A stretch of 57,287 nt of DNA, taken from positions 1-57,287 of the IMG/VR virus record IMGVR_UViG_3300031707_000020; one strand, 5' to 3'. The notes below the pieces were generated by a model that did not search any database, had not been told where the DNA came from, and saw only the letters and a program-made list of their open reading frames with translations. Shown here one piece after another: positions 1 through 57,287 of this stretch. The stretch comes from a virus. The position numbers and the translations under genes were made by a program. Positions within the stretch are counted from its first letter, which is position 1. Each line of letters begins with the position of its first letter.

Positions 1-106
1 TTAATGTTTGAAGTTTTTTAATAACTTGAGGGGCTTGACTTTTTAACATTGGCCAAATTACAATAATAGTTTCTGTATTAGGTTCAACTTCACTGAATAA
101 GCCCAA
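1..106 (-). CDS. Possible partial ORF running off the left edge
   Basis: A leftward frame stays open from a TAA at 116-118 to the window edge. Its reading (…EVEPNTETIIVIWPMLK…) looks protein-like. The only possible starts in the window are a TTG at 106 or an internal ATG, and no ribosome binding site is obvious, so it may be a gene fragment or chance. No family is recognised. Confidence 0.25.
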   Translation of the reverse strand, partial: MGLFSEVEPNTETIIVIWPMLKSQAPQVIKKLQTL

Positions 107-147
107 TCTAAAGCATTAAGGGGGGGTAAGGTTCAAAAAGCTTTTCT

Positions 148-429
148 TTATGGCGTTTCACATAACGTAATTCCTATTATCAACAACAAAAATATAAATA
201 ATAAAATGGCTTGTCGACGATTTATTGAAATAAAATAAACTATAAAAAGTAATAAAATATCTGCAATAAAAAATCGCCAAGCCAAATGCATACTCAACAA
301 TATTGGAACAAACCCGCATACATAGACTACACTGTTTTGTTTTTTGTCTTGTTTATTATTATCCAATAACCAATCCATAAAAAAATGGATTAGAATTAAT
401 GATAGCCCAAATGCTGCTACCTTATACAT
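148..429 (-). CDS. Small membrane protein, unknown function
   Basis: A 93-residue protein with about three hydrophobic segments (roughly residues 5-20, 33-60 and 72-90) separated by a charged loop (residues 23-31, rich in Lys, Asp and Asn). It is most likely an inner-membrane protein. It lies at the end of the leftward accessory block, 15 bp after the stop of the exported protein gene. It does not resemble a classical holin closely enough to name it, and no family is recognised. The hydrophobic pattern makes it a convincing gene; its role is unknown. Confidence 0.6.
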   Translation of the reverse strand: MYKVAAFGLSLILIHFFMDWLLDNNKQDKKQNSVVYVCGFVPILLSMHLAWRFFIADILLLFIVYFISINRRQAILLFIFLLLIIGITLCETP

Positions 430-444
430 AGCATGATGTCGCCT

Positions 445-954
445 TTACTTTTTAAGATCAGATAAACTTTTTTCTACTGAAACATCTGCGTGAAGAGCAA
501 TTGTATGCGTCATCTTTACATCGCCGACTGGAACTGAACCGGTCATCCAAAAATGAAAGTTAGTCTCTCCAGACCCAAGATAATCAGCCAATTCATTTCC
601 GCCAACAAGAAAAGGCACGTTGACCGATGTCGTTGCTTGAACATCCATATCTGACAAAAGCAGATCTGGCTTATCTTTGGTTGACACCGTTAGCTTTACG
701 TGATGAACCCAGGCAAGATCCCCCGAGAGGCTATTACTTAAAATAGAAAGATTAACATCTCCAATATCCTTTAAAGATTGAAGAGCCTCATGAACATCTA
801 CCGGAATTGATTGGTCAATTGTTTGGTCAAATCCTGGTAATCCAACCGGAGCCCCTGTGAACGTAAACTCCTGTGTTTTTGTAATATCATCAGATGCTGT
901 AGCGGAAACGCATGAAATAGTAAACAAACCAATTAGAGCAAAAATATTTTTCAT
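445..954 (-). CDS. Exported (periplasmic) protein, unknown function
   Basis: The product starts with a classical signal peptide: MKN, a hydrophobic core, then a small-residue cleavage region (SATA-S). The mature part of about 150 residues is rich in beta-type sequence with no Cys pair. I start it at the ATG at 954 rather than 969 because GGTG lies just upstream of 954 and the 969 start would overlap the preceding gene. It lies 11 bp downstream of the beta-barrel gene, so the two are probably co-expressed and act in the same envelope compartment. Such cargo is unusual in a phage and may alter the host surface. No family is recognised. Confidence 0.7.
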   Translation of the reverse strand: MKNIFALIGLFTISCVSATASDDITKTQEFTFTGAPVGLPGFDQTIDQSIPVDVHEALQSLKDIGDVNLSILSNSLSGDLAWVHHVKLTVSTKDKPDLLLSDMDVQATTSVNVPFLVGGNELADYLGSGETNFHFWMTGSVPVGDVKMTHTIALHADVSVEKSLSDLKK

Positions 955-965
955 TTTATCACCTA

Positions 966-1520
966 TCAAAAGTAAAGGGAGAACCCGAGTTTAGCAGTGG
1001 GAGCGACACGAGCGGTAAATGATGGATTTCCAATTGCCACATCTTTATTGCTCATAGTTTCTTGAAATCCTGATGTATTAACATTTAGATATGAAACTCC
1101 GCCACGCAAGAAGAACCTAAACGTATCCCGGTTTCCAAATTCCAAGCCAAGATGAAGGTTAGTATAATCATAACTAACGCCAGGTGATTTGTCAACGCCA
1201 GGAACCTTACCTTCGAACGCATGCCCATATTCAGCCGTGAGCGTTGGGGCTACAGGAAACTTAATTGGATCGAATGTTGCGCCTACCCTAATTCCAGGAG
1301 CAAGAACATTGTAGGTTCCGGAAACGCCTACATGCAACCAATCATACTTATGGAATGGGATTGGTCGCAATACAAGCCCAAGTGCAGCTCCATCTGGAAC
1401 CCCAACGTCCATCTGCATGCCAACCCATCGATGCCTTGGTTCTGTCTTATCTGCCGCCAAAGCAGAAGATGAAACAATCATTCCAGCAATAATAATTCCG
1501 CAGCCAACAGCCTTTTTCAT
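966..1520 (-). CDS. Outer-membrane beta-barrel protein
   Basis: Residues 1-22 form a signal peptide (MKKAV… ending SSALA). The remainder is alternating polar/hydrophobic beta strands with many Gly and Tyr residues, and it ends in LGFSLYF, the terminal aromatic signature used by the BAM complex to recognise outer-membrane barrels. The ATG at 1520 is preceded by AGAGG at good spacing and is preferred to the TTG at 1529. The size of about 185 residues suits an 8-stranded barrel. I infer an envelope protein that modifies the host outer membrane, for example in receptor masking or superinfection exclusion; this is not shown. It also implies a Gram-negative host. Confidence 0.75.
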   Translation of the reverse strand: MKKAVGCGIIIAGMIVSSSALAADKTEPRHRWVGMQMDVGVPDGAALGLVLRPIPFHKYDWLHVGVSGTYNVLAPGIRVGATFDPIKFPVAPTLTAEYGHAFEGKVPGVDKSPGVSYDYTNLHLGLEFGNRDTFRFFLRGGVSYLNVNTSGFQETMSNKDVAIGNPSFTARVAPTAKLGFSLYF

Positions 1521-1540
1521 TTTAATCAACCTCTTTTTGT

Positions 1541-1963
1541 TTATGGTTTACGACAAGAATAACAAATAAAACTACCATCAATTTGATTGGAACTTGCTTG
1601 ATGCGACCAAGATCCGCAACTAATACAAACGCACCCATCCAATTGAGACGAATTAAATCTCAAATAACCGGCGGCGATAAGCCAATAAATAGGTTGCTGT
1701 ACAGCTACGGCAGGAGAAGGTTTAATTGGGCCTAAGAACCATTCTTCTCCAGCGGGTAAGCCTTGTGTATCAGATGGCAAATGTCTTTTAACACGAGCAT
1801 ACGCATATGAAAGCCCTTGCAAATCTATGTCTATATCAATCCCTACAACCGATACAATTTCGCCGACATCAATATAATCATCTACAATAGTATTTTTTAC
1901 CCAAACAGAATGTTTCCTATCTGTTAACTTCGCATCATAATTATTAATTTGTATTGTTTGCAT
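1541..1963 (-). CDS. Unknown protein with C-terminal zinc ribbon
   Basis: A 140-residue protein. The last 30 residues carry CVCISCG and CYSC, four to five cysteines spaced as a zinc ribbon; the rest has no recognisable motif. The start ATG at 1963 has GAGG at good distance. It lies between the barrel gene and a MORN-like gene in the leftward block. The zinc ribbon suggests nucleic-acid or protein binding, but this is only inference. Confidence 0.6.
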   Translation of the reverse strand: MQTIQINNYDAKLTDRKHSVWVKNTIVDDYIDVGEIVSVVGIDIDIDLQGLSYAYARVKRHLPSDTQGLPAGEEWFLGPIKPSPAVAVQQPIYWLIAAGYLRFNSSQLDGCVCISCGSWSHQASSNQIDGSFICYSCRKP

Positions 1964-1973
1964 TCAGTATTCC

Positions 1974-2180
1974 TCACATAAAAGTAATATATAATTCCAT
2001 CTGCTCTTTTGTTAATCTAATATCAGTCGGAAAATTAAGCTTCTTTCCATCAAGCCAATATTCAAAATATGTTCCGTTATTTTCTTCAACGGCAGGGCCA
2101 TCTTCTCGATGCCATTTGCCGTTTTTATACCAACGCTTATTTCCGTATTTGTCTGCTTTTAATCCATTTTTCAAATTCAA
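1974..2180 (-). CDS. MORN-like repeat protein (paralogue of 5394-5660)
   Basis: A short protein built on the pattern W-Y-K-N-G-K-W-H-R-E-D-G-P-A-V, known in phages and bacteria as a MORN-variant repeat. Its last 13 residues (LTKEQMELYITFM) are identical to those of the gene at 5394-5660, and the underlying DNA is nearly identical for about 50 bp. The start is a TTG: either 2180 or the TTG at 2174, which aligns with the ATG of the paralogue (KNGL follows in both). The function is unknown. Confidence 0.6.
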   Translation of the reverse strand: MNLKNGLKADKYGNKRWYKNGKWHREDGPAVEENNGTYFEYWLDGKKLNFPTDIRLTKEQMELYITFM

Positions 2181-2198
2181 TATTAACTCTATTTATGA

Positions 2199-2480
2199 TT
2201 AAGAATCCATTTCAATAAATGCTGGCACAATTCTAATTTCAACGATCAAACCAAACTCATCTGCAAGATTAGAAAATGCGTCCATTAATGCGTCTGCGAC
2301 TTTATGCTCAATGGATTCTATTACGAGTCTAGTGAATGCTGAATTGGTTGTATCATTCGAAGCCACCAACTTTTTAAACTCTGCTCGAATAATGGCAATT
2401 GCTTTATCATCAAGCTTATTTCTATGTGCTGAAACAAAAACCTCTTCATTAGCATTTATGGAAACAATTAATGCAAACAT
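2199..2480 (-). CDS. Hypothetical protein
   Basis: A 93-residue, mostly alpha/beta acidic protein starting MFALIVSINANEEVF. It has no Cys, His cluster, membrane segment or known motif. It is tightly spaced with its neighbours in the leftward block (12 bp after the methyltransferase gene), and an A/G-rich stretch precedes its ATG. It is a real-looking gene with unknown function. Confidence 0.55.
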   Translation of the reverse strand: MFALIVSINANEEVFVSAHRNKLDDKAIAIIRAEFKKLVASNDTTNSAFTRLVIESIEHKVADALMDAFSNLADEFGLIVEIRIVPAFIEMDS

Positions 2481-2492
2481 TTTAATCTTTCT

Positions 2493-3089
2493 TTAATTTG
2501 AATTTACATAGGACCAAATTGCAATTCCAGCGGCTGTTGCGGCGTTTAGCGATCTAATACTACCAATCTGCGGAATTTCAACTACATCATCACACATATC
2601 AAGAATACTGGTTTCTAATCCGGAGCCTTCTTCCCCAAGAATAATCATTGATGGCTTATTCCATTTATAATCATTTAACATAATAGAATTTTTAGATTGC
2701 TCAAGTCCAACGAAAGCATATCTATCTTTCAAAGCAAATAAGCCGCTAATATCTGAAATATAATTAACATCAGTATATTTATAACTACCTACTGCGCCTC
2801 TACGATCATAATGCTTTTTTGGTCCACAATAAAATATTTCACATAGTCCCAAGGCATTTGCAGTTCTTATGACATTGGAAAAATTAAAATCTCCAACCAA
2901 CTGCATCATAAGAACTGCGCCAGGAATAGCCCTTGATTTAAGAATTGATTTAATTTCTTCCTGAGATTTGCCATCAAACTCAGGCACGACATTATTAAAA
3001 CATTCTCGAAATTTAGAGTGAATTAGGTTGCCTTGCTGGTCAAAAACTTTGTCTTGTCCTTCTCTTTGCACTTTCGCTTCTCTTTCCAA
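2493..3089 (-). CDS. SpoU/TrmH-family RNA 2'-O-methyltransferase
   Basis: All three SPOUT motifs are visible: motif 1 NFSNVIRTANA (about 69-79) with the conserved Asn and Arg, motif 2 LGEEGSGL (151-158), and motif 3 IPQIGSIRSLNAATA (172-186), which forms the trefoil-knot AdoMet site. The family methylates ribose 2'-OH in tRNA or rRNA as a dimer. At 198 residues it is near the family minimum. The only initiator in frame is a TTG at 3089; a TGA lies five codons upstream. A 58-codon ORF in another frame overlaps the start, so the true N-terminus may be longer through a frameshift. The target RNA is unknown; phage or host tRNA is plausible. Confidence 0.85.
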   Translation of the reverse strand: MEREAKVQREGQDKVFDQQGNLIHSKFRECFNNVVPEFDGKSQEEIKSILKSRAIPGAVLMMQLVGDFNFSNVIRTANALGLCEIFYCGPKKHYDRRGAVGSYKYTDVNYISDISGLFALKDRYAFVGLEQSKNSIMLNDYKWNKPSMIILGEEGSGLETSILDMCDDVVEIPQIGSIRSLNAATAAGIAIWSYVNSN

Positions 3090-3199
3090 TTTTCCTTGCG
3101 GTCACGATCTTTTACATTAAAACGATGTGGCTTTTCAAACTTAATAAACTTCGCTTCGTCCATATCATCATAATCCGAAGTATATCGATCATTACTCAT
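3023..3199 (-). CDS. Short ORF overlapping the start of the SpoU gene
   Basis: A 58-codon frame starts at the ATG at 3199 and ends at TAA 3023-3025. It encodes a highly charged peptide (MSNDRYTSDYDDMDEAKF… then a Lys/Arg/Glu-rich tail). It overlaps the methyltransferase frame by 67 nt. GGAGA lies rather far upstream (about 13 nt) of its ATG. Charged N-terminal extensions are common in SpoU enzymes, so this may be the displaced N-terminus of that protein, joined by programmed or accidental frameshift, or an independent small gene. Confidence 0.4.
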   Translation of the reverse strand: MSNDRYTSDYDDMDEAKFIKFEKPHRFNVKDRDRKENWKEKRKCKEKDKTKFLTSKAT

Positions 3200-3237
3200 A
3201 GCTTATTATAATTCTCCTATATTTAATTCAGAAACGT

Positions 3238-3456
3238 TTATTCTTCATCTTCATTATTTCGGCGACGACTAACTTCAACCTTATCACGATCTGAAAACTT
3301 ATGTTTAACTAGGTTTTCTTCTTTGACAATGTAGGAGCCGTTGCCAAACTCTACAACATACCCACTATCCTTAACCTTACAGATAATTTCTCCGACCTTA
3401 CCACCAACATCAAGCTTGCCTCCAATATACCTAACATAATCAAATTGCATAAACAT
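3238..3456 (-). CDS. Small basic/acidic protein, SH3-like pattern
   Basis: A 72-residue protein. The first 50 residues are beta-rich with regularly placed Gly (YIGGKLDVGGKVGEI… then SGYVVEFGNGSYIVKEENL), a pattern typical of small SH3-like barrels. The tail is highly charged (RRRNNEDEE). It may bind nucleic acid or protein. The fold suggestion is inference from the residue pattern only. Confidence 0.55.
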   Translation of the reverse strand: MFMQFDYVRYIGGKLDVGGKVGEIICKVKDSGYVVEFGNGSYIVKEENLVKHKFSDRDKVEVSRRRNNEDEE

Positions 3457-3472
3457 AATTTTATTCTTTCTT

Positions 3473-3646
3473 TTAAATTTCAGATTTAGTTTTTTGTTGT
3501 GCCCAGCGAATTATAGTTTTACCTTTATCTAAATCAATCCCATCACCTTTCAAGGCAAACAAAATAATTGATGGATGAACTTTATTTTGAATTAGAATTA
3601 AAACATTATCCATGATTTTTAGAATTGGAGTTTTATTTTTTCTCAT
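3473..3646 (-). CDS. Small hypothetical protein (57 aa)
   Basis: An ORF of 57 codons with a good Shine-Dalgarno (AGGA about 8 nt before the ATG at 3646). It fills most of the gap between the SH3-like gene and the HNH gene. The product starts MRKNKTPILKIMDNVL and contains one amphipathic or hydrophobic helix around residues 12-32. The strong ribosome site and fit to the operon support a real gene; the function is unknown. Confidence 0.5.
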   Translation of the reverse strand: MRKNKTPILKIMDNVLILIQNKVHPSIILFALKGDGIDLDKGKTIIRWAQQKTKSEI

Positions 3647-3734
3647 CTCGTTATCCTCATACTATGGTTTCCACGAGATGAAAATGGAGTGTGGTGCGAT
3701 GTAGGCAAAGGCAGGGGATTTCTGCTGTAGTAAG

Positions 3735-4121
3735 TCAATTAACTTTTCGATTTAATTTCGCATTAATTGCTACATCATCAAACATAGTGAAATTATTTTT
3801 AATAATTTTCACGTCTTCATCTATGCTTGGATTATATGCCTTAAAATAATCTCCATGGCCAATTATTAAATGACATTCTAATTCACCCATGCACAACGTT
3901 ATTAAATTATCTTCATCAAGCTCAAACTCGGGGTAAATATGAAACGGTTTTTTATGATGAACATTTAGTTTTTTGTTAGATGAACATATTTCACAAATAG
4001 GATTTTTCTCTAAAAAATGCTTTTGAACATCATGCCATTTAGGGGATCGCTTAGATTTAATCCCAACGTCTCTAAGTTTGTGTCTAATGTTATTGTATGC
4101 GCGTTTAATTAATTTAATCAT
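3735..4121 (-). CDS. HNH endonuclease
   Basis: A 128-residue protein with a complete zinc-supported HNH site: C43-x2-C46, the catalytic V-H-H at 54-56, Asn at 72, then C77, C83-H84 and G-H at 88-89. Freestanding phage HNH nucleases of this size nick or cut DNA and act as homing endonucleases or assist packaging. It lies directly downstream of the RNA ligase gene, with only 5 bp between, and AGG precedes its ATG. It is the only nuclease gene inside the leftward accessory block, and it is intact. Confidence 0.85.
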   Translation of the reverse strand: MIKLIKRAYNNIRHKLRDVGIKSKRSPKWHDVQKHFLEKNPICEICSSNKKLNVHHKKPFHIYPEFELDEDNLITLCMGELECHLIIGHGDYFKAYNPSIDEDVKIIKNNFTMFDDVAINAKLNRKVN

Positions 4122-4126
4122 TATAC

Positions 4127-5182
4127 TTAACCTTTAATTAACTTGTAGTCTCGACCCTTTAGTTTAACTATTTTTCTGCCGAGTCTACTATGATATTGTT
4201 CAGGTATACTTCTCATTACCCAGCCCTCTTTAACGCAAGAACCTATCGTAGAATTTCCTTCGGCTAATTCATGTAATGTTCTATCATTGTTCCATTTTCC
4301 ATGAAATAGAATAGGCACAGTTTCTATATCTAGTTTTTCGGCTATTTCTGTAATTTTGTTCCACTCTAAAAATTGTTTTTTGTTTATATCAAAAATATCA
4401 AAAATTCTAACCTTGCGCTGAATTCGTCCGTTAATAACTTGACAATCATACTTCCAGCCTTTAATACCGCCATATAATTCAACATATACAGCCAACATTG
4501 GGAATTCTTTTAATTTTTCCTCAATACATAAACGGTTCGGAACATCATACCAGTGAGAGCCCTCTTCATTCTTCTTAAAAAAATTTCTGCTTTTAACCCA
4601 TAAACGATCTTCTGCATAAGTAAAAGAACAATTCTCGCCTTCTATTTTTTCCGTAATTAAAACATCTTCTCCATTTTCAAATGCATATCCGTAATGTGCA
4701 AAACCCTCTAAGTCATATTTAGACAGATTAAATGTCTTCGGGTTACTTTCATTATTTTGAATTCCTTTTTCTGGCAACTCTTCTTCGTAAATACGTTTCT
4801 TTAAACCAAAGAAATCTATTATACTATCGCCTTCGTTAAACCCTGGCGGGGCATCAACTATAATTCCTTCTGAATATGTATCACGTATTCTCTTAGCTTT
4901 AATTGTTCTTCGACTCTGAGGTACATGACCAATAGGTGGGGATGGCGTAATTATATCTCCATTGCTATTTTTCTTTACAGGGGGAGCTAAAAAATAAAAT
5001 ATATCTATATCAGGAACAACAGTATCATATGGAATGAAACTAACAAGTTGGCCTTCTTTGTATTGTCCTTTTTTTAGAATAACAGGATATTCTCCAAGAA
5101 CCGTAGTTATTTCAAGAAAATCAGAATTCGGTAAAGGATCTATTTTCCCAAGTCTATAAACTATTGGGGCCCAGTCTGACAT
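4127..5182 (-). CDS. RNA ligase (DRB0094/TIGR02306-like)
   Basis: A 351-residue ATP-dependent ligase. Residues 1-130 resemble the OB-like N-terminal module of the DRB0094-type RNA ligases. The nucleotidyl-transferase domain follows with motif I K179-I-E-G, and motif IV/V-like elements near the end (KEGWVMR about 319, KLKGRDY about 341). K179 should carry the AMP. The family seals 3'-OH/5'-phosphate RNA ends, and phages use such enzymes to repair tRNAs cut by host defences. A strong Shine-Dalgarno (GGAG) precedes the ATG. A 2H phosphoesterase at 40546 could act on RNA ends in the same repair. Confidence 0.85.
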   Translation of the reverse strand: MSDWAPIVYRLGKIDPLPNSDFLEITTVLGEYPVILKKGQYKEGQLVSFIPYDTVVPDIDIFYFLAPPVKKNSNGDIITPSPPIGHVPQSRRTIKAKRIRDTYSEGIIVDAPPGFNEGDSIIDFFGLKKRIYEEELPEKGIQNNESNPKTFNLSKYDLEGFAHYGYAFENGEDVLITEKIEGENCSFTYAEDRLWVKSRNFFKKNEEGSHWYDVPNRLCIEEKLKEFPMLAVYVELYGGIKGWKYDCQVINGRIQRKVRIFDIFDINKKQFLEWNKITEIAEKLDIETVPILFHGKWNNDRTLHELAEGNSTIGSCVKEGWVMRSIPEQYHSRLGRKIVKLKGRDYKLIKG

Positions 5183-5184
5183 GT

Positions 5185-5370
5185 CTACATCTCCTTCGAT
5201 TCATTTTCTTCTTTTTCAAAAAACCTACCTATCTCAACAAATCCAAAATAAGCCAGCGCAATAAAACATGCCAGAGAAACGTAACTGCCTGTATGCAAAT
5301 ATCCGTTAAGGTTCAGCCCTGCAAAACAACAATCAATTAATGCCACGATCATATGCCATTTCTTACTCAT
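5185..5370 (-). CDS. Small two-helix membrane protein
   Basis: A 61-residue protein with two hydrophobic segments (roughly residues 5-22 and 28-45) and a charged C-terminus (KEENESKEM). I start it at ATG 5370, which has GGAAAGG upstream; a GTG at 5397 overlapping the previous stop is an alternative. It lies 2 bp before the RNA ligase gene. The function is unknown. Confidence 0.5.
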   Translation of the reverse strand: MSKKWHMIVALIDCCFAGLNLNGYLHTGSYVSLACFIALAYFGFVEIGRFFEKEENESKEM

Positions 5371-5393
5371 TAAAAGGCCTTTCCGGTTATTCC

Positions 5394-5660
5394 TCACATA
5401 AAAGTAATATATAATTCCATTTGTTCTTTTGTCAACTTAATATTGCTAAGTATAAATGAAAGACATTTACCATTAACCCAATATCCAAACGTGCCATCTG
5501 CGTTCTCTATTGCGGGGCCTTCTGTATTATGCCACTTTCCATTATTACACCACCATTTTGTGCCTGACGGAAATTCCACAGCCGGACCAATATCGTTGTG
5601 CAATTTATTATCTTTATAGATAAACTTAATTCCTGCTTTTATTATTAATCCATTTTTCAT
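5394..5660 (-). CDS. MORN-like repeat protein (paralogue of 1974-2180)
   Basis: An 88-residue protein with two repeats of the form x-K-W-x-x-N-x-K-W-H-x-x-x-G-P-A. The second repeat and C-terminus match the gene at 1974 (identical terminal KEQMELYITFM). The ATG at 5660 begins only 3 nt after the tRNA-like gene and has no Shine-Dalgarno, so translation may depend on read-through transcripts or be leaderless after tRNA processing. The function is unknown; such repeats occur singly or in families in large phages. Confidence 0.6.
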   Translation of the reverse strand: MKNGLIIKAGIKFIYKDNKLHNDIGPAVEFPSGTKWWCNNGKWHNTEGPAIENADGTFGYWVNGKCLSFILSNIKLTKEQMELYITFM

Positions 5661-5663
5661 TTG

Positions 5664-5744
5664 TGGGGCGTGAGGGAATCGAACCCTCCTCGTAATTTTC
5701 CGAAGTTATAAGCATCGCGGCCACCACCAGTAGCCTTACGCCCC
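5664..5744 (-). tRNA. tRNA-like gene, anticodon reads UAU (Ile, AUA codons)
   Basis: The leftward strand folds as a cloverleaf: a 7-bp acceptor stem GGGGCGT/ACGCCCC, a D arm with GGCT/GGCC, an anticodon arm with loop CTTATAA, and a perfect T arm GAGGG-TTCGATT-CCCTC with discriminator A. CCA is not encoded. Oddities are A rather than U at position 8, a T·T mismatch in the anticodon stem and a 12-nt variable region. If the loop is read normally the anticodon is UAU, decoding AUA, a codon favoured in AT-rich genes. The isotype is uncertain because of the variable region. Confidence 0.7.
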
Positions 5745-5748
5745 AATA

Positions 5749-6030
5749 TTAAATATTTCTCAATTTCCTTTTTACATATTTAACCTTGGCACAATTTTCT
5801 GGGCATTCCTTAACAGGAACAAAGGTTTTATTTTTTAAACATTTAGGGCACGGAATATACCATGGGCCAGCCAATACTATTTTCTCAAAATATTTATTAG
5901 AATTTTTTGATCCAACATTCCAAATCCATTTTGTTACGAAAAACTTTACGCAACAAGGAGGAAACCCACTGTGCAACCCACAAATTATATCGCGCCTAAT
6001 TGACAACAATGCCTGTTTTGTTTCTTTCAT
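5749..6030 (-). CDS. Cysteine-rich zinc-binding-like protein
   Basis: A 93-residue protein with a central PPCCVKFF motif (about 24-31), then CPKC (about 61-64) and further Cys at about 77 and 81. The spacing suggests one or two zinc sites. Proteins with CGLHSGFPPCC followed by a C-P-x-C pair are, from memory, a recurring phage family of unknown role. It is located just upstream of the tRNA-like gene in the leftward block. Confidence 0.6.
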   Translation of the reverse strand: MKETKQALLSIRRDIICGLHSGFPPCCVKFFVTKWIWNVGSKNSNKYFEKIVLAGPWYIPCPKCLKNKTFVPVKECPENCAKVKYVKRKLRNI

Positions 6031-6048
6031 GATATAGCCTATAGAATA

Positions 6049-6273
6049 TTATTTTCCCATATCAATTAATTCTTTTCTTCTAGAATGTAGCCTATCATAG
6101 ATTGCTAAAATAGTTTCTTCTTTATAGGCCCCATACACCATCTGAGCAATTTTTACAGATAATTCCAAAGTATCAGCAACATATACGGCTGCATCGCCCA
6201 TACATTCAGGAACATTTGTTTTATCCAAATACGCAACGGCACTATTAAAATTGTTTGTATATTCTGTTTTCAT
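6049..6273 (-). CDS. Hypothetical protein
   Basis: A 74-residue, mostly helical protein (NSAVAYLDKTNVPE… then helices to the C-terminus). Its ATG overlaps the stop of the preceding gene by 4 nt (ATGA), so the two are translationally coupled. It has no motif that I recognise. Confidence 0.55.
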   Translation of the reverse strand: MKTEYTNNFNSAVAYLDKTNVPECMGDAAVYVADTLELSVKIAQMVYGAYKEETILAIYDRLHSRRKELIDMGK

Positions 6274-6458
6274 TGAAATGAAGCCTTCACAACCTTACCA
6301 TTTTCAATTTCAACGCATAGACGATCATGACGAATATCTTCCGGATAAGCAAAGAAATCTTCGCCGTCAACCTTAATTAGTCGAAAAATTAAATTCATAT
6401 TCTCAGCCCTATCTTGAGCACTCTTTTTAGAAAGTCCAAGAAAATCTACATGATTCAT
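6270..6458 (-). CDS. Hypothetical protein, first gene of the leftward block
   Basis: A 62-residue protein beginning MNHVDFLGLSKKSAQDRAENMN. It resembles the small inhibitor-like fold in which a helix is followed by a D-G-E-x-x-x-x beta strand (peptidase-inhibitor I78-like pattern: KKSAQDRAENMNLIFRLIKVDG…), but the match is weak. GGAG lies 7 nt before its ATG. It is coupled by ATGA overlap to the next gene. The promoter for the leftward operon presumably lies in 6459-6545, which is very AT-rich. Confidence 0.55.
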   Translation of the reverse strand: MNHVDFLGLSKKSAQDRAENMNLIFRLIKVDGEDFFAYPEDIRHDRLCVEIENGKVVKASFQ

Positions 6459-6545
6459 GTTAACGCTCCATTCATTAGTTGTATAATATTTTTTATTTAA
6501 CAGAATTATATTAAATTATGAACTCACCGATATATTTATTTTAAA

Positions 6546-6995
6546 ATGCCCACTTGTAATTATTGTAAAATTTCAGATTTAGAAATGCAAAGCAAAAAAA
6601 TATGTAAACGTTGCGCCGCCAAACGCAAAATATATCAAAGCAAATATTACAAAAATAATAAAAAACAATTTATTTCATCTCTATTAAAATATCAATCTTC
6701 GACCAGGGGAAGATTTAATCGAGCAAAACTAAAAGCGTCTAAGCGAAATATACCTTTTGAATTGACAATAGAAGAATATGGTAATTCTATTAACCTTAAT
6801 TGTTTTTATTGCGATGGATATTTCGGTAAAGTTTTATATGGCTCAGGGTTAGATCGAATAAATAATGATCTTGGCTATACTACATCTAATGTTTGCTCTT
6901 GTTGCAAATTCTGTAATAGTATTAAATCTAATTGTTTAACATTTAATGAAACCAAAATAATTATTGGTTTACTAATTCAAATGAGAAAATCTTAA
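6546..6995 (+). CDS. HNH-type (zinc-supported) homing endonuclease
   Basis: A 149-residue protein. Two Cys pairs at C4/C7 and C20/C23 form an N-terminal zinc knuckle. The nuclease core is CFYC (86-89), GLDRINND (101-108) and CSCCKFC (117-123), the arrangement shared by most HNH genes in this window. It is the first rightward gene after the divergent junction. No Shine-Dalgarno is visible. It is followed by the only long non-coding stretch of the window. Its CFYCDGYFG is the one DGY I found outside the virion proteins. Confidence 0.75.
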   Translation: MPTCNYCKISDLEMQSKKICKRCAAKRKIYQSKYYKNNKKQFISSLLKYQSSTRGRFNRAKLKASKRNIPFELTIEEYGNSINLNCFYCDGYFGKVLYGSGLDRINNDLGYTTSNVCSCCKFCNSIKSNCLTFNETKIIIGLLIQMRKS

Positions 6996-7189
6996 CGGCT
7001 TAGAGAGTGTGATGGGCGGAGCGGCTTGTGAATGCACATTGCTCGCACACAACAGGCCCAAGAATCAATTTCCTTGACGAAGTGCCATCTGACTACATTC
7101 TGGACGCAAAACAATTTCCTGAATTGATTATGAAAGTTTTTGTCCGAATTAGAGTTATAATAATTAGTTTAATAGACGCATTTAATATG

Positions 7190-7238
7190 CGAGGTTGATC
7201 TCGACAAAATCACTAGTCCGAGGTTGATCTCGACAAAA
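7190..7238 (+). repeat. Two 20-bp direct repeats, each a hairpin
   Basis: The 20-bp unit (cgag-GTTGAT-ctcg followed by acaaaa) occurs identically at 7190-7209 and 7219-7238, a 29-bp period. Each unit can form a 4-bp stem with a 6-nt loop. The role is unknown; protein or RNA-processing sites are possible. Confidence 0.75.
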
Positions 7239-7321
7239 CCGTAAGGACTATAGGATTTAAGATTATCAAGAGAATTAGTGTTTTAAGAATTTTGTTCTAT
7301 GAAAGTTGTTTTTAAATTAAC

Positions 7322-7409
7322 TTCTCTGTTAACTCAGAGGTTCTTAGGAGGGACAACGTAGTTAACTTATTGTTTTTATTATTGTTTTCTCTGTTAACTC
7401 AGAGGTTCT
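7322..7409 (+). repeat. Two 23-bp direct repeats with CTCTG/CAGAG hairpin
   Basis: An identical 23-bp unit lies at 7322-7344 and 7387-7409. Its core is CTCTG-TTAACT-CAGAG (5-bp stem, 6-nt loop), followed by GTTCT and then a similar purine-rich tract (taggaggga / aaggggatt). The period of 65 bp and conservation of the flanks suggest a functional RNA element or operator pair. Confidence 0.75.
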
Positions 7410-7512
7410 AAGGGGATTTACGTATATTTAAATTGTTTATTTAATATCTTATTTTAACAGCAAATAAAAATAAAAATAGCAGCCAACTGATTTGATAATT
7501 ACGAGGTTATAG

Positions 7513-8088
7513 ATGATCAGTATGCTAAAAAACAACCTACTGAATCGACAATTTGGCAGATTAACCGTACTTGAACGATCAGAAAGCATAAACAAACGAT
7601 CTGCTTGGTTGTGTTTATGTTCTTGTGGAAATAAAAAGATAATAAAAGCGGAGTATTTGTTAAGAGGTCATACAAAATCTTGTGGATGTTTGAATCAAGA
7701 AAAAAGATCTGGCCGGGCAAAAACAATGTATTCGGTTTCAATTAAATATTCTCCTATTGAATCTAATGCTAGGACTGTTTGGAGAAAAACATACAAAGAT
7801 ATTAAATTTGAAGATTTTTACAGAATATCTCAAATGGATTGTTATTATTGCGGTTTAGAGCCATCAAATAAATGTAAAGACGGTCTACATGATAAGAAAT
7901 CTTCAGAAATAAGAAAAGAAGCTGTATTTGTATATAATGGATTAGATAGGGTTAATTCCGAAGAAGGGCATTCGATTGATAACGTTGTTCCCTGTTGTTG
8001 GCCCTGTAACTATGCCAAAAGAGATAGAACTATTTCTCAATTCACAGATTGGATAATTAAAATTTATGATAGACTTATTAGAAAATAA
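7513..8088 (+). CDS. HNH homing endonuclease with N-terminal zinc-finger DNA-binding domain
   Basis: Residues 1-60 form the domain 'F-G-R-L-T-V-L-E-R … C-x-C-x-C-G … K-S-C-G-C-L', a zinc-binding DNA-recognition module common in AP2/HNH-type homing nucleases. The nuclease core is CYYC (about 110-113), GLDRVN (about 143-148) and CCWPCNYAK. A GAGG ribosome site precedes the ATG. The 3' end overlaps the following transferase gene by 23 nt. It is related to the genes at 11520, 14894 and 31020 but has a single HNH unit. Confidence 0.8.
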   Translation: MISMLKNNLLNRQFGRLTVLERSESINKRSAWLCLCSCGNKKIIKAEYLLRGHTKSCGCLNQEKRSGRAKTMYSVSIKYSPIESNARTVWRKTYKDIKFEDFYRISQMDCYYCGLEPSNKCKDGLHDKKSSEIRKEAVFVYNGLDRVNSEEGHSIDNVVPCCWPCNYAKRDRTISQFTDWIIKIYDRLIRK

Positions 8089-8854
8089 CTCGAAACCATT
8101 TATTAACGAATACTCATGGAGATGTTTATTAGGCCCAACACATAAGAATGCCATGGTTGTTGGAGGGTTGGCGACTTGGAGCGTTGGTGTAAATAAGCCA
8201 AAGAAACATTTTTGTACATTGGGAGATCATATAATAAATGAAGAAGATATTGAGTTTTTAAAGAGTTATAAGTCCTGTAGTTTTTATTATTTAACAGAGC
8301 AGAATTGTAATATTTTAAAAGAAGCATTTGATATTAATAAAGAAAAATTTGCTAGTACGTGTGTTAAAATTGATACAATAACATATTCTGGCAGGTCAAA
8401 TCATGATATACGAGGGGCGGTCAATAAAAACAAAAAGCTTGGATTGATAATAAAAGATAATTATGATAAGTTTGAGGATGTTCAGATTATGTTGGACGAA
8501 TGGTCTTCAGTTATTGGGGATAAATACTTTAGGGATTTTTCTGGCAAGAACAAATATTATTTTAAGAATAATTTTCATCTTGAATGCAATAATACATTTA
8601 TTTATGATCAGGATAAGCTGGTTGCATTTGCGTCATTAAGTCCCGGTGAGCATGCGTCATATGTTATAGGAAAAGCGCTATATCACAAATATGGTGGATT
8701 ATCGGAATACGCAGATGTTGTGGCGTATGAGCGTGCAGTTGCGAAAGGCACAAAGATGATTAATATGGGTCGTAGCGTTGGAAAGTTAGCATCATACAAA
8801 AATAAATTTCCGAACTCATGCACAATAATTAATTATAATGGTAAAATACTATGA
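8066..8854 (+). CDS. GNAT/FemAB-like acyl- or aminoacyl-transferase (LPG-synthase-C-like)
   Basis: A 262-residue protein. The central and C-terminal parts match the GNAT-type fold of phosphatidylglycerol lysyltransferase or FemAB domains: a basic helix (IRGAVNKNKKLGL, about 112-124), an extended strand region with ASLSPGEHASYVIGKALYHKYGG, and the terminal 'INMGRSVGKLASYKNKF', typical of the substrate-binding end of this superfamily. Members transfer acyl or aminoacyl groups, often from tRNA. Its stop overlaps the methyltransferase start (ATGA at 8851-8854), so the two are made together. A DNA- or protein-modifying role is inferred from that pairing only. Confidence 0.65.
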   Translation: MIDLLENNSKPFINEYSWRCLLGPTHKNAMVVGGLATWSVGVNKPKKHFCTLGDHIINEEDIEFLKSYKSCSFYYLTEQNCNILKEAFDINKEKFASTCVKIDTITYSGRSNHDIRGAVNKNKKLGLIIKDNYDKFEDVQIMLDEWSSVIGDKYFRDFSGKNKYYFKNNFHLECNNTFIYDQDKLVAFASLSPGEHASYVIGKALYHKYGGLSEYADVVAYERAVAKGTKMINMGRSVGKLASYKNKFPNSCTIINYNGKIL

Positions 8855-9885
8855 TTTTTGATGACATTATTGAAATCAATGGAATAAAGCTAACGAAGAA
8901 GTACATTGAAGGCTTGTCATTATCTGAAAGAGAGGCCTTGGTTGAGCCTATTTTTAAGCTATTTCGAGCCAATGGGTTTCCTTATCCAGACAGTGATAGT
9001 AAGTTTAAGAAAGATTATCAAAAGTTAGTTAATTTACAGATCGATGTAAATGTAGATTCGTTGTTTAATAATAGTAGTTTGTGCACGAATATCTGTAAGT
9101 TTTTTTGCAAGAGTTTTTATAGCAGTTCAGAAATAAAATCAAAAACTATGTTGGATATATTTAACGACGATACTAAATTGAAGCGAATTATATTTAATAG
9201 ATTAGGGTGTGAGTGGCTATTGGCAGACGGAGGTGGTCCAGGTGTAAACGAATCATTTAATTTTACGACAAAGCAGATTATACAAGGAATGCGTTCAACA
9301 AGAAGTGTTCCATCAATAAGCATGTTTAAGCCGAATATTGCAAAGTTTATGTGCGTTAAGTATTCTGAAATTGGAGATATCATTGGAGATTATTCATGTG
9401 GATTTGGTGGAAGATTATTAGGAACGATGTCATGCGGTAGAAAATATATTGGAACAGACCCTTTGACAACGCCCGATTTAGAAATAATGGCAAAGTATTT
9501 TGAATTCGAGGATTATAAGCTAATTGCAAGCGGATCAGAGAATTATAGAGGGGAAAAGAATAGCATAGATTTATATTGGTCAAGCCCACCATATTTTAAT
9601 CAAGAGGTTTATTCTTTAGATAAGACCCAAGCATATATGAACGGGGAGGATTATTTTTACAATATATATTGGAGAAAGACATTGGAAAACGTCAAATACA
9701 TGCTAAAACCCGGAAAATGGTTTGGTTTAAATGTAACAAATTATCCAAAGATGGTTGATATTGCTAAAGAATATTTTGGAGAACATGATCACGAAGTTAA
9801 ATTAAGGACTGTTAGGTCGCATTTAACAAAAAACGCTGGGGTGACAAAAGTAGAGCCAATTTATATGTTTAAAAATATAAAGTGA
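8851..9885 (+). CDS. DNA methyltransferase-like protein (SPPY type)
   Basis: A 344-residue protein. The AdoMet-binding motif I appears as DYSCGFGGRLLGT followed by GRKYIGTDP (about 177-204), and the catalytic motif IV as SSPPYF (about 247-252), the S-P-P-Y form found in N4-cytosine and some N6-adenine methyltransferases. About 170 residues precede motif I and are not recognised. It is coupled to the GNAT-like gene upstream (ATGA) and to the LAGLIDADG gene downstream (GTGA overlap). No restriction enzyme is adjacent, so self-protection or hypermodification of phage DNA is more likely than restriction-modification. Confidence 0.75.
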   Translation: MIFDDIIEINGIKLTKKYIEGLSLSEREALVEPIFKLFRANGFPYPDSDSKFKKDYQKLVNLQIDVNVDSLFNNSSLCTNICKFFCKSFYSSSEIKSKTMLDIFNDDTKLKRIIFNRLGCEWLLADGGGPGVNESFNFTTKQIIQGMRSTRSVPSISMFKPNIAKFMCVKYSEIGDIIGDYSCGFGGRLLGTMSCGRKYIGTDPLTTPDLEIMAKYFEFEDYKLIASGSENYRGEKNSIDLYWSSPPYFNQEVYSLDKTQAYMNGEDYFYNIYWRKTLENVKYMLKPGKWFGLNVTNYPKMVDIAKEYFGEHDHEVKLRTVRSHLTKNAGVTKVEPIYMFKNIK

Positions 9886-10649
9886 AAAAGCATATAATTA
9901 ACCAATCTTTTTTTGATTTAATTAATAATGAGCAATCTGCTTATATGTTAGGGCTTTTATTTGCCGATGGGGCGGTGAATATTAAAAATTATAATATTTG
10001 TCTATGTTTGGCTGAAAAAGATAAAGATATATTAACTAAATTTGCTAGTTTAATGTTCGCCAATGTCGATGATACTGATATTAGTACGTACAAATCTAAA
10101 CAAAAACCGTTTAATAATTATTGTAGGGTTAATGTTAATAGCAAATATATGATTAATAAACTAATTAATCTTGGATGCACGCCTAGAAAATCAATGACCT
10201 TGCGATTTCCGGAACAGTTAAAAGAGGAAAATATTTTAAGACATTTCATAAGAGGGTATTTTGATGGCGATGGTTCTATAATCCAAAAAACAAGGGCTTT
10301 AACTATAACATCAACATTACAATTTTGTACCAAGACAAGCGAAATAATAAATAAATATGCAGCAATTGAACCAAAGATATATAAATATAAAAATGTTTAT
10401 AGATTAACGGTTCATGGCAGAAATAAAGCAATTAAAATATTAGATTGGCTTTACAGGGACGCAACAATTTATTTGCGCAGGAAAAACGAAATATATAAAA
10501 ATATTAAAGCTGAAAGCTCAAAATATTTTTCCAAAGAAGATGTCGTTATGTTTTCATATTTTTACAATTCAGGATTTACATATAAAAAAATTGCAGATTT
10601 ATATGGGTGCAGTGATTCTGGTATTAGACGTGCAATTAATAGAAGTTAA
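9882..10649 (+). CDS. LAGLIDADG homing endonuclease with C-terminal helix-turn-helix
   Basis: A 255-residue protein with the two dodecapeptide motifs YMLGLLFADG (21-30) and FIRGYFDGDG (about 121-130), each supplying a catalytic Asp, so it is a monomeric two-domain enzyme. The last 35 residues (YKKIADLYGCSDSGIRRAI) read as a helix-turn-helix. The start is a GTG overlapping the methyltransferase stop by 4 nt. It is freestanding with no sign of an intein or intron around it. Confidence 0.85.
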   Translation: MKKHIINQSFFDLINNEQSAYMLGLLFADGAVNIKNYNICLCLAEKDKDILTKFASLMFANVDDTDISTYKSKQKPFNNYCRVNVNSKYMINKLINLGCTPRKSMTLRFPEQLKEENILRHFIRGYFDGDGSIIQKTRALTITSTLQFCTKTSEIINKYAAIEPKIYKYKNVYRLTVHGRNKAIKILDWLYRDATIYLRRKNEIYKNIKAESSKYFSKEDVVMFSYFYNSGFTYKKIADLYGCSDSGIRRAINRS

Positions 10650-10749
10650 TTATCACGGGCGAAAGCAATGGGGCATCGGGGTTTTATGGCATAACCAATA
10701 AAAAATAACTCATATGAATTGAGCGCCTAATATGTATTTTATGTATAAT

Positions 10750-10780
10750 TTGTCAATGGCGACGATTATTTTGGTATAAT
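10750..10780 (+). promoter_or_regulatory. Candidate promoter with extended -10
   Basis: TTGTCA at 10750-10755 and TATAAT at 10775-10780 with a preceding TG (TGGTATAAT) resemble a sigma-70 extended -10 promoter, although the spacer is 19 bp. It would give a very short leader before the ATG at 10797. Confidence 0.3.
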
Positions 10781-10796
10781 ATTGGATTATTTTAAT

Positions 10797-11507
10797 ATGG
10801 ATATCGAAGAGCTATCAGAGATACATGATTTAATTTTGGCCGGAATAAAAGATATTTCGGGTCGTAAAATTATATCAAATCTGCGAAAAGAAGCTATTAA
10901 ATCATTATCGGAAACAAAAATAATTAAGCTTGCATTCGATACACGAAGAATAAACCAGGAAATTGATTATATTCCAAGACGTGGTTTGCAAAATTATCAT
11001 CGTAGTGAAGCTTTTATTTCAGAGGCATTGTCACAAAAATTAAATAACTTTGTAAAACTTAAGCTTGCGTTGGACGAATTAAAGGAAAAATTTGAGGCAC
11101 AACCTGAATGGCAAGATAGTTATGCTAGGGTACTTCTTAATTCAATAAATAGAGCAATTCGTTTTGATCAAAAAGACGGCGATTATTCTGAAACTCAGCC
11201 AGGTGTTGGAAGCTTAGATTACCTTGAAGAATTATTGCATGTTAGATATCGTTTAGATATGAATATGATTAAATCTATGTCCGGAGATGATCTAAAAAGA
11301 GTTCTATTAGAGAAAGATGAATTATTGATGAAGAAAGATTCCGTTCTTCCCGCTATTAATTCAGTTGAAATATCTAAAAGAGACGTCGCAACACAAGGAT
11401 ATGATTCGCTATTAGATAAGTTATTTGGAGGTGTTAAAGCTACCAAAGAAAATAAGAATGTTGAGCGAACGGTAACAATAACAATTCGTGATTCATTTGT
11501 AGAATAA
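10797..11507 (+). CDS. Hypothetical protein, mostly helical
   Basis: About 236 residues, highly charged and helical throughout. The middle region (FVKLKLALDELKEKFEAQPEWQ) looks coiled-coil. The C-terminal 50 residues are less structured and end ERTVTITIRDSFVE. I prefer the ATG at 10797 over a TTG at 10782 because the candidate -10 box lies directly upstream. It is the first gene of the rightward late region and lacks DGY. It may be a virion assembly or scaffold-type protein from its position; no family is recognised. Confidence 0.6.
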   Translation: MDIEELSEIHDLILAGIKDISGRKIISNLRKEAIKSLSETKIIKLAFDTRRINQEIDYIPRRGLQNYHRSEAFISEALSQKLNNFVKLKLALDELKEKFEAQPEWQDSYARVLLNSINRAIRFDQKDGDYSETQPGVGSLDYLEELLHVRYRLDMNMIKSMSGDDLKRVLLEKDELLMKKDSVLPAINSVEISKRDVATQGYDSLLDKLFGGVKATKENKNVERTVTITIRDSFVE

Positions 11508-11519
11508 GGGGCCGGCCAA

Positions 11520-12503
11520 ATGCCCAAGATTAAGAATGATTTGTCTGGAAAAATATTCGGAAGATTAACGGCGAATAATCATGCCGGATTCGCAGTGAGT
11601 AATTTAAACAATAAACGAAGATCTGTTTGGAATTGTAAATGCTCTTGTGGAAATATAGTTTTAATTAGAGAGAATGGGCTTTTAACCGGAAATACTAGGT
11701 CTTGTGGATGCCTTCATAAAGAACAATCGAAAATCAATGCATCGGCCGTTCATATATCAAATATAAAATATAATCCAATTATATTTTCCGCAAAATCTAT
11801 TTGGTGGGCAACATATAAAGAAAATGATGGAGTTTCTTTTGATGAATTTTACAAAATGTCTCAACAAAATTGCTTTTACTGTAATTCTGAACCAAATACA
11901 AAATATAATCGGTTTAATAAGGCAAATGCAACGTTTATTTATAATGGTTTAGATCGCGTTAATTCAAAATTTGGACATGTTAGCGACAATGTAGTTGCTT
12001 GTTGTAAAATATGTAATAGGGCAAAGGGAAATAAATTAATATCAAACTTTAATCAATATATAATTAATTTAATGTCAGCTGATAGAATAAGTCCAGATAG
12101 CTATCGTAGTTTGCATCATAATATATTAATGTGTGATCTTAATGAAAAATATCTGGGCTCATCAATAAAAACTACATTCAAATGCAGTTATAATGATAGC
12201 GGATTATCGATTAATCAATTTTACAAATTATCACAGCTAAATTGTTATTATTGCTCACAAAGTCCAAATAACAAGGCTAATAAATCAAAAAAAGATGGCG
12301 GAGATTATATTTACAACGGCTTAGATAGATTAGATAACTCCATATCTCATTGTTATAGTAATGTTGTCCCATGCTGTAAAAGCTGTAATTTCGCCAAAAG
12401 TAATTTATCTTTTGATGATTTTATGTATTGGATTGGAAAATTGAAAAGTAATCATAGTAATCTTCAAATAAAAATAAATACCATGCTCGGAAATATACAA
12501 TGA
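11520..12503 (+). CDS. Double-HNH homing endonuclease with zinc-finger domain
   Basis: A 327-residue protein. The N-terminal zinc module has CKCSCG (about 40) and SCGCL (about 60). The first HNH unit has CFYC (about 117), GLDRVN and CCKICNRAK. A spacer of about 60 residues leads to a second unit with CYYC (about 240), GLDRLDN and CCKSCNFAK. Two tandem nuclease units in one chain could make both strand cuts or bind two half-sites. Its stop overlaps the next virion gene start (ATGA at 12500). The same architecture recurs at 14894 and 31020. Confidence 0.8.
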   Translation: MPKIKNDLSGKIFGRLTANNHAGFAVSNLNNKRRSVWNCKCSCGNIVLIRENGLLTGNTRSCGCLHKEQSKINASAVHISNIKYNPIIFSAKSIWWATYKENDGVSFDEFYKMSQQNCFYCNSEPNTKYNRFNKANATFIYNGLDRVNSKFGHVSDNVVACCKICNRAKGNKLISNFNQYIINLMSADRISPDSYRSLHHNILMCDLNEKYLGSSIKTTFKCSYNDSGLSINQFYKLSQLNCYYCSQSPNNKANKSKKDGGDYIYNGLDRLDNSISHCYSNVVPCCKSCNFAKSNLSFDDFMYWIGKLKSNHSNLQIKINTMLGNIQ

Positions 12504-13210
12504 GCAGCGAAAGTAATTTTGCATATTCTTTAAAGTATAATACCCATTTTGTAATAAAGAATATTACTGGTTATACTGATGCCGAAATACTTGCAGAAGA
12601 AAATTTGGTTATTCCTCAAGCATATAGATCACGCAAGAAAACTATACATGTTTTTCATTATCCAATACTTGCAGGAGAAACAAGAGACTTATTGCAGATA
12701 CCGGGTGTCCAAGAGTCTGATATTCGGTCATCTCTTCTTAAAGGTGTGATTAGGCATAAGTTTTTGTGTGGAGATATTGCATTAGTGTCAAGTAATATAG
12801 ACCTTCTTCAATTTAGCGACAAACAACGCGCATTCTTGTATAAGTACGGTTTCTTTGAAGGAGTGGCAATAGGGGAAGATGAAATTGATGATACTGGAAT
12901 TTCTTATATACAAACAAAAATAGTATCAAGCAGTATAGGGTATTTGTGGAGAGAAAAAATACCTTTAATTGGCGCCAGAGATGGGCTTAATAAAACATTT
13001 TATACGCCAGATAAGTTCATTAACGGCTCGTATTTAAGTAATATTTTCCATATAACAGTAGAGCACAATGGAAAAGAATTGTATGAAAATATAGATTTTA
13101 CAATTGGAGAGTCGGCAGGCCCAGGTACCGGTTATGACATAATTAATATATTTTCGTTAACTCCAAATTACCACAGTTTACTTTTTGCAACATACGCAAT
13201 AAAAATTTAA
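12500..13210 (+). CDS. Virion-associated protein, unknown
   Basis: A 236-residue protein. A conserved-looking core 'HVFHYPILAGETRDLLQIPGV' followed by 'SLLKGVIRHKFLCGDI' is one I associate with structural genes of large phages, from memory. No DGY is present. It is coupled to the HNH gene by ATGA overlap. It is followed by a 109-bp gap with an inverted repeat. Placed between the helical protein and the 498-residue structural protein, it is likely part of the tail or neck module. Confidence 0.6.
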   Translation: MSSESNFAYSLKYNTHFVIKNITGYTDAEILAEENLVIPQAYRSRKKTIHVFHYPILAGETRDLLQIPGVQESDIRSSLLKGVIRHKFLCGDIALVSSNIDLLQFSDKQRAFLYKYGFFEGVAIGEDEIDDTGISYIQTKIVSSSIGYLWREKIPLIGARDGLNKTFYTPDKFINGSYLSNIFHITVEHNGKELYENIDFTIGESAGPGTGYDIINIFSLTPNYHSLLFATYAIKI

Positions 13211-13250
13211 AATTTAAATTATTTGGTGATAATCCTATATTTATTTATAA

Positions 13251-13292
13251 AACATTTGCCATGAATAATATTTATAGTAAGGCGCAAATGTT
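13251..13292 (+). promoter_or_regulatory. Inverted repeat upstream of structural gene
   Basis: AACATTTGC at 13251-13259 and its perfect complement GCAAATGTT at 13284-13292 flank a 24-nt AT-rich loop. It has no T-tract, so it is not a typical terminator. It lies 27 bp before the ATG at 13320 and could be an RNA stability or translational element. Confidence 0.45.
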
Positions 13293-13319
13293 AGTATCTT
13301 TAACTTATAGGATAAAAAA

Positions 13320-14816
13320 ATGGCGCCGTACGTTAGATTAAATGCATTGGATCAGGCTTTAGATATAGCCGGGTCTTTATTACAATCAGACCTTAGAACA
13401 TTGTCTAATGAGCCAGATGGTTATGGCGCTCCAATTTCTGGGCAATCTGGAACTGATGGTTATATATCAGCAGTTTCTTTAGGAATAGCAACTGTCACGG
13501 GCTTAACTGGGATGACCGCTCAGTCCATAGGTAGATTCTTAACCTTAGTAGATGGTTATGCTCCAGCCAATACAGGAACATTTTTAATAGTTCAATTTAA
13601 CTCAGCCGTATCTGTTGATGTTTCCAATGCATCGGCCGTAGTTAATACCACTAATCCTATTATATGGTCAGAACGAAATCCATATAGATTAGAAGATGAC
13701 TTAAACTTTGTTCGTACAGATCGTAGATTAATTAAAGGAACAACTAATTTTTATGATGCAGTTCCAACATACAGCAGACCAACCGCAACTGGCACTCTTG
13801 TTCCAGCTAATTTATCAAATATTGCCGGGAAAACTCTTGATGCGCATGCCTGGGTAATTAATCGATTATTTAGAGCCGATCCAGTTCTTGCAGGTGATGG
13901 ATATTCTATAATTAGTGCGCCTGGCGCTTTACAATATGCCGATGCAACTGATCGTACTGGCGTTCCTATTAATGATGGTTTTGACGCTGGTAATAGCGAG
14001 GCCACATATGTAGAAATAATAAATCCGGCAACAGAGGAATATCTTATTGCACGAGGTGGTTCTACTGATGGATATAGGATTTTTGGACGAACACGACAAG
14101 GAACCACTGGTGTTGAGCCAAATAGCCTTGAGGTCGAGTTCCGCGCAGTTCCAATGGGTGCGGCAGTTACTTCGTCTGTTGCATATACTTGGGACGCGTA
14201 TCAACCAACAACTGTAGATTATTACTACGGTTATCGTGAAAGAGCTGATAATCTAACTGAAACTGCCTTTAGAACGACCTTGGTAAACGGCTTGTTCAGT
14301 GATGGTGGGGCAACTACAAATATCAACAATATTCTTACCACTATTGGAACAACTATTGGCGATACATTTCTGACATTAACTAATACGGGGAACTATTTCG
14401 TATTTAGTGATTTACCAGACGGAACCCCTTCGGTAACAGAGGCGTTTAATACAATAAACACCCAAATAGGGGATAGAGTGTTTACCGGTACGGTCATTGG
14501 CAACGACGATGGTTACACGATTACACAAATACTGCAAGACCTAGCTGACGCAATATCGACAGCGAGCGTTTTAAGAATCAAAGAGATACTTGCTGTAGAC
14601 GTAAACGCCAACGTAGCTCATACTATACCCGGCGGAACATATACCATAGATCCTACTTTCAATGGACAGAATTTAAATGTTTACACACGAGGAATCTTAC
14701 GAGATCCTGGGCCGGTTGCAACAGGTAATGATTATTCTGAGACAAGCACAACACAGGTTACGTTTTATGCAAAGCAAAAAGCAGGCGATCATATCAACTA
14801 CTTTATTTACGCGTAA
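13320..14816 (+). CDS. Virion structural protein with six DGY motifs
   Basis: A 498-residue, Gly/Thr/Ser-rich beta protein. The segment 'GIATVTGLTGMTAQSIGRFLTL' followed by 'TGTFLIVQFNS' is a small beta domain I recognise from tail-fibre or baseplate proteins of large phages. The C-terminal 60 residues are a beta domain (HTIPGGTYTIDPTFNGQNLNV split across strands). DGY occurs six times, mostly in apparent loops. AGGA precedes the ATG. A strong terminator follows, marking the end of a transcription unit. It is probably a tail or capsid decoration component; the exact location is unknown. Confidence 0.65.
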   Translation: MAPYVRLNALDQALDIAGSLLQSDLRTLSNEPDGYGAPISGQSGTDGYISAVSLGIATVTGLTGMTAQSIGRFLTLVDGYAPANTGTFLIVQFNSAVSVDVSNASAVVNTTNPIIWSERNPYRLEDDLNFVRTDRRLIKGTTNFYDAVPTYSRPTATGTLVPANLSNIAGKTLDAHAWVINRLFRADPVLAGDGYSIISAPGALQYADATDRTGVPINDGFDAGNSEATYVEIINPATEEYLIARGGSTDGYRIFGRTRQGTTGVEPNSLEVEFRAVPMGAAVTSSVAYTWDAYQPTTVDYYYGYRERADNLTETAFRTTLVNGLFSDGGATTNINNILTTIGTTIGDTFLTLTNTGNYFVFSDLPDGTPSVTEAFNTINTQIGDRVFTGTVIGNDDGYTITQILQDLADAISTASVLRIKEILAVDVNANVAHTIPGGTYTIDPTFNGQNLNVYTRGILRDPGPVATGNDYSETSTTQVTFYAKQKAGDHINYFIYA

Positions 14817-14839
14817 TTTTTATTTAATCTAGATTAATA

Positions 14840-14876
14840 AAGGTTGGTCGAAAAACGGCCAACCTTTATTTTTTTT
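14840..14876 (+). terminator. Rho-independent terminator
   Basis: A GGTTGGTCG / CGGCCAACC stem (nine pairs, one G·T) with an AAAAA loop is followed by TTTATTTTTTTT. It lies 24 bp after the stop of the 498-residue structural gene. It is the clearest terminator of the window. Confidence 0.9.
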
Positions 14877-14893
14877 CGTTATACATAAATTAC

Positions 14894-15985
14894 ATGGATA
14901 TTATTGGACGCACATTTGGCAGTTTAATGGTAGTTTCTAGTGCCGATTCATTTATTAGAAACAACGGTAAAAAACGCCAAATGGTTAGATGTAAATGTTC
15001 TTGTGGAAATATTGTTATTCTTAGAAAAGATTCTTTAAAATCAGGAGACTATACATCTTGCGGATGTGGTATTAACATTAGAATTAAATCAGCAGTTAAT
15101 TTAATTGGAAAAAGATTTTGCAAATTGGTAGTGCTTGAGCGATTATTATATGCACAAAACAATGTGGATAATTCTGCCGTTTGGAAATGTATATGTGATT
15201 GCGGAAAAAATGTTATCAAAACATCGCGTGAATTAAGCAAAAAAAATATATCATGTGGGTGTGACGTTGTTTTTATTCCAAAATGGATGGTTACTGCTAA
15301 AAACGTATATTATCATTACAGAGATGGTGATATATCTTTTGAAGATTTCCTGTTATTATCTCAAAAAAAATGTTATTATTGTAGCTGTGGTCCGACAAAA
15401 CGACATAATGTATCAAAACCTAGTTATAAAAATAAAAAAGATTATGATTTTTTATTTAACGGAATAGATAGGCTTGATAATTCGGAAGGCCATAACAAAA
15501 ATAATTGCGTTACCGCCTGTTGGGATTGCAATAGAATTAAGCATATTCTTTCTTGTAATAATTTTATTAGGCAAATAGGACTTATATATAATAATTTTAA
15601 TCTGGATGATTGTAATGTCAGCCGCAACGAATATTCTTTAGATAAAATAAAAATTATGAGATATATTTTTAATGATTATAATAAAAGGAACATGGGAGAT
15701 ATCTCATTTGAAGATTTTTCTAAATTATGTTTAAGTAATTGTTTTTATTGCAATTCTCCTCCGTCTAATAAAAGAAAATATTTATTAAAAAATAAAGGTG
15801 TCGTTGCGTATCTAATGTATTCTGGATTAGATAGAATTGATAATTTTTTGCCGTATAATCTAAATAACGTTGTTAGTTGCTGCAAAATATGTAATTTCAT
15901 GAAGGGGATTTTGCATTTTAATGATTTTCTACATAAGATAAATAAAATTAATTCAAATTTAGTTAAAAATAAATTAATATTATAA
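14894..15985 (+). CDS. Double zinc-finger, double-HNH homing endonuclease
   Basis: A 363-residue protein with every module duplicated. Two N-terminal zinc modules carry CKCSCG with SCGCG (about 35-58) and CICDCGK with SCGCD (about 97-117). Two HNH units follow, with CYYC (about 159), GIDRLDN, CWDCN, then CFYC (about 282), GLDRIDN, CCKICN. It lies just after the terminator and overlaps the next small gene by TAATG. The duplication of both domains suggests growth by fusion of two related nucleases. Confidence 0.8.
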   Translation: MDIIGRTFGSLMVVSSADSFIRNNGKKRQMVRCKCSCGNIVILRKDSLKSGDYTSCGCGINIRIKSAVNLIGKRFCKLVVLERLLYAQNNVDNSAVWKCICDCGKNVIKTSRELSKKNISCGCDVVFIPKWMVTAKNVYYHYRDGDISFEDFLLLSQKKCYYCSCGPTKRHNVSKPSYKNKKDYDFLFNGIDRLDNSEGHNKNNCVTACWDCNRIKHILSCNNFIRQIGLIYNNFNLDDCNVSRNEYSLDKIKIMRYIFNDYNKRNMGDISFEDFSKLCLSNCFYCNSPPSNKRKYLLKNKGVVAYLMYSGLDRIDNFLPYNLNNVVSCCKICNFMKGILHFNDFLHKINKINSNLVKNKLIL

Positions 15986-16239
15986 TGTGCGAATTGATAT
16001 ATAAATTACAAATGAATATAAAACCAGATGTGTCATTTATTCAGGTTGATTGCCCAGATCGCAAATGTTCTTCGGGACATATTGCAAATGAAATGTTTAG
16101 AAGGGATGGTAAAGATCATCCGGAAGAGCCCACTAGATTTTTCGATGTAGTTGTTAAAAATAAATCTATGGGTACTTTTTGTGAGCCTTGTTTAATAATG
16201 GCAAACTATATTAAACAACAAAGGCTCAAGGGAAAATGA
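15985..16239 (+). CDS. Small Cys-containing hypothetical protein
   Basis: 84 residues (or 75 if the ATG at 16012 is used). Cys occur as CPDRKC (about 23-28) and CEPC (about 66-69), spaced as a treble-clef-like zinc site. It is wedged between two homing nucleases and coupled to both (TAATG upstream, ATGA downstream). It may be the original resident gene of this site. The function is unknown. Confidence 0.55.
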   Translation: MCELIYKLQMNIKPDVSFIQVDCPDRKCSSGHIANEMFRRDGKDHPEEPTRFFDVVVKNKSMGTFCEPCLIMANYIKQQRLKGK

Positions 16240-17567
16240 AAAGGTTCACAATATCAGAAATATTAATTGCATTTAAATTGGCCCATGGTGATTTATATAA
16301 TTACAGTTTATTTGTTAAATATAATGGACATAGAGACATTATCGGAATAATTTGTAAAGATCACGGGAAATTTAATCAGCAAATTTATAATCATATGTCC
16401 GGCAGAGGTTGTCCAAAATGTGGAAAATCACAAAGATTCACTAAAACATATTATATTAATAAAGCAAATATATTTCATAATTATAAATATAACTATTGTT
16501 TAATGGGCGAATACAAAAACATAAAAAGTAAAATAAAAATAATTTGCCCCAATCATGGTTTATTTTTTCAAACTGCCGAATCACATCTTTTAAGAGGGTG
16601 CTCGAAATGCAGAAAGCGAAAAATAAATACGTGCAAACCTAGGCCCATCTTTTCTATGCAATCCATAATTGATAAGTTTATTGCCGTTCATGGAAATATT
16701 TATGATTATAATTTATCTGTTGCAAAATGTATGAAAGATAAAATTATTATTATATGTAAAGATCACGGCCAATTTGTTCAAAGAATCACAAAACATCTAT
16801 GTGGGCAAGGGTGCATGAAATGTGGATTAAAGAAAAGATCAAAATCACGAGCATATACTAAGGAAGAATATTTTAGAAAATCAAATATATTTCATAATTA
16901 TAAGTATGGTTATGAATTAAGCAATTATGTTGGGGTGAGAGGGTATCTAACAATAAGATGCCCAACTCATGGTTATTTTAAACAAAAGGCATCTAAACAT
17001 TTGGTTGGAGGTTGTACTAAATGTGGGCATGAAAAATTATCTAAATTATTCTCAATGACTAGTGTTGATTTTTTTAACAGAATAAAAGAAAAATATGGCG
17101 ATAAATATAATCATAATCAGATAATTTTTAAAACATTAAATGATAAAATAAAGATAATTTGCGATAGACATGGATTATTTATTAAAACAGCGAAAGATTA
17201 TTTAAATGGTGCTGGATGTCAAAAATGTAATCACAGAATATCTAAAAAAGAAACTTTGTGGTTGGATAGTTTAAATGTGCCACAGGAAATTAGAAATATA
17301 AAAATAATTATAAATGGTAGAACTTTTTATCCTGATGCTATAGATATTAAAAATAAAATAGTATATGAATTTTATGGAGATTTTTGGCATGGAAATATTA
17401 ACAGATATAAACCACAGGATTTTAATAAAGTTATCGGAAAAACATTTCAAGAACTATATAATAAAACTCAAAATAAAGAGAATGCGTTTAAATTGGCCGG
17501 ATATTCAATAGTTAAAATATGGGAAAGCGATTTCGATAAACTAAATGCTGAAGCAATGGAAAAATAA
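16236..17567 (+). CDS. Zinc-repeat homing endonuclease, Vsr/EDxHD-like (5 repeats)
   Basis: A 443-residue protein. Five repeats of about 65 residues have the form C-x2-H-G-x-F … H-L … G-C-x-K-C, each a zinc-binding DNA-recognition unit (first at about 39-58, last about 309-329). The C-terminal 110 residues are a Vsr/PD-(D/E)XK-like nuclease: 'W-L-D-S-L-N', 'F-Y-P-D-A-I-D', 'I-V-Y-E-F-Y-G-D-F-W-H-G' and a final 'K-I-W-E'. Homologues with three and four repeats are at 17576 and 37454. Repeat number probably sets recognition-site length. It is intact. A decayed copy of its 3' end lies at 18524-18608. Confidence 0.75.
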   Translation: MKRFTISEILIAFKLAHGDLYNYSLFVKYNGHRDIIGIICKDHGKFNQQIYNHMSGRGCPKCGKSQRFTKTYYINKANIFHNYKYNYCLMGEYKNIKSKIKIICPNHGLFFQTAESHLLRGCSKCRKRKINTCKPRPIFSMQSIIDKFIAVHGNIYDYNLSVAKCMKDKIIIICKDHGQFVQRITKHLCGQGCMKCGLKKRSKSRAYTKEEYFRKSNIFHNYKYGYELSNYVGVRGYLTIRCPTHGYFKQKASKHLVGGCTKCGHEKLSKLFSMTSVDFFNRIKEKYGDKYNHNQIIFKTLNDKIKIICDRHGLFIKTAKDYLNGAGCQKCNHRISKKETLWLDSLNVPQEIRNIKIIINGRTFYPDAIDIKNKIVYEFYGDFWHGNINRYKPQDFNKVIGKTFQELYNKTQNKENAFKLAGYSIVKIWESDFDKLNAEAMEK

Positions 17568-17575
17568 TGGCATAT

Positions 17576-18457
17576 TCAGGCCATCTTGCTCCTCTTTTTA
17601 TCTTCCCATTTAACAATTAACTTATATCCAGCATCTTTTATTATCTTTTCGCGGGCTTTTGTTTTTTTGTATAATTCGCCATAGGTTGTTTTTGTTCTTG
17701 GATTAATATCATTTGGGTTAAAGTGCTTTGGAGAACCGTGCCAAAACTTACCATGGAACTCATAAACTGTATTTGTTTCTGGATTATAAGCGTCTGTTTT
17801 TATTGTTTTACCATTTATTTTAATTTTTACCTGTCGATATTCTTGGGGTATGTTTAAAGAATCAAGCCATGCAGTTTCAGGTTTAGATATAAAATTAGCA
17901 CATTTTTGGCAGCCTCGTCCTTGCAGATGATCATTTGCAATTTGTTTAAAATCTCCATGATAAGGGCAAGTTATTGTTACTTTTGTCCGTGAATTAACAT
18001 AAATTGCTTTTTTATAACCCCATTTATTTCCATGTTTTTTATTGGCTTCCGCTATAAATTGCTCCGTGTCTTTTTTTATGAGACCAGCACATTTTGGACA
18101 GCCATTGCCTCTCAGATGGCTATTTGGAGTTTGTTCAAAATTACCATGATCAGAACATGTTATTTTTACTTTTGTCCAATCATTTATATAAATAACTTTT
18201 GTATAAATCCATTTATCTCTATGTTTTTTAATAGCTTCTGCTATAAACTGCTCTGTATCTTTTTTTACGAGACCTGCACATTTTGGACAGCCTTGCCCTT
18301 GTAGATGATTATCTGGTCTTTGTTCAAAATCTCCATGATCAAGACATGTTATAATTACTTTTGTCCGTGAATTAACATAAATTATTTTTTCATAACTATA
18401 TTTATTTACATGTTTTTCAATTGCTTTTTTTATAAATTGTTCAGTATATTTTTTCAT
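17576..18457 (-). CDS. Zinc-repeat homing endonuclease, Vsr/EDxHD-like (3 repeats)
   Basis: A 293-residue protein with three repeats (ITCLDHGDFEQ, ITCSDHGNFEQ, ITCPYHGDFKQ, each followed by H-L and a C-x-K-C pair) and the same C-terminal nuclease domain: 'ETAWLDSLNIPQ', 'TDAYNPETNTVYEFHGKFWHG', ending 'KLIVKWEDK'. It lies opposite in direction to its neighbours, wedged between the 5-repeat nuclease and the 154-residue gene. Both borders carry ATGGCATATTCAG, the start of the 154-residue gene. The protein repeats are very similar to those at 37454, so the two are recent relatives. Confidence 0.8.
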   Translation of the reverse strand: MKKYTEQFIKKAIEKHVNKYSYEKIIYVNSRTKVIITCLDHGDFEQRPDNHLQGQGCPKCAGLVKKDTEQFIAEAIKKHRDKWIYTKVIYINDWTKVKITCSDHGNFEQTPNSHLRGNGCPKCAGLIKKDTEQFIAEANKKHGNKWGYKKAIYVNSRTKVTITCPYHGDFKQIANDHLQGRGCQKCANFISKPETAWLDSLNIPQEYRQVKIKINGKTIKTDAYNPETNTVYEFHGKFWHGSPKHFNPNDINPRTKTTYGELYKKTKAREKIIKDAGYKLIVKWEDKKRSKMA

Positions 18458-18523
18458 GATCTTTTAGTATATATATCAGGCTTGGCATCGGCACAAGGGT
18501 GTGTTTTTTTGCTAGCATCTTAA

Positions 18524-18608
18524 TAAAAAGAATGCTTTTAAATTGACCGGATATATAATATGAGAAAGTGGTTTCGATAAACTAAATGAAGGTGACAAGA
18601 GGAAAATA
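18524..18608 (+). pseudogene. Remnant of the 3' end of a zinc-repeat nuclease gene
   Basis: This stretch aligns with the last 90 bp of the gene at 16236 (shared blocks GAATGC-TTTAAATTG-CCGGATAT and TTTCGATAAACTAAATG), but with deletions that break the frame. It runs directly into the start of the 154-residue gene. It records an older nuclease copy at the same site. Confidence 0.65.
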
Positions 18609-19073
18609 ATGGCATATTCAGATGACCTAATTAAGTTGCGTAAACGAATGTTAGATGCTTTAAATCTTGGTGTTGTTGATACAAATTCTAAAGATTTGTA
18701 TGAGGCAACCTTGATTCAAATTATTAATGAAACCGAGAGACAGCGCCAAGCCTGTGTTTCTAAGTCTGAGGAATTAAGGCGACAGGCGGCAATATGTGAT
18801 GGGCAGGCCTCGGCATTTACACAGGTAAGCAGTATCGTTTATAGTGTGTTAAATGGGTATATAATGGCAGCTGAGAGGCAACATCGGGAGGAGCTTGAGC
18901 GGGCCCAAGAAATGGCAGAGAAGCAAGCCAGGGTGGATGCGGCTATAAAAGAAGCCCAGGGTAAAGAAAATCAATCTAACGTTGATAATTCTGATGTTGA
19001 GAGTGTTGAACAGGAAATTAGTGAAGATAAGGAGGATGTTGCGCTAATTAGGAAAAAGCGTAAATTAATTTAG
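18609..19073 (+). CDS. Coiled-coil hypothetical protein
   Basis: A 154-residue protein. A helical N-terminal half is followed by a long charged helix (about 95-125, AAERQHREELERAQEMAEKQ) predicted as coiled coil, and an acidic tail ending in a basic KKRKLI. The Shine-Dalgarno AGAGGA is well placed. Its first 13 bp are duplicated at 17568-17580, on the far side of the inserted nuclease gene. No DGY is present. A tail-assembly or structural accessory role is plausible from position. Confidence 0.6.
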   Translation: MAYSDDLIKLRKRMLDALNLGVVDTNSKDLYEATLIQIINETERQRQACVSKSEELRRQAAICDGQASAFTQVSSIVYSVLNGYIMAAERQHREELERAQEMAEKQARVDAAIKEAQGKENQSNVDNSDVESVEQEISEDKEDVALIRKKRKLI

Positions 19074-19144
19074 GTCATTCACTATATATCATTTTTTCTA
19101 TTCTAATTAACTAACATCACAATATATTTTCATATCTATATGAA

Positions 19145-19906
19145 ATGGTCAATGGTATTCGTAAAGAAGATCTGGATGATTTAGATATTGTAGATTCCAT
19201 AGAATTAGCTTCTGACGGATATACAGTCTATTTGACATCTACAATATTTTCTACAATTAATGCTGGCAGTGTAATTACTATTAATTATCCTTCTGATGGA
19301 GAAGGTTTAATTACCGGTAGAGATCATTCGGCACAAACTGGAGATAGGGTAAGATTAACTGGAACTTCCGGTGGGCTGGCTGACGGTTATTATATTGTTA
19401 ATTCTATAATATCTGAAACAAGTTTTTCAGTTAATGAAGTCATAGCGTCTTCCACTGGCGGCACTATATATTTTATGTATTCCGCCGGGGCTAAAAGCGT
19501 AGGTTTTGATCCTTCTGGATTAATTACTATTACGGCTAATAATGTTCAAGATGCAATTAAAGAAATTGCTTTTAATTCTACTGGCATTTCAGAACCAATT
19601 CATAAATCTTTACGTCATTTAATTCATTTTATCGTTGATGGACCCGGCGACGGTTTTCCATCAGGATCTTATCGTGAAACATTGCCAAATGGTAATCCCT
19701 TTCCAACTTCTATTATTTGGTGGGAGTCATCTGCAAAAATTAAAAAAATTCTTGAAAGAACTTTAACATTAAATAATCAAAAAAATGCAACTATGGTTGT
19801 TTGGAAAATGTATGACACTAATGGAACTACTGTGTTAGCTACAGCAACTGATTCAATTACATATTCTGGCATATTTGAAGTTAGTAGGACTAGAACTTTT
19901 AGTTAG
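19145..19906 (+). CDS. Virion structural protein, baseplate/fibre type
   Basis: A 253-residue beta-rich protein. Two DGY motifs occur (about residues 24-26 and 80-82). A central segment 'SGLITITANNVQDAIKEI' is a motif common in phage fibres. The C-terminal 100 residues (HKSLRHLIHFIVDGPG … WWESSAKIKKILERTLTLN) read as a receptor- or carbohydrate-facing beta domain. No ribosome binding site is visible before the ATG. It is followed by a GIY-YIG nuclease. Confidence 0.6.
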   Translation: MVNGIRKEDLDDLDIVDSIELASDGYTVYLTSTIFSTINAGSVITINYPSDGEGLITGRDHSAQTGDRVRLTGTSGGLADGYYIVNSIISETSFSVNEVIASSTGGTIYFMYSAGAKSVGFDPSGLITITANNVQDAIKEIAFNSTGISEPIHKSLRHLIHFIVDGPGDGFPSGSYRETLPNGNPFPTSIIWWESSAKIKKILERTLTLNNQKNATMVVWKMYDTNGTTVLATATDSITYSGIFEVSRTRTFS

Positions 19907-19933
19907 GATCTATGAATATTTTTATATTTATTT

Positions 19934-20692
19934 ATGCGTTATTTATATATGATAACAAATAGAATAAATGGTAAAATATATATTGGACAAACAAATAAAG
20001 AAAAATATCGATGGTCGCAACACAAATATATCGCTAATAATTTAGAAAAATTTATGAAAACATCCCAGTATATACATAAGGCAATGGCTAAATATGGAAC
20101 TACTAATTTTAATTATGAAATTATTGCTCAATCTAAAAGTCAAGAAGATGCAGATTTATCAGAAATTGAATTGATTAAACAATATGATAGTCGAAACCAT
20201 AATAAAGGTTATAATTTTAGAATTGGCGGTTATGTTACAGAAAGATCAGAAGAAACGAGAAAAAAAATCAGTGAATCATTAAAGGGAAAAATTCCGCCAC
20301 ATACAGGTAAAAAACATTCTGAAGAAACTAAAATGAAACTATCTATTTCTGCTAAAATGCGTAAACAAATTCCTCCTAGTCCAAAAGGTAGAAAATTATC
20401 TGAAGAACATAAGAAAAAATTATCTGATATTAAAAAAGGAAAACCGGGTAAAAAAACATCTGAAGAAGCTAAAATTAAAATATCCGAATCTAATAAGGGT
20501 AAAAAGCATTCTAAAGAAACTAAAATTAAAATATCTGAATCTCATAAAGGACTATTAGCGTATAATTATATATCTTGGACTGATGAAGAAAAAATAAATA
20601 TCAAAAATGATACTCGCTCATATGCAAATATAGCTAAAGATTATAATGTAAGCGTAGGAACCATACAAAAAATTAAAAAGGACAATTATTAA
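19934..20692 (+). CDS. GIY-YIG homing endonuclease with NUMOD3 repeats
   Basis: A 252-residue protein. The catalytic domain has Y-L-Y at 3-5 and K-I-Y-I-G at 14-18, with the downstream Arg and Glu. It is followed by at least four NUMOD3 DNA-binding repeats (S-E-E-T-x-x-K-I-S-E-S-x-K-G-K), about residues 105-205, and a C-terminal helix-turn-helix (YANIAKDYNVSVGTIQKI). It fits exactly between two structural genes, 2 bp before the next ATG. It is related to the gene at 25560. Confidence 0.88.
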   Translation: MRYLYMITNRINGKIYIGQTNKEKYRWSQHKYIANNLEKFMKTSQYIHKAMAKYGTTNFNYEIIAQSKSQEDADLSEIELIKQYDSRNHNKGYNFRIGGYVTERSEETRKKISESLKGKIPPHTGKKHSEETKMKLSISAKMRKQIPPSPKGRKLSEEHKKKLSDIKKGKPGKKTSEEAKIKISESNKGKKHSKETKIKISESHKGLLAYNYISWTDEEKINIKNDTRSYANIAKDYNVSVGTIQKIKKDNY

Positions 20693-20694
20693 TA

Positions 20695-23600
20695 ATGTCA
20701 TTTGATTCACCGGCAGCCATATTATTTTCTAGGGACGGTTATGATGTAGCTACCTTAGATGCGTATAATATAATACCACAACAAACTGGTATTATTTCTG
20801 CAGCTCGTGATGGTTCTGTTGCTAGATTTATTACTGCTGACGGATACGGCAATCAAATTGTAGTAGGTTCTGGCACTGCAGGATTTCCTGCTGGTGGAAT
20901 ATTATCTATACAGGGAGTTTCTGGTGGACAGGCAATACCTGTTACAGGAACGTTTAGCAACCCATCGGTATCTCTTATTGGAATAGCTCCGCCAGGCTCT
21001 GCAACTTATTTAGGCGGCTCAGTTACTACATTACCGCCATCATACACTGATGGTTATTTAAATGCGTTATCACTAACTACAACCGGATTATTAAGGGTTG
21101 ATGGATCAAATGTTACACAGCCTGTATCAGGCACTGTTACTGTTGTTCAACCTAATGCAGCAAACTTACATGCATTAGTAGTTGGTGCAGCGCCAGACGG
21201 TTATAATCCTATGGGCAACCCAGTTTTAGTTGCTGGATGGGACGGAACTAATCTTCATACAATTAGAACTGCTACAGACGGTACTGTTAGAATAGACCCA
21301 ACTGGAACTACAACTCAGCCTGTTTCTCAAGTTGGTGCGTGGAATGTTAGTCAAGTTACTTCTCCATGGATAACTATAGATGCAATTGCAGACGGTTATT
21401 TACAAAATATTTTAGCAAATCAAATTAACGGTACGCAACACACTATAGTAGATGGTTATGTTCAGACTAATCCTAATGTAAATGCAACGCAAGTTGGTAC
21501 GTGGACAGTTCAACAAGGCACTCCACCATGGATTACTAAAGATGGTTATGTAACTACTTCGCCACCAACATATATAAACAATACTAATAATTATTTATCG
21601 TTAACAACTACAGGACTGTTACGCGTTGATGGATCCAATGTTACTCAGCCTGTTTCTCAAGTTGGAACATGGACGGTGCAGCAGGGAACGCCGCCTTGGA
21701 CAGTTATTGGAACATCATCTGATAATAGTATAAATGTAACTACAAAACTTTCTGCATTAATAGCTAGATCAAATATAACCGCCCCAACGTGGACTGACGG
21801 TTATCAAGTTCCATTATCAGTTACTACGGACAGTTTACTTCGTATAGATGGAGTATATCCAACAGGAGCAGCTCCTGGCGCTGATGCTACTTTAATTGCC
21901 GGGTCAGTTACCACATCTCTTCCATCTTACACAAATGGGCAAATGAACAATTTGTCTTTAACAACAAATGGATTATTGCGTGTAACTGGTGGTTATGCAG
22001 ATAACACCACTAATACTATAGATAAGCTTCCAGTACTTCCAGCGATAGCAAATACTTCTCCACGATCTTGGACTGATGGCTATAAAGTACCTCTTTCTAC
22101 TTTACTTACCGGAGCATTAAGAACTGATATTACAAGTTGGATGGGTTCAACTGCCCCAACTATTGGTCAAAAAACCGCAGCTAATAGCATACCTGTTATT
22201 ATGGCGAGCGATCAGCTTGTTCAGTTGACAGGAATTATTGATAACAATATTTTTACTGATGGCACTACCAGGGTACAACCTTCTGGTTACATTTTTGATG
22301 AAGTTGCTGGTACCGCCCTTACAGAAGATGACGCTGCTGCCGCTAGAATTGATTCTAAACGCGCACAAATAATAACAATTGAAGATGGCACTACAAGAGG
22401 ATTGCGTAATACAATTAAAGGCGCATCTACTGCCGCTGTCGCTGCCGACCCATCGCTTGTAGTTACTATGAGCCCAAATACTGCGGTTATACCTATAAAT
22501 CAATTTGGTATTATTAGTACTGGAAATTCCACTAATATAAATTTGGCAGCGGGAGCAACGTTTACTGGAACTAGTATTAGTGTTTTAGGATATGAGTTAA
22601 TTCAATTTCATTTTAAATCTGATCGTCCTCATACTATTTTTATTGAACACTCTCAAGATGGAGCTAACTGGGATGTTGTGGATACATTCTATGCTAGAGC
22701 TAATTTTGGTACTAGCCAAAGTATTAAATTAGTAGATGAATTTTTCAGGGCTCGTATTACAAATACTGGTGCCAGCACTTCAACATTTTTACGTTTTGAA
22801 TGTAAATTAATGCCTATTGGGGAACCTACCCCGCGCACACTTACATCTCAAGGTAATTTTAAAGTTGCTTTACAAGACAATGAGCATGAAAAGCAGGCGG
22901 GATTTACTGCATTTGGACTTCTTAAAGTTGCTCAAGAGGGCATGATTGGAAATTTAAGATTTAATTCTACAACTATTAATACACAATGGAATCAAACTAT
23001 TACTGGTATTGGAAACTATACTTTTGGGGCCGGAGATTCCGGTATAACATTAAATACTGGAGCATCTACTAGTAGTAAAATTAGTTTAACTTCTAAACAA
23101 AAATTTTATTATGAATCTGCTCGTAGTAATCAAGTAAAAATGTCTATTATTTTGGGAGACTCTGGTGTCGCTAATAATATTAGAGAGTGGGGATTATCAG
23201 ATGGATATAATGGAGTTTTCTTACGATTAAGCGGAACTACTCTTAGTATTGTTTTACTTAATAATGGTGTAGAAACAGTTGCCCCTACAACTTCTTGGGA
23301 TAGACCAGTAACAATTGATGGCTATGGTCATCTTTGGTATATTCAATTCCAATGGTTGGGCGTTGGTAATTTTTATATTTATTATGATGAAGAGTTGGTT
23401 CATACAATTCGTTATGTAGGAACCTCAACTAATTTATCTATGGGTACGCCAGATTTACCGGTATATTTTAAAAACGAAAATACTTCTAATACATCTAATG
23501 TTTTTATGAGAATGGGGTGTGTAGGAGTAATAGCCGAAGGTGCAAATATTATATCTGGCATTGCTGATGACGGTAGTATTCAAGAAGTTAGAGTGGATTC

Positions 23601-24363
23601 TAATGGTAATTTGCAAGTAGTTACAGCTACTGTTTCTGCCACAACATTTATAGGTCTTATTACTGGATTTTTGACTCTTGGAGGCGGCACTTCAAACACT
23701 TTAAATCCTGTTAGAGCAACTACATATAATGAGCAATCGACTAGCGCCGGACGATCTATTTCTTCTGCTAACGTTAATGATACAAGTGCAGGCACTGGCG
23801 CTCAACAAGTAACTATTATATATTACAAAAGTGATGGTTATGGACCATTTACTGAAGTAGTTACTATGAATGGAACATCTGCCGTTAATACTACAAATAC
23901 TGACATATGTTTTATTGAAAAAATGTTTGTATCTAGAACTGGTTCTGGAGGATTTAATGCTGGCGTTATTACTTTGTTTGTTGGAACTGCCGGCGGTGGT
24001 GGAACTTTAGGAACAATGGGAGTTGGAAATTTAGTCGCTGCAACAGGAGATAATACTACATTATGGGCGCATCATTATGTTCCTCCAGGAAAAACTGCAT
24101 CATTAGCTACAGTTATTCTTAGTAATTTCGGAGGAACCGGATCTGGTATTACTACTATGATTTTGAAAGCTAAAAAAATTGGTGTAACCGGTGCAGCTGA
24201 TGTATTAATTAGTGATCTTATTGCTGTGCCAACTGGTAATGCATTAGTTAGACAATTAGGCATTCCAATTAGAGTTGTGGGACCAGCAAGGGTTTTGGGA
24301 TATACAATTCCAGCATCTAACAATACTAGTAGCGAATTATCATTTGATTTCTCGGAGATATAA
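20695..24363 (+). CDS. Large tail-fibre-like virion protein with 12 DGY motifs
   Basis: A 1222-residue protein. Residues 100-480 are repeats of 'LSLTTTGLLRVDGSNVTQPVS' type units split by 'GTWTVQQGTPPW', a phage fibre repeat family. Residues about 610-1000 include two beta-sandwich-like domains (FHFKSDRPHTIFIEHSQDGANW; then WYIQFQWLGVGNFYIYYDEE), the latter also present in the protein at 27165. DGY occurs twelve times, the highest count in the window, e.g. SWTDGYKVPLS. A fibre, appendage or baseplate-wedge role is likely. No enzymatic motif is seen. Confidence 0.7.
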   Translation: MSFDSPAAILFSRDGYDVATLDAYNIIPQQTGIISAARDGSVARFITADGYGNQIVVGSGTAGFPAGGILSIQGVSGGQAIPVTGTFSNPSVSLIGIAPPGSATYLGGSVTTLPPSYTDGYLNALSLTTTGLLRVDGSNVTQPVSGTVTVVQPNAANLHALVVGAAPDGYNPMGNPVLVAGWDGTNLHTIRTATDGTVRIDPTGTTTQPVSQVGAWNVSQVTSPWITIDAIADGYLQNILANQINGTQHTIVDGYVQTNPNVNATQVGTWTVQQGTPPWITKDGYVTTSPPTYINNTNNYLSLTTTGLLRVDGSNVTQPVSQVGTWTVQQGTPPWTVIGTSSDNSINVTTKLSALIARSNITAPTWTDGYQVPLSVTTDSLLRIDGVYPTGAAPGADATLIAGSVTTSLPSYTNGQMNNLSLTTNGLLRVTGGYADNTTNTIDKLPVLPAIANTSPRSWTDGYKVPLSTLLTGALRTDITSWMGSTAPTIGQKTAANSIPVIMASDQLVQLTGIIDNNIFTDGTTRVQPSGYIFDEVAGTALTEDDAAAARIDSKRAQIITIEDGTTRGLRNTIKGASTAAVAADPSLVVTMSPNTAVIPINQFGIISTGNSTNINLAAGATFTGTSISVLGYELIQFHFKSDRPHTIFIEHSQDGANWDVVDTFYARANFGTSQSIKLVDEFFRARITNTGASTSTFLRFECKLMPIGEPTPRTLTSQGNFKVALQDNEHEKQAGFTAFGLLKVAQEGMIGNLRFNSTTINTQWNQTITGIGNYTFGAGDSGITLNTGASTSSKISLTSKQKFYYESARSNQVKMSIILGDSGVANNIREWGLSDGYNGVFLRLSGTTLSIVLLNNGVETVAPTTSWDRPVTIDGYGHLWYIQFQWLGVGNFYIYYDEELVHTIRYVGTSTNLSMGTPDLPVYFKNENTSNTSNVFMRMGCVGVIAEGANIISGIADDGSIQEVRVDSNGNLQVVTATVSATTFIGLITGFLTLGGGTSNTLNPVRATTYNEQSTSAGRSISSANVNDTSAGTGAQQVTIIYYKSDGYGPFTEVVTMNGTSAVNTTNTDICFIEKMFVSRTGSGGFNAGVITLFVGTAGGGGTLGTMGVGNLVAATGDNTTLWAHHYVPPGKTASLATVILSNFGGTGSGITTMILKAKKIGVTGAADVLISDLIAVPTGNALVRQLGIPIRVVGPARVLGYTIPASNNTSSELSFDFSEI

Positions 24364-24366
24364 AGT

Positions 24367-25560
24367 ATGCCAATTACATTTAGCAATTCACAAACTGTAT
24401 TATCAGATAATTGGACATATTTTAAATCTATACTGTCTGTCAAAACTATGTTAGTTCAATATCTTGATGATGGCATTACTTATTCTATTTTTGCCTTTGA
24501 TGGATCGTTAGTTTATTCTTGTTCAATTTGGAAAGGTGATGTGCCCTATGGCGTCTCATTAACTTATAGTCAAGAACAAAATGATATAGATAAAGCAGAC
24601 TTTGAAACTAATTATAAAACAAAAGCTAATGCTTCATTAAATCCCATTAATGCAAATGGCATTTCTTTATCAACTATAGAGCCAAGAGTTGGTTCAGAAG
24701 TTATTTATGCTACTCATAATTTTTGCGATCGAACAACTTGGTTTGGAGATAGCGCAAGAGTTAATGGTGAAGTTTTAACAGATTCTGGCGACGGTTATGT
24801 TTTTAATAGTTCACACATTAATTGGATTGATATGCGAACTGGTAGAGTATTAGATGACGATGGGTTAGTAGAAGAACAACAATTATTAAATCCAAGCGAT
24901 CCTCATGGTTATCAAGTTATTGTTAGTGTAGATGGTTATCTAAAATCTCCTCATGAAATTTTTGAAACTGCTGGTGGCGATTATGAAATCTTTTATGACG
25001 ATGGTTACGTAAAATTTGCCGAATCTCAGGCTGGCAAAACTGTAACAGCATCATATTCATATGAGAATGGAAGTACATTTTATACAAAACCGCTTCCGGG
25101 TAAGACGTTAAAAATAGAGGCGGCTGAAGCAGACTTTTCAGATGATATTGGACAAACAGATACTATTGAATATTCTGTGTGGGGCTTGGTGGATGTTTTT
25201 GCTCCACAATATTTAGATACCAATGGTGGTCCATATCCTTCAGGAACTAAAATTCTATTAAAACAAGGATATTATAAGCGCTATACTCAAATTCTTCGTG
25301 AGGCAATTGGAGCCTTTCCATCTTTACAAGGTAATGGGGTTTTAGATGAACACAAAGGTTTATCTATAAAAGAGTTTAGAAGACGGTCTCGTGGCGGATT
25401 ACATACCATGCAATCTATTCCATTTAGATATGCTACAGTTAGAGATTTATTTTCAGACTATGGAATGGAATTAAGAGTGAAATTATTACACGATAGAGTA
25501 TTTTATGGGGAGATTTCTACTATAACATTTTATTGTACTTCAGTAAATAAAGGATCATAA
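24367..25560 (+). CDS. Virion structural protein
   Basis: A 397-residue protein starting 3 bp after the large fibre gene, with GGAG upstream. It has three DGY motifs (GDGYVF, VDGYLK, DDGYVK). The central part reads 'HEIFETAGGDYEIFYDDG' followed by a strand-rich region and a C-terminal 'FRYATVRDLFSDYGMELRVKLLHDR'. It has beta-structured, capsid-decoration or baseplate-like character. It is followed by a GIY-YIG gene overlapping its stop by one base (TAATG). Confidence 0.6.
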   Translation: MPITFSNSQTVLSDNWTYFKSILSVKTMLVQYLDDGITYSIFAFDGSLVYSCSIWKGDVPYGVSLTYSQEQNDIDKADFETNYKTKANASLNPINANGISLSTIEPRVGSEVIYATHNFCDRTTWFGDSARVNGEVLTDSGDGYVFNSSHINWIDMRTGRVLDDDGLVEEQQLLNPSDPHGYQVIVSVDGYLKSPHEIFETAGGDYEIFYDDGYVKFAESQAGKTVTASYSYENGSTFYTKPLPGKTLKIEAAEADFSDDIGQTDTIEYSVWGLVDVFAPQYLDTNGGPYPSGTKILLKQGYYKRYTQILREAIGAFPSLQGNGVLDEHKGLSIKEFRRRSRGGLHTMQSIPFRYATVRDLFSDYGMELRVKLLHDRVFYGEISTITFYCTSVNKGS

Positions 25561-26285
25561 TGAGGGCTTTTTGTATTTATCTTATTACAAATTTAGTGAA
25601 TGGAAAAAATTACGTTGGGCAAACCGTACAACAAATTAATAGAAGATTTAGTGCTCATAAACGAAGCGCTTTTAAATATGAATCATTTTTACCATTACAT
25701 CGAGCTATGAGAAAATATGGGATTGATAATTTTGAATGTAAAATAATAGAAATATGTAATTCTATTGAAGAATTAAATGAGTCGGAAACAAAATGGATTT
25801 TAAAATTAGGTACATTCGGAAAAAGAGGATACAACTGCACTACAGGTGGTGAAGGATTTACTGTTAGTGATGATACCAAAAAGAAAATATCAAAGTCACG
25901 AATCGGAATGAAATTGTCCGAAAGTCATTGCGTAGCTATTTCTAAAAGAATGATGGGTGAAAATAATCCCTTTTATGGAAAGTCACATTCAAAAGAAACA
26001 ATAGAAAAAATTAAAGAAACATTACAGGGTCAAATGGACGGAGAAAATAATCCATTTTATGGTAAAACACATACAGAAGAGACTAAAAAATTATTATCTG
26101 AGAATCATAAAGGTAAGCACGCCGGAGAAAAACATCCTGGCGTGAAATTAACTGAAAAAGATGTATTAGAAATTAGGAATGATATTTTAAATGGAATTAA
26201 TCGTAACTATTTAGCAGTAAAATTTAATGTATCTAAAGGTACTATAAATAAAATAGCAACCAGAGAAAATTGGAGTCATATATGA
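25560..26285 (+). CDS. GIY-YIG homing endonuclease with NUMOD3 repeats
   Basis: A 241-residue protein with I-Y-L-I and K-N-Y-V-G as the GIY-YIG pair (about 6-9 and 16-20), catalytic Arg in INRRFSAHK, and Glu in the NESETKWI helix. NUMOD3 repeats lie at about 100-190 (ENNPFYGKSHSKET and ENNPFYGKTHTEET). The last 40 residues form a helix-turn-helix (NYLAVKFNVSKGTINKI). Both ends overlap neighbours: TAATG upstream and ATGA with the patatin gene. Confidence 0.88.
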   Translation: MRAFCIYLITNLVNGKNYVGQTVQQINRRFSAHKRSAFKYESFLPLHRAMRKYGIDNFECKIIEICNSIEELNESETKWILKLGTFGKRGYNCTTGGEGFTVSDDTKKKISKSRIGMKLSESHCVAISKRMMGENNPFYGKSHSKETIEKIKETLQGQMDGENNPFYGKTHTEETKKLLSENHKGKHAGEKHPGVKLTEKDVLEIRNDILNGINRNYLAVKFNVSKGTINKIATRENWSHI

Positions 26286-27154
26286 TAAGAGCCTTAGTTT
26301 TATCAGGCGGTGGTGCAAAAGGGGCGGCGCAGTGCGGCGCATTGCGTTATATTTTAGGTGAACTAAAAGTTTCATATGACGCATTCTGCGGAATTTCTGT
26401 TGGCGCTTTAAATGCTGCCTTCCTCGCTCAATTTACTTATGGCGAAGAACAAAAATCTATCGATGAGTTAAATAAATTATGGCAACTGGTTGAAACTAAA
26501 AAAATATATAAAAGACATTTCCCATTTGGGCGATTACATGGTCTTTGGCTTAATTCATTCTATAACAGTGCTCCATTATTAAATTGGATTGAGTCTGGGC
26601 TTGACATAAATAAGATACGTACATCTGGGAAACAGGTTAGGGTCGGGGCAGTTTCATTAAATACCGGCGAATATAGGATGTTTGATCAGAATTATGAAAA
26701 TTTTGCCAAAGCAGTCGCGGCATCATCTTCTTATCCGGCAATGTTAAAACCAATTGAGATGGAAGGGCAATTATGGTCTGATGGCGGGATTCGACATATT
26801 ACTCCACTACGGGCCGCAATTGACTTAGGAGCGACAGAGATAGATATTATAATCACAAGTCCAATTGCAGATACAAAGCCGTTCCCTGTCAAACCTAACG
26901 CGATTAACGTAATAACAAGAACGCTTGACCTGATGACTGATCAAATAATATCTGATGATCTAAATGAGACCATATTCGTTAATGAAATGGTTTTAAAGGG
27001 AGATGCTCCAAACAAACGATATATAAATTTAAACATAATTCGTCCAAACAAAGACTTAACATATGACTCTCTTGATTTTTCTCCAGATAAATTAAATGAA
27101 ATGAAAGAAATTGGATATAATGACGCGAAAATGCAATACAAGGTGATGTTATAG
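26282..27154 (+). CDS. Patatin-like phospholipase
   Basis: A 290-residue protein with the full patatin catalytic set: oxyanion loop SGGGAKG (8-14), nucleophile GISVG with Ser39, and the Asp of SDGG (about 166-169) completing the Ser-Asp dyad. These enzymes hydrolyse acyl chains of membrane phospholipids. I start it at ATG 26282 (ATGA overlap) rather than TTG 26270. There is no signal peptide. Sitting among fibre genes, it may be packaged, or act on the host membrane late in infection. It ends with TAG. Confidence 0.85.
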   Translation: MIRALVLSGGGAKGAAQCGALRYILGELKVSYDAFCGISVGALNAAFLAQFTYGEEQKSIDELNKLWQLVETKKIYKRHFPFGRLHGLWLNSFYNSAPLLNWIESGLDINKIRTSGKQVRVGAVSLNTGEYRMFDQNYENFAKAVAASSSYPAMLKPIEMEGQLWSDGGIRHITPLRAAIDLGATEIDIIITSPIADTKPFPVKPNAINVITRTLDLMTDQIISDDLNETIFVNEMVLKGDAPNKRYINLNIIRPNKDLTYDSLDFSPDKLNEMKEIGYNDAKMQYKVML

Positions 27155-27164
27155 TATATATATT

Positions 27165-29807
27165 ATGACAACCGCCTTTGGACCGATAACGCTTGGAAGA
27201 GATTATAATTTTTTCAAGAAAATAACCGTTATTAATAATATTTTTAGTGCAGATTGCGATGTAGTTATTACATTTTCAGTTGATTGTTTGTCAATATTAA
27301 ACGAGGGAACTGGTGTAATTGAGGTTTCATTTAATGGGTCGACAGTTCATGCAGAATTAAACCCTAATACAAACACATCAAATATTAATATTCGCTCTTC
27401 AGGTATTAGCAAAATATGGCTTAGATTAAAGTCTGGCGCAGCATCAACTGTTAGAATTCAGAGCAATTCAGAAGTAGCAACAGCTATAACATCACCTATT
27501 ACTATTTCAGGATCAGTAACTGCTAATAATAGCTCAGTTGGGCTTGATGATATTGCGGCCCCAGCCGATTCCACTAAATTAGGAGGATTGGACTCGTCTA
27601 ATAATCTTAGGGCTTTAAAAGTTTTTGATTTAGATACTGGGGCAGGTATAGATTATAATTTGGGCATAAGTTTAAGATTACCTGCTGGTGGAGGATCTGT
27701 GGTCGGTGGAACTACAGCTAATCCAATAAAAATAGATCCAACTGGAACAACCACACAGCCAATTTCGGTCGCATCTTTACCATTACCAACAGGCGCAGCT
27801 CTTGATGCAACATTACTAACAATAGATACAGATATTAAAGCTACACAGCCAAGAGATGTTACAGATAGAGCTGCTCGTTTGCTTGGGATAGTATATGGGT
27901 CTCAAAACCAACAACTTAAACAAACCCCAACTAATTTTAATTTGCAGTCAGAGATTGCTGTTGGCGGCACACTAATTGATCCGAGGTCTATTAGGGCACT
28001 AACAAGTTCAGACGTTATAACTGTAAACGCCGGATCTGGTACGTTCACTGTTTCGGGAACTGTTACATCTAATATTGGGACAACTAATGGGTTAGCTCTT
28101 GATGCAACATTAATAGGTGGAACTCAAACAACCAGAATAACTGATGGTACTAATACGGCTACAGTTAAAGCTGCATCTACTGCCGCTGTTTCCACTGATA
28201 AAGCATTGGTGGTAACTCTTTCTCCTAATAATTCGGTTGTTTCTAATGCAGATGGATATACAACCACTTCTGCTCCAGCATATACAAATAATACTTTTAG
28301 CCCTTTATCATTAACTACCGTTGGAAATTTAAGAGTTGACGGGTCATCTGTTACACAACCAGTATCTGGAACTGTTACATCTAATATTGGGACAACTAAT
28401 GGGTTAGCTCTTGATACGTCTGTAGCAAAATTAAATATTTCACAGGGGTCAGCTTTAGGCACTAATACTCAGGCGATGGTTGGAGGTAGCGTATCATCAG
28501 CCTCACCTACTTATACTGATGGATATATAAATCCGCTTTCTCTTACAACATCTGGTGCGTTGCGAGTTTATAATAGCAACACTGCCACCGCTCAATCAGT
28601 GGCATTTGCAGATGGGGCAGGGCTAGATTCATTTGGAAGATTAAGAATATCATCTCCACATACTTTATTTGATTGTAAACAATTAATAGATAATCAACCA
28701 CTAATATTTGATGATCAGCAAACTAGCGGGTCCGGAACATCATCTACATTTTTAACGAATCAATCATCATCAAAATTATCAGTTAGTAATTTGACAGCTG
28801 GAACAAGGGTAAGACAAACATTTACTAGGTTTAATTATCAACCAGGAAAAAGCTTTCTTGTCACGGAAACGGGTGTGCTCGGGGCAGGAGCATCGGGAAT
28901 TACCAGAAGGGTAGGTTATTTCGATCAAAATAACGGGGTATTTTTTCAAATATCCGGGACTATAAAAAGTGTGGTTGTTAGAACCAGTACCAGCGGAGCC
29001 CCTGTAGATAATGTAATTCCGCAAAGCACGTGGAATTTAGATAAATTGGATGGTACTGGTGTAAGTGGAATAACATTTGATTCATCTAAAACACAAATAT
29101 TTATGATAGATTTTCAGTGGCTTGGTGTTGGCCGTATAAGATTTGGTCTTAATATTAATGGAAAAACAATATATGTCCATGAAATTGATAATTCTAACGT
29201 TCTTTCGGTTGTATATATGTCAGTACCTAATTTGCCAATCAGATATGAAATCTCTAATAATGGGACTGGCCCTGCCGCAGATTTAATTCATATTTGTTCA
29301 TCTGTAATTGTAGAGGGAGGAAGGGAATCGACTGGTATTGTACTTTCTGCAGATAGAGGTTCAACACCATTAGTTACTCTTAATGATAGCAATATATATC
29401 CATTAATATCTATTAGATTAAAATCTATAGCTCAAATGGCATCACTAAGCCCAATATCATTTTGCGTTGTATGTACGTCTAATACTATATATAGAGCGTC
29501 TCTTTTACTAAACCCAACGATAGTAGGAACTGCTCTTACGTACACGCCTATCACCGGTAGCGTTACAGATATTAGTAATACATCTACAAATGCTACTACT
29601 GTTACTGGCGGCACATTAATTCAATCATTTTATGTAGATGTCAATGCCTCATCATCACCACAGGTAACCTTGAATGATATTCCAAGCGATCTGCGCATTG
29701 GCTCTACAATAGCCGGAGTATCTGATATTTTAGTATTGGCGATACAAAGAATAACCGGAACCACTGAAACTTTTTATGCTTCAATGATATGGCGTGAACA
29801 AAATTAA
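27165..29807 (+). CDS. Large fibre-like virion protein
   Basis: An 880-residue protein. The N-terminal 110 residues (GRDYNFFKKITV … IWLRLKSGAASTVRIQ) are homologous to the entire small protein at 30660. The middle has the same 'TSGALRVY / TVGNLRVDGSSVTQPVSGT' units as the 20695 protein, including a perfect 48-bp DNA repeat. Residues about 500-720 hold a beta-sandwich with FMIDFQWLGVGRIRFGLNING, also shared with 20695. It has two DGY motifs. It is likely a fibre or appendage subunit paralogous to 20695. Confidence 0.68.
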   Translation: MTTAFGPITLGRDYNFFKKITVINNIFSADCDVVITFSVDCLSILNEGTGVIEVSFNGSTVHAELNPNTNTSNINIRSSGISKIWLRLKSGAASTVRIQSNSEVATAITSPITISGSVTANNSSVGLDDIAAPADSTKLGGLDSSNNLRALKVFDLDTGAGIDYNLGISLRLPAGGGSVVGGTTANPIKIDPTGTTTQPISVASLPLPTGAALDATLLTIDTDIKATQPRDVTDRAARLLGIVYGSQNQQLKQTPTNFNLQSEIAVGGTLIDPRSIRALTSSDVITVNAGSGTFTVSGTVTSNIGTTNGLALDATLIGGTQTTRITDGTNTATVKAASTAAVSTDKALVVTLSPNNSVVSNADGYTTTSAPAYTNNTFSPLSLTTVGNLRVDGSSVTQPVSGTVTSNIGTTNGLALDTSVAKLNISQGSALGTNTQAMVGGSVSSASPTYTDGYINPLSLTTSGALRVYNSNTATAQSVAFADGAGLDSFGRLRISSPHTLFDCKQLIDNQPLIFDDQQTSGSGTSSTFLTNQSSSKLSVSNLTAGTRVRQTFTRFNYQPGKSFLVTETGVLGAGASGITRRVGYFDQNNGVFFQISGTIKSVVVRTSTSGAPVDNVIPQSTWNLDKLDGTGVSGITFDSSKTQIFMIDFQWLGVGRIRFGLNINGKTIYVHEIDNSNVLSVVYMSVPNLPIRYEISNNGTGPAADLIHICSSVIVEGGRESTGIVLSADRGSTPLVTLNDSNIYPLISIRLKSIAQMASLSPISFCVVCTSNTIYRASLLLNPTIVGTALTYTPITGSVTDISNTSTNATTVTGGTLIQSFYVDVNASSSPQVTLNDIPSDLRIGSTIAGVSDILVLAIQRITGTTETFYASMIWREQN
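28056..28103 (+). repeat. 48-bp direct repeat, copy 1
   Basis: Identical to 28368-28415 inside the same gene, encoding GTVTSNIGTTNGLALD. The period is 312 bp. Perfect identity suggests recent duplication or gene conversion and gives a site for deletion or expansion of the fibre. Confidence 0.85.
28368..28415 (+). repeat. 48-bp direct repeat, copy 2
   Basis: Second copy of the unit at 28056-28103, identical at all 48 positions by eye. The sequence following the repeat then diverges (LDATLIGG versus LDTSVAKL). Confidence 0.85.
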
Positions 29808-29808
29808 T

Positions 29809-30594
29809 TTATCTTCTATTTCCGTCTGCCAAGTTTTGTTTTGCTGAATAAGGTCTAAGATTTTTAAGCTCCCAACATTTATTAAAATCTATTTGTTGCA
29901 TGTTTGTGAAATGAAATTTGCTTTGAGGAATAATATGGTCTATATTCCATTTCCAAGTTAATTTGTCATTATCATCCCAGTATTTAATGCGATATTCCCC
30001 GTAATTTTGCCAATTCATCCATGGTTGAAATTGTTTTTCTAAATGTTGCTTTAAATCATCGATGGAATAATTAAGATATTTTAATATTGACCTATGTCCT
30101 TTTGTTGAGCCTCTGATTTTGATCGCCTCTCTTACAGACCTTGATATATTGCTTTTTAATTTGTAGCTTATATTTTGCCTACGAGTTTTCCCATAATTGA
30201 CCTTGTATTTTTTTTTACAACTGAGCCGGCATTGTTCACAAAACTTCCCATATTTAATTAAAATAGCGTCACATTCTGTGCATATATATTGTTTTTTATT
30301 TTTCTGGTAAAATATGAAATTTCTTTTTACTATACATTTTTTGCAATATGATGTTAAATTGTCTTTTGTATGCTTTGATTTAAAAAATAAAGTTAATTCT
30401 TTAACTTCCTCACATTTTGAGCACCGCTTTTTTTCATGCACCAATATCAGTTTTTTTTGTTTTTTGAAACCGTTGTGATATAACGATTTGCATATTTTGC
30501 AGATATTGTTTAATCCATCAAATTTTGTTTTGTTTTTGTGAAATTGATTTATATTTTTGATTAATTCACATCCGCTACATTTCTTTTCTGCCAT
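29809..30594 (-). CDS. HNH endonuclease (IDHIIPQ family)
   Basis: A 261-residue protein. The N-terminal 125 residues contain several C-x2-C pairs (CSGC, CKIC, CSKC, CKKC, CTEC, CEQC), implying multiple zinc knuckles. The nuclease core is 'WNIDHIIPQSKF … FNKCWELKNLRPYSAKQNLADG', a His-Me-finger site of a family that also includes the genes at 35354, 52862 and 53542. It faces the structural gene upstream, with stops 1 bp apart, and is transcribed against it. Confidence 0.8.
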   Translation of the reverse strand: MAEKKCSGCELIKNINQFHKNKTKFDGLNNICKICKSLYHNGFKKQKKLILVHEKKRCSKCEEVKELTLFFKSKHTKDNLTSYCKKCIVKRNFIFYQKNKKQYICTECDAILIKYGKFCEQCRLSCKKKYKVNYGKTRRQNISYKLKSNISRSVREAIKIRGSTKGHRSILKYLNYSIDDLKQHLEKQFQPWMNWQNYGEYRIKYWDDNDKLTWKWNIDHIIPQSKFHFTNMQQIDFNKCWELKNLRPYSAKQNLADGNRR

Positions 30595-30659
30595 ATTAGA
30601 AATATATCATTCAATTCACATATTAATGACATCCACGTTAATAGATTTGGTTGGAATAT

Positions 30660-31016
30660 ATGGCATACAAACATTTTAAAAAAACACAGGGCAGAGATTT
30701 TAATTTTTATACTATCGTTCAAGTCAATTGGACTCAGTTTGGAGCCTCCGACGGTTTTACTGTTGAAGATGGTTATGGCCCAGATATTATAATTAGATTT
30801 TCAACACAAGGATTTAGCCTGATTAATTACGGGGCAACGTCATCCAATTCTATAGAGTATTCATTTAATGGCACAACTGTAGCTGGTGATATGGTGCCAG
30901 GAACTCCAACAGCCGCGTTAGTTTTTGATTATAGGACAGTTGATATGATTTGGTTTAGGCTGAAGGCAGGATCCACTGGTCCAGTCGATGTAAGAGTTGA
31001 AGCCTGGTCAAAATAA
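30660..31016 (+). CDS. Small virion protein homologous to fibre N-terminus
   Basis: A 118-residue protein starting at ATG 30660 (MAYKHFKKTQGRDFNFY); a TTG at 30651 is less likely. It aligns along its length with residues 1-110 of the 880-residue protein (both have GRD-NF, S-I-E-Y/V-S-F-N-G-T-x-V and M/K-I-W-x-R-L-K-x-G). It carries SDGFTVEDGYGP, with one DGY. It may be a cap, adaptor or separate copy of the fibre attachment domain. Confidence 0.65.
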   Translation: MAYKHFKKTQGRDFNFYTIVQVNWTQFGASDGFTVEDGYGPDIIIRFSTQGFSLINYGATSSNSIEYSFNGTTVAGDMVPGTPTAALVFDYRTVDMIWFRLKAGSTGPVDVRVEAWSK

Positions 31017-31019
31017 TAA

Positions 31020-31943
31020 TTGTCTAAAAAAATAAATTTAATTGGGTTAACTTTTAATTATTTAAAGGTTATTTGCAATGCCGGATGTATTAAAAATAGA
31101 TCTTACTCCGAATGTTTGTGCAGGTGCGGCAAAATTGTTATTGTTCAAAATAAAAGAATTAAAAGCGGACATACTAAGTCTTGTGGATGTATTAAAGGAT
31201 TAAACCAAAGAAAATACTCTTCAGAAATATCCAGCGCTAGAAAAGTATGGGCAGACTATAACAAAGATTTGCCGTTTGATATTTTTTATAAATTGACTCA
31301 GCAAAATTGTTTTTATTGTAATTCGCCGCCGTTTAACAAAATTAATACATCTAAAAAAAGAACAGATTCAGTTGCATTTGTTTATTCAGGATTAGACAGA
31401 TTAAACCCATCATTAAATCATAACGAAAACAACATTGTTCCGTGCTGCAAAACATGCAATTTTTTAAAGGGTGATAGAAATACTGATGATTTCAATATTT
31501 GTATTTCAAGATTAAAGCAACTATCTTGGGTTTCCACAGAAGAATGCAGAGAATTATCTAAAAAAATAGATGCAGATTGTTTAGATATTAAGACTAATTT
31601 TTATTTCTCAATTAAGAAGATTTTCACCGAAAGATATAGCGATGGCGATTTAACAATAAAACAATTTTTTCAACTATCGCAAATGAACTGTTATTATTGT
31701 GACTCCGAAAAATTAAATTATTATAGTTCTTATAAATCAGACAAAACAGTTAGCGAAAAGAGAAAATCAACATCATATTTTAGATATAATGGGTTGGACA
31801 GAATAGATAATAATTTGCCTCATAATTTTGATAACTGTATTCCATGTTGTAGATTTTGCAATGTGAGCAAAAACAATAATAAGTTTGTATGGTTTATGGT
31901 ACAGTTAAACAATATTAAAATTAATAATGTGGAGATAAAATGA
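31020..31943 (+). CDS. Double-HNH homing endonuclease with zinc-finger domain
   Basis: A 307-residue protein starting at a TTG. The zinc module has CRCGK (about 32) and SCGC (about 54). HNH unit 1 has CFYC (about 97), GLDRLNP, CCKTCN. Unit 2 has CYYC (about 224), GLDRIDNN, CCRFCN. Its architecture is that of 11520-12503. Its stop overlaps the next virion gene by ATGA at 31940. There is no clear ribosome site, so it may be translated through coupling with the gene ending 31016. Confidence 0.8.
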   Translation: MSKKINLIGLTFNYLKVICNAGCIKNRSYSECLCRCGKIVIVQNKRIKSGHTKSCGCIKGLNQRKYSSEISSARKVWADYNKDLPFDIFYKLTQQNCFYCNSPPFNKINTSKKRTDSVAFVYSGLDRLNPSLNHNENNIVPCCKTCNFLKGDRNTDDFNICISRLKQLSWVSTEECRELSKKIDADCLDIKTNFYFSIKKIFTERYSDGDLTIKQFFQLSQMNCYYCDSEKLNYYSSYKSDKTVSEKRKSTSYFRYNGLDRIDNNLPHNFDNCIPCCRFCNVSKNNNKFVWFMVQLNNIKINNVEIK

Positions 31944-32788
31944 GCCATGTATCGGAACCAAGAGTAATAATAGGTATAGGATCAGTCCCTATTGGCGCAG
32001 CCGGAGGAGATTTAAATGGGACGTATCCTGCACCTGGAGTTATCAGAATTAATGGGGCAACAGTTCCAGCATCAGGATCTTTAACTACAGGAAATGGTTT
32101 ATATGTAACCGCAGCTAGTACATTATCATATTCTGCATTAAACTTAGCCGGGGGATCTAATTACGTAATCGGAACCCTTCCAATTGGCAATCAAGCAAAC
32201 CAAATAATGGCTGGTGATGTTACGGGTACAACCGCATCATCAACAGTGGTTAAATTACAAAGTAGGAATGTATCGTCAATAACCCCGCAAGATGGATATG
32301 TTTTGACTTGGGTTGCGGCTAATAGTGATTGGGAGCCACAAATCACAAACGTTTCAGTTGGATATGCTTATGGACAATTAAAGGCCGATGGAACTGCGGC
32401 CTCATTAATATTAACAACGGCCGGATCATTTTATTTATTAAACGCATGGACAATAATCGATCAAAGCTTTTCTACCATCCCAAGTTTAACCAATAACACT
32501 ATAACGGTAAATAAAAGTGGCGTATATTGGCTGCATTCAAGCCTGTCATTTCACTCACCAGATAATAATTTTATATTAACAATTGGTATTTTTGTTAATG
32601 GAATAAGGCTTTTAAATACAGAGGCACAGGTTGATGTTAAAGCGGCGGTTCAAGCATCACAAATTCTGGTTAACTCTCTTCATTCATTAAACGCTGGGGA
32701 TGTTGTTGATATTAGATTAATGAGTGCGCTAAACTCAAAGCAAATTGATGTTCTTGTAGGTGCATTTCTTGTGACGAAAATTGGCTAA
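31940..32788 (+). CDS. Tail-fibre protein with C1q/TNF-like tip
   Basis: A 282-residue protein. The N-terminal half carries 'GGDLNGTYPAPGV', 'GDVTGTTASSTVVKLQ' and 'DGYVLTWVAANSDWEP', motifs of phage fibre shafts. From memory, homologues have DGQVLTW at the place where this one has DGYVLTW. The C-terminal 130 residues (SVGYAYGQLKADGT … SGVYWLHSSLSF … AGDVVDIRLMS) match the jelly-roll pattern of C1q/TNF-like receptor-binding tips. Confidence 0.75.
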   Translation: MSHVSEPRVIIGIGSVPIGAAGGDLNGTYPAPGVIRINGATVPASGSLTTGNGLYVTAASTLSYSALNLAGGSNYVIGTLPIGNQANQIMAGDVTGTTASSTVVKLQSRNVSSITPQDGYVLTWVAANSDWEPQITNVSVGYAYGQLKADGTAASLILTTAGSFYLLNAWTIIDQSFSTIPSLTNNTITVNKSGVYWLHSSLSFHSPDNNFILTIGIFVNGIRLLNTEAQVDVKAAVQASQILVNSLHSLNAGDVVDIRLMSALNSKQIDVLVGAFLVTKIG

Positions 32789-32810
32789 TTCGTTTGTTAT
32801 ATATTAATTT

Positions 32811-33122
32811 GTGGCATCTAAAAAATTAATTAAAAACAGATGTGAAATTGAGGGTTGCAATATAACAGATCCTAATGCTCTTCAATTGCACCACATTTGT
32901 GAGAGAACAGAAGAAAATACTACTAATCATCCCATAAATCTTGCAATTATTTGTTCAGTTCACCATGATTTAACGCACTCTGGCCGTTTAAAAATAATAG
33001 GCGTTTTCCCGTCGACAAAACCACCAAATGGTAGGACTTTGGTTTACGTCTTGGATGGAAAGAAAAACGTTGATATTAACGAATCATATTTCGAATTCAA
33101 AAATAAATCTTTCAAAATCTGA
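32811..33122 (+). CDS. Small HNH-like nuclease or zinc protein
   Basis: A 103-residue protein starting at GTG 32811. The motif 'CEIEGCN … LQLHHICERTE … NLAIICSVHHDLTHSG' has the two cysteines, paired His and later C-x2-H-H of a minimal HNH domain, followed by 'GVFPSTKPPNGRTLVYV'. It lacks a long DNA-binding extension. From memory, similar freestanding genes occur in T4-like and jumbo phages. It may be a nuclease or a degenerate zinc protein. Confidence 0.65.
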   Translation: MASKKLIKNRCEIEGCNITDPNALQLHHICERTEENTTNHPINLAIICSVHHDLTHSGRLKIIGVFPSTKPPNGRTLVYVLDGKKNVDINESYFEFKNKSFKI

Positions 33123-33150
33123 TTGACAAAATATTTATAGTGCGTATTTT
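33123..33150 (+). promoter_or_regulatory. Candidate promoter for ligA
   Basis: TTGACA at 33123-33128, a 16-bp spacer, then TATTTT at 33145-33150, with GGAA and the ATG at 33177 downstream. It is a good -35 with a weak -10. Confidence 0.4.
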
Positions 33151-33176
33151 AAAATTATCCAAAAAAGGAAATTAAA

Positions 33177-35051
33177 ATGCAAAATAAAAGCAAAATTTAT
33201 AAATTATCCGAACAAATTAAAGAAGCTCAGAACGCGTATTATAATGGGTCAGAAATTATATCTGATGATGAATATGATGCGCTTATTTACGAGTTAACAT
33301 GTTTCGATCCATCTAATCAACTATTATCTAAGGTTGGTTCAGATCCATCAGAACAATGGGTAAAAGAAAAACATCTTCATTCTCTTGGCAGCCTAAACAA
33401 GGTTAATTTCCCTAATGAGATGACAAAATGGATAGAAGAAACATTATGCGGCAAAGATGTTATAGTTTTGGATAAATTAGACGGTTTAAGTATTGGTTGT
33501 CAATATACTGATGGAAAATTAACAAAAGCCGTATTAAGAGGGAATGGGCTTGAAGGAGAAAATATATTAAGAAATGTTGTAAAAATGAAAGGTGTTATTA
33601 AAAAATTAACATCTGATTTTAGCGGAACAATTAGAGGGGAAATAATTCTTACAAAAACAGACCATCAAGCTCATTTTCCGACATATTCTAATCCAAGAAA
33701 TGCAGCATCAGGATTATGCAGAAGGTTGGATGGAGAGGGGTCAGAATATTTAACTTTAATTGTTTATGATGTAATTGGAAATGATCTTTTACAACTTGAA
33801 ACAGATAAAATAAAATTCTTACAACAAAATAGGTTTATTCTGCCAAATTATAAAGTTTGTAAAAAGGCCTCTGATGTAAATGATTTATGGCAACAATATC
33901 AAAATACTATACGAGATAGTTTAGATTATGAGATTGATGGCCTGGTAGTTTCTTGTAATGACATATTTTTCCAGCAATTTCTTGGCGAAACAAATATGAG
34001 GCCAAAAGGAAAAATAGCATTCAAATTTGCAAATCAATTTATCAAAACTACAGTTACGAAAATAGAATATCAAGTTGGAAACTCCGGACGAATAACCCCG
34101 GTTTGTTGGTTTGAACAAGTTTTATTATTAGGGTCGAAAATAGAAAAGGCTTCGGTTTATAATATGTCTTATATAAACGAACATAAATTAGATGTAGGGG
34201 CGGATGTATTGGTATGTAAGGCAAATGAAGTTATACCAAGAATTGAAAAAGTTATAAAACAAACTGGTACGGTGGCTAAACAACCATATTTTTGTCCGGT
34301 TTGTAATAGCGTTCTTAAAATGAATGGCGAAAATCTACAATGTGTCAATGTAGATAGATGCTCTGCACAAATAAAAGGTAGAATTAAAAACTGGGTATCT
34401 GAATTAAATATATTAGAACTTGGCGATACTTTAATGGAAAAATTGGTTGATTCAGGGTTTGTTAAAGACGTATCAGATTTATATAAATTGTCTGTTGATG
34501 ATTTGTGTAAGATTGAGCGAATGGCTGAGAAATCTGCCGAAAATGTTTATAATTCAATATGGAAAAATACAGAATTGCCACTGGATCAATTAATTGGATC
34601 ATTAAGTATTCCTATGGTCGCAACTTCAACCGCAAAATTGGTTGTTGACGCCGGGTACGATAATTTTGATAAAATATATTCCTTAAGCCATAATGATTTA
34701 GAAAATATTAAAGGAATGGGCGAGATAAAGGCAAAATCTTTTGTTGATGGTATTAAAAAGAATAAAGATTTAATTAATAAACTGTTGTTAAATGGAATTA
34801 AAATAAAAGAAAAGATAGTTGGAAAATTAACAGGAATTAGCGTTTGTTTTACAGGGTCAATGGTAAATAAGCGGCCAATTCTAGAACAAATGGTTATTGA
34901 TGCCGGTGGAACTGTAAAAGGATCTGTTGGGAAAGGTCTTAATATATTGGTAATAGCGGACGTAAATAGTGCAAGTAGTAAGGCCGTATCTGCAAGAAGG
35001 CTTGGGACAAAATTAATTTCAGAGAATGAGTTTATTGAAATTTTGAGTTAA
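33177..35051 (+). CDS. ligA: NAD+-dependent DNA ligase
   Basis: A 624-residue LigA, slightly shorter than bacterial enzymes (about 670). The domains in order are: Ia NMN-binding (AYYNGSEIISDDEYD, about 20-34), adenylation with active Lys100 in KLDG, OB fold, zinc finger (CPVC … C … C, about 373-397), helix-hairpin-helix repeats (about 410-540), and BRCT (about 550-624, CFTGSMVNKR). It seals nicks in duplex DNA using NAD+ during replication and repair, and may also seal nicks left by the many homing nucleases (inference). It stands alone within the structural region with its own candidate promoter. Confidence 0.95.
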   Translation: MQNKSKIYKLSEQIKEAQNAYYNGSEIISDDEYDALIYELTCFDPSNQLLSKVGSDPSEQWVKEKHLHSLGSLNKVNFPNEMTKWIEETLCGKDVIVLDKLDGLSIGCQYTDGKLTKAVLRGNGLEGENILRNVVKMKGVIKKLTSDFSGTIRGEIILTKTDHQAHFPTYSNPRNAASGLCRRLDGEGSEYLTLIVYDVIGNDLLQLETDKIKFLQQNRFILPNYKVCKKASDVNDLWQQYQNTIRDSLDYEIDGLVVSCNDIFFQQFLGETNMRPKGKIAFKFANQFIKTTVTKIEYQVGNSGRITPVCWFEQVLLLGSKIEKASVYNMSYINEHKLDVGADVLVCKANEVIPRIEKVIKQTGTVAKQPYFCPVCNSVLKMNGENLQCVNVDRCSAQIKGRIKNWVSELNILELGDTLMEKLVDSGFVKDVSDLYKLSVDDLCKIERMAEKSAENVYNSIWKNTELPLDQLIGSLSIPMVATSTAKLVVDAGYDNFDKIYSLSHNDLENIKGMGEIKAKSFVDGIKKNKDLINKLLLNGIKIKEKIVGKLTGISVCFTGSMVNKRPILEQMVIDAGGTVKGSVGKGLNILVIADVNSASSKAVSARRLGTKLISENEFIEILS

Positions 35052-35125
35052 ATGTCTATAAAAACATATTATCTAGTATAGCCACTTATATTTAACAAGC
35101 TATTCAAACACCGGAGCGAAAGTTA

Positions 35126-35365
35126 ATGGCCGAAGATAAAGAATTATATTACGGAATGGTGATTTTTTTTAATGCTAAGACAGGTTTTGGCTTTTTAGAA
35201 TGGGAAAAAGAGGGCGGAAAACAAAAGGATATGTTTTGTCATTTCTCTGATATAAGTTGCGAAGGCTTTAAAACTTTATATAAAAGCCAAAAGGTTTCAT
35301 TTCAAATTGGCGCAAATAAAAACGGAGATCCAAAAGCAATAAATATTATAGTTTTAAGGCATTAA
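35126..35365 (+). CDS. Cold-shock-domain protein
   Basis: A 79-residue protein matching the cold-shock domain: G-M-V-I-F-F-N-A-K-T-G-F-G-F-L (RNP1-like) and D-M-F-C-H-F-S-D-I (RNP2-like), then EGFKTLYKSQKVSF. These bind single-stranded RNA or DNA and melt RNA structure. GGAG precedes the ATG. It lies 74 bp after ligA. Its 3' end overlaps the opposing HNH gene by 12 nt. It probably acts as a phage RNA chaperone. Confidence 0.85.
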   Translation: MAEDKELYYGMVIFFNAKTGFGFLEWEKEGGKQKDMFCHFSDISCEGFKTLYKSQKVSFQIGANKNGDPKAINIIVLRH

Positions 35366-36073
35366 ACTATTGTGCCTGCTTCTAGATACCCCATCAAGTA
35401 TATTCTGTTTTGCGGAATATGGTCTTAAGTTTTCTAACGCCCAACATTTCTTGAAATTTTCGTCTTCCATGCTGCAATACAATAAACTTGCTTGTGGAAT
35501 GATATGGTCAATGTTCCAAGTCCAGGTTTCTTTATTAAAATCATCCCAGGTTTTTGAATTATACCTTTTCCAATTATTCCAATTCATCCATGGCTCAAAT
35601 TGTTGTTGAATATGATTATGTAATTCTTTAATTGAATATGGCAAATAATTAATTATGGATTTTTTACCCTTGCTAGCCACTTGATTTATTAATGATTTTC
35701 TAACCTCCGAGGAAATTCTAGCTCTTATCTTAAAGGTAGGGTCGTTATCATATCTTCTTTTATTATTTTTCTTATTTCTTTCAATATATGATTTTTTGTT
35801 AAGCGCATAATAAAGCTTTCTTTCTTCTAAAATAGCTTCTTTGTTATCTAAATATCTTTTTTTATCGTAATTTCTTTTTTCATTTTTTGTAGCAGACAGT
35901 CTTTTTTGCGCTTTATTTATGATGTTTGCTTTATTTTGGCGGTAATATGATCTGTGCTGCTCCAATATTTTGTCTCTATTTGTCTCATAATATCTTTTTT
36001 TGTAATATTTAACATTATTGCACTTTGACGGCGCACTAACAATATCTTCGATAATATCACTTTCAATTAACAT
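35354..36073 (-). CDS. HNH endonuclease (IDHIIPQ family)
   Basis: A 239-residue protein. A long charged, Tyr/Lys-rich N-terminal region (KKRYYETNRDKILEQHRSYY type repeats, about 20-110) is probably helical and DNA-binding. The nuclease core follows: 'INYLPYSIKELHNHIQQQFEPWMNW', 'WNIDHIIPQASL', 'FKKCWALENLRPYSAKQNILDG'. Unlike 29809 it lacks the N-terminal zinc knuckles. It is transcribed against ligA and the cold-shock gene. Confidence 0.82.
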   Translation of the reverse strand: MLIESDIIEDIVSAPSKCNNVKYYKKRYYETNRDKILEQHRSYYRQNKANIINKAQKRLSATKNEKRNYDKKRYLDNKEAILEERKLYYALNKKSYIERNKKNNKRRYDNDPTFKIRARISSEVRKSLINQVASKGKKSIINYLPYSIKELHNHIQQQFEPWMNWNNWKRYNSKTWDDFNKETWTWNIDHIIPQASLLYCSMEDENFKKCWALENLRPYSAKQNILDGVSRSRHNSLMP

Positions 36074-36100
36074 ATTAAGGCCTTTAATGCTAAATTAATA

Positions 36101-36484
36101 TTATTTTTTTAATCCAAGAACAATTTGAATAATTTGTAGGACTATAGCTATGGTGCCAGTCGTTAATAATGCATAAATCTTAAATTGATTCTTATCTAGC
36201 TCAATTATTTTCACTTCAATTTTTTCTAATTTGTCAAATACCTTTCTCTCTATTTCATTAAGAGTATCTTTGTATGTTGACATTTGTTGTATAATATGCT
36301 TATGTGTATATTCATTATGTTGAAGGACAGCGTTGTTTATTTTATTAACTTCCTCTAAACCTTCGATTAGCCTTTCATTTTGATCGCAAACCTCAAGTTG
36401 CACCTCTACAACCTTCTTGTTTACCTCAAGAACTAAATCCAGATCCATTTTTGATATAGCTTCATCGTCCTTTTTAGTTACCAC
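36101..36484 (-). CDS. Coiled-coil protein with C-terminal membrane anchor
   Basis: A 127-residue protein. Residues 10-100 form a long heptad-like helix (VEVQLEVCDQNERLIEGLEEV, then further coiled coil). The last 28 residues are a single hydrophobic segment (YALLTTGTIAIVLQIIQIVLGL) ending in KK. The layout suggests a membrane-anchored coiled coil, perhaps in lysis or attachment. It is tightly linked to the 54-residue gene upstream. The function is unknown. Confidence 0.6.
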   Translation of the reverse strand: MVTKKDDEAISKMDLDLVLEVNKKVVEVQLEVCDQNERLIEGLEEVNKINNAVLQHNEYTHKHIIQQMSTYKDTLNEIERKVFDKLEKIEVKIIELDKNQFKIYALLTTGTIAIVLQIIQIVLGLKK

Positions 36485-36487
36485 GGA

Positions 36488-36652
36488 TTACCTTCGCTTT
36501 TTAACAGTTTTATTTTTTCGTTTTTGTATTTTAGCCAATAATTCTTCGCATTTTTTATCTAGTTCTTTATACTCTACGATGATATCTTTTTCTTGCAATG
36601 GCACATCGCATATATCATCTGTAACAAATGCATTAGCGCTTTTTGTTGACAT
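36488..36652 (-). CDS. Small basic hypothetical protein (54 aa)
   Basis: A 54-codon ORF with a strong Shine-Dalgarno (GAGG 8 nt before the ATG at 36652). It overlaps the preceding gene by 20 nt and ends 3 bp before the next. The product starts MSTKSANAFVTDDICDV and ends in a very basic helix (KIQKRKNKTVKKRR), suited to nucleic-acid binding. Confidence 0.55.
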   Translation of the reverse strand: MSTKSANAFVTDDICDVPLQEKDIIVEYKELDKKCEELLAKIQKRKNKTVKKRR

Positions 36653-37049
36653 TTTGAAATCCTCTAGTATTAATTGGGTTATCCATTTCTACGGTATCAG
36701 CATTTTCTTCAGCAAATAGCTCGTCAGACACAATTAACTCTTCATAATTCTCTTCATTTATTTCATGTATTGATCGTGCTCTATTTGGTATTATAGCATT
36801 TGTATCAATTGCAATCTTAAAACTATTAGAATCAATTGTTGGCGGAGATAATCTTTTAACAACATATCTTCTTTTTTGAAACAATGATCCTTTGTTTAAT
36901 GATTCTTGCAATTGATCCATGGTTAATCGATAATGTTTTATATCCAATAAATTAATTGATGTTTTCGAACGAACAACGACTCCAAGATCATGTAATGCCA
37001 TGTCTTTATTGCAAATGTTCGTGATCCAAAAGTCTTTTATAGAGGCCAT
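36633..37049 (-). CDS. Virion-associated hypothetical protein
   Basis: A 138-residue protein beginning MASIKDFWITNICNKDMALHDLGVVV. This N-terminal segment, followed by 'NLLDIKHYRLTMDQLQESLNKGSLFQKR', resembles a family seen in structural regions of large phages (from memory). The C-terminal 60 residues are acidic and low in structure. It is transcribed opposite to its structural neighbours, together with the two small genes downstream. Confidence 0.6.
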   Translation of the reverse strand: MASIKDFWITNICNKDMALHDLGVVVRSKTSINLLDIKHYRLTMDQLQESLNKGSLFQKRRYVVKRLSPPTIDSNSFKIAIDTNAIIPNRARSIHEINEENYEELIVSDELFAEENADTVEMDNPINTRGFQNVNKKR

Positions 37050-37092
37050 CTTAATAAGAATGTGGCAATATTAATAACATGACATGTATTGT

Positions 37093-37461
37093 ATGGCTGA
37101 TTTACTCTTTTATTTTCCTGGCCAACAAGCCACCTTTACATTAGAAATATTTAATTCTGATGGCTATAGATTTGATGGCTATGTTGATGGCTATGAACCA
37201 ACTGTTGATAGGGTGTTTGGGCCATTATTCACAGAAATGGACGGATATCTTTTAGGACAAGACGGCTATTTCCCACAACCAATGAAAAAAATAGATACTG
37301 GGCTCTATACGTTTAAGCTTACTATTCCGAAAGGCGCTGCGTCGATCGGGAGCTATCTAGTTGACGTTTCCTATACAAGTTTGATGACAACATATAAGAA
37401 GCAAAAATTATATCAAATTGTTGTTACATCTCCATTTGGCAATTTTTCGGCAACTACTTAA
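37093..37461 (+). CDS. Small virion protein with five DGY motifs
   Basis: About 122 residues from ATG 37093 (MADLLFYFPGQQATFTLEI); ATG 37084 is an alternative. An Ig-like or beta-sandwich pattern is visible (FTLEIFNSDGY … GLYTFKLTIPKG … SYLVDVSYTS). It has the densest DGY load seen: SDGYRFDGYVDGYEP plus MDGYLL and QDGYFP, five in 122 residues. The same fold pattern seems present at the N-terminus of the protein at 38727. It probably decorates the tail or baseplate. Confidence 0.68.
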   Translation: MADLLFYFPGQQATFTLEIFNSDGYRFDGYVDGYEPTVDRVFGPLFTEMDGYLLGQDGYFPQPMKKIDTGLYTFKLTIPKGAASIGSYLVDVSYTSLMTTYKKQKLYQIVVTSPFGNFSATT

Positions 37462-38545
37462 TTAAAGCCTTTTGTTGAGCGATAAACTCGTCTTCCCATA
37501 CAACAACAAGATTGCATCCGGCTTTTTTAATTAGATTTTCTCTATCTAATGTTTTTTTGTATAATTCGCCATAGGTTGTTTTTGTCATTGGATTAATATC
37601 ATTTGGACTAAAACTTTTTGGACAACCATGCCAAAACTTACCATGAAACTCATAAACTGTATTTGTTTCTGGAACATAAGCATCAGCTCTTATATATTTT
37701 TTACCAATCTTTATTTTTGCTTGTCGATATTTTTGATCGATATTTAATGAGTCAAGCCATTTAGTTTCTGGTTTAGAGATAATATGGGTGCATTTTGGAC
37801 AACCTTGATCTTGTAGATGATTACTTGGAGTTTGTTCAAAATCACCATGAATAGGACAGGTTATTGTTACTTTTGTATAGGCATTAATATAATCAACGTT
37901 TGTATAAATCCATTTATCTCCATATTTTTCAGCAGCTTCTTTTGTAAATTGTTCTGTGTCTTTTTTTATATTTCCGGCGCATTCTGGACAGCCTTTACCT
38001 TGTAGATGATTACTTGGAGTTTGTTCAAAATCACCATGAATACGGCATGTTATCGTTACCTTTGTTTTGTTATTTATATAATCTACTTTTGTATAAATCC
38101 ATTTATCTCCATATTTTTCAATGGCATTTTTTACAAATTGTTTTGGGCCTTTTGTTTTTGCATCTATAGCGCATTTTGGACAACCTTGGCCTTGCAGATG
38201 ATTACTTGGAGTTTGTTCAAAATCACCATGAATACGGCATGTTATCGTTATTTTTGTATAGCTATTTATATAATCAACTTTTGTATAAATCCATTTATCT
38301 CCATATTTTTCAGCAGCTTCTTTTATAAATTGTTCGATATCTTTTGTCTTTGCGTCTATAGCACATTTTGGACAACCATAACCTTGCAGATGATTATTTG
38401 GAGTTTGTTCAAAATCACCATGAATATGACAGGTTATCGTTACTTTTGTATAGGAATTCAGATAATCAGTTTTCAAATAAGTATAAAAAAAATGGTGCAT
38501 ACTATTAGATTTATATACGAATTCTTTTGCTGTTGACTTCCTCAT
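37454..38545 (-). CDS. Zinc-repeat homing endonuclease, Vsr/EDxHD-like (4 repeats)
   Basis: A 363-residue protein with four near-identical zinc repeats (ITC-x2-HGDFEQTP-S/N-NHLQ … GCPKC), then the nuclease domain: 'ETKWLDSLNIDQ', 'RADAYVPETNTVYEFHGKFWHG', 'LVVVWEDEF'. The repeats are much more alike here than in the 16236 protein, suggesting recent internal duplication. Its 3' end overlaps the preceding structural gene by 8 bp. A high-identity DNA relative lies at 17576. Confidence 0.8.
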   Translation of the reverse strand: MRKSTAKEFVYKSNSMHHFFYTYLKTDYLNSYTKVTITCHIHGDFEQTPNNHLQGYGCPKCAIDAKTKDIEQFIKEAAEKYGDKWIYTKVDYINSYTKITITCRIHGDFEQTPSNHLQGQGCPKCAIDAKTKGPKQFVKNAIEKYGDKWIYTKVDYINNKTKVTITCRIHGDFEQTPSNHLQGKGCPECAGNIKKDTEQFTKEAAEKYGDKWIYTNVDYINAYTKVTITCPIHGDFEQTPSNHLQDQGCPKCTHIISKPETKWLDSLNIDQKYRQAKIKIGKKYIRADAYVPETNTVYEFHGKFWHGCPKSFSPNDINPMTKTTYGELYKKTLDRENLIKKAGCNLVVVWEDEFIAQQKALIK

Positions 38546-38726
38546 AATACAGCGGCCTTCTCCTATTATTCAATTATATTTGTATCATGTTATTCAGCAA
38601 AATCACTTCCCCACCATCTACATTATATATAGTGACATTTCATATTTTTAACATGTTTTGCATATTTCAGCATTTCTATAGTTAATGATGTTTTTTTAAT
38701 TATTACAACTGGATTTTGGAGATAAT

Positions 38727-39626
38727 TTGTCAATAAAAGCACGTGGAGAACTTATAGAGCCGACAGACCAGGTTAACCTTACAATACAATTTAAGGATAA
38801 TTTTGGTGTCGCTACTGATACAGATACTTTTCCACAAATTTCTATTGTTCAACCAGCGGGCTTAGTTTTACTGGCACCAACATCTATGGGCGTTGCTCAT
38901 GTTGGAACTGGGAAATATTCTTATTTATATACAGCCCCAATAAACGGGCCACTCGGTATTTGGAACGATATATGGGTAGGCTATATAAACGGTTTTAGAG
39001 TAGAGGCAACATTTAGTTTTGCCGTTCTAACAACACAAGTTCCTTCCATTAATTCTGACGGCTATGCCCACCTTGGAGATGACTTTGGATTTGATTACTC
39101 CCAGGCTGCCATAATAAATATAAACAAGCTCCTAAAGTCATTACGCGCCCGCTTGAATAGTTCTGGAAAGTCAAAGAAAGTAGATTCTTATGGCAATGTT
39201 ATTTATCAAACTTGCGATATATTTAGTGTAGATATGTTAGTTACATTTTTAGCAACGTCATTATGGGATTTTAACCAGGTGCCGCATTTTACATCATTTC
39301 AATTCGATGATTCTGCTTTCGTAGATCAATTTGGGGAAATATTGATTGAGGGCGCGACGTTATATTCTTTATCATCAAAAGCACTAATTGAAAGAGGTCG
39401 CGAATATAATATTACTGACAATGGTATATCTTTTCAGCCCCCCACTGTTTCTGATCTTATGAATACTCAATATGGAACTCTACTGACTCACTTTTGGGAG
39501 AAGCTTAAGTTCATCAAGAATAGTCTTAAGCCTAGTCCAAAGGGTCTCGGAGTGTTTGGGATGACATCGGGCGTAAATCCAAGTGTGGCTAGGCTAAGAC
39601 ATCTTAGAGCTCGTAGAATTATTTAA
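38727..39626 (+). CDS. Virion structural protein
   Basis: A 299-residue protein with a TTG start preceded by a strong GGAG. Residues 1-110 form an Ig-like domain (DQVNLTIQFKDNFGVATDTD … GKYSYLYTAP). The C-terminal part is helical (AAIININKLLKSLRARLNSSGKSKKV … FWEKLKFIKNSLKPSPKG). It has one DGY (NSDGYAH). The last 30 residues are very basic. It may be a baseplate or neck component. Confidence 0.62.
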   Translation: MSIKARGELIEPTDQVNLTIQFKDNFGVATDTDTFPQISIVQPAGLVLLAPTSMGVAHVGTGKYSYLYTAPINGPLGIWNDIWVGYINGFRVEATFSFAVLTTQVPSINSDGYAHLGDDFGFDYSQAAIININKLLKSLRARLNSSGKSKKVDSYGNVIYQTCDIFSVDMLVTFLATSLWDFNQVPHFTSFQFDDSAFVDQFGEILIEGATLYSLSSKALIERGREYNITDNGISFQPPTVSDLMNTQYGTLLTHFWEKLKFIKNSLKPSPKGLGVFGMTSGVNPSVARLRHLRARRII

Positions 39627-39668
39627 AAGCACACTAAATAACCAAAATTCATGTTATATATATTAAAC

Positions 39669-40526
39669 ATGGCCAGGCCGCGTAATTTAGATAAAATTTT
39701 AATAAAAGAAGTTCTTAGGCAATCATACGACGAACTTGGTAGTTTAAAAGCCGTTGCAAGAAAATTTGAGGTTGATTCAGGATCAATAAAAAGATACATG
39801 CAACAATATGGTTTAAAATTCAAGGCACAAGTTATTTATTATTGTGACCATGATTTTTTTTCAATAGATAATGAATTGAGCCTTTATGTCGCTGGTTTTA
39901 TTGCCGCGGATGGATGTATTAAAAATAGAAAAAATTTAAGCGGTAGCACAAGGCATGAATTAGGAATTGGGTTATCTAAAAAAGATAAAAATTTTTTAAT
40001 ATTATTAAAAGATGTTTTAAAAGCAGAAACTCCAATAAGAGATTTTATTGTTAAAAATTCTAAACGTAATCCAAAATGGAATGACAGTTGGAAAAGCGAA
40101 ATAATTATTACTTCTAAAAAAATATGTAATGATCTCAAACGATTTAACATTATTCCGCGTAAAAGTCTGATTTATACATTCCCTAAATGGTTAATAACTC
40201 ATCCATTGTGCCATCATTTCATTAGAGGGTATAATGATGGTGACGGCAGTTTTTATATACCAAAAAACAGAAAATATAGAACTTCACAACAGGTTTATTT
40301 TTCTATGCGTGGCACAACAGAATTTCTAATGGATGTTAGATATGTTCTGGAACAAAAATGTGGTATTGATAAGCTAGATAAATCAATTCGTATTTCTAGT
40401 GGGCAAGGCTGCTTAGAATACGGCGGAAATATAGTTGTTAGCAAAATCACTGATTATCTTTATAAAGATGCCACTATTTATTTATCTCGCAAATATGATA
40501 TTGCAAAGCAATCTAAAATTGTCTGA
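39669..40526 (+). CDS. LAGLIDADG homing endonuclease with N-terminal DNA-binding helix
   Basis: About 285 residues from ATG 39669. Residues 1-50 form a helix-turn-helix-like domain (SYDELGSLKAVARKFEVDSGSIKRYM). Two LAGLIDADG helices follow: YVAGFIAADGC (about 72-82) and FIRGYNDGDGS (about 183-193), each with a catalytic Asp. It sits between a structural gene and the opposing 2H phosphoesterase gene. It is intact. It differs from the gene at 9882 by carrying its helix-turn-helix at the other end. Confidence 0.85.
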   Translation: MARPRNLDKILIKEVLRQSYDELGSLKAVARKFEVDSGSIKRYMQQYGLKFKAQVIYYCDHDFFSIDNELSLYVAGFIAADGCIKNRKNLSGSTRHELGIGLSKKDKNFLILLKDVLKAETPIRDFIVKNSKRNPKWNDSWKSEIIITSKKICNDLKRFNIIPRKSLIYTFPKWLITHPLCHHFIRGYNDGDGSFYIPKNRKYRTSQQVYFSMRGTTEFLMDVRYVLEQKCGIDKLDKSIRISSGQGCLEYGGNIVVSKITDYLYKDATIYLSRKYDIAKQSKIV

Positions 40527-40545
40527 TTAATATATACGCTAAATT

Positions 40546-41103
40546 TTAATATAAATTGGCTAACTTACAAAACGCCTCAATTTTATTAGCCAAGTTATCA
40601 TTAGCATTTTTAGTTTCAAGGGGAAAAATAATCGTAAGTTTATCATCACCGTGATCTCCTGCCCATAGAACTAATTCGAAAACCTGTAATTCAATTGTAT
40701 CTATTTTAATATCATCAATTTTTGAATCTGCATATGATAATGTTATATGCGGGTTATAGTCATAATTTTTGGAATATTCTATTTTATTTTCGTCATAGAC
40801 TTTTTTAAGGCTATCATTTAAGTTAATTAAATCATTCGATTTAACTTTTGCAATAATAGGCGTACCAAATTTACCTTCAGGGAAACAATTAATTTTATTT
40901 ATTTTAACGGAAAATGGTTTTATAGTTTTAATTGCATTATATGTTGTTTCCATTATTTTAGAAATATCATTTATTTTAATATCTTCGCCAAAATAAGCAA
41001 TTGTTATATGGTATTCGCTGTCTTGTGTTTTTTCTCCTGGAACATCAATTGATTTTAATAATCTTGCAACTTGGTGCGGAATTTGAATACCTATAAATGC
41101 CAT
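40546..41103 (-). CDS. 2H phosphoesterase (LigT/CPDase-like; possible Acb1-like)
   Basis: A 185-residue protein with the two signature motifs of the 2H superfamily: H32-I-T34 (YHITIAYFG) and H119-I-T121 (PHITLSYA). Members open 2',3'-cyclic phosphates at RNA ends or hydrolyse cyclic oligonucleotides; phage Acb1 uses this fold to destroy CBASS signals. The sequence cannot separate these roles. Length and motif spacing fit LigT-like enzymes. It could work with the RNA ligase at 4127 in tRNA repair. It is transcribed opposite to its neighbours. Confidence 0.82.
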   Translation of the reverse strand: MAFIGIQIPHQVARLLKSIDVPGEKTQDSEYHITIAYFGEDIKINDISKIMETTYNAIKTIKPFSVKINKINCFPEGKFGTPIIAKVKSNDLINLNDSLKKVYDENKIEYSKNYDYNPHITLSYADSKIDDIKIDTIELQVFELVLWAGDHGDDKLTIIFPLETKNANDNLANKIEAFCKLANLY

Positions 41104-41155
41104 ATTGTCCTCATCAATGATTATAACATCTCTACTATTTTATTCGTATTTTTAC

Positions 41156-41662
41156 ATGCTAAAATTAACAATAGAACAGGTTAAACAAATTCCTATATCA
41201 TCTTTAATGAGAATGATTGATAAAGCAAAATCATATATAAAAAATGATGATGTAATGAAAGGAGTGTGTAAAGAATATAATATAAATGTTGATATTGTTG
41301 ATTATATCCCTACAAAATTTGGAGAGTTAGATGTAAGCGCAAGAACAGATCATGGCGTAGTTACCTTAAGTTATAAATTGTTATGTGATGGAGATTTTTT
41401 CAAGGACTATTCTTATTTAATCCATGAATACACGCATGTTTTGCAGCAATGTTTTGGGGAGAAGCCAACGAAAAGCGCAGATGCCGGTTATCTTGACAAT
41501 CCGCATGAACAAGAGGCATTTCAAAATCAAATAGAATATATTGCAGATGAACTAGGAAATCATGAGGCGGATAAATATGTTGATCGTCTATTAGATCATC
41601 ATGACATAAACGACCAAGAAGAGAGAAAAGAAAAAGAAGAGGTTTTATTATCGAAGGTTTAG
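41156..41662 (+). CDS. Zinc metallopeptidase-like protein (HEYTH)
   Basis: About 168 residues from ATG 41156; an upstream ATG at 41105 would add a hydrophobic leader that I think is not coding. It contains YLIHEYTHVLQQCFG (around residue 88-102), a H-E-x-x-H zinc-peptidase motif, followed by 'NPHEQEAFQNQIEYIAD', where the Glu of HEQEA could be the third ligand. The C-terminus is highly charged. It is divergent from the 2H phosphoesterase. It may process virion proteins or be a degenerate toxin-like domain. Confidence 0.65.
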   Translation: MLKLTIEQVKQIPISSLMRMIDKAKSYIKNDDVMKGVCKEYNINVDIVDYIPTKFGELDVSARTDHGVVTLSYKLLCDGDFFKDYSYLIHEYTHVLQQCFGEKPTKSADAGYLDNPHEQEAFQNQIEYIADELGNHEADKYVDRLLDHHDINDQEERKEKEEVLLSKV

Positions 41663-41697
41663 AAGATTAATTCTCGGCGATAAATTAACATATTCAT

Positions 41698-43272
41698 ATG
41701 GCTTACTATATTTCACGCGTCAATGAAGGGCTAATCCTTGCATCATCATTGGCGGACGGATACACTATAAATCTTAAGTGGACGTCAGCTTATCCATCGA
41801 CAAAAACTAATAAAATTGCTTACCATATTTATATGTCTACCAATGAAGCTACCGTGTTTTCAGAGGGCGTAAAATATGTTTCAATTGATGGATATACCTC
41901 TGCCGATATTTTAGATTTAACGCCCGGGCAACTTTATCATTTTGCCGTTCGTGCAGTTGAATATAATCTTACAATAGTAGATCCGACAGAATTGCCTAAT
42001 ATTTTCAATAACTTAAAGGTATATCCGCAATCATTATTATCTGCAAATATAACGGCCACATCCACATTAATTCCGCTTATAGACACAGCTACATTTCCTT
42101 CACATGGAATTATAAATATTGGCGTTGAATTAATTAATTATTTATCTGTAGATAGTTTTAATGATAATTTAGTATTGACAAGCGCAGCATTACAGAGGGG
42201 GTTTTATAACACGCCCGCCACAATTCATAACACTGATGGGTATGATGGGTATGTAATAATGAGCCCATATGTTAGTTTTTTGCTTGGGTTAGAGGAGCAA
42301 AACACAAGAATATTTGCATGCCAAAGCAGATTTGATTACGACAATTATCAATATACAACAGCAGATGGATATCATCAAGTTGCAAAGGATTTATTAACCT
42401 CTGATATGTCCGCTAGCGATGAGGCTAACGAAGGTTTTCCTATATATGACTATTCAGGATATCATAGGACAGACCCGGTTCAATTATTAAATGGTGAATG
42501 CGTTGGAAGTTATATTGGCGGAGAAATGGGCTGTATAGATGAAAATGGCGATGCTCAAGTGTATCGTGGGTTTTCTTTGCAAGATAATAATAACCAAAGG
42601 CAAGAGATATTGTTATCTTTGACTGGTAGGCCGGCTGTACTAATTAAAAGGCAAAGAACCGGAATTACTTGCAGCTGTTATTTACCATCAAGCGAATATC
42701 CGGATGATCGCTGCCCTAAATGTCATGGAGGAAAATTTGTTATTTCATATAATCAATTTTTTAATTCAAGAAGGTCAGATGGCAGGATAATGGTAAGGCT
42801 GGGCCCGGCTGATGAAGATGTTAAAATGTATGATTCAGGTTTAGAATCAGAGTTTCAGGTTGACATGTGGACTTTAAATATTCCAACAATAAAAGATAGG
42901 GATGTATTGGTTTTATTTGATGAGAATAATAATGAAGATTTTAGATATGAGGTATTATCTGTTACAAGAAATAACACTGTTTTAAGCCAGTTCGGTGGTC
43001 AGAAGTTAAAGACACAAAGAGTAAGGAAAACTGATCCAATATATCAAATTAGAGTTTTTAGAGATACAAGTATGTTTCCAAGCTCCCTTAATACTTCTAT
43101 CGTGAGCAGTACCGGGATACCTCCACATAGCCATACCTTAGTGATTAATGAAAAAATAACAATGTTGAGCCAAATTAATCAAACAACTGGCATAGCCTTC
43201 GGACACTCACATTCTATTATTAATGGAATTTTGCAGCCAGTATTATCGCACACCCACGTAATAGTGCTTTAA
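41698..43272 (+). CDS. Virion protein with fibronectin-like, zinc and HxH-tip modules
   Basis: A 524-residue protein. Residues 1-100 resemble a fibronectin type III domain (TINLKWTSAYPSTKTN … LTPGQLYHFAVRAVE). A zinc-type module CSC … CPKC lies at about 324-342. The C-terminus has three H-x-H motifs (PHSH about 476, GHSH about 501, SHTH about 517), like the metal-binding tips of tail spikes and long fibres. It has five DGY motifs, including a tandem DGYDGY. It is likely a tail-tip or fibre-base component. Confidence 0.7.
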   Translation: MAYYISRVNEGLILASSLADGYTINLKWTSAYPSTKTNKIAYHIYMSTNEATVFSEGVKYVSIDGYTSADILDLTPGQLYHFAVRAVEYNLTIVDPTELPNIFNNLKVYPQSLLSANITATSTLIPLIDTATFPSHGIINIGVELINYLSVDSFNDNLVLTSAALQRGFYNTPATIHNTDGYDGYVIMSPYVSFLLGLEEQNTRIFACQSRFDYDNYQYTTADGYHQVAKDLLTSDMSASDEANEGFPIYDYSGYHRTDPVQLLNGECVGSYIGGEMGCIDENGDAQVYRGFSLQDNNNQRQEILLSLTGRPAVLIKRQRTGITCSCYLPSSEYPDDRCPKCHGGKFVISYNQFFNSRRSDGRIMVRLGPADEDVKMYDSGLESEFQVDMWTLNIPTIKDRDVLVLFDENNNEDFRYEVLSVTRNNTVLSQFGGQKLKTQRVRKTDPIYQIRVFRDTSMFPSSLNTSIVSSTGIPPHSHTLVINEKITMLSQINQTTGIAFGHSHSIINGILQPVLSHTHVIVL

Positions 43273-43320
43273 TTTCACTCGGCTTCTAATAAGTTCGCAT
43301 ATACAGCATCGAGGAAATTA

Positions 43321-44628
43321 ATGCCACAAGACCCTAATTATAATCGTGGAACCGGTAGATTAGCAACTGATCGGTTTGATTTTGAAAAGCACATAAATGG
43401 ATCAGATTTTAATCATGAAGGTGCCAAAATATTTTTATCTCCATCAGTATTAATTGATGGATATGCAAAAAATAATGTTCGCGATGCCATTGTTGCGTTA
43501 AATAATGTTGTATCGCCACCAATTATTCAAGATGCCACTTCGAGCGTTAAAGGCATATTAAAATTAACACATGATTTAAGCGGAACGGCAAGCCTACCAG
43601 TTGTTGTTGGAATACAGTCTCAGCCAGTTAGTTCTTTAATACCATCTATAGGCCAAGTTTTGAAATGGGATGGTGCTGCATGGGAAGCATCAAACGAAGG
43701 CAATGTATTTCTTGCCAATGGAGATTTATACGGCGATAATATATTTCAATTTGTTTCTTCAATAGCGGGATTTGCTGGAACTGTACAAGTGAAAAGCACC
43801 AACTTAACTTGGCTTAGTTCACTTACACCTAAAATAACTCAATCTGATTCGTTCGCCAGTCCTTCTGATTTTACAATTCAAGCACAAAGCACTGGCGGAG
43901 TTAATTTGCCAGGCGGTAATTTAATTTTAACCGGCGGGCTTAAAAACGGCACCGGCTTACGTGGTGGTGTAAAATTAAAAATGAATGCTGGGGGTGATAC
44001 TATGATGCAATTAGTAGAGCCTATTGCATCTCAAAAGGTTATTGGGTTATTAAAAAATGGCAATATAACGTCTGCCGAAATGCCAGCTGGAACAGGCGAT
44101 ATGGTTATGTATATAGCCGATACGGTGACACCGCCAACATCAGGAAACCCAGTAAATGGAGTTATATTATATTCAGAGAGCGGAGAATTAAAATTCAAAC
44201 AGCCTAATGGATCTGTCACTGCATTAGGGTCAATACCAAATCCAAGCATATGGGGAGCTGCTGGCGCGCAATCATATTCAAAACAATATTCTTTTGCCAC
44301 CACAAATGGTGTGGTATCAACCGCAGTTACATTTCCATTAGATGACAATACCACCACAAAATTAGATGTTTTAGTGGTTGCTAGGCGTGCAGATACGGCC
44401 GCACAATCAGCTCATTTTAATTTGTCTATGGGATACGTAAGGTTTAGCGCAGGGTCTCCTCAAGCGATTGGGACGGTTACGAGTTCAGATCCAAGGAGTA
44501 CCTCTGGAGCATCTACGTGGTCAGCTACAATAAACACATCTGGTAATTCAGCAATAATTCAAGTTACTGGCGAAACTGGCAAAAATATTAATTGGTTTAT
44601 TATTTTACAGGCCGTCGCGAAGAGCTAA
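43321..44628 (+). CDS. Tail-fibre-like virion protein
   Basis: A 435-residue protein with GGAA before its ATG. It begins MPQDPNYNRGTGRLATDRFDFEKHINGSDFNHEG, a starting module (trimer attachment) I associate with fibres of large phages. The middle has 'ATSSVKGILKLTHDLSGTASLPVVVGIQ', a common fibre shaft motif. The C-terminal 130 residues are a beta domain. It has one DGY. It has the typical structure of a side fibre ending in a receptor-binding domain, with no chaperone sequence. Confidence 0.7.
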   Translation: MPQDPNYNRGTGRLATDRFDFEKHINGSDFNHEGAKIFLSPSVLIDGYAKNNVRDAIVALNNVVSPPIIQDATSSVKGILKLTHDLSGTASLPVVVGIQSQPVSSLIPSIGQVLKWDGAAWEASNEGNVFLANGDLYGDNIFQFVSSIAGFAGTVQVKSTNLTWLSSLTPKITQSDSFASPSDFTIQAQSTGGVNLPGGNLILTGGLKNGTGLRGGVKLKMNAGGDTMMQLVEPIASQKVIGLLKNGNITSAEMPAGTGDMVMYIADTVTPPTSGNPVNGVILYSESGELKFKQPNGSVTALGSIPNPSIWGAAGAQSYSKQYSFATTNGVVSTAVTFPLDDNTTTKLDVLVVARRADTAAQSAHFNLSMGYVRFSAGSPQAIGTVTSSDPRSTSGASTWSATINTSGNSAIIQVTGETGKNINWFIILQAVAKS

Positions 44629-44638
44629 AAGGAAATAA

Positions 44639-45634
44639 ATGCCAATAGGAAGAGGCATCTTTACAATATCCAGAATTACAGTTATACCAACAGAGACGGT
44701 TATTTTGTATACATCTACATCGTCCCCGGCTAGATGTGGCGAGCCAGTAGATTATACAATCGCAGTTATTGCATTTCCATCGGCACCAAACGGATCTATA
44801 GTTTCTTTGGTTGATAATGATGACGGATATGTATTTGGATATGGCACATTATCTGGTGGATACGCAATTATTACTACTTCATTTTCTAACAATATAACAA
44901 GCACGTTTAATGTAAGAGCGAATTATTTAGGATCTACAATTGGCGCTACATATATGCCAAGTCAATCTGCCGCAAGATTGCAATCAGTAGTTCCAGATAA
45001 TTCAGTGTTTATAGAGCCTATGGCATTACCAGCATCTACATGTGGTTTAAGCACAATGACATCTGCAGACGTTTTTGCAGCGTATAACAGTCCATCTACA
45101 GGCGACGGATATGTAGAGTATAAATGGGACATTGGATTTGAGCCGGCCGTTCTTGCAACTGGAATATCTATTAATGGCAGTGGTCACGCTATAGTTAATT
45201 TAGTTTGGCCTACTGAGTTTGTCAGGCCAGTGAATATAAATGTTACGGCAAAATTTTGGTCAACGGTGCCATGTTTAGAGTCATCTAATTATGTTCCTGC
45301 TGGCACGATTACTTTGGATGTTGCGCATGACACTGTAACTACGATAATTCCAACATTTGACCCTGTGGCAAGCCCAAATACAGTAGTATATAACGTTTCT
45401 GTCACATCATTATCACCAGGAATTATTAATGGAACTGCAACAATTATGGCAACTGGGGCTGGAATTCTTAATATAACACCAATACCAATCTCAATAGTTA
45501 ATGGAGTTGGGTCAATGGATGTTCCTTATTTTGAGTGGCCAGCAACTGGGTTTTATGAGGTTGTAGCGTCTTTTACTTCGACGGAGTGCTGGAATAATAG
45601 TCAGGGTTTAGCTTTTACTACCGTTAACCCATAA
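44639..45634 (+). CDS. Ig-like virion protein
   Basis: A 331-residue protein made of about three Ig-like beta-sandwich repeats (ETVILYTSTSSPARCGEPVDYTI pattern split by 'GSIVSLVDNDDGY', then STFNVRANYLGS and later FYEVVASFTSTECW). AGGA precedes the ATG. It has two DGY motifs (DDGYVF, GDGYVE). Ig-like proteins on phage tails or capsids give weak surface adhesion. No signal peptide is seen. It lies directly downstream of the fibre protein, 10 bp apart. Confidence 0.65.
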   Translation: MPIGRGIFTISRITVIPTETVILYTSTSSPARCGEPVDYTIAVIAFPSAPNGSIVSLVDNDDGYVFGYGTLSGGYAIITTSFSNNITSTFNVRANYLGSTIGATYMPSQSAARLQSVVPDNSVFIEPMALPASTCGLSTMTSADVFAAYNSPSTGDGYVEYKWDIGFEPAVLATGISINGSGHAIVNLVWPTEFVRPVNINVTAKFWSTVPCLESSNYVPAGTITLDVAHDTVTTIIPTFDPVASPNTVVYNVSVTSLSPGIINGTATIMATGAGILNITPIPISIVNGVGSMDVPYFEWPATGFYEVVASFTSTECWNNSQGLAFTTVNP

Positions 45635-45692
45635 TGTTTCGGCACAAAACATCGAATAACTAATTATTTTGCATCATTGAAGGAGAAAAGCC

Positions 45693-46073
45693 ATGGATAC
45701 AGTTTTACAAGCACTTTTTGGGTGGCAATTATTGTTTTTTTGTTTAGGTATTGCGGCAGTTACTTTTGTAATTCGCAAGATTGTTGAGTTTTATATTCTA
45801 GATAATCCAAAAATGCCAGGATCGCGAGCATCTAAAGCATGGAAAGAATTATTTCTTCCAATTGGGCCTGTTATTGGCGGAGCCTTATTGGGCCTATGCG
45901 CAGTTAAATATCCATTTCCAGACGGCATTTCTTCTGTAAGTGGCCGAGTTATGTTTGGTCTTGTTGCCGGATTATTGTCTGGGTTCGTGTATAGAGTAAT
46001 AAAGGGTATGTTGAAAAAAACAGCGGGTGTTTCTGTTGATGAAAATGAAGCGCAAGCATCAGATAAATCTTAA
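45693..46073 (+). CDS. Three-helix membrane protein (holin-like candidate)
   Basis: A 126-residue protein with hydrophobic segments at about 8-30, 50-66 and 85-100, and a charged C-terminal tail (KKTAGVSVDENEAQASDKS). The strong Shine-Dalgarno AAGGAG is the best in the structural region. Size, number of helices and charged tail fit a class I holin, but no endolysin is nearby, so it could equally be a minor membrane protein. There is no DGY. Confidence 0.5.
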   Translation: MDTVLQALFGWQLLFFCLGIAAVTFVIRKIVEFYILDNPKMPGSRASKAWKELFLPIGPVIGGALLGLCAVKYPFPDGISSVSGRVMFGLVAGLLSGFVYRVIKGMLKKTAGVSVDENEAQASDKS

Positions 46074-46085
46074 TTTGGCGGATCA

Positions 46086-49000
46086 ATGAGCAATTATCCT
46101 GGACAAATCGATACCGATATAGAGCTACCGCCTGTAAACGATAACGTGACAGAGGTTGGCTCCGAAGCTATAAATGCTTGTAGGGATGCGATTTTTGCAA
46201 TAGAAAATGAAATTGGAATTGGCGCATCCGGATCTGCCGGAACAATAGCTTTACGCCTTGGTTTAAGCTTAAATCCAGACGGATCAATTAAGCCGTCTGC
46301 TATTGCTTCAATGGGCCTGGTTACGCTTCCAATTTATAATTCACACATAGCGAGCAACGCGCAAATCCTAGAGTCAAAGCTCAAGATGGATTTTAAGACA
46401 CAGGATTTATTTAATTATATAAAAGATTTATCCACTGACGTTAACAGTGCCTTAGGATGGATAAATGTTACCGGGGTTAAATTAGACCCGCATCTTTCTG
46501 GAGCATTATATAAGCATAATCTTTCAGATATATCAGTTAATTCATCTTCACAATTTAAAAATAAGTTTGAATTATTAAGAAATAACGCCAGCCTACTTAC
46601 TTTATTTGGTGATATTAATGATGATTTAATTCAACATCAAAGGGCAGATGGTTATGGCACAAGTATACAAAGTGTAACGACATATGGAGGAGATATTTAT
46701 CCGGCTAATTTTGCTCATTATGCAGGCGGGATATATCTAAATACAAGCCGTTTTTCTACTATACCGCAAACTGCAACATCTATACAGGCGCTTGCACAGT
46801 TTATTGATGATGCGTCAATCTTTTTATATGGCACAAGAATACAAAATTTTTATGCAAATGGAGTGTCAAGAACATCAAGATCATCAACTCTTGGTTTAGA
46901 TGGATATGGACAATCACTTGTTTCTCCAACATTAGTAACAACGTATTTATTAAATAATGGAACATCAACCAGTCCAGTTGATAATATTGATACTGGCGAT
47001 GATATTATAGAGTTTACTCCAGATGCAGGCGTATTAAGTAATAATTTATTTGATGCGCAATTTGCATTAGTTAAAGTCGGCGATAAAATAACTGTAAATT
47101 ATGGTGGAATAGAGGCGTCATTCATAATTAATGAAAAAAAATATATTCAAAGCGGATTAAGCAAAAAATTTATTGTTCGTATAAATGGAAAAAATTTGGC
47201 TTATTCAACCTCTGCTCACGCCAGAATTGACAAGCCATTATATAATAAAGATAAGGGCGGCGTATTAGCAGTTGCACCATCTGGTAATTATTTTGAAACA
47301 ATACCAGTAAGTTTAGTTCCTCCAAGCTTAATAGTTGGCCAACCAAGATCTGCAGTGGCATTTGGATTAGGGTTTGATGCCCAATTATTTAATGCAACTC
47401 ACCATTTATTATATCTTGCATTGTTTCCAACTGGTAATATTGCTGACGGATACACTATTTTGCCAGGTATTGATGTAACTGGGGATCTGGGGACAAAACC
47501 AGGTTCATATACATTAGATTCAATTGTAGAGTCCACCAATAATTCATTAAGAAAAAAGGGTTATAATTATCGGTTCATAGCTTTTCAATTTGGTGGTGAG
47601 TTTGGGATTATGTTGGCTGATTCATATAATGGCGCAGGATTTTCTATTATCAGTGGCGTTGTTGGTAATTCTGGCGCTTACGATCAGGGTTTAACTACGC
47701 TAAATTTTTCTAATAACGTTGTTGGATTATTCGGCGTTGATGGTAAGGCTGCGCCCGATCCACTTGGGTTAGGAGCAAATGGGGCTAATGTTGCAAGCCC
47801 ACCATATGTTGGAAATTATTTATCTGCTGAAGCCGCCGCAATTCCAACTAAACTATTTGTTCCGTTAAAAAGAAACAATTATTATGTTAATGGTATTGAG
47901 CGAGAAAAATTAAATATAGACATTGGACAAACATTAGACGGATACGGCGACGGTTATTGGTTTGGTACGGTACTATCAAGAACAATTATTCCTGGTATAA
48001 GGGTCAAAACTATATATAGGATTAACCAAGAATTATCCGCATCAAAATTAAATGCTGGCAAAACATTGGTGATTCAATCCAATGGTGCAGGGTCTATTGT
48101 TGATTATGGTCGATTTATAATAGAAGATGTTACATTTACAGTTTGTCCCGGGGTCACTTGCACAGATATAACCGTATATGACGCAGTGCATTCAACGGGA
48201 ATAACCCCGTATGTCTCTTTAGATGTTGGAAATCCAGTTAGAATATATTTTGGCGCAGACTCGGTTGGATTTAATCAAGAAAGCGCGACTGATTTCGTTG
48301 GAACATCTGTTATATTTAAGCGCTCTTTCGAAATATTTGCAGATCAAAATGGCGACACATTTTCACATGAAAGAGCAAGGTTTGTAAATAATGGCGGCAC
48401 TATAACTATTAACGGAATAACTTTATATGGGCCCGGTCCGTCGCCATTCACAACATCATTTGATTTTGTTAATATATCGCCAAAATTACGCGGATATAAA
48501 TTTACATCTGGAACTGCATCTATAAATAAAATCAGCTTAGCGATATCAGGGTATCAAAATACTACCGGTGTATTTGACGGTTACTTGGCAATGTATGATG
48601 GAATAAGTCTTACAAAAATTGGCAAGCAGGTCTCTGGTAGAGTTGGTGAAGTGACCAGATTTTACGATGAAACAAATGTAGATTATATAGATTTAGCACT
48701 AGGATTCAACTCATCTACAGAGTTTACTTCATATGGCGCACAGATTATGGATATTCAATTATTTCCAAGTTTGCGGCTAGATGAAGAATTATTTCCAATA
48801 GCAACATGCCAACTTCAACCAATTCTATTTACGCACTCATCAAATATAGCTTACGTTAAAGATATTAGAGATTTTGGAAATGTAAGCGAAAAACAGCTTA
48901 CTACTTCAGCATTAAATTATCTTTCAGCGGCAGATAGATTGCTTCACGAAAATGGGGTAGTTAGAGGGTTCGATATATCTGAAGATGCCGCGAATCCCAT

Positions 49001-52000
49001 AAAAGATCAGGTCAAAATAAAGGGTGGTGTTGCGCTAGTTAATGGAAAATTGGTAGAGATTAATAATACAACAATTTCAATTCCTGTTGTTAAAGAGAAG
49101 GATGTAGTATTTGGAGACTTATATAATATAAATTGGGCCATATGTGCTAATGATAGAAGCGAAATACAGGCCATCCCGCTGTTAGATTATGACGCTTCAC
49201 TTTCAACTTTTAATGCCGGCAGCAGAATATTTTGGGCAATAAATACGGCAACTGGATTATCTTATCCGCTTGATGCAGCAATGTTTTCAGATTTAATTAA
49301 TAAACGAAAAGACCTTTGCATTCTTCATATAGCGTCATCTACAGTTACAGGGACTGGTTTAAGCGTAGATATTTCATTATTACTAACTGATGCAAGAAAA
49401 TATGTTAATGATGAAGGGTCTAATTTACCACTTAAACTTACAGTTGGTGATGCACAAGGTAATTTTAAAAATCCAATTGCAATATTAAACTGGGTAAAAT
49501 ATAATAACGCATTTAATGGGCGAGCTATAATTAAAGGTGCAAGCACTTCAATTAGCTCAACTATTAGAATGGACTTTACTAACCCTGTAGTTATAGATGG
49601 CGAAAATAGCGGAGCACTGATATTTGATGGAAGCTGTGTTATTGGGTCAAATATAACCTTTAAAGATATTTCTCTAACATTTAATGGAAGTTTAGCTGTT
49701 GTTTCGTCAGCGCAAAATATAATTTTTGATAATTGTAATATAGTGGTTAATAATTCGGGGTCTTCAACAGTATTTGCGTTATCAAACACAAATAATTTTA
49801 TACTGAAAAACTCTTCGTTAACAGCCGTATTTGCGACTGCTCCAGGGGGAAAGATATTTGATTTAAGTAATAGCACAGGGTTCAAGATTCTGAATACAAA
49901 TTTATCAGCATCATATAACGTATCTCCAGGGACGCAAGGAACCGTTTTATCAATAACTGATTCTGCCAATGTTGATATTTCAGGGTCTACATTTACTGGC
50001 AATTTTATGAAGTTTGTGAATATAACAAATTCCACATTAGATTCATTTGATCTAAAACTTTATAACAATACGATTACTACAACCCACGCAGCCACATCTG
50101 ATATAGGGTGGATATCAGCTGATTTGGTTAATAGTTATACTGGTATAATTTATTCTGATGTATCCTCTTCATTATCAAATATATTTATTGATGGGTGCAT
50201 ATTTAATTTTAGCCCAGCCGCTGCAACAACCGATCGTTTATCATTCATTACGTTTGTATTATCTGGCGGAGCATCAGTTCTAAAAAATTTAAAGATAAGC
50301 AATTGTCAGTTTAATACAAATGTTTCTAGCTTAAATGATAAAAGATCTGCTATAGCAATAATTAATACTTCTATAAATGGCACGTCATCATCTGTTCAGC
50401 CAGTATTATTAAATGCAACAATATCTAATAATATTTGCAATAAAGATCAGGCGATAATACTGACATCAAAAATGGTTAATGTGTTGGGTGTAGATTATAT
50501 GACATATCCAGGGTTAACCGCTGTAAACTGTGATGTATCAAGCAACGTTTGTGGCACTATAGGTTATTTCGTATCATCGGCTACAAAAACAAATAATCAG
50601 CCGTCATTTACGAATTCTAATAGTCGTGGGTCCGGATTAAATATAATTAGTAATGATTGTAGATATATTTCCAACCTTAATTCTACCGGTAAATATTTTG
50701 CTTTATCAAAGTTAAGCACTAATTATTCGCAGTATCCTTCCGGGTATGTTAGCATTAAAAATAATATAGTAAACTGGATACATACCGGGTGTTCATATGA
50801 AGAAAATAGCTCATTAGATATTTCAGACAATTCTTTAATGGCTTATGATATTGCTTATTTGGATGATTTCGGAGACAATGCTGCTTATATCACAACTTCA
50901 TTGGCCTATACAATTCCAACATATAAATACGCAATTGTAGTTAGCGGAAATTATAATAATAACTTGGGCCTTGTGCCAGATGTTGGAAATGATTCAAATG
51001 TAACAGTGTCTGGTAATACAACAAATACTGGCTTATATGTTAACTCAATATCTGTTCCAATTAATTATGAATATGGCGGATATGTATGCAGTTTAGCATC
51101 GGCTCAAATAACAAAAAATACATTCAGGGGAATTGCAAATAACATTACAGCGCTAACCGGAAGTCATGGCATTGTTGCAGGCGGGTCTGTAACATATATC
51201 ACGAACAACAGAATATACAGAGGGGCAAATAATATACGCGCCTATATTTTTCAAGGGCACCCATATTCTAGCCCAACGGCAACAAGCTATGGAAATATAA
51301 CAGATAATTATTTTGATAGTTATAGTTGCAATGGTACCTCTGATGAAGATGTGAGCAAATCAATTCCAGACCGTTGGACGTACGAAAGAAATAAAAATCA
51401 AACAGGATGGTTATCTGTGCCAATGGCAGTTAGCGGCGAGTATATAAATCTAAATGATACAATTGATTTATTAACTATATTACCAATGCCAGATCAACCT
51501 GGTCCAGCATACCAAACATATTCATCAAATGTTGGGTATATAAAAGATACCGCGACGCCTATAGAATTTAAGGCATATGGTTGGCAGAAAAACATAAGCG
51601 CATTGTTACCGTTAAATGTTCGCCTTGTATATGTAAAATCTGGAATTAGAGTCTTTGATTCTGTATTTCAAACTCCATCAGATTCTCCACCCGTAGATTC
51701 TCTAATGCGTCTGCACGTGTCAAAAATGTTAAGTTCTTATAATTCTACCAATACCAACCTAGATTATTTTACGCCTGCATTTACAGAAAATAAAGCAACT
51801 GTATTTTCTTTATCAACCGATACATCAATTACAGGCGGTGGAAATGCAACGCTTACAGGTTTGCAAATGAATGCAATTTCATTAACTCAATATAATTCTG
51901 TACAAATAGAGGGCACTGGGTTGGAAGAGGCGTTTATAACCGGTAAAGCATACGAATTTGTTGTATCATATGAATTAAGGTTGCAAAGGGCCGTTAGCAA

Positions 52001-52049
52001 AACAATAAATATGGCCGTATCACCAATAGTTGTAAAATATAGGTGGTAG
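46086..52049 (+). CDS. Giant virion protein with beta-helix domain (1987 aa)
   Basis: The largest gene of the window. Residues 1-150 are a helical attachment module (SNYPGQIDTDIELPPVNDN … QDLFNYIKDLSTDVNSALGW) seen in other large phages (from memory). The middle is a series of beta domains. Residues about 1150-1750 form a right-handed beta-helix pattern (repeated N-I-x-F-x-N-C-x-I and x-F-x-L-x-N-S coils, e.g. NIIFDNCNIVVNNSG), typical of tailspikes that bind or cut polysaccharide. It has six DGY motifs, including LDGYGDGYW. It ends in TAG. No catalytic triad can be named with confidence. Confidence 0.72.
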   Translation: MSNYPGQIDTDIELPPVNDNVTEVGSEAINACRDAIFAIENEIGIGASGSAGTIALRLGLSLNPDGSIKPSAIASMGLVTLPIYNSHIASNAQILESKLKMDFKTQDLFNYIKDLSTDVNSALGWINVTGVKLDPHLSGALYKHNLSDISVNSSSQFKNKFELLRNNASLLTLFGDINDDLIQHQRADGYGTSIQSVTTYGGDIYPANFAHYAGGIYLNTSRFSTIPQTATSIQALAQFIDDASIFLYGTRIQNFYANGVSRTSRSSTLGLDGYGQSLVSPTLVTTYLLNNGTSTSPVDNIDTGDDIIEFTPDAGVLSNNLFDAQFALVKVGDKITVNYGGIEASFIINEKKYIQSGLSKKFIVRINGKNLAYSTSAHARIDKPLYNKDKGGVLAVAPSGNYFETIPVSLVPPSLIVGQPRSAVAFGLGFDAQLFNATHHLLYLALFPTGNIADGYTILPGIDVTGDLGTKPGSYTLDSIVESTNNSLRKKGYNYRFIAFQFGGEFGIMLADSYNGAGFSIISGVVGNSGAYDQGLTTLNFSNNVVGLFGVDGKAAPDPLGLGANGANVASPPYVGNYLSAEAAAIPTKLFVPLKRNNYYVNGIEREKLNIDIGQTLDGYGDGYWFGTVLSRTIIPGIRVKTIYRINQELSASKLNAGKTLVIQSNGAGSIVDYGRFIIEDVTFTVCPGVTCTDITVYDAVHSTGITPYVSLDVGNPVRIYFGADSVGFNQESATDFVGTSVIFKRSFEIFADQNGDTFSHERARFVNNGGTITINGITLYGPGPSPFTTSFDFVNISPKLRGYKFTSGTASINKISLAISGYQNTTGVFDGYLAMYDGISLTKIGKQVSGRVGEVTRFYDETNVDYIDLALGFNSSTEFTSYGAQIMDIQLFPSLRLDEELFPIATCQLQPILFTHSSNIAYVKDIRDFGNVSEKQLTTSALNYLSAADRLLHENGVVRGFDISEDAANPIKDQVKIKGGVALVNGKLVEINNTTISIPVVKEKDVVFGDLYNINWAICANDRSEIQAIPLLDYDASLSTFNAGSRIFWAINTATGLSYPLDAAMFSDLINKRKDLCILHIASSTVTGTGLSVDISLLLTDARKYVNDEGSNLPLKLTVGDAQGNFKNPIAILNWVKYNNAFNGRAIIKGASTSISSTIRMDFTNPVVIDGENSGALIFDGSCVIGSNITFKDISLTFNGSLAVVSSAQNIIFDNCNIVVNNSGSSTVFALSNTNNFILKNSSLTAVFATAPGGKIFDLSNSTGFKILNTNLSASYNVSPGTQGTVLSITDSANVDISGSTFTGNFMKFVNITNSTLDSFDLKLYNNTITTTHAATSDIGWISADLVNSYTGIIYSDVSSSLSNIFIDGCIFNFSPAAATTDRLSFITFVLSGGASVLKNLKISNCQFNTNVSSLNDKRSAIAIINTSINGTSSSVQPVLLNATISNNICNKDQAIILTSKMVNVLGVDYMTYPGLTAVNCDVSSNVCGTIGYFVSSATKTNNQPSFTNSNSRGSGLNIISNDCRYISNLNSTGKYFALSKLSTNYSQYPSGYVSIKNNIVNWIHTGCSYEENSSLDISDNSLMAYDIAYLDDFGDNAAYITTSLAYTIPTYKYAIVVSGNYNNNLGLVPDVGNDSNVTVSGNTTNTGLYVNSISVPINYEYGGYVCSLASAQITKNTFRGIANNITALTGSHGIVAGGSVTYITNNRIYRGANNIRAYIFQGHPYSSPTATSYGNITDNYFDSYSCNGTSDEDVSKSIPDRWTYERNKNQTGWLSVPMAVSGEYINLNDTIDLLTILPMPDQPGPAYQTYSSNVGYIKDTATPIEFKAYGWQKNISALLPLNVRLVYVKSGIRVFDSVFQTPSDSPPVDSLMRLHVSKMLSSYNSTNTNLDYFTPAFTENKATVFSLSTDTSITGGGNATLTGLQMNAISLTQYNSVQIEGTGLEEAFITGKAYEFVVSYELRLQRAVSKTINMAVSPIVVKYRW

Positions 52050-52052
52050 ATA

Positions 52053-52865
52053 GTGGCAACTAATAACATTGTAAAATCAGATCTATACAAAATACATCAT
52101 GTGGTTCAAGGCTCGATGATTGTATTTCCAAAAGAAGCTATTATTTCTTTTTTACGAGATCATTTTTCAAGAGACAGTTATTATCATTATTCTAAAGATG
52201 AGTGGGGATTTGCCAATGTTGTCGATCATACCGACCTCCCGTTAGGCTCAGGTTTACATGATGATACAACAACTCGTGTATTTATTGGCGAAAACTATAG
52301 ATTTGATGGCATTTATTATCCAGCTATCTTAGTTAAAAATGGCGGCAGCAGATCAGTTCCAATTTCAATTAATCGAGAAGAGGGCGCTGTCCAATGGGCC
52401 GTTCGTGAGTTTAATGATGGATATGGAAATAGAGCTTTTTATAAATATCCTGAGAGTTTCTTATTTCAAGGGGCATGGGAAGGAAGCATTATTATAGATG
52501 TGGTGACCAGGAGTATTAGAGCAAGAGACGATTTGCTTGAAATTGTAGCAATGTGCTTAACCGACATTTCTTTTAAGGCTTTACAAAAAATAGGGGTTGT
52601 AATTAAACCACTTAACATAGGATCTCCGTCAGAAATCGATGATAGAAATGATAAATTATTTAAACAATCAATTACATTGGAAATACGATCCGAATGGCGT
52701 AGAGAATTGCCAATAAATAATATAATAGAAATTATAAATTTTTCCATGGATTTTGCCGATGTAAGTAATAATTCTCCTGTGGCAACTAACTTATCTATTA
52801 ACACGAGATCGACGCTGCTTGATAATTTAATGAGCGTATTATTTTTAACTACGCCTACTCCATGA
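52053..52865 (+). CDS. Virion structural protein (baseplate/neck type)
   Basis: A 270-residue protein starting at GTG 52053, 3 bp after the giant gene. The C-terminal half (AWEGSIIIDVVTRSIRARDDLLEIVAMCLTD … ITLEIRSEWRRELP) has the pattern of phage tail-terminator or neck-type proteins. It has one DGY in NDGYGNRAFYK. Its stop overlaps the HNH gene by ATGA. The position between the giant spike and the tail sheath (after two nuclease genes) supports a tail completion or connector role. Confidence 0.6.
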   Translation: MATNNIVKSDLYKIHHVVQGSMIVFPKEAIISFLRDHFSRDSYYHYSKDEWGFANVVDHTDLPLGSGLHDDTTTRVFIGENYRFDGIYYPAILVKNGGSRSVPISINREEGAVQWAVREFNDGYGNRAFYKYPESFLFQGAWEGSIIIDVVTRSIRARDDLLEIVAMCLTDISFKALQKIGVVIKPLNIGSPSEIDDRNDKLFKQSITLEIRSEWRRELPINNIIEIINFSMDFADVSNNSPVATNLSINTRSTLLDNLMSVLFLTTPTP

Positions 52866-53545
52866 ACTCACGACAATGTGTAGCATGTTTTAAGATTCAA
52901 GATTTAGTAAGTGAAAATTTTCAAGCATCATTCGACAAATTTCGCAATAAAACATATTTTAAGCATAAATGTAAGGTATGCGAAAGAAAATGTTGCAGAC
53001 AATATCATGAATCAAATAAACATAAAATATTAATAAGAAAGCGTAAATATGAATCCGATCATGCTGCAGAGCGAAAAGAATATAGAAAAAAATATAATCA
53101 AACTGCCGCAGCTAAAGAGAAAAATAGGGCCAAAGCAAATAAACGGTATCATGAGCGCAAAAACAAACCAGAATACAAATTACGTAGATCGGTTAGCCTG
53201 TCTATCAACAAACAATTAAAAAGACTATTTTCAAATAAAAATAAAAAATCTATCACAAAATATTTGCCATATTCAATTTCAGATCTTAAAGAATATTTAG
53301 AGCGCCAATTTGAGCCATGGATGAATTGGGGAAATTATGGCGCCTATAGAGTCAATTTTTGGAACGATAATGATAAAACAACTTGGGCATGGCATATCGA
53401 TCACATAAAACCGCATTCTACATTTAATTATTTAACAATGGAAGCTGATGATTTTAAAAAATGCTGGGATCTCGCTAATTTAAGGCCATATTCAGCTAAA
53501 CAAAACATTATTGATGGTGCAACTAGGGTTAGACATAAAATATGA
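52862..53545 (+). CDS. HNH endonuclease (IDHI family)
   Basis: A 227-residue protein. An N-terminal zinc knuckle (CVAC, CKVC) is followed by a long basic helix region (40-100) and the nuclease core 'ITKYLPYSISDLKEYLERQFEPWMNW', 'WHIDHIKPHSTF', 'FKKCWDLANLRPYSAKQNIIDG'. It is coupled by ATGA to both the preceding structural gene and the following HNH paralogue. It lies between the 270-residue structural gene and the sheath. Confidence 0.82.
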   Translation: MNSRQCVACFKIQDLVSENFQASFDKFRNKTYFKHKCKVCERKCCRQYHESNKHKILIRKRKYESDHAAERKEYRKKYNQTAAAKEKNRAKANKRYHERKNKPEYKLRRSVSLSINKQLKRLFSNKNKKSITKYLPYSISDLKEYLERQFEPWMNWGNYGAYRVNFWNDNDKTTWAWHIDHIKPHSTFNYLTMEADDFKKCWDLANLRPYSAKQNIIDGATRVRHKI

Positions 53546-54132
53546 TATTAAAAATATGCTCTAATTGCAACGTAGAAAAGAATGCAACGGAATTTGTTCA
53601 AAAAAAAGTTTGTAAATCGTGCGTTAATTCCAAATCTAAAAAATATAAAGAAAAATGGCTTGCTAATAATAAAAATAAACGAAAAGAATACGAAAGACAA
53701 TATTATTTAAAAAATATAGTGAAATTCAAAATAAAATCAAAAACTACTCGATTTAAAGAAAGTAAGAGAATATATAAAAAAAATCGACGAAATAATGATG
53801 TTCTTTTTAAGATTAGGGAAAATGTTTCTAACGCTATTTTTAAGGCATTAAAAAGGGGTAAAACTAACAAGGCTGGTAAGTCTATTTTACAGAGCTTAAA
53901 TTATTCAATTCAAGACCTGAAAAATCATCTCGAAATTCAGTTTGATAATAATATGTTTTGGCATAATTACGGCGCTTATTGGCATATTGACCATATTATA
54001 CCACAATCCGATTTACCGTATGTCTCAATGAATGATGATAATTTTAAAATATGCTGGGATCTAAAAAACTTGCGACCACTAGAGGCCATGCAAAATATTT
54101 TAGATGGAGCAAGAAGAACTAGACATAAATAA
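53542..54132 (+). CDS. HNH endonuclease (IDHIIPQ family), tandem paralogue
   Basis: A 196-residue protein. Zinc knuckle CSNC / CKSC lies at the N-terminus, then a basic helix, then the core 'LQSLNYSIQDLKNHLEIQF', 'WHIDHIIPQSDL', 'FKICWDLKNLRPLEAMQNILDG'. It is shorter than its upstream neighbour because the segment before W-H-I-D-H is trimmed. The tandem arrangement suggests duplication or a second invasion of the same site. A 164-bp gap to the sheath gene follows and probably holds the sheath promoter. Confidence 0.82.
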   Translation: MILKICSNCNVEKNATEFVQKKVCKSCVNSKSKKYKEKWLANNKNKRKEYERQYYLKNIVKFKIKSKTTRFKESKRIYKKNRRNNDVLFKIRENVSNAIFKALKRGKTNKAGKSILQSLNYSIQDLKNHLEIQFDNNMFWHNYGAYWHIDHIIPQSDLPYVSMNDDNFKICWDLKNLRPLEAMQNILDGARRTRHK

Positions 54133-54296
54133 TAGTTATGTCGGAAATATAGGTGAATAATTCTACATTTTAATGATAACAATCACTCTATAGGTCATAT
54201 GTCTTTTAGATATCTATATCAACAATATATTAATTTCATCATACTGCCTATGATAAAGCACTCAATGCCAACCAATTGTTTTAACGGAGAAATATA

Positions 54297-57104
54297 ATGC
54301 CTAGTATTCCTGGCGCAAATAACGTCCTTCCAGGCGTATTTACTGATGTAATCACTCAGTCACGCGGAGTTTCGGTCCCTGGCGGTATTCGGATCTCCGC
54401 AATTATTGGAGAAGGTTCGAGAACTGAAGTGATGGTCTCATCAGCCCTTGGGGGTGGTCAAGACGGACTTAATTCGTCATATACTTCAAGTTCTGGCAGT
54501 GATGGCCGACATTTTCAGCTAAGCCTCTTCCCTCTAATTTCTAACCGAACCTCTGTATTTAGGAATGGGGTGCCACTTGTTGGTCTAGAATCCACAATAG
54601 ACTTAAACTCTTTTAGCGGCTCTTATGATTATCGTATAGATATAGATACTGGTAAAATAGAGCTTCAGCAAGCACACTTGGTTGATCTTGGCGGGTCATT
54701 TTATACTCCGCTTAGCACAAATATTGGAACCGGCTCGTTAAATAGTTTAAGCTTGGTTGATGTAAATGCTTCGTCTGAGACATGGACAATTCGATGTGTT
54801 TCTGTACAAAGAAATAACTTAAATGCTCCAATTGCAAATACGGCGAAGTTTGTAGCTTTTGGCTCGGTTTCAGGCGCAAAATTAGATGCAAATGGAAATC
54901 CGGTCGTATGGGTTGCAAATAATCAGGTAGTATCAAATGGAATTCTTCAATTTAGTATATCTGAATCGGCGACTCCTTTCCGTGAGGGCGATGCGTTTAC
55001 TGTGAAGGTAAGCAGCGGGGTGCTTACAAAAAATGATACATTAACTGCAGAATATATTTCAATTGCAGACTTAAATGATCCAGAGTTTCTCGAAAGCATG
55101 GATTCGGTTACTAAAAAGCATGGCCTTGTAAGCCTTGATAATAATCTTTCTTTAGGTTGTCAGTTGGCTTTTTCTAACTCAACACCAGGCGTAATGTGTG
55201 TTCAGGCAGCTCCGGCAATCCCTCGTCGACAATCGTTCTTAGTTGTTGATGAGTTTGCTGCAACATCAACAAATAATGACGATTTTACGTTCCCATTTCC
55301 TCTTGGTGTTATGCCAGATTCAGGTTCACAGATACATTTCTTTGTTAAAAACAATGCAACAAATGTAGAATCCCAAGTATTGCCGAACAAATTTAATTAT
55401 TATACTCTTGACACTTTAGGCAATCCAACTACATCTACATTTACACAAGATGATACTTTGGCCCCAAGCGGTTATTCGTTCTCTTATACTGTAGTTAGCA
55501 AAGAGGCCTCAATAATTTCAGGGTTCGATGGCTATATTGCACGTGACCCGGCATCTACTGGAAATAAAGCTTTCTTTAGCTACAGTTCTAGTTTTGATGC
55601 AAGTTTCGTTGGTAAGAAATTAAAGATTATCGATGCAACAAAAGTGGCAAATCAAGATTCAAGCCATGATTATACAAATAGCTTAGGTGTCGATGGATAT
55701 TTAACAATTAATAATGTTGTAAACGGTCAGTTATTAGTTGGATTTGATGCAATTTCTAGCGCTACATTTACATTAACATCAATTACGGCTCATGCAACAC
55801 AAGATCTTGCTTTCCAAGTTACTAATTTTGACGAAACGAACGTTCTAACATTTAATGGGTTAGATGGTTATATTACAGGGCCATCTGGAACAACCGCTAC
55901 ATTCTGGAGCCTTGGCGGAATTGATTTTACTACATTATCTTTACCAACAATTAAGCAACTAAAGATAAGTGGAAATTCCTCTTTTAACGGAACATATGAT
56001 ATAGTTTCTGTTAACGGCACAAATAATATAACAATTCGAAAAGTGTTTAATATTGAAAGCAACTTACGATTTGAAGTTATTGACCAAGATCAATCAAGTT
56101 ATTATATCGTTCTAAATCATAATGTTGCCCCAAATGGTTATGCAGTTCGAGCAACATATGTGGATTCAAAGGATGCTTCGTTCTTTGATGCAGGCTGGAT
56201 TACCGCTTTAGAGGCTCTTGAATTGGCAGAATGTGATATATTGGTACCACTGCCAAAACAAACAAAATCAATAATCTTCCAAAATACACTTATTCATTGC
56301 AAAACAATGAGCAATATAATGAATAAGAAAGAGCGCGTTATGTACACCGGCGCAATTGCCGGCCTTAAACCAGAGAATATTACTGGTGCAAGTCCAGCTG
56401 CTGTTGAAGATATTGGCATTCTCGAAGGCATCCAAGGCGACGAAGTAAATGAAATATTAGCCGGAAACATCGAAGACTTAACAAATTATTCAGTCTCTGA
56501 TGCATTTGGAAACACCTTCCGATGCGTATATTTCTACCCAGATCAAATAGTGGTTCAAGCTGGTGCAGATAATGTGCTTGTTGACGGCTTCTATATTGCG
56601 GCTGCTGCGGCTGGTTATACCTCATCCCTAAATCGTGTAGAAATGCCTCTTACAAATAAGGTGCTGTCAGGATTTACAATTCTACGCAATAAGCAATATT
56701 CGCCAACTGTTCAATCACAATTGGCATCAGCTGGCGTTAGCTTACTTGTCCCTGTCCAAGGTGGTGGAAATATCGTATGGGGACGAACAACGACCCAAAG
56801 CGGCTTCCCAGAAGAAGAAGAAATTTCAATCGTCTTCATCAGAGATCGCCTTGCCAAATCGCTTCGACAAGGATTTAAGGGTTACATCGGCATCCCAGAA
56901 GATAATGATACACTCGCAACATTAAGTGGTCGGGCAATTGGGCTGTTGACTTCGTTTGTATCGCAAGGTATGATTACAAACTATAAGGATCTTTTGGTAC
57001 AACGTAATTCAGTAGACCCTAGACAGTATGATGTGTCTGTAAAAGTACAACCATCCTACCCAGTTAATTATATTTACATAAAGGTATCACTGGGCGTTCT
57101 GTGA
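54297..57104 (+). CDS. Contractile tail sheath protein
   Basis: A 935-residue protein, long for a sheath. The start MPSIPGANNVLPGVFTDVIT with 'SRGVSVPGGIRISAIIGEGS' is typical of sheath N-termini, which join neighbouring subunits. A large variable middle (about 100-600) carries beta insertion domains and three DGY motifs (about 410, 465, 522). The C-terminal domain has the sheath signature (LVVPLPKQ-like 'DILVPLPKQTKS', 'EEEEISIVFIRDRLAKSLRQGF', ending 'YPVNYIYIKVSLGVL'). GGAG precedes the ATG. It polymerises around the tail tube and drives contraction. Confidence 0.92.
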   Translation: MPSIPGANNVLPGVFTDVITQSRGVSVPGGIRISAIIGEGSRTEVMVSSALGGGQDGLNSSYTSSSGSDGRHFQLSLFPLISNRTSVFRNGVPLVGLESTIDLNSFSGSYDYRIDIDTGKIELQQAHLVDLGGSFYTPLSTNIGTGSLNSLSLVDVNASSETWTIRCVSVQRNNLNAPIANTAKFVAFGSVSGAKLDANGNPVVWVANNQVVSNGILQFSISESATPFREGDAFTVKVSSGVLTKNDTLTAEYISIADLNDPEFLESMDSVTKKHGLVSLDNNLSLGCQLAFSNSTPGVMCVQAAPAIPRRQSFLVVDEFAATSTNNDDFTFPFPLGVMPDSGSQIHFFVKNNATNVESQVLPNKFNYYTLDTLGNPTTSTFTQDDTLAPSGYSFSYTVVSKEASIISGFDGYIARDPASTGNKAFFSYSSSFDASFVGKKLKIIDATKVANQDSSHDYTNSLGVDGYLTINNVVNGQLLVGFDAISSATFTLTSITAHATQDLAFQVTNFDETNVLTFNGLDGYITGPSGTTATFWSLGGIDFTTLSLPTIKQLKISGNSSFNGTYDIVSVNGTNNITIRKVFNIESNLRFEVIDQDQSSYYIVLNHNVAPNGYAVRATYVDSKDASFFDAGWITALEALELAECDILVPLPKQTKSIIFQNTLIHCKTMSNIMNKKERVMYTGAIAGLKPENITGASPAAVEDIGILEGIQGDEVNEILAGNIEDLTNYSVSDAFGNTFRCVYFYPDQIVVQAGADNVLVDGFYIAAAAAGYTSSLNRVEMPLTNKVLSGFTILRNKQYSPTVQSQLASAGVSLLVPVQGGGNIVWGRTTTQSGFPEEEEISIVFIRDRLAKSLRQGFKGYIGIPEDNDTLATLSGRAIGLLTSFVSQGMITNYKDLLVQRNSVDPRQYDVSVKVQPSYPVNYIYIKVSLGVL

Positions 57105-57287
57105 ACTACCAACGACTGAAGTCGTTGGCTTCTTAGATGTTTTTAAAGCACCGAGGCTCGTTCCGAGCCTATAAATATTCTTTGCCGTATTATGATCCCT
57201 GTCCATTGTCAATCCGCAGGATTGACAATTATATGTTCTTTCTTCTAACGGCATATTTTTTATAATCCTACAACGCGAACACATCTT
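57087..57287 (-). CDS. tnpB: TnpB (IS200/IS605 family), C-terminal part; continues past window
   Basis: The frame is open to the right edge. The visible 66 residues include the C-x2-C … C-x2-C zinc ribbon (CSRC, CQSC) and 'GLTMDRDHNTAKNI', where the Asp supplies the last RuvC acidic residue. TnpB is an RNA-guided nuclease that helps IS605-type elements persist. The reading frame runs through the element-end hairpin and stops 18 bp inside the sheath gene (opposite strand). The 5' part and any tnpA lie outside the window. Confidence 0.85.
   Translation of the reverse strand, partial: KMCSRCRIIKNMPLEERTYNCQSCGLTMDRDHNTAKNIYRLGTSLGALKTSKKPTTSVVGSSQNAQ
57105..57175 (-). ncRNA. Putative omega (reRNA) scaffold and right end of the IS element
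   Basis: Two perfect hairpins lie at the 3' end of tnpB: a 9-bp stem 57109-57117 / 57120-57128 (CCAACGACT … AGTCGTTGG) and a 7-bp stem 57154-57160 / 57164-57170 (AGGCTCG … CGAGCCT). In this family the tnpB 3' region encodes the guide RNA, whose guide is the DNA just beyond the element end, here the 3' end of the sheath gene. The extent is approximate. Confidence 0.55.

Follow-up and report, generated by a model that had tools for sequence, protein, structure and literature searches.

An exact Asp-Gly-Tyr tripeptide in the outer tail proteins of an undescribed huge-phage lineage, probably a sugar-attachment tag

The tripeptide Asp-Gly-Tyr (DGY) is strongly over-represented in the virion proteins encoded by a viral DNA of 57,287 nucleotides (IMG/VR record IMGVR_UViG_3300031707_000020; hereafter the window), which represents part of a genome from an undescribed lineage of huge phages. 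Because glycosyltransferase genes adjoin the tail genes wherever that region is visible, DGY is probably a sugar-attachment tag for the phage's own tail. The over-representation is real and larger than the initial annotation of the window had stated. Its hand count was exact: 51 in-frame DGY occur in 15 proteins totalling 8,559 aa (Table 1), and the one or two that it expected by chance agree with the value of 1.8 given by the composition of these proteins. Over 20,000 within-protein shuffles the mean was 1.81 and the maximum 9. The remaining five permutations of D, G and Y occur once or twice each in the virion proteins of the window, and shuffles and permuted motifs together rule out amino-acid composition as the cause of the excess. 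Near-variants in the window proteins number four for DGF, one for NGY and none for DGW or EGY, and 58% of the DG dipeptides in the 15 proteins are followed by Tyr. Outside these proteins the window has a single in-frame DGY, found, as had been noticed, in the HNH gene at 6546. Scattered between the virion genes are an NAD-dependent DNA ligase and numerous homing endonucleases, all of them free of DGY.

Table 1. Window genes encoding DGY, with nucleotide positions in the window.
Feature	Position	Strand	DGY	Remarks
HNH-type gene	6546..6995	+	1	lone non-structural DGY; outside the system
498-aa protein	13320..14816	+	6	0.18 expected; no match in Pfam and PHROG searches
498-aa protein, DGY sites	13416, 13455, 13551, 13896, 14067, 14508	+		
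253-aa protein	19145..19906	+	2	
1222-aa virion structural protein	20695..24363	+	12	phrog_1645 virion structural protein, 5e-20
397-aa protein	24367..25560	+	3	weak ortholog in relative G009
880-aa virion structural protein	27165..29807	+	2	phrog_1645, 8e-91
121-aa protein	30651..31016	+	1	ortholog in relative G001 retains site
282-aa fibre-tip-like protein	31940..32788	+	1	C-terminus weakly TNF-like
125-aa protein	37084..37461	+	5	three inside 12 residues; orthologs in several relatives
299-aa conserved protein	38727..39626	+	1	site in 18/23 orthologs
524-aa conserved protein	41698..43272	+	5	conserved DGYDGY among them
435-aa protein	43321..44628	+	1	
331-aa protein	44639..45634	+	2	
1987-aa conserved protein	46086..52049	+	6	DGYGDGYW among them
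270-aa conserved protein adjoining sheath	52053..52865	+	1	site in 15/16 orthologs
Tail sheath, 935 aa	54297..57104	+	3	PF17482, PF04984

The corresponding DNA pattern GAYGGNTAY was counted on both strands of the whole window and occurs 57 times on the + strand and never on the - strand, while the reversed pattern gave 4 and 6 occurrences, respectively. Of the 57 + strand occurrences, 52 coincide with the reading frame of a predicted gene. The codons vary, as the initial annotation had pointed out, and broadly match the usage of the genes that carry them, with deviations for GAC (35% vs 17% elsewhere) and GGG (4% vs 15%) and the same use of TAT and TAC. Since the codons behave in this way, selection acts at the protein level and not on a DNA word. 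These strand, frame and codon data exclude a degenerate DNA signal, which had been one of the meanings proposed. The motif is not a copied DNA repeat either, in agreement with the annotation, because its 642 distinct contexts share no consensus.

Across the clade, 446 non-redundant DGY were found against 23.6 expected (18.9-fold, z 87), and the runner-up among the 3,905 tripeptides tested reached a z of 10.7. Single-residue variants are statistically near or below chance (DGF 1.0-fold, DGW 0, NGY 1.6-fold, EGY 0.26-fold, DAY 0.94-fold, DSY 1.25-fold). This strict short motif standing above its variants is what a sequon should look like, and the enrichment statistics show that exactly Asp, Gly and Tyr are required: Tyr is not replaceable by Phe, nor Asp by Asn or Glu. 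Pro is depleted directly after the Tyr (8 vs 29 in the 642 contexts); the flanks otherwise display a mild preference for W, G or V.

The positions of the motif turn over while its number is retained, again as for a sequon. Ten families yielded 119 alignment columns with DGY, of which 12 are occupied in at least 80% of the sequences and 66 in one sequence only. Where DG is kept and Tyr lost, the replacements are Ser (22), Asn, Thr and Val (10 each) and Phe (just 8). The remark that in two fibre motifs homologues carry DGQ at sites where this phage has DGY was borne out, DGQ being found at DGY columns of other members alongside DGS, DGN, DGT, DGV and DGF. The alignments thus show sites that appear to be gained and lost independently of position, in the sequon-like manner of glycosylation.

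The distribution of DGY is narrower than the virion-wide one first described. It is carried by proteins of the sheath, the outer tail/baseplate and the fibres, whereas the capsid, the portal, the maturation protease and several tail-module proteins do not. In the relatives, fibre-like proteins hold 50 DGY against 2.4 expected, outer tail proteins 83 against 6.3 and sheaths 17 against 1.2; the family of the 125-aa protein holds 19 against 0.4 (five orthologs). The relatives' major capsid protein (MCP), portal, protease and a 1666-aa tail-module protein contain none. Replication genes had been proposed as the contrast, and genome bins were indeed at background in replication regions and mostly at 5 to 25 times background in the tail. 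These data show selection for DGY at the protein level on the outside of the tail. The three sites of the sheath all lie N-terminal to its conserved core (about 750-935). In one modelled tail protein, all six DGY tyrosines are placed in coil as compared with half of all its tyrosines; this model, of moderate quality (pLDDT 62), suggests that the motif may be exposed. Comparison of the 1069-aa tail model with PDB folds gave no significant match, and AlphaFold with three sequences of the 524-aa protein produced an unusable model (pLDDT 32).

A glycosylation cassette is the constant neighbour of the DGY tail genes in the relatives, directly adjoining them in every record that shows the locus. It always contains a GT4, nearly always GT2s (usually two) and usually a dTDP-glucose-4,6-dehydratase-like enzyme, which matches solved dTDP-glucose 4,6-dehydratases (3e-69); at the locus of some divergent members no dehydratase was recognised. 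The cassette lies next to, and is co-directional with, a 1347-aa tail gene: the GT4 is present in each of the 18 viral records that contain this gene and missing from the reference records that do not. Homologs of GT2-234 at 35% identity or more are all in such loci, and 26 of 29 are enriched 5- to 13-fold for DGY; 24 generic GT2 loci gave no consistent enrichment. The phage-encoded glycosyltransferase genes are known from relatives; the window has none, since its contig ends before the cassette, and a near-identical contig (G007) also stops short of it. If synteny with relative G009 holds, the cassette of the window phage would lie some 30-40 kb past the right end. The association has exceptions: one genome (G034) encodes the GT4 and two GT2s, yet its tail module contains just 5 DGY and its 1347-aa ortholog lacks the motif, and in another (G023) the search found neither GT2 family although DGY is present. 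As cassette and motif co-occur within one lineage, shared ancestry alone could link them; no member that has the tail genes but lacks the cassette was found for contrast.

The relatives with the same DGY signal reach 473 kb, with a GC content of 0.25-0.48. Among deposited phages no match was found to the 1347-aa, 299-aa or tubulin proteins of the lineage, and the GT4 had just one, in a Microcystis phage (23%). A GT4 genome scan in bacteria found nothing. The hosts are possibly Bacteroidota, and Chitinophagales are suggested by one bin; this Chitinophagales bin, which contains one relative, has no DGY excess (248 vs 304 for the reversed control), and a host-wide DGY system is therefore unlikely. 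A scan for DGYGDGY over all viral contigs, uninformative alone, recovered mostly other phages with DGY clustered in short repetitive stretches.

Of the meanings offered by the initial annotation, a peptide tag for modification is favoured by the strict motif, the lack of an extended flank, the turnover and the cassette linkage. We consider it fairly probable that D-G-Y-{not P} serves as the sequon of a phage-encoded modification, most likely Tyr O-glycosylation on the tail surface, and we infer that the candidate cassette enzymes act on the DGY tyrosines. The sheath, outer tail/baseplate and fibre proteins would be made in the cytoplasm during infection, where the cassette would modify the Tyr hydroxyl in exposed DGY loops; the dehydratase-like enzyme may supply a 6-deoxy sugar nucleotide to the GT4 and GT2s. 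The tail surface would thus be glycosylated many times over, with speculative benefits such as shielding from proteases or defences, solubility or adhesion.

It is unlikely that DGY marks Tyr for another reaction (sulfation, phosphorylation, nucleotidylation, oxidation or cross-linking) carried out by a phage or host enzyme that escaped recognition, with the linked glycosyltransferases acting elsewhere. The preference for Tyr over Phe and for Asp over Asn or Glu would suit any Tyr-hydroxyl chemistry, the G034 genome has the cassette but few DGY, and the majority of genes in these genomes are without annotation; however, the cassette is the sole candidate recognised beside the tail genes (Pfam, selected genes), and the Chitinophagales bin speaks against a host-wide DGY system. 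Non-covalent docking of a decoration protein, chaperone or host surface is quite improbable. The many copies limited to the tail exterior and fibres, and the conserved small proteins of unknown function encoded by the module, would be compatible with the docking that had been suggested, for which no positive evidence emerged; but three strict residues in varied surroundings with no flank preference seem more typical of enzymes, no clade-wide binding protein was identified, and the DGY number differs widely among orthologs. It is similarly improbable that the cassette glycosylates phage DNA or the host envelope and accompanies DGY by ancestry only. Such a target could be considered since replication genes flank the cassette on the side away from the tail genes, and phage glycosyltransferases frequently alter DNA or the serotype of the host (PMC12619734). 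Against it, a thymidylate synthase/hydroxymethylase homolog (PF00303) occurs in just 4 of 10 cassette-bearing large records, so that this hydroxymethylase route to glycosylated bases, the only one considered for DNA glucosylation, is not common to the lineage, and Pfam recognised no flippase or polymerase in the cassette. It is very unlikely that beta-rich tail domains favour DGY as a structural turn or as a loop that binds metal: DG often begins turns, the same columns also carry DGS, DGN, DGT and DGV, and the modelled sites are predicted to be in coil, but DGF, DGW and NGY would serve a turn and are not enriched, DGY-free proteins occur in the same module, the distant phages Rctr197k and SCTP-2 share a structural domain without the strand bias, and no second acidic ligand is conserved near DGY in the 642 contexts. 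A protease site likewise fits poorly.

No description of a DGY or Asp-Gly-Tyr motif was found in the open-access literature. Chances are about even that a huge-phage lineage, possibly of Bacteroidota, performs its own cytoplasmic D-G-Y-{P} Tyr glycosylation of sheath, baseplate and fibres, which would have no precedent in the open literature, either as a strict tripeptide sequon for Tyr glycosylation or as such a sequon in a phage. If so, it would provide a simple portable rule for cytoplasmic Tyr glycosylation with named candidate enzymes, and a function for glycosyltransferases that are conserved in many huge phages and often guessed to be DNA-directed. Phages would then sugar-coat their tails as animal viruses do their spikes, with consequences for host range, for evasion of defences and for the stability of the tail.

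The N-X-S/T sequon for N-glycosylation of viral surface proteins is short and strict, disfavours Pro, is used at the surface only, is over-represented and turns over in position. DGY displays the same behaviour, with its surface location suggested, while residue chemistry, compartment and enzymes differ. Moraphages and ERM phages are large phages with predicted hosts in the Bacteroidota and a core of four glycosyltransferase groups, and the function of these enzymes was left open (PMC12619734); compared by description only, they differ in that neither tubulin nor a DGY motif is mentioned there (PMC12619734). In S-layer proteins of Gram-positive bacteria, glycans are O-linked to Tyr during secretion by a proposed oligosaccharyltransferase (PMC2943079). 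The likeness lies in a sugar at the hydroxyl of Tyr in an array protein that faces outwards and in glycosyltransferases with a deoxysugar (rhamnose) supply, here predicted from genes; the portion of that paper used here names no tripeptide sequon (PMC2943079). Phage tails are assembled in the cytoplasm, and Pfam recognised no oligosaccharyltransferase, flippase or lipid-linked glycan machinery in the cassette. Mycobacteriophages have glycosylated structural proteins, with phage glycosyltransferases as presumed enzymes; the present lineage has such genes and would have such proteins. The mycobacteriophage glycans, as summarised in a later paper, are reported at the C-terminal ends of the subunits that form capsid and tail tube (Freeman et al. 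2023, cited in PMC12619734). Unlike that arrangement as summarised, the present lineage has an MCP devoid of DGY, sparing the capsid, and places its tripeptide inside the chains of many outer tail proteins that are unrelated to one another.

The degenerate DNA form of the Asp-Gly-Tyr (DGY) tripeptide, GAYGGNTAY, occurs 57 times on the plus strand of the window (57,287 bases, GC 0.34) and is absent from the minus strand. The 51 DGY that the initial annotation had counted in fifteen virion proteins were recovered in 15 predicted proteins (8,559 aa, 13320 to 57104), and the single one reported elsewhere was found in the HNH-type gene at 6546. Composition predicts 1.8, in line with the 1-2 put forward there, and the highest count in 20,000 shuffles was 9. 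Permuted D/G/Y orders and single-residue variants were not enriched in the window. No DGY was found in the DNA ligase or in the homing endonucleases that interrupt the virion block, which together serve as a control from within this genome. With counts above shuffles, variants at background and control genes devoid of the motif, DGY is therefore under selection at the protein level.

The window ends with a contractile tail sheath gene (PF17482), and two of its genes match virion structural families (phrog_1645). Searches starting from the sheath and from the 524-aa protein reached about 30 IMG/VR relatives (contigs up to 473 kb), among them G007 (locus L015), a near-identical phage. Nothing in 50,697 deposited phage records matched the core tail proteins, the tubulin or the 299-aa protein. 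A 383-kb contig holding one relative was binned with a genome of the Chitinophagales (Bacteroidota), which hints weakly at the host. The virion block carries a very heavy load of homing endonucleases (HNH, GIY-YIG and endonuclease VII-type), and relatives also have intein-like insertions, e.g. in PhoH. The block further contains a phage-encoded DNA ligase and, among the tail genes, a patatin-like phospholipase kept beside the same genes in relatives at ~40-50% identity.

GAYGGNTAY is strand-biased in nearly all relatives having virion genes (38 vs 3, 93 vs 17, 57 vs 15, 76 vs 1, 101 vs 9 and 103 vs 1, among others). In whole-genome bins, tail regions mostly reach 5-25 times chance DGY, with replication and other regions near chance. 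Pooled non-redundant sequence gave 446 DGY vs 23.6 expected (z 87; runner-up tripeptide, z 10.7), and DGF, DGW, NGY, EGY, DAY and DSY stayed at 0-1.6 times chance. The excess is a lineage trait. Because DGY is strict at all three positions, the data point to molecular recognition requiring the carboxylate of Asp, the backbone at Gly and the hydroxyl of Tyr. Bacillus phage G (NC_023719), another jumbo phage, shows a mild strand excess of GAYGGNTAY (52 vs 6; reversed control 19 and 7).

DGY had been proposed to extend across the virion proteins. It is dense in the sheath, the fibre-like proteins, the outer tail proteins of 1347, 2387 and 1365 aa and the families of 1972, 522, 299, 274 and 119 aa, but the maturation protease, portal and major capsid protein have none; the 1666-, 706-, 787- and 559-aa proteins also lack it. 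The labels 'outer tail' and 'fibre-like' are based on gene position, size and sheath neighbourhood rather than on structures. All DGY sites of the window's sheath lie N-terminal to the conserved core; known contractile sheaths have this part wrapped around the tube and added domains pointing outward. In one tail protein, modelled with moderate quality, 6/6 DGY tyrosines are in coil. Two giant proteins of a divergent member, G039, hold 38 (5,319 aa) and 26 DGY (3,245 aa); the larger has a recurring element, KLTVDGY[IL]DP. The consensus of the 1347-aa family includes dockerin-like segments, GDVDGDG..D..DL.LL..YL and DIDGDF.IT..DGYLL.SYI, the second of which holds one widely conserved DGY.

Of the 119 DGY columns in alignments of ten families, 12 are common to ≥80% of sequences, and 66 turn up in one sequence each. 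Where DG is retained and Tyr lost, the substitutes are mostly Ser, Asn, Thr and Val; Phe is not favoured. Across 642 contexts no flanking consensus emerged, and Pro is avoided after the Tyr.

In relatives, a co-directional glycosyltransferase cassette adjoins the 1347-aa tail gene. GT4 is present in 18/18 viral records having this gene and absent from reference phages without it. A scan with the 234-aa GT2 returned 29 homologs at ≥35% identity, and the loci of 26 are enriched 5-13 times for DGY; at the 24 generic GT2 loci the motif was not consistently enriched. Divergent members retain GT4 and the GT2s, at least one also having a large GT2/sugar-transferase protein. Solved relatives include GmaR and SunS, GT2-type enzymes that attach sugars to cytoplasmic proteins or peptides. 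A thymidylate-synthase-type hydroxymethylase route to DNA glucosylation is not common to the cassette-bearing lineage, a homolog having been found in 4 of 10 large records. In the lineage's main part the PhuZ-like tubulin adjoins the cassette, and at one locus a formamidopyrimidine-DNA glycosylase gene is inserted into the cassette.

Locations of features in the window and its relatives
Feature	Location	Family or size
Homing endonuclease stretches	window 7513-13210, 14894-18457, 19934-20692, 25560-26285, 29809-30594, 31020-31943, 35354-36073, 37454-38545, 39651-40526, 52862-54132	
Patatin-like phospholipase	window 26270-27154	PF01734, 7e-29
NAD-dependent DNA ligase	window 33177-35051	phrog_3869
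Giant fibre-like protein	G039 83558-99517	5,319 aa
Giant fibre-like protein	G039 64929-74666	3,245 aa
1347-aa tail protein	L313:1783-5826 and orthologs	
Cassette: GT4		
Cassette: GT2		~234 aa
Cassette: second GT2		~276 aa
Cassette: membrane-anchored protein		~340 aa
Cassette: dTDP-glucose-4,6-dehydratase-like enzyme		
Cassette neighbour: phage tubulin	G009 152932-155736; orthologs incl. L018:14352-15683	PF00091
Formamidopyrimidine-DNA glycosylase	L277:10681-11526	MutM/Fpg-like

The motif, its strictness, place and turnover, and the cassette linkage are established. The simplest account is that D-G-Y-{P} is a sequon directing a phage-encoded modification to Tyr residues on the outside of the tail. 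The putative modification is most likely O-glycosylation by the neighbouring cassette; both the reaction and its benefit are inferred. Weak points of the glycosylation reading are that the cassette borders replication genes as well as tail genes, that one relative (G034) has the cassette and few DGY, that another (G023) is without recognised GT2s, and that the window stops short of the cassette locus, known from relatives. A further one is that motif and cassette linkage share one ancestry.

In their turnover and their avoidance of Pro, DGY sites resemble the N-glycosylation sequons of viral surface proteins. The motif is not mentioned in a recent review of O-glycosylation in bacteria (PMC12645811), and we found no description of a DGY sequon in the open literature. 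Virion glycosylation is described in mycobacteriophages, and four core glycosyltransferase groups in moraphages (PMC12619734); Tyr-linked S-layer glycans are described in Gram-positive bacteria (PMC2943079). Modification at DGY is putative; should it be demonstrated, a phage with a strict Tyr sequon would be a novelty.
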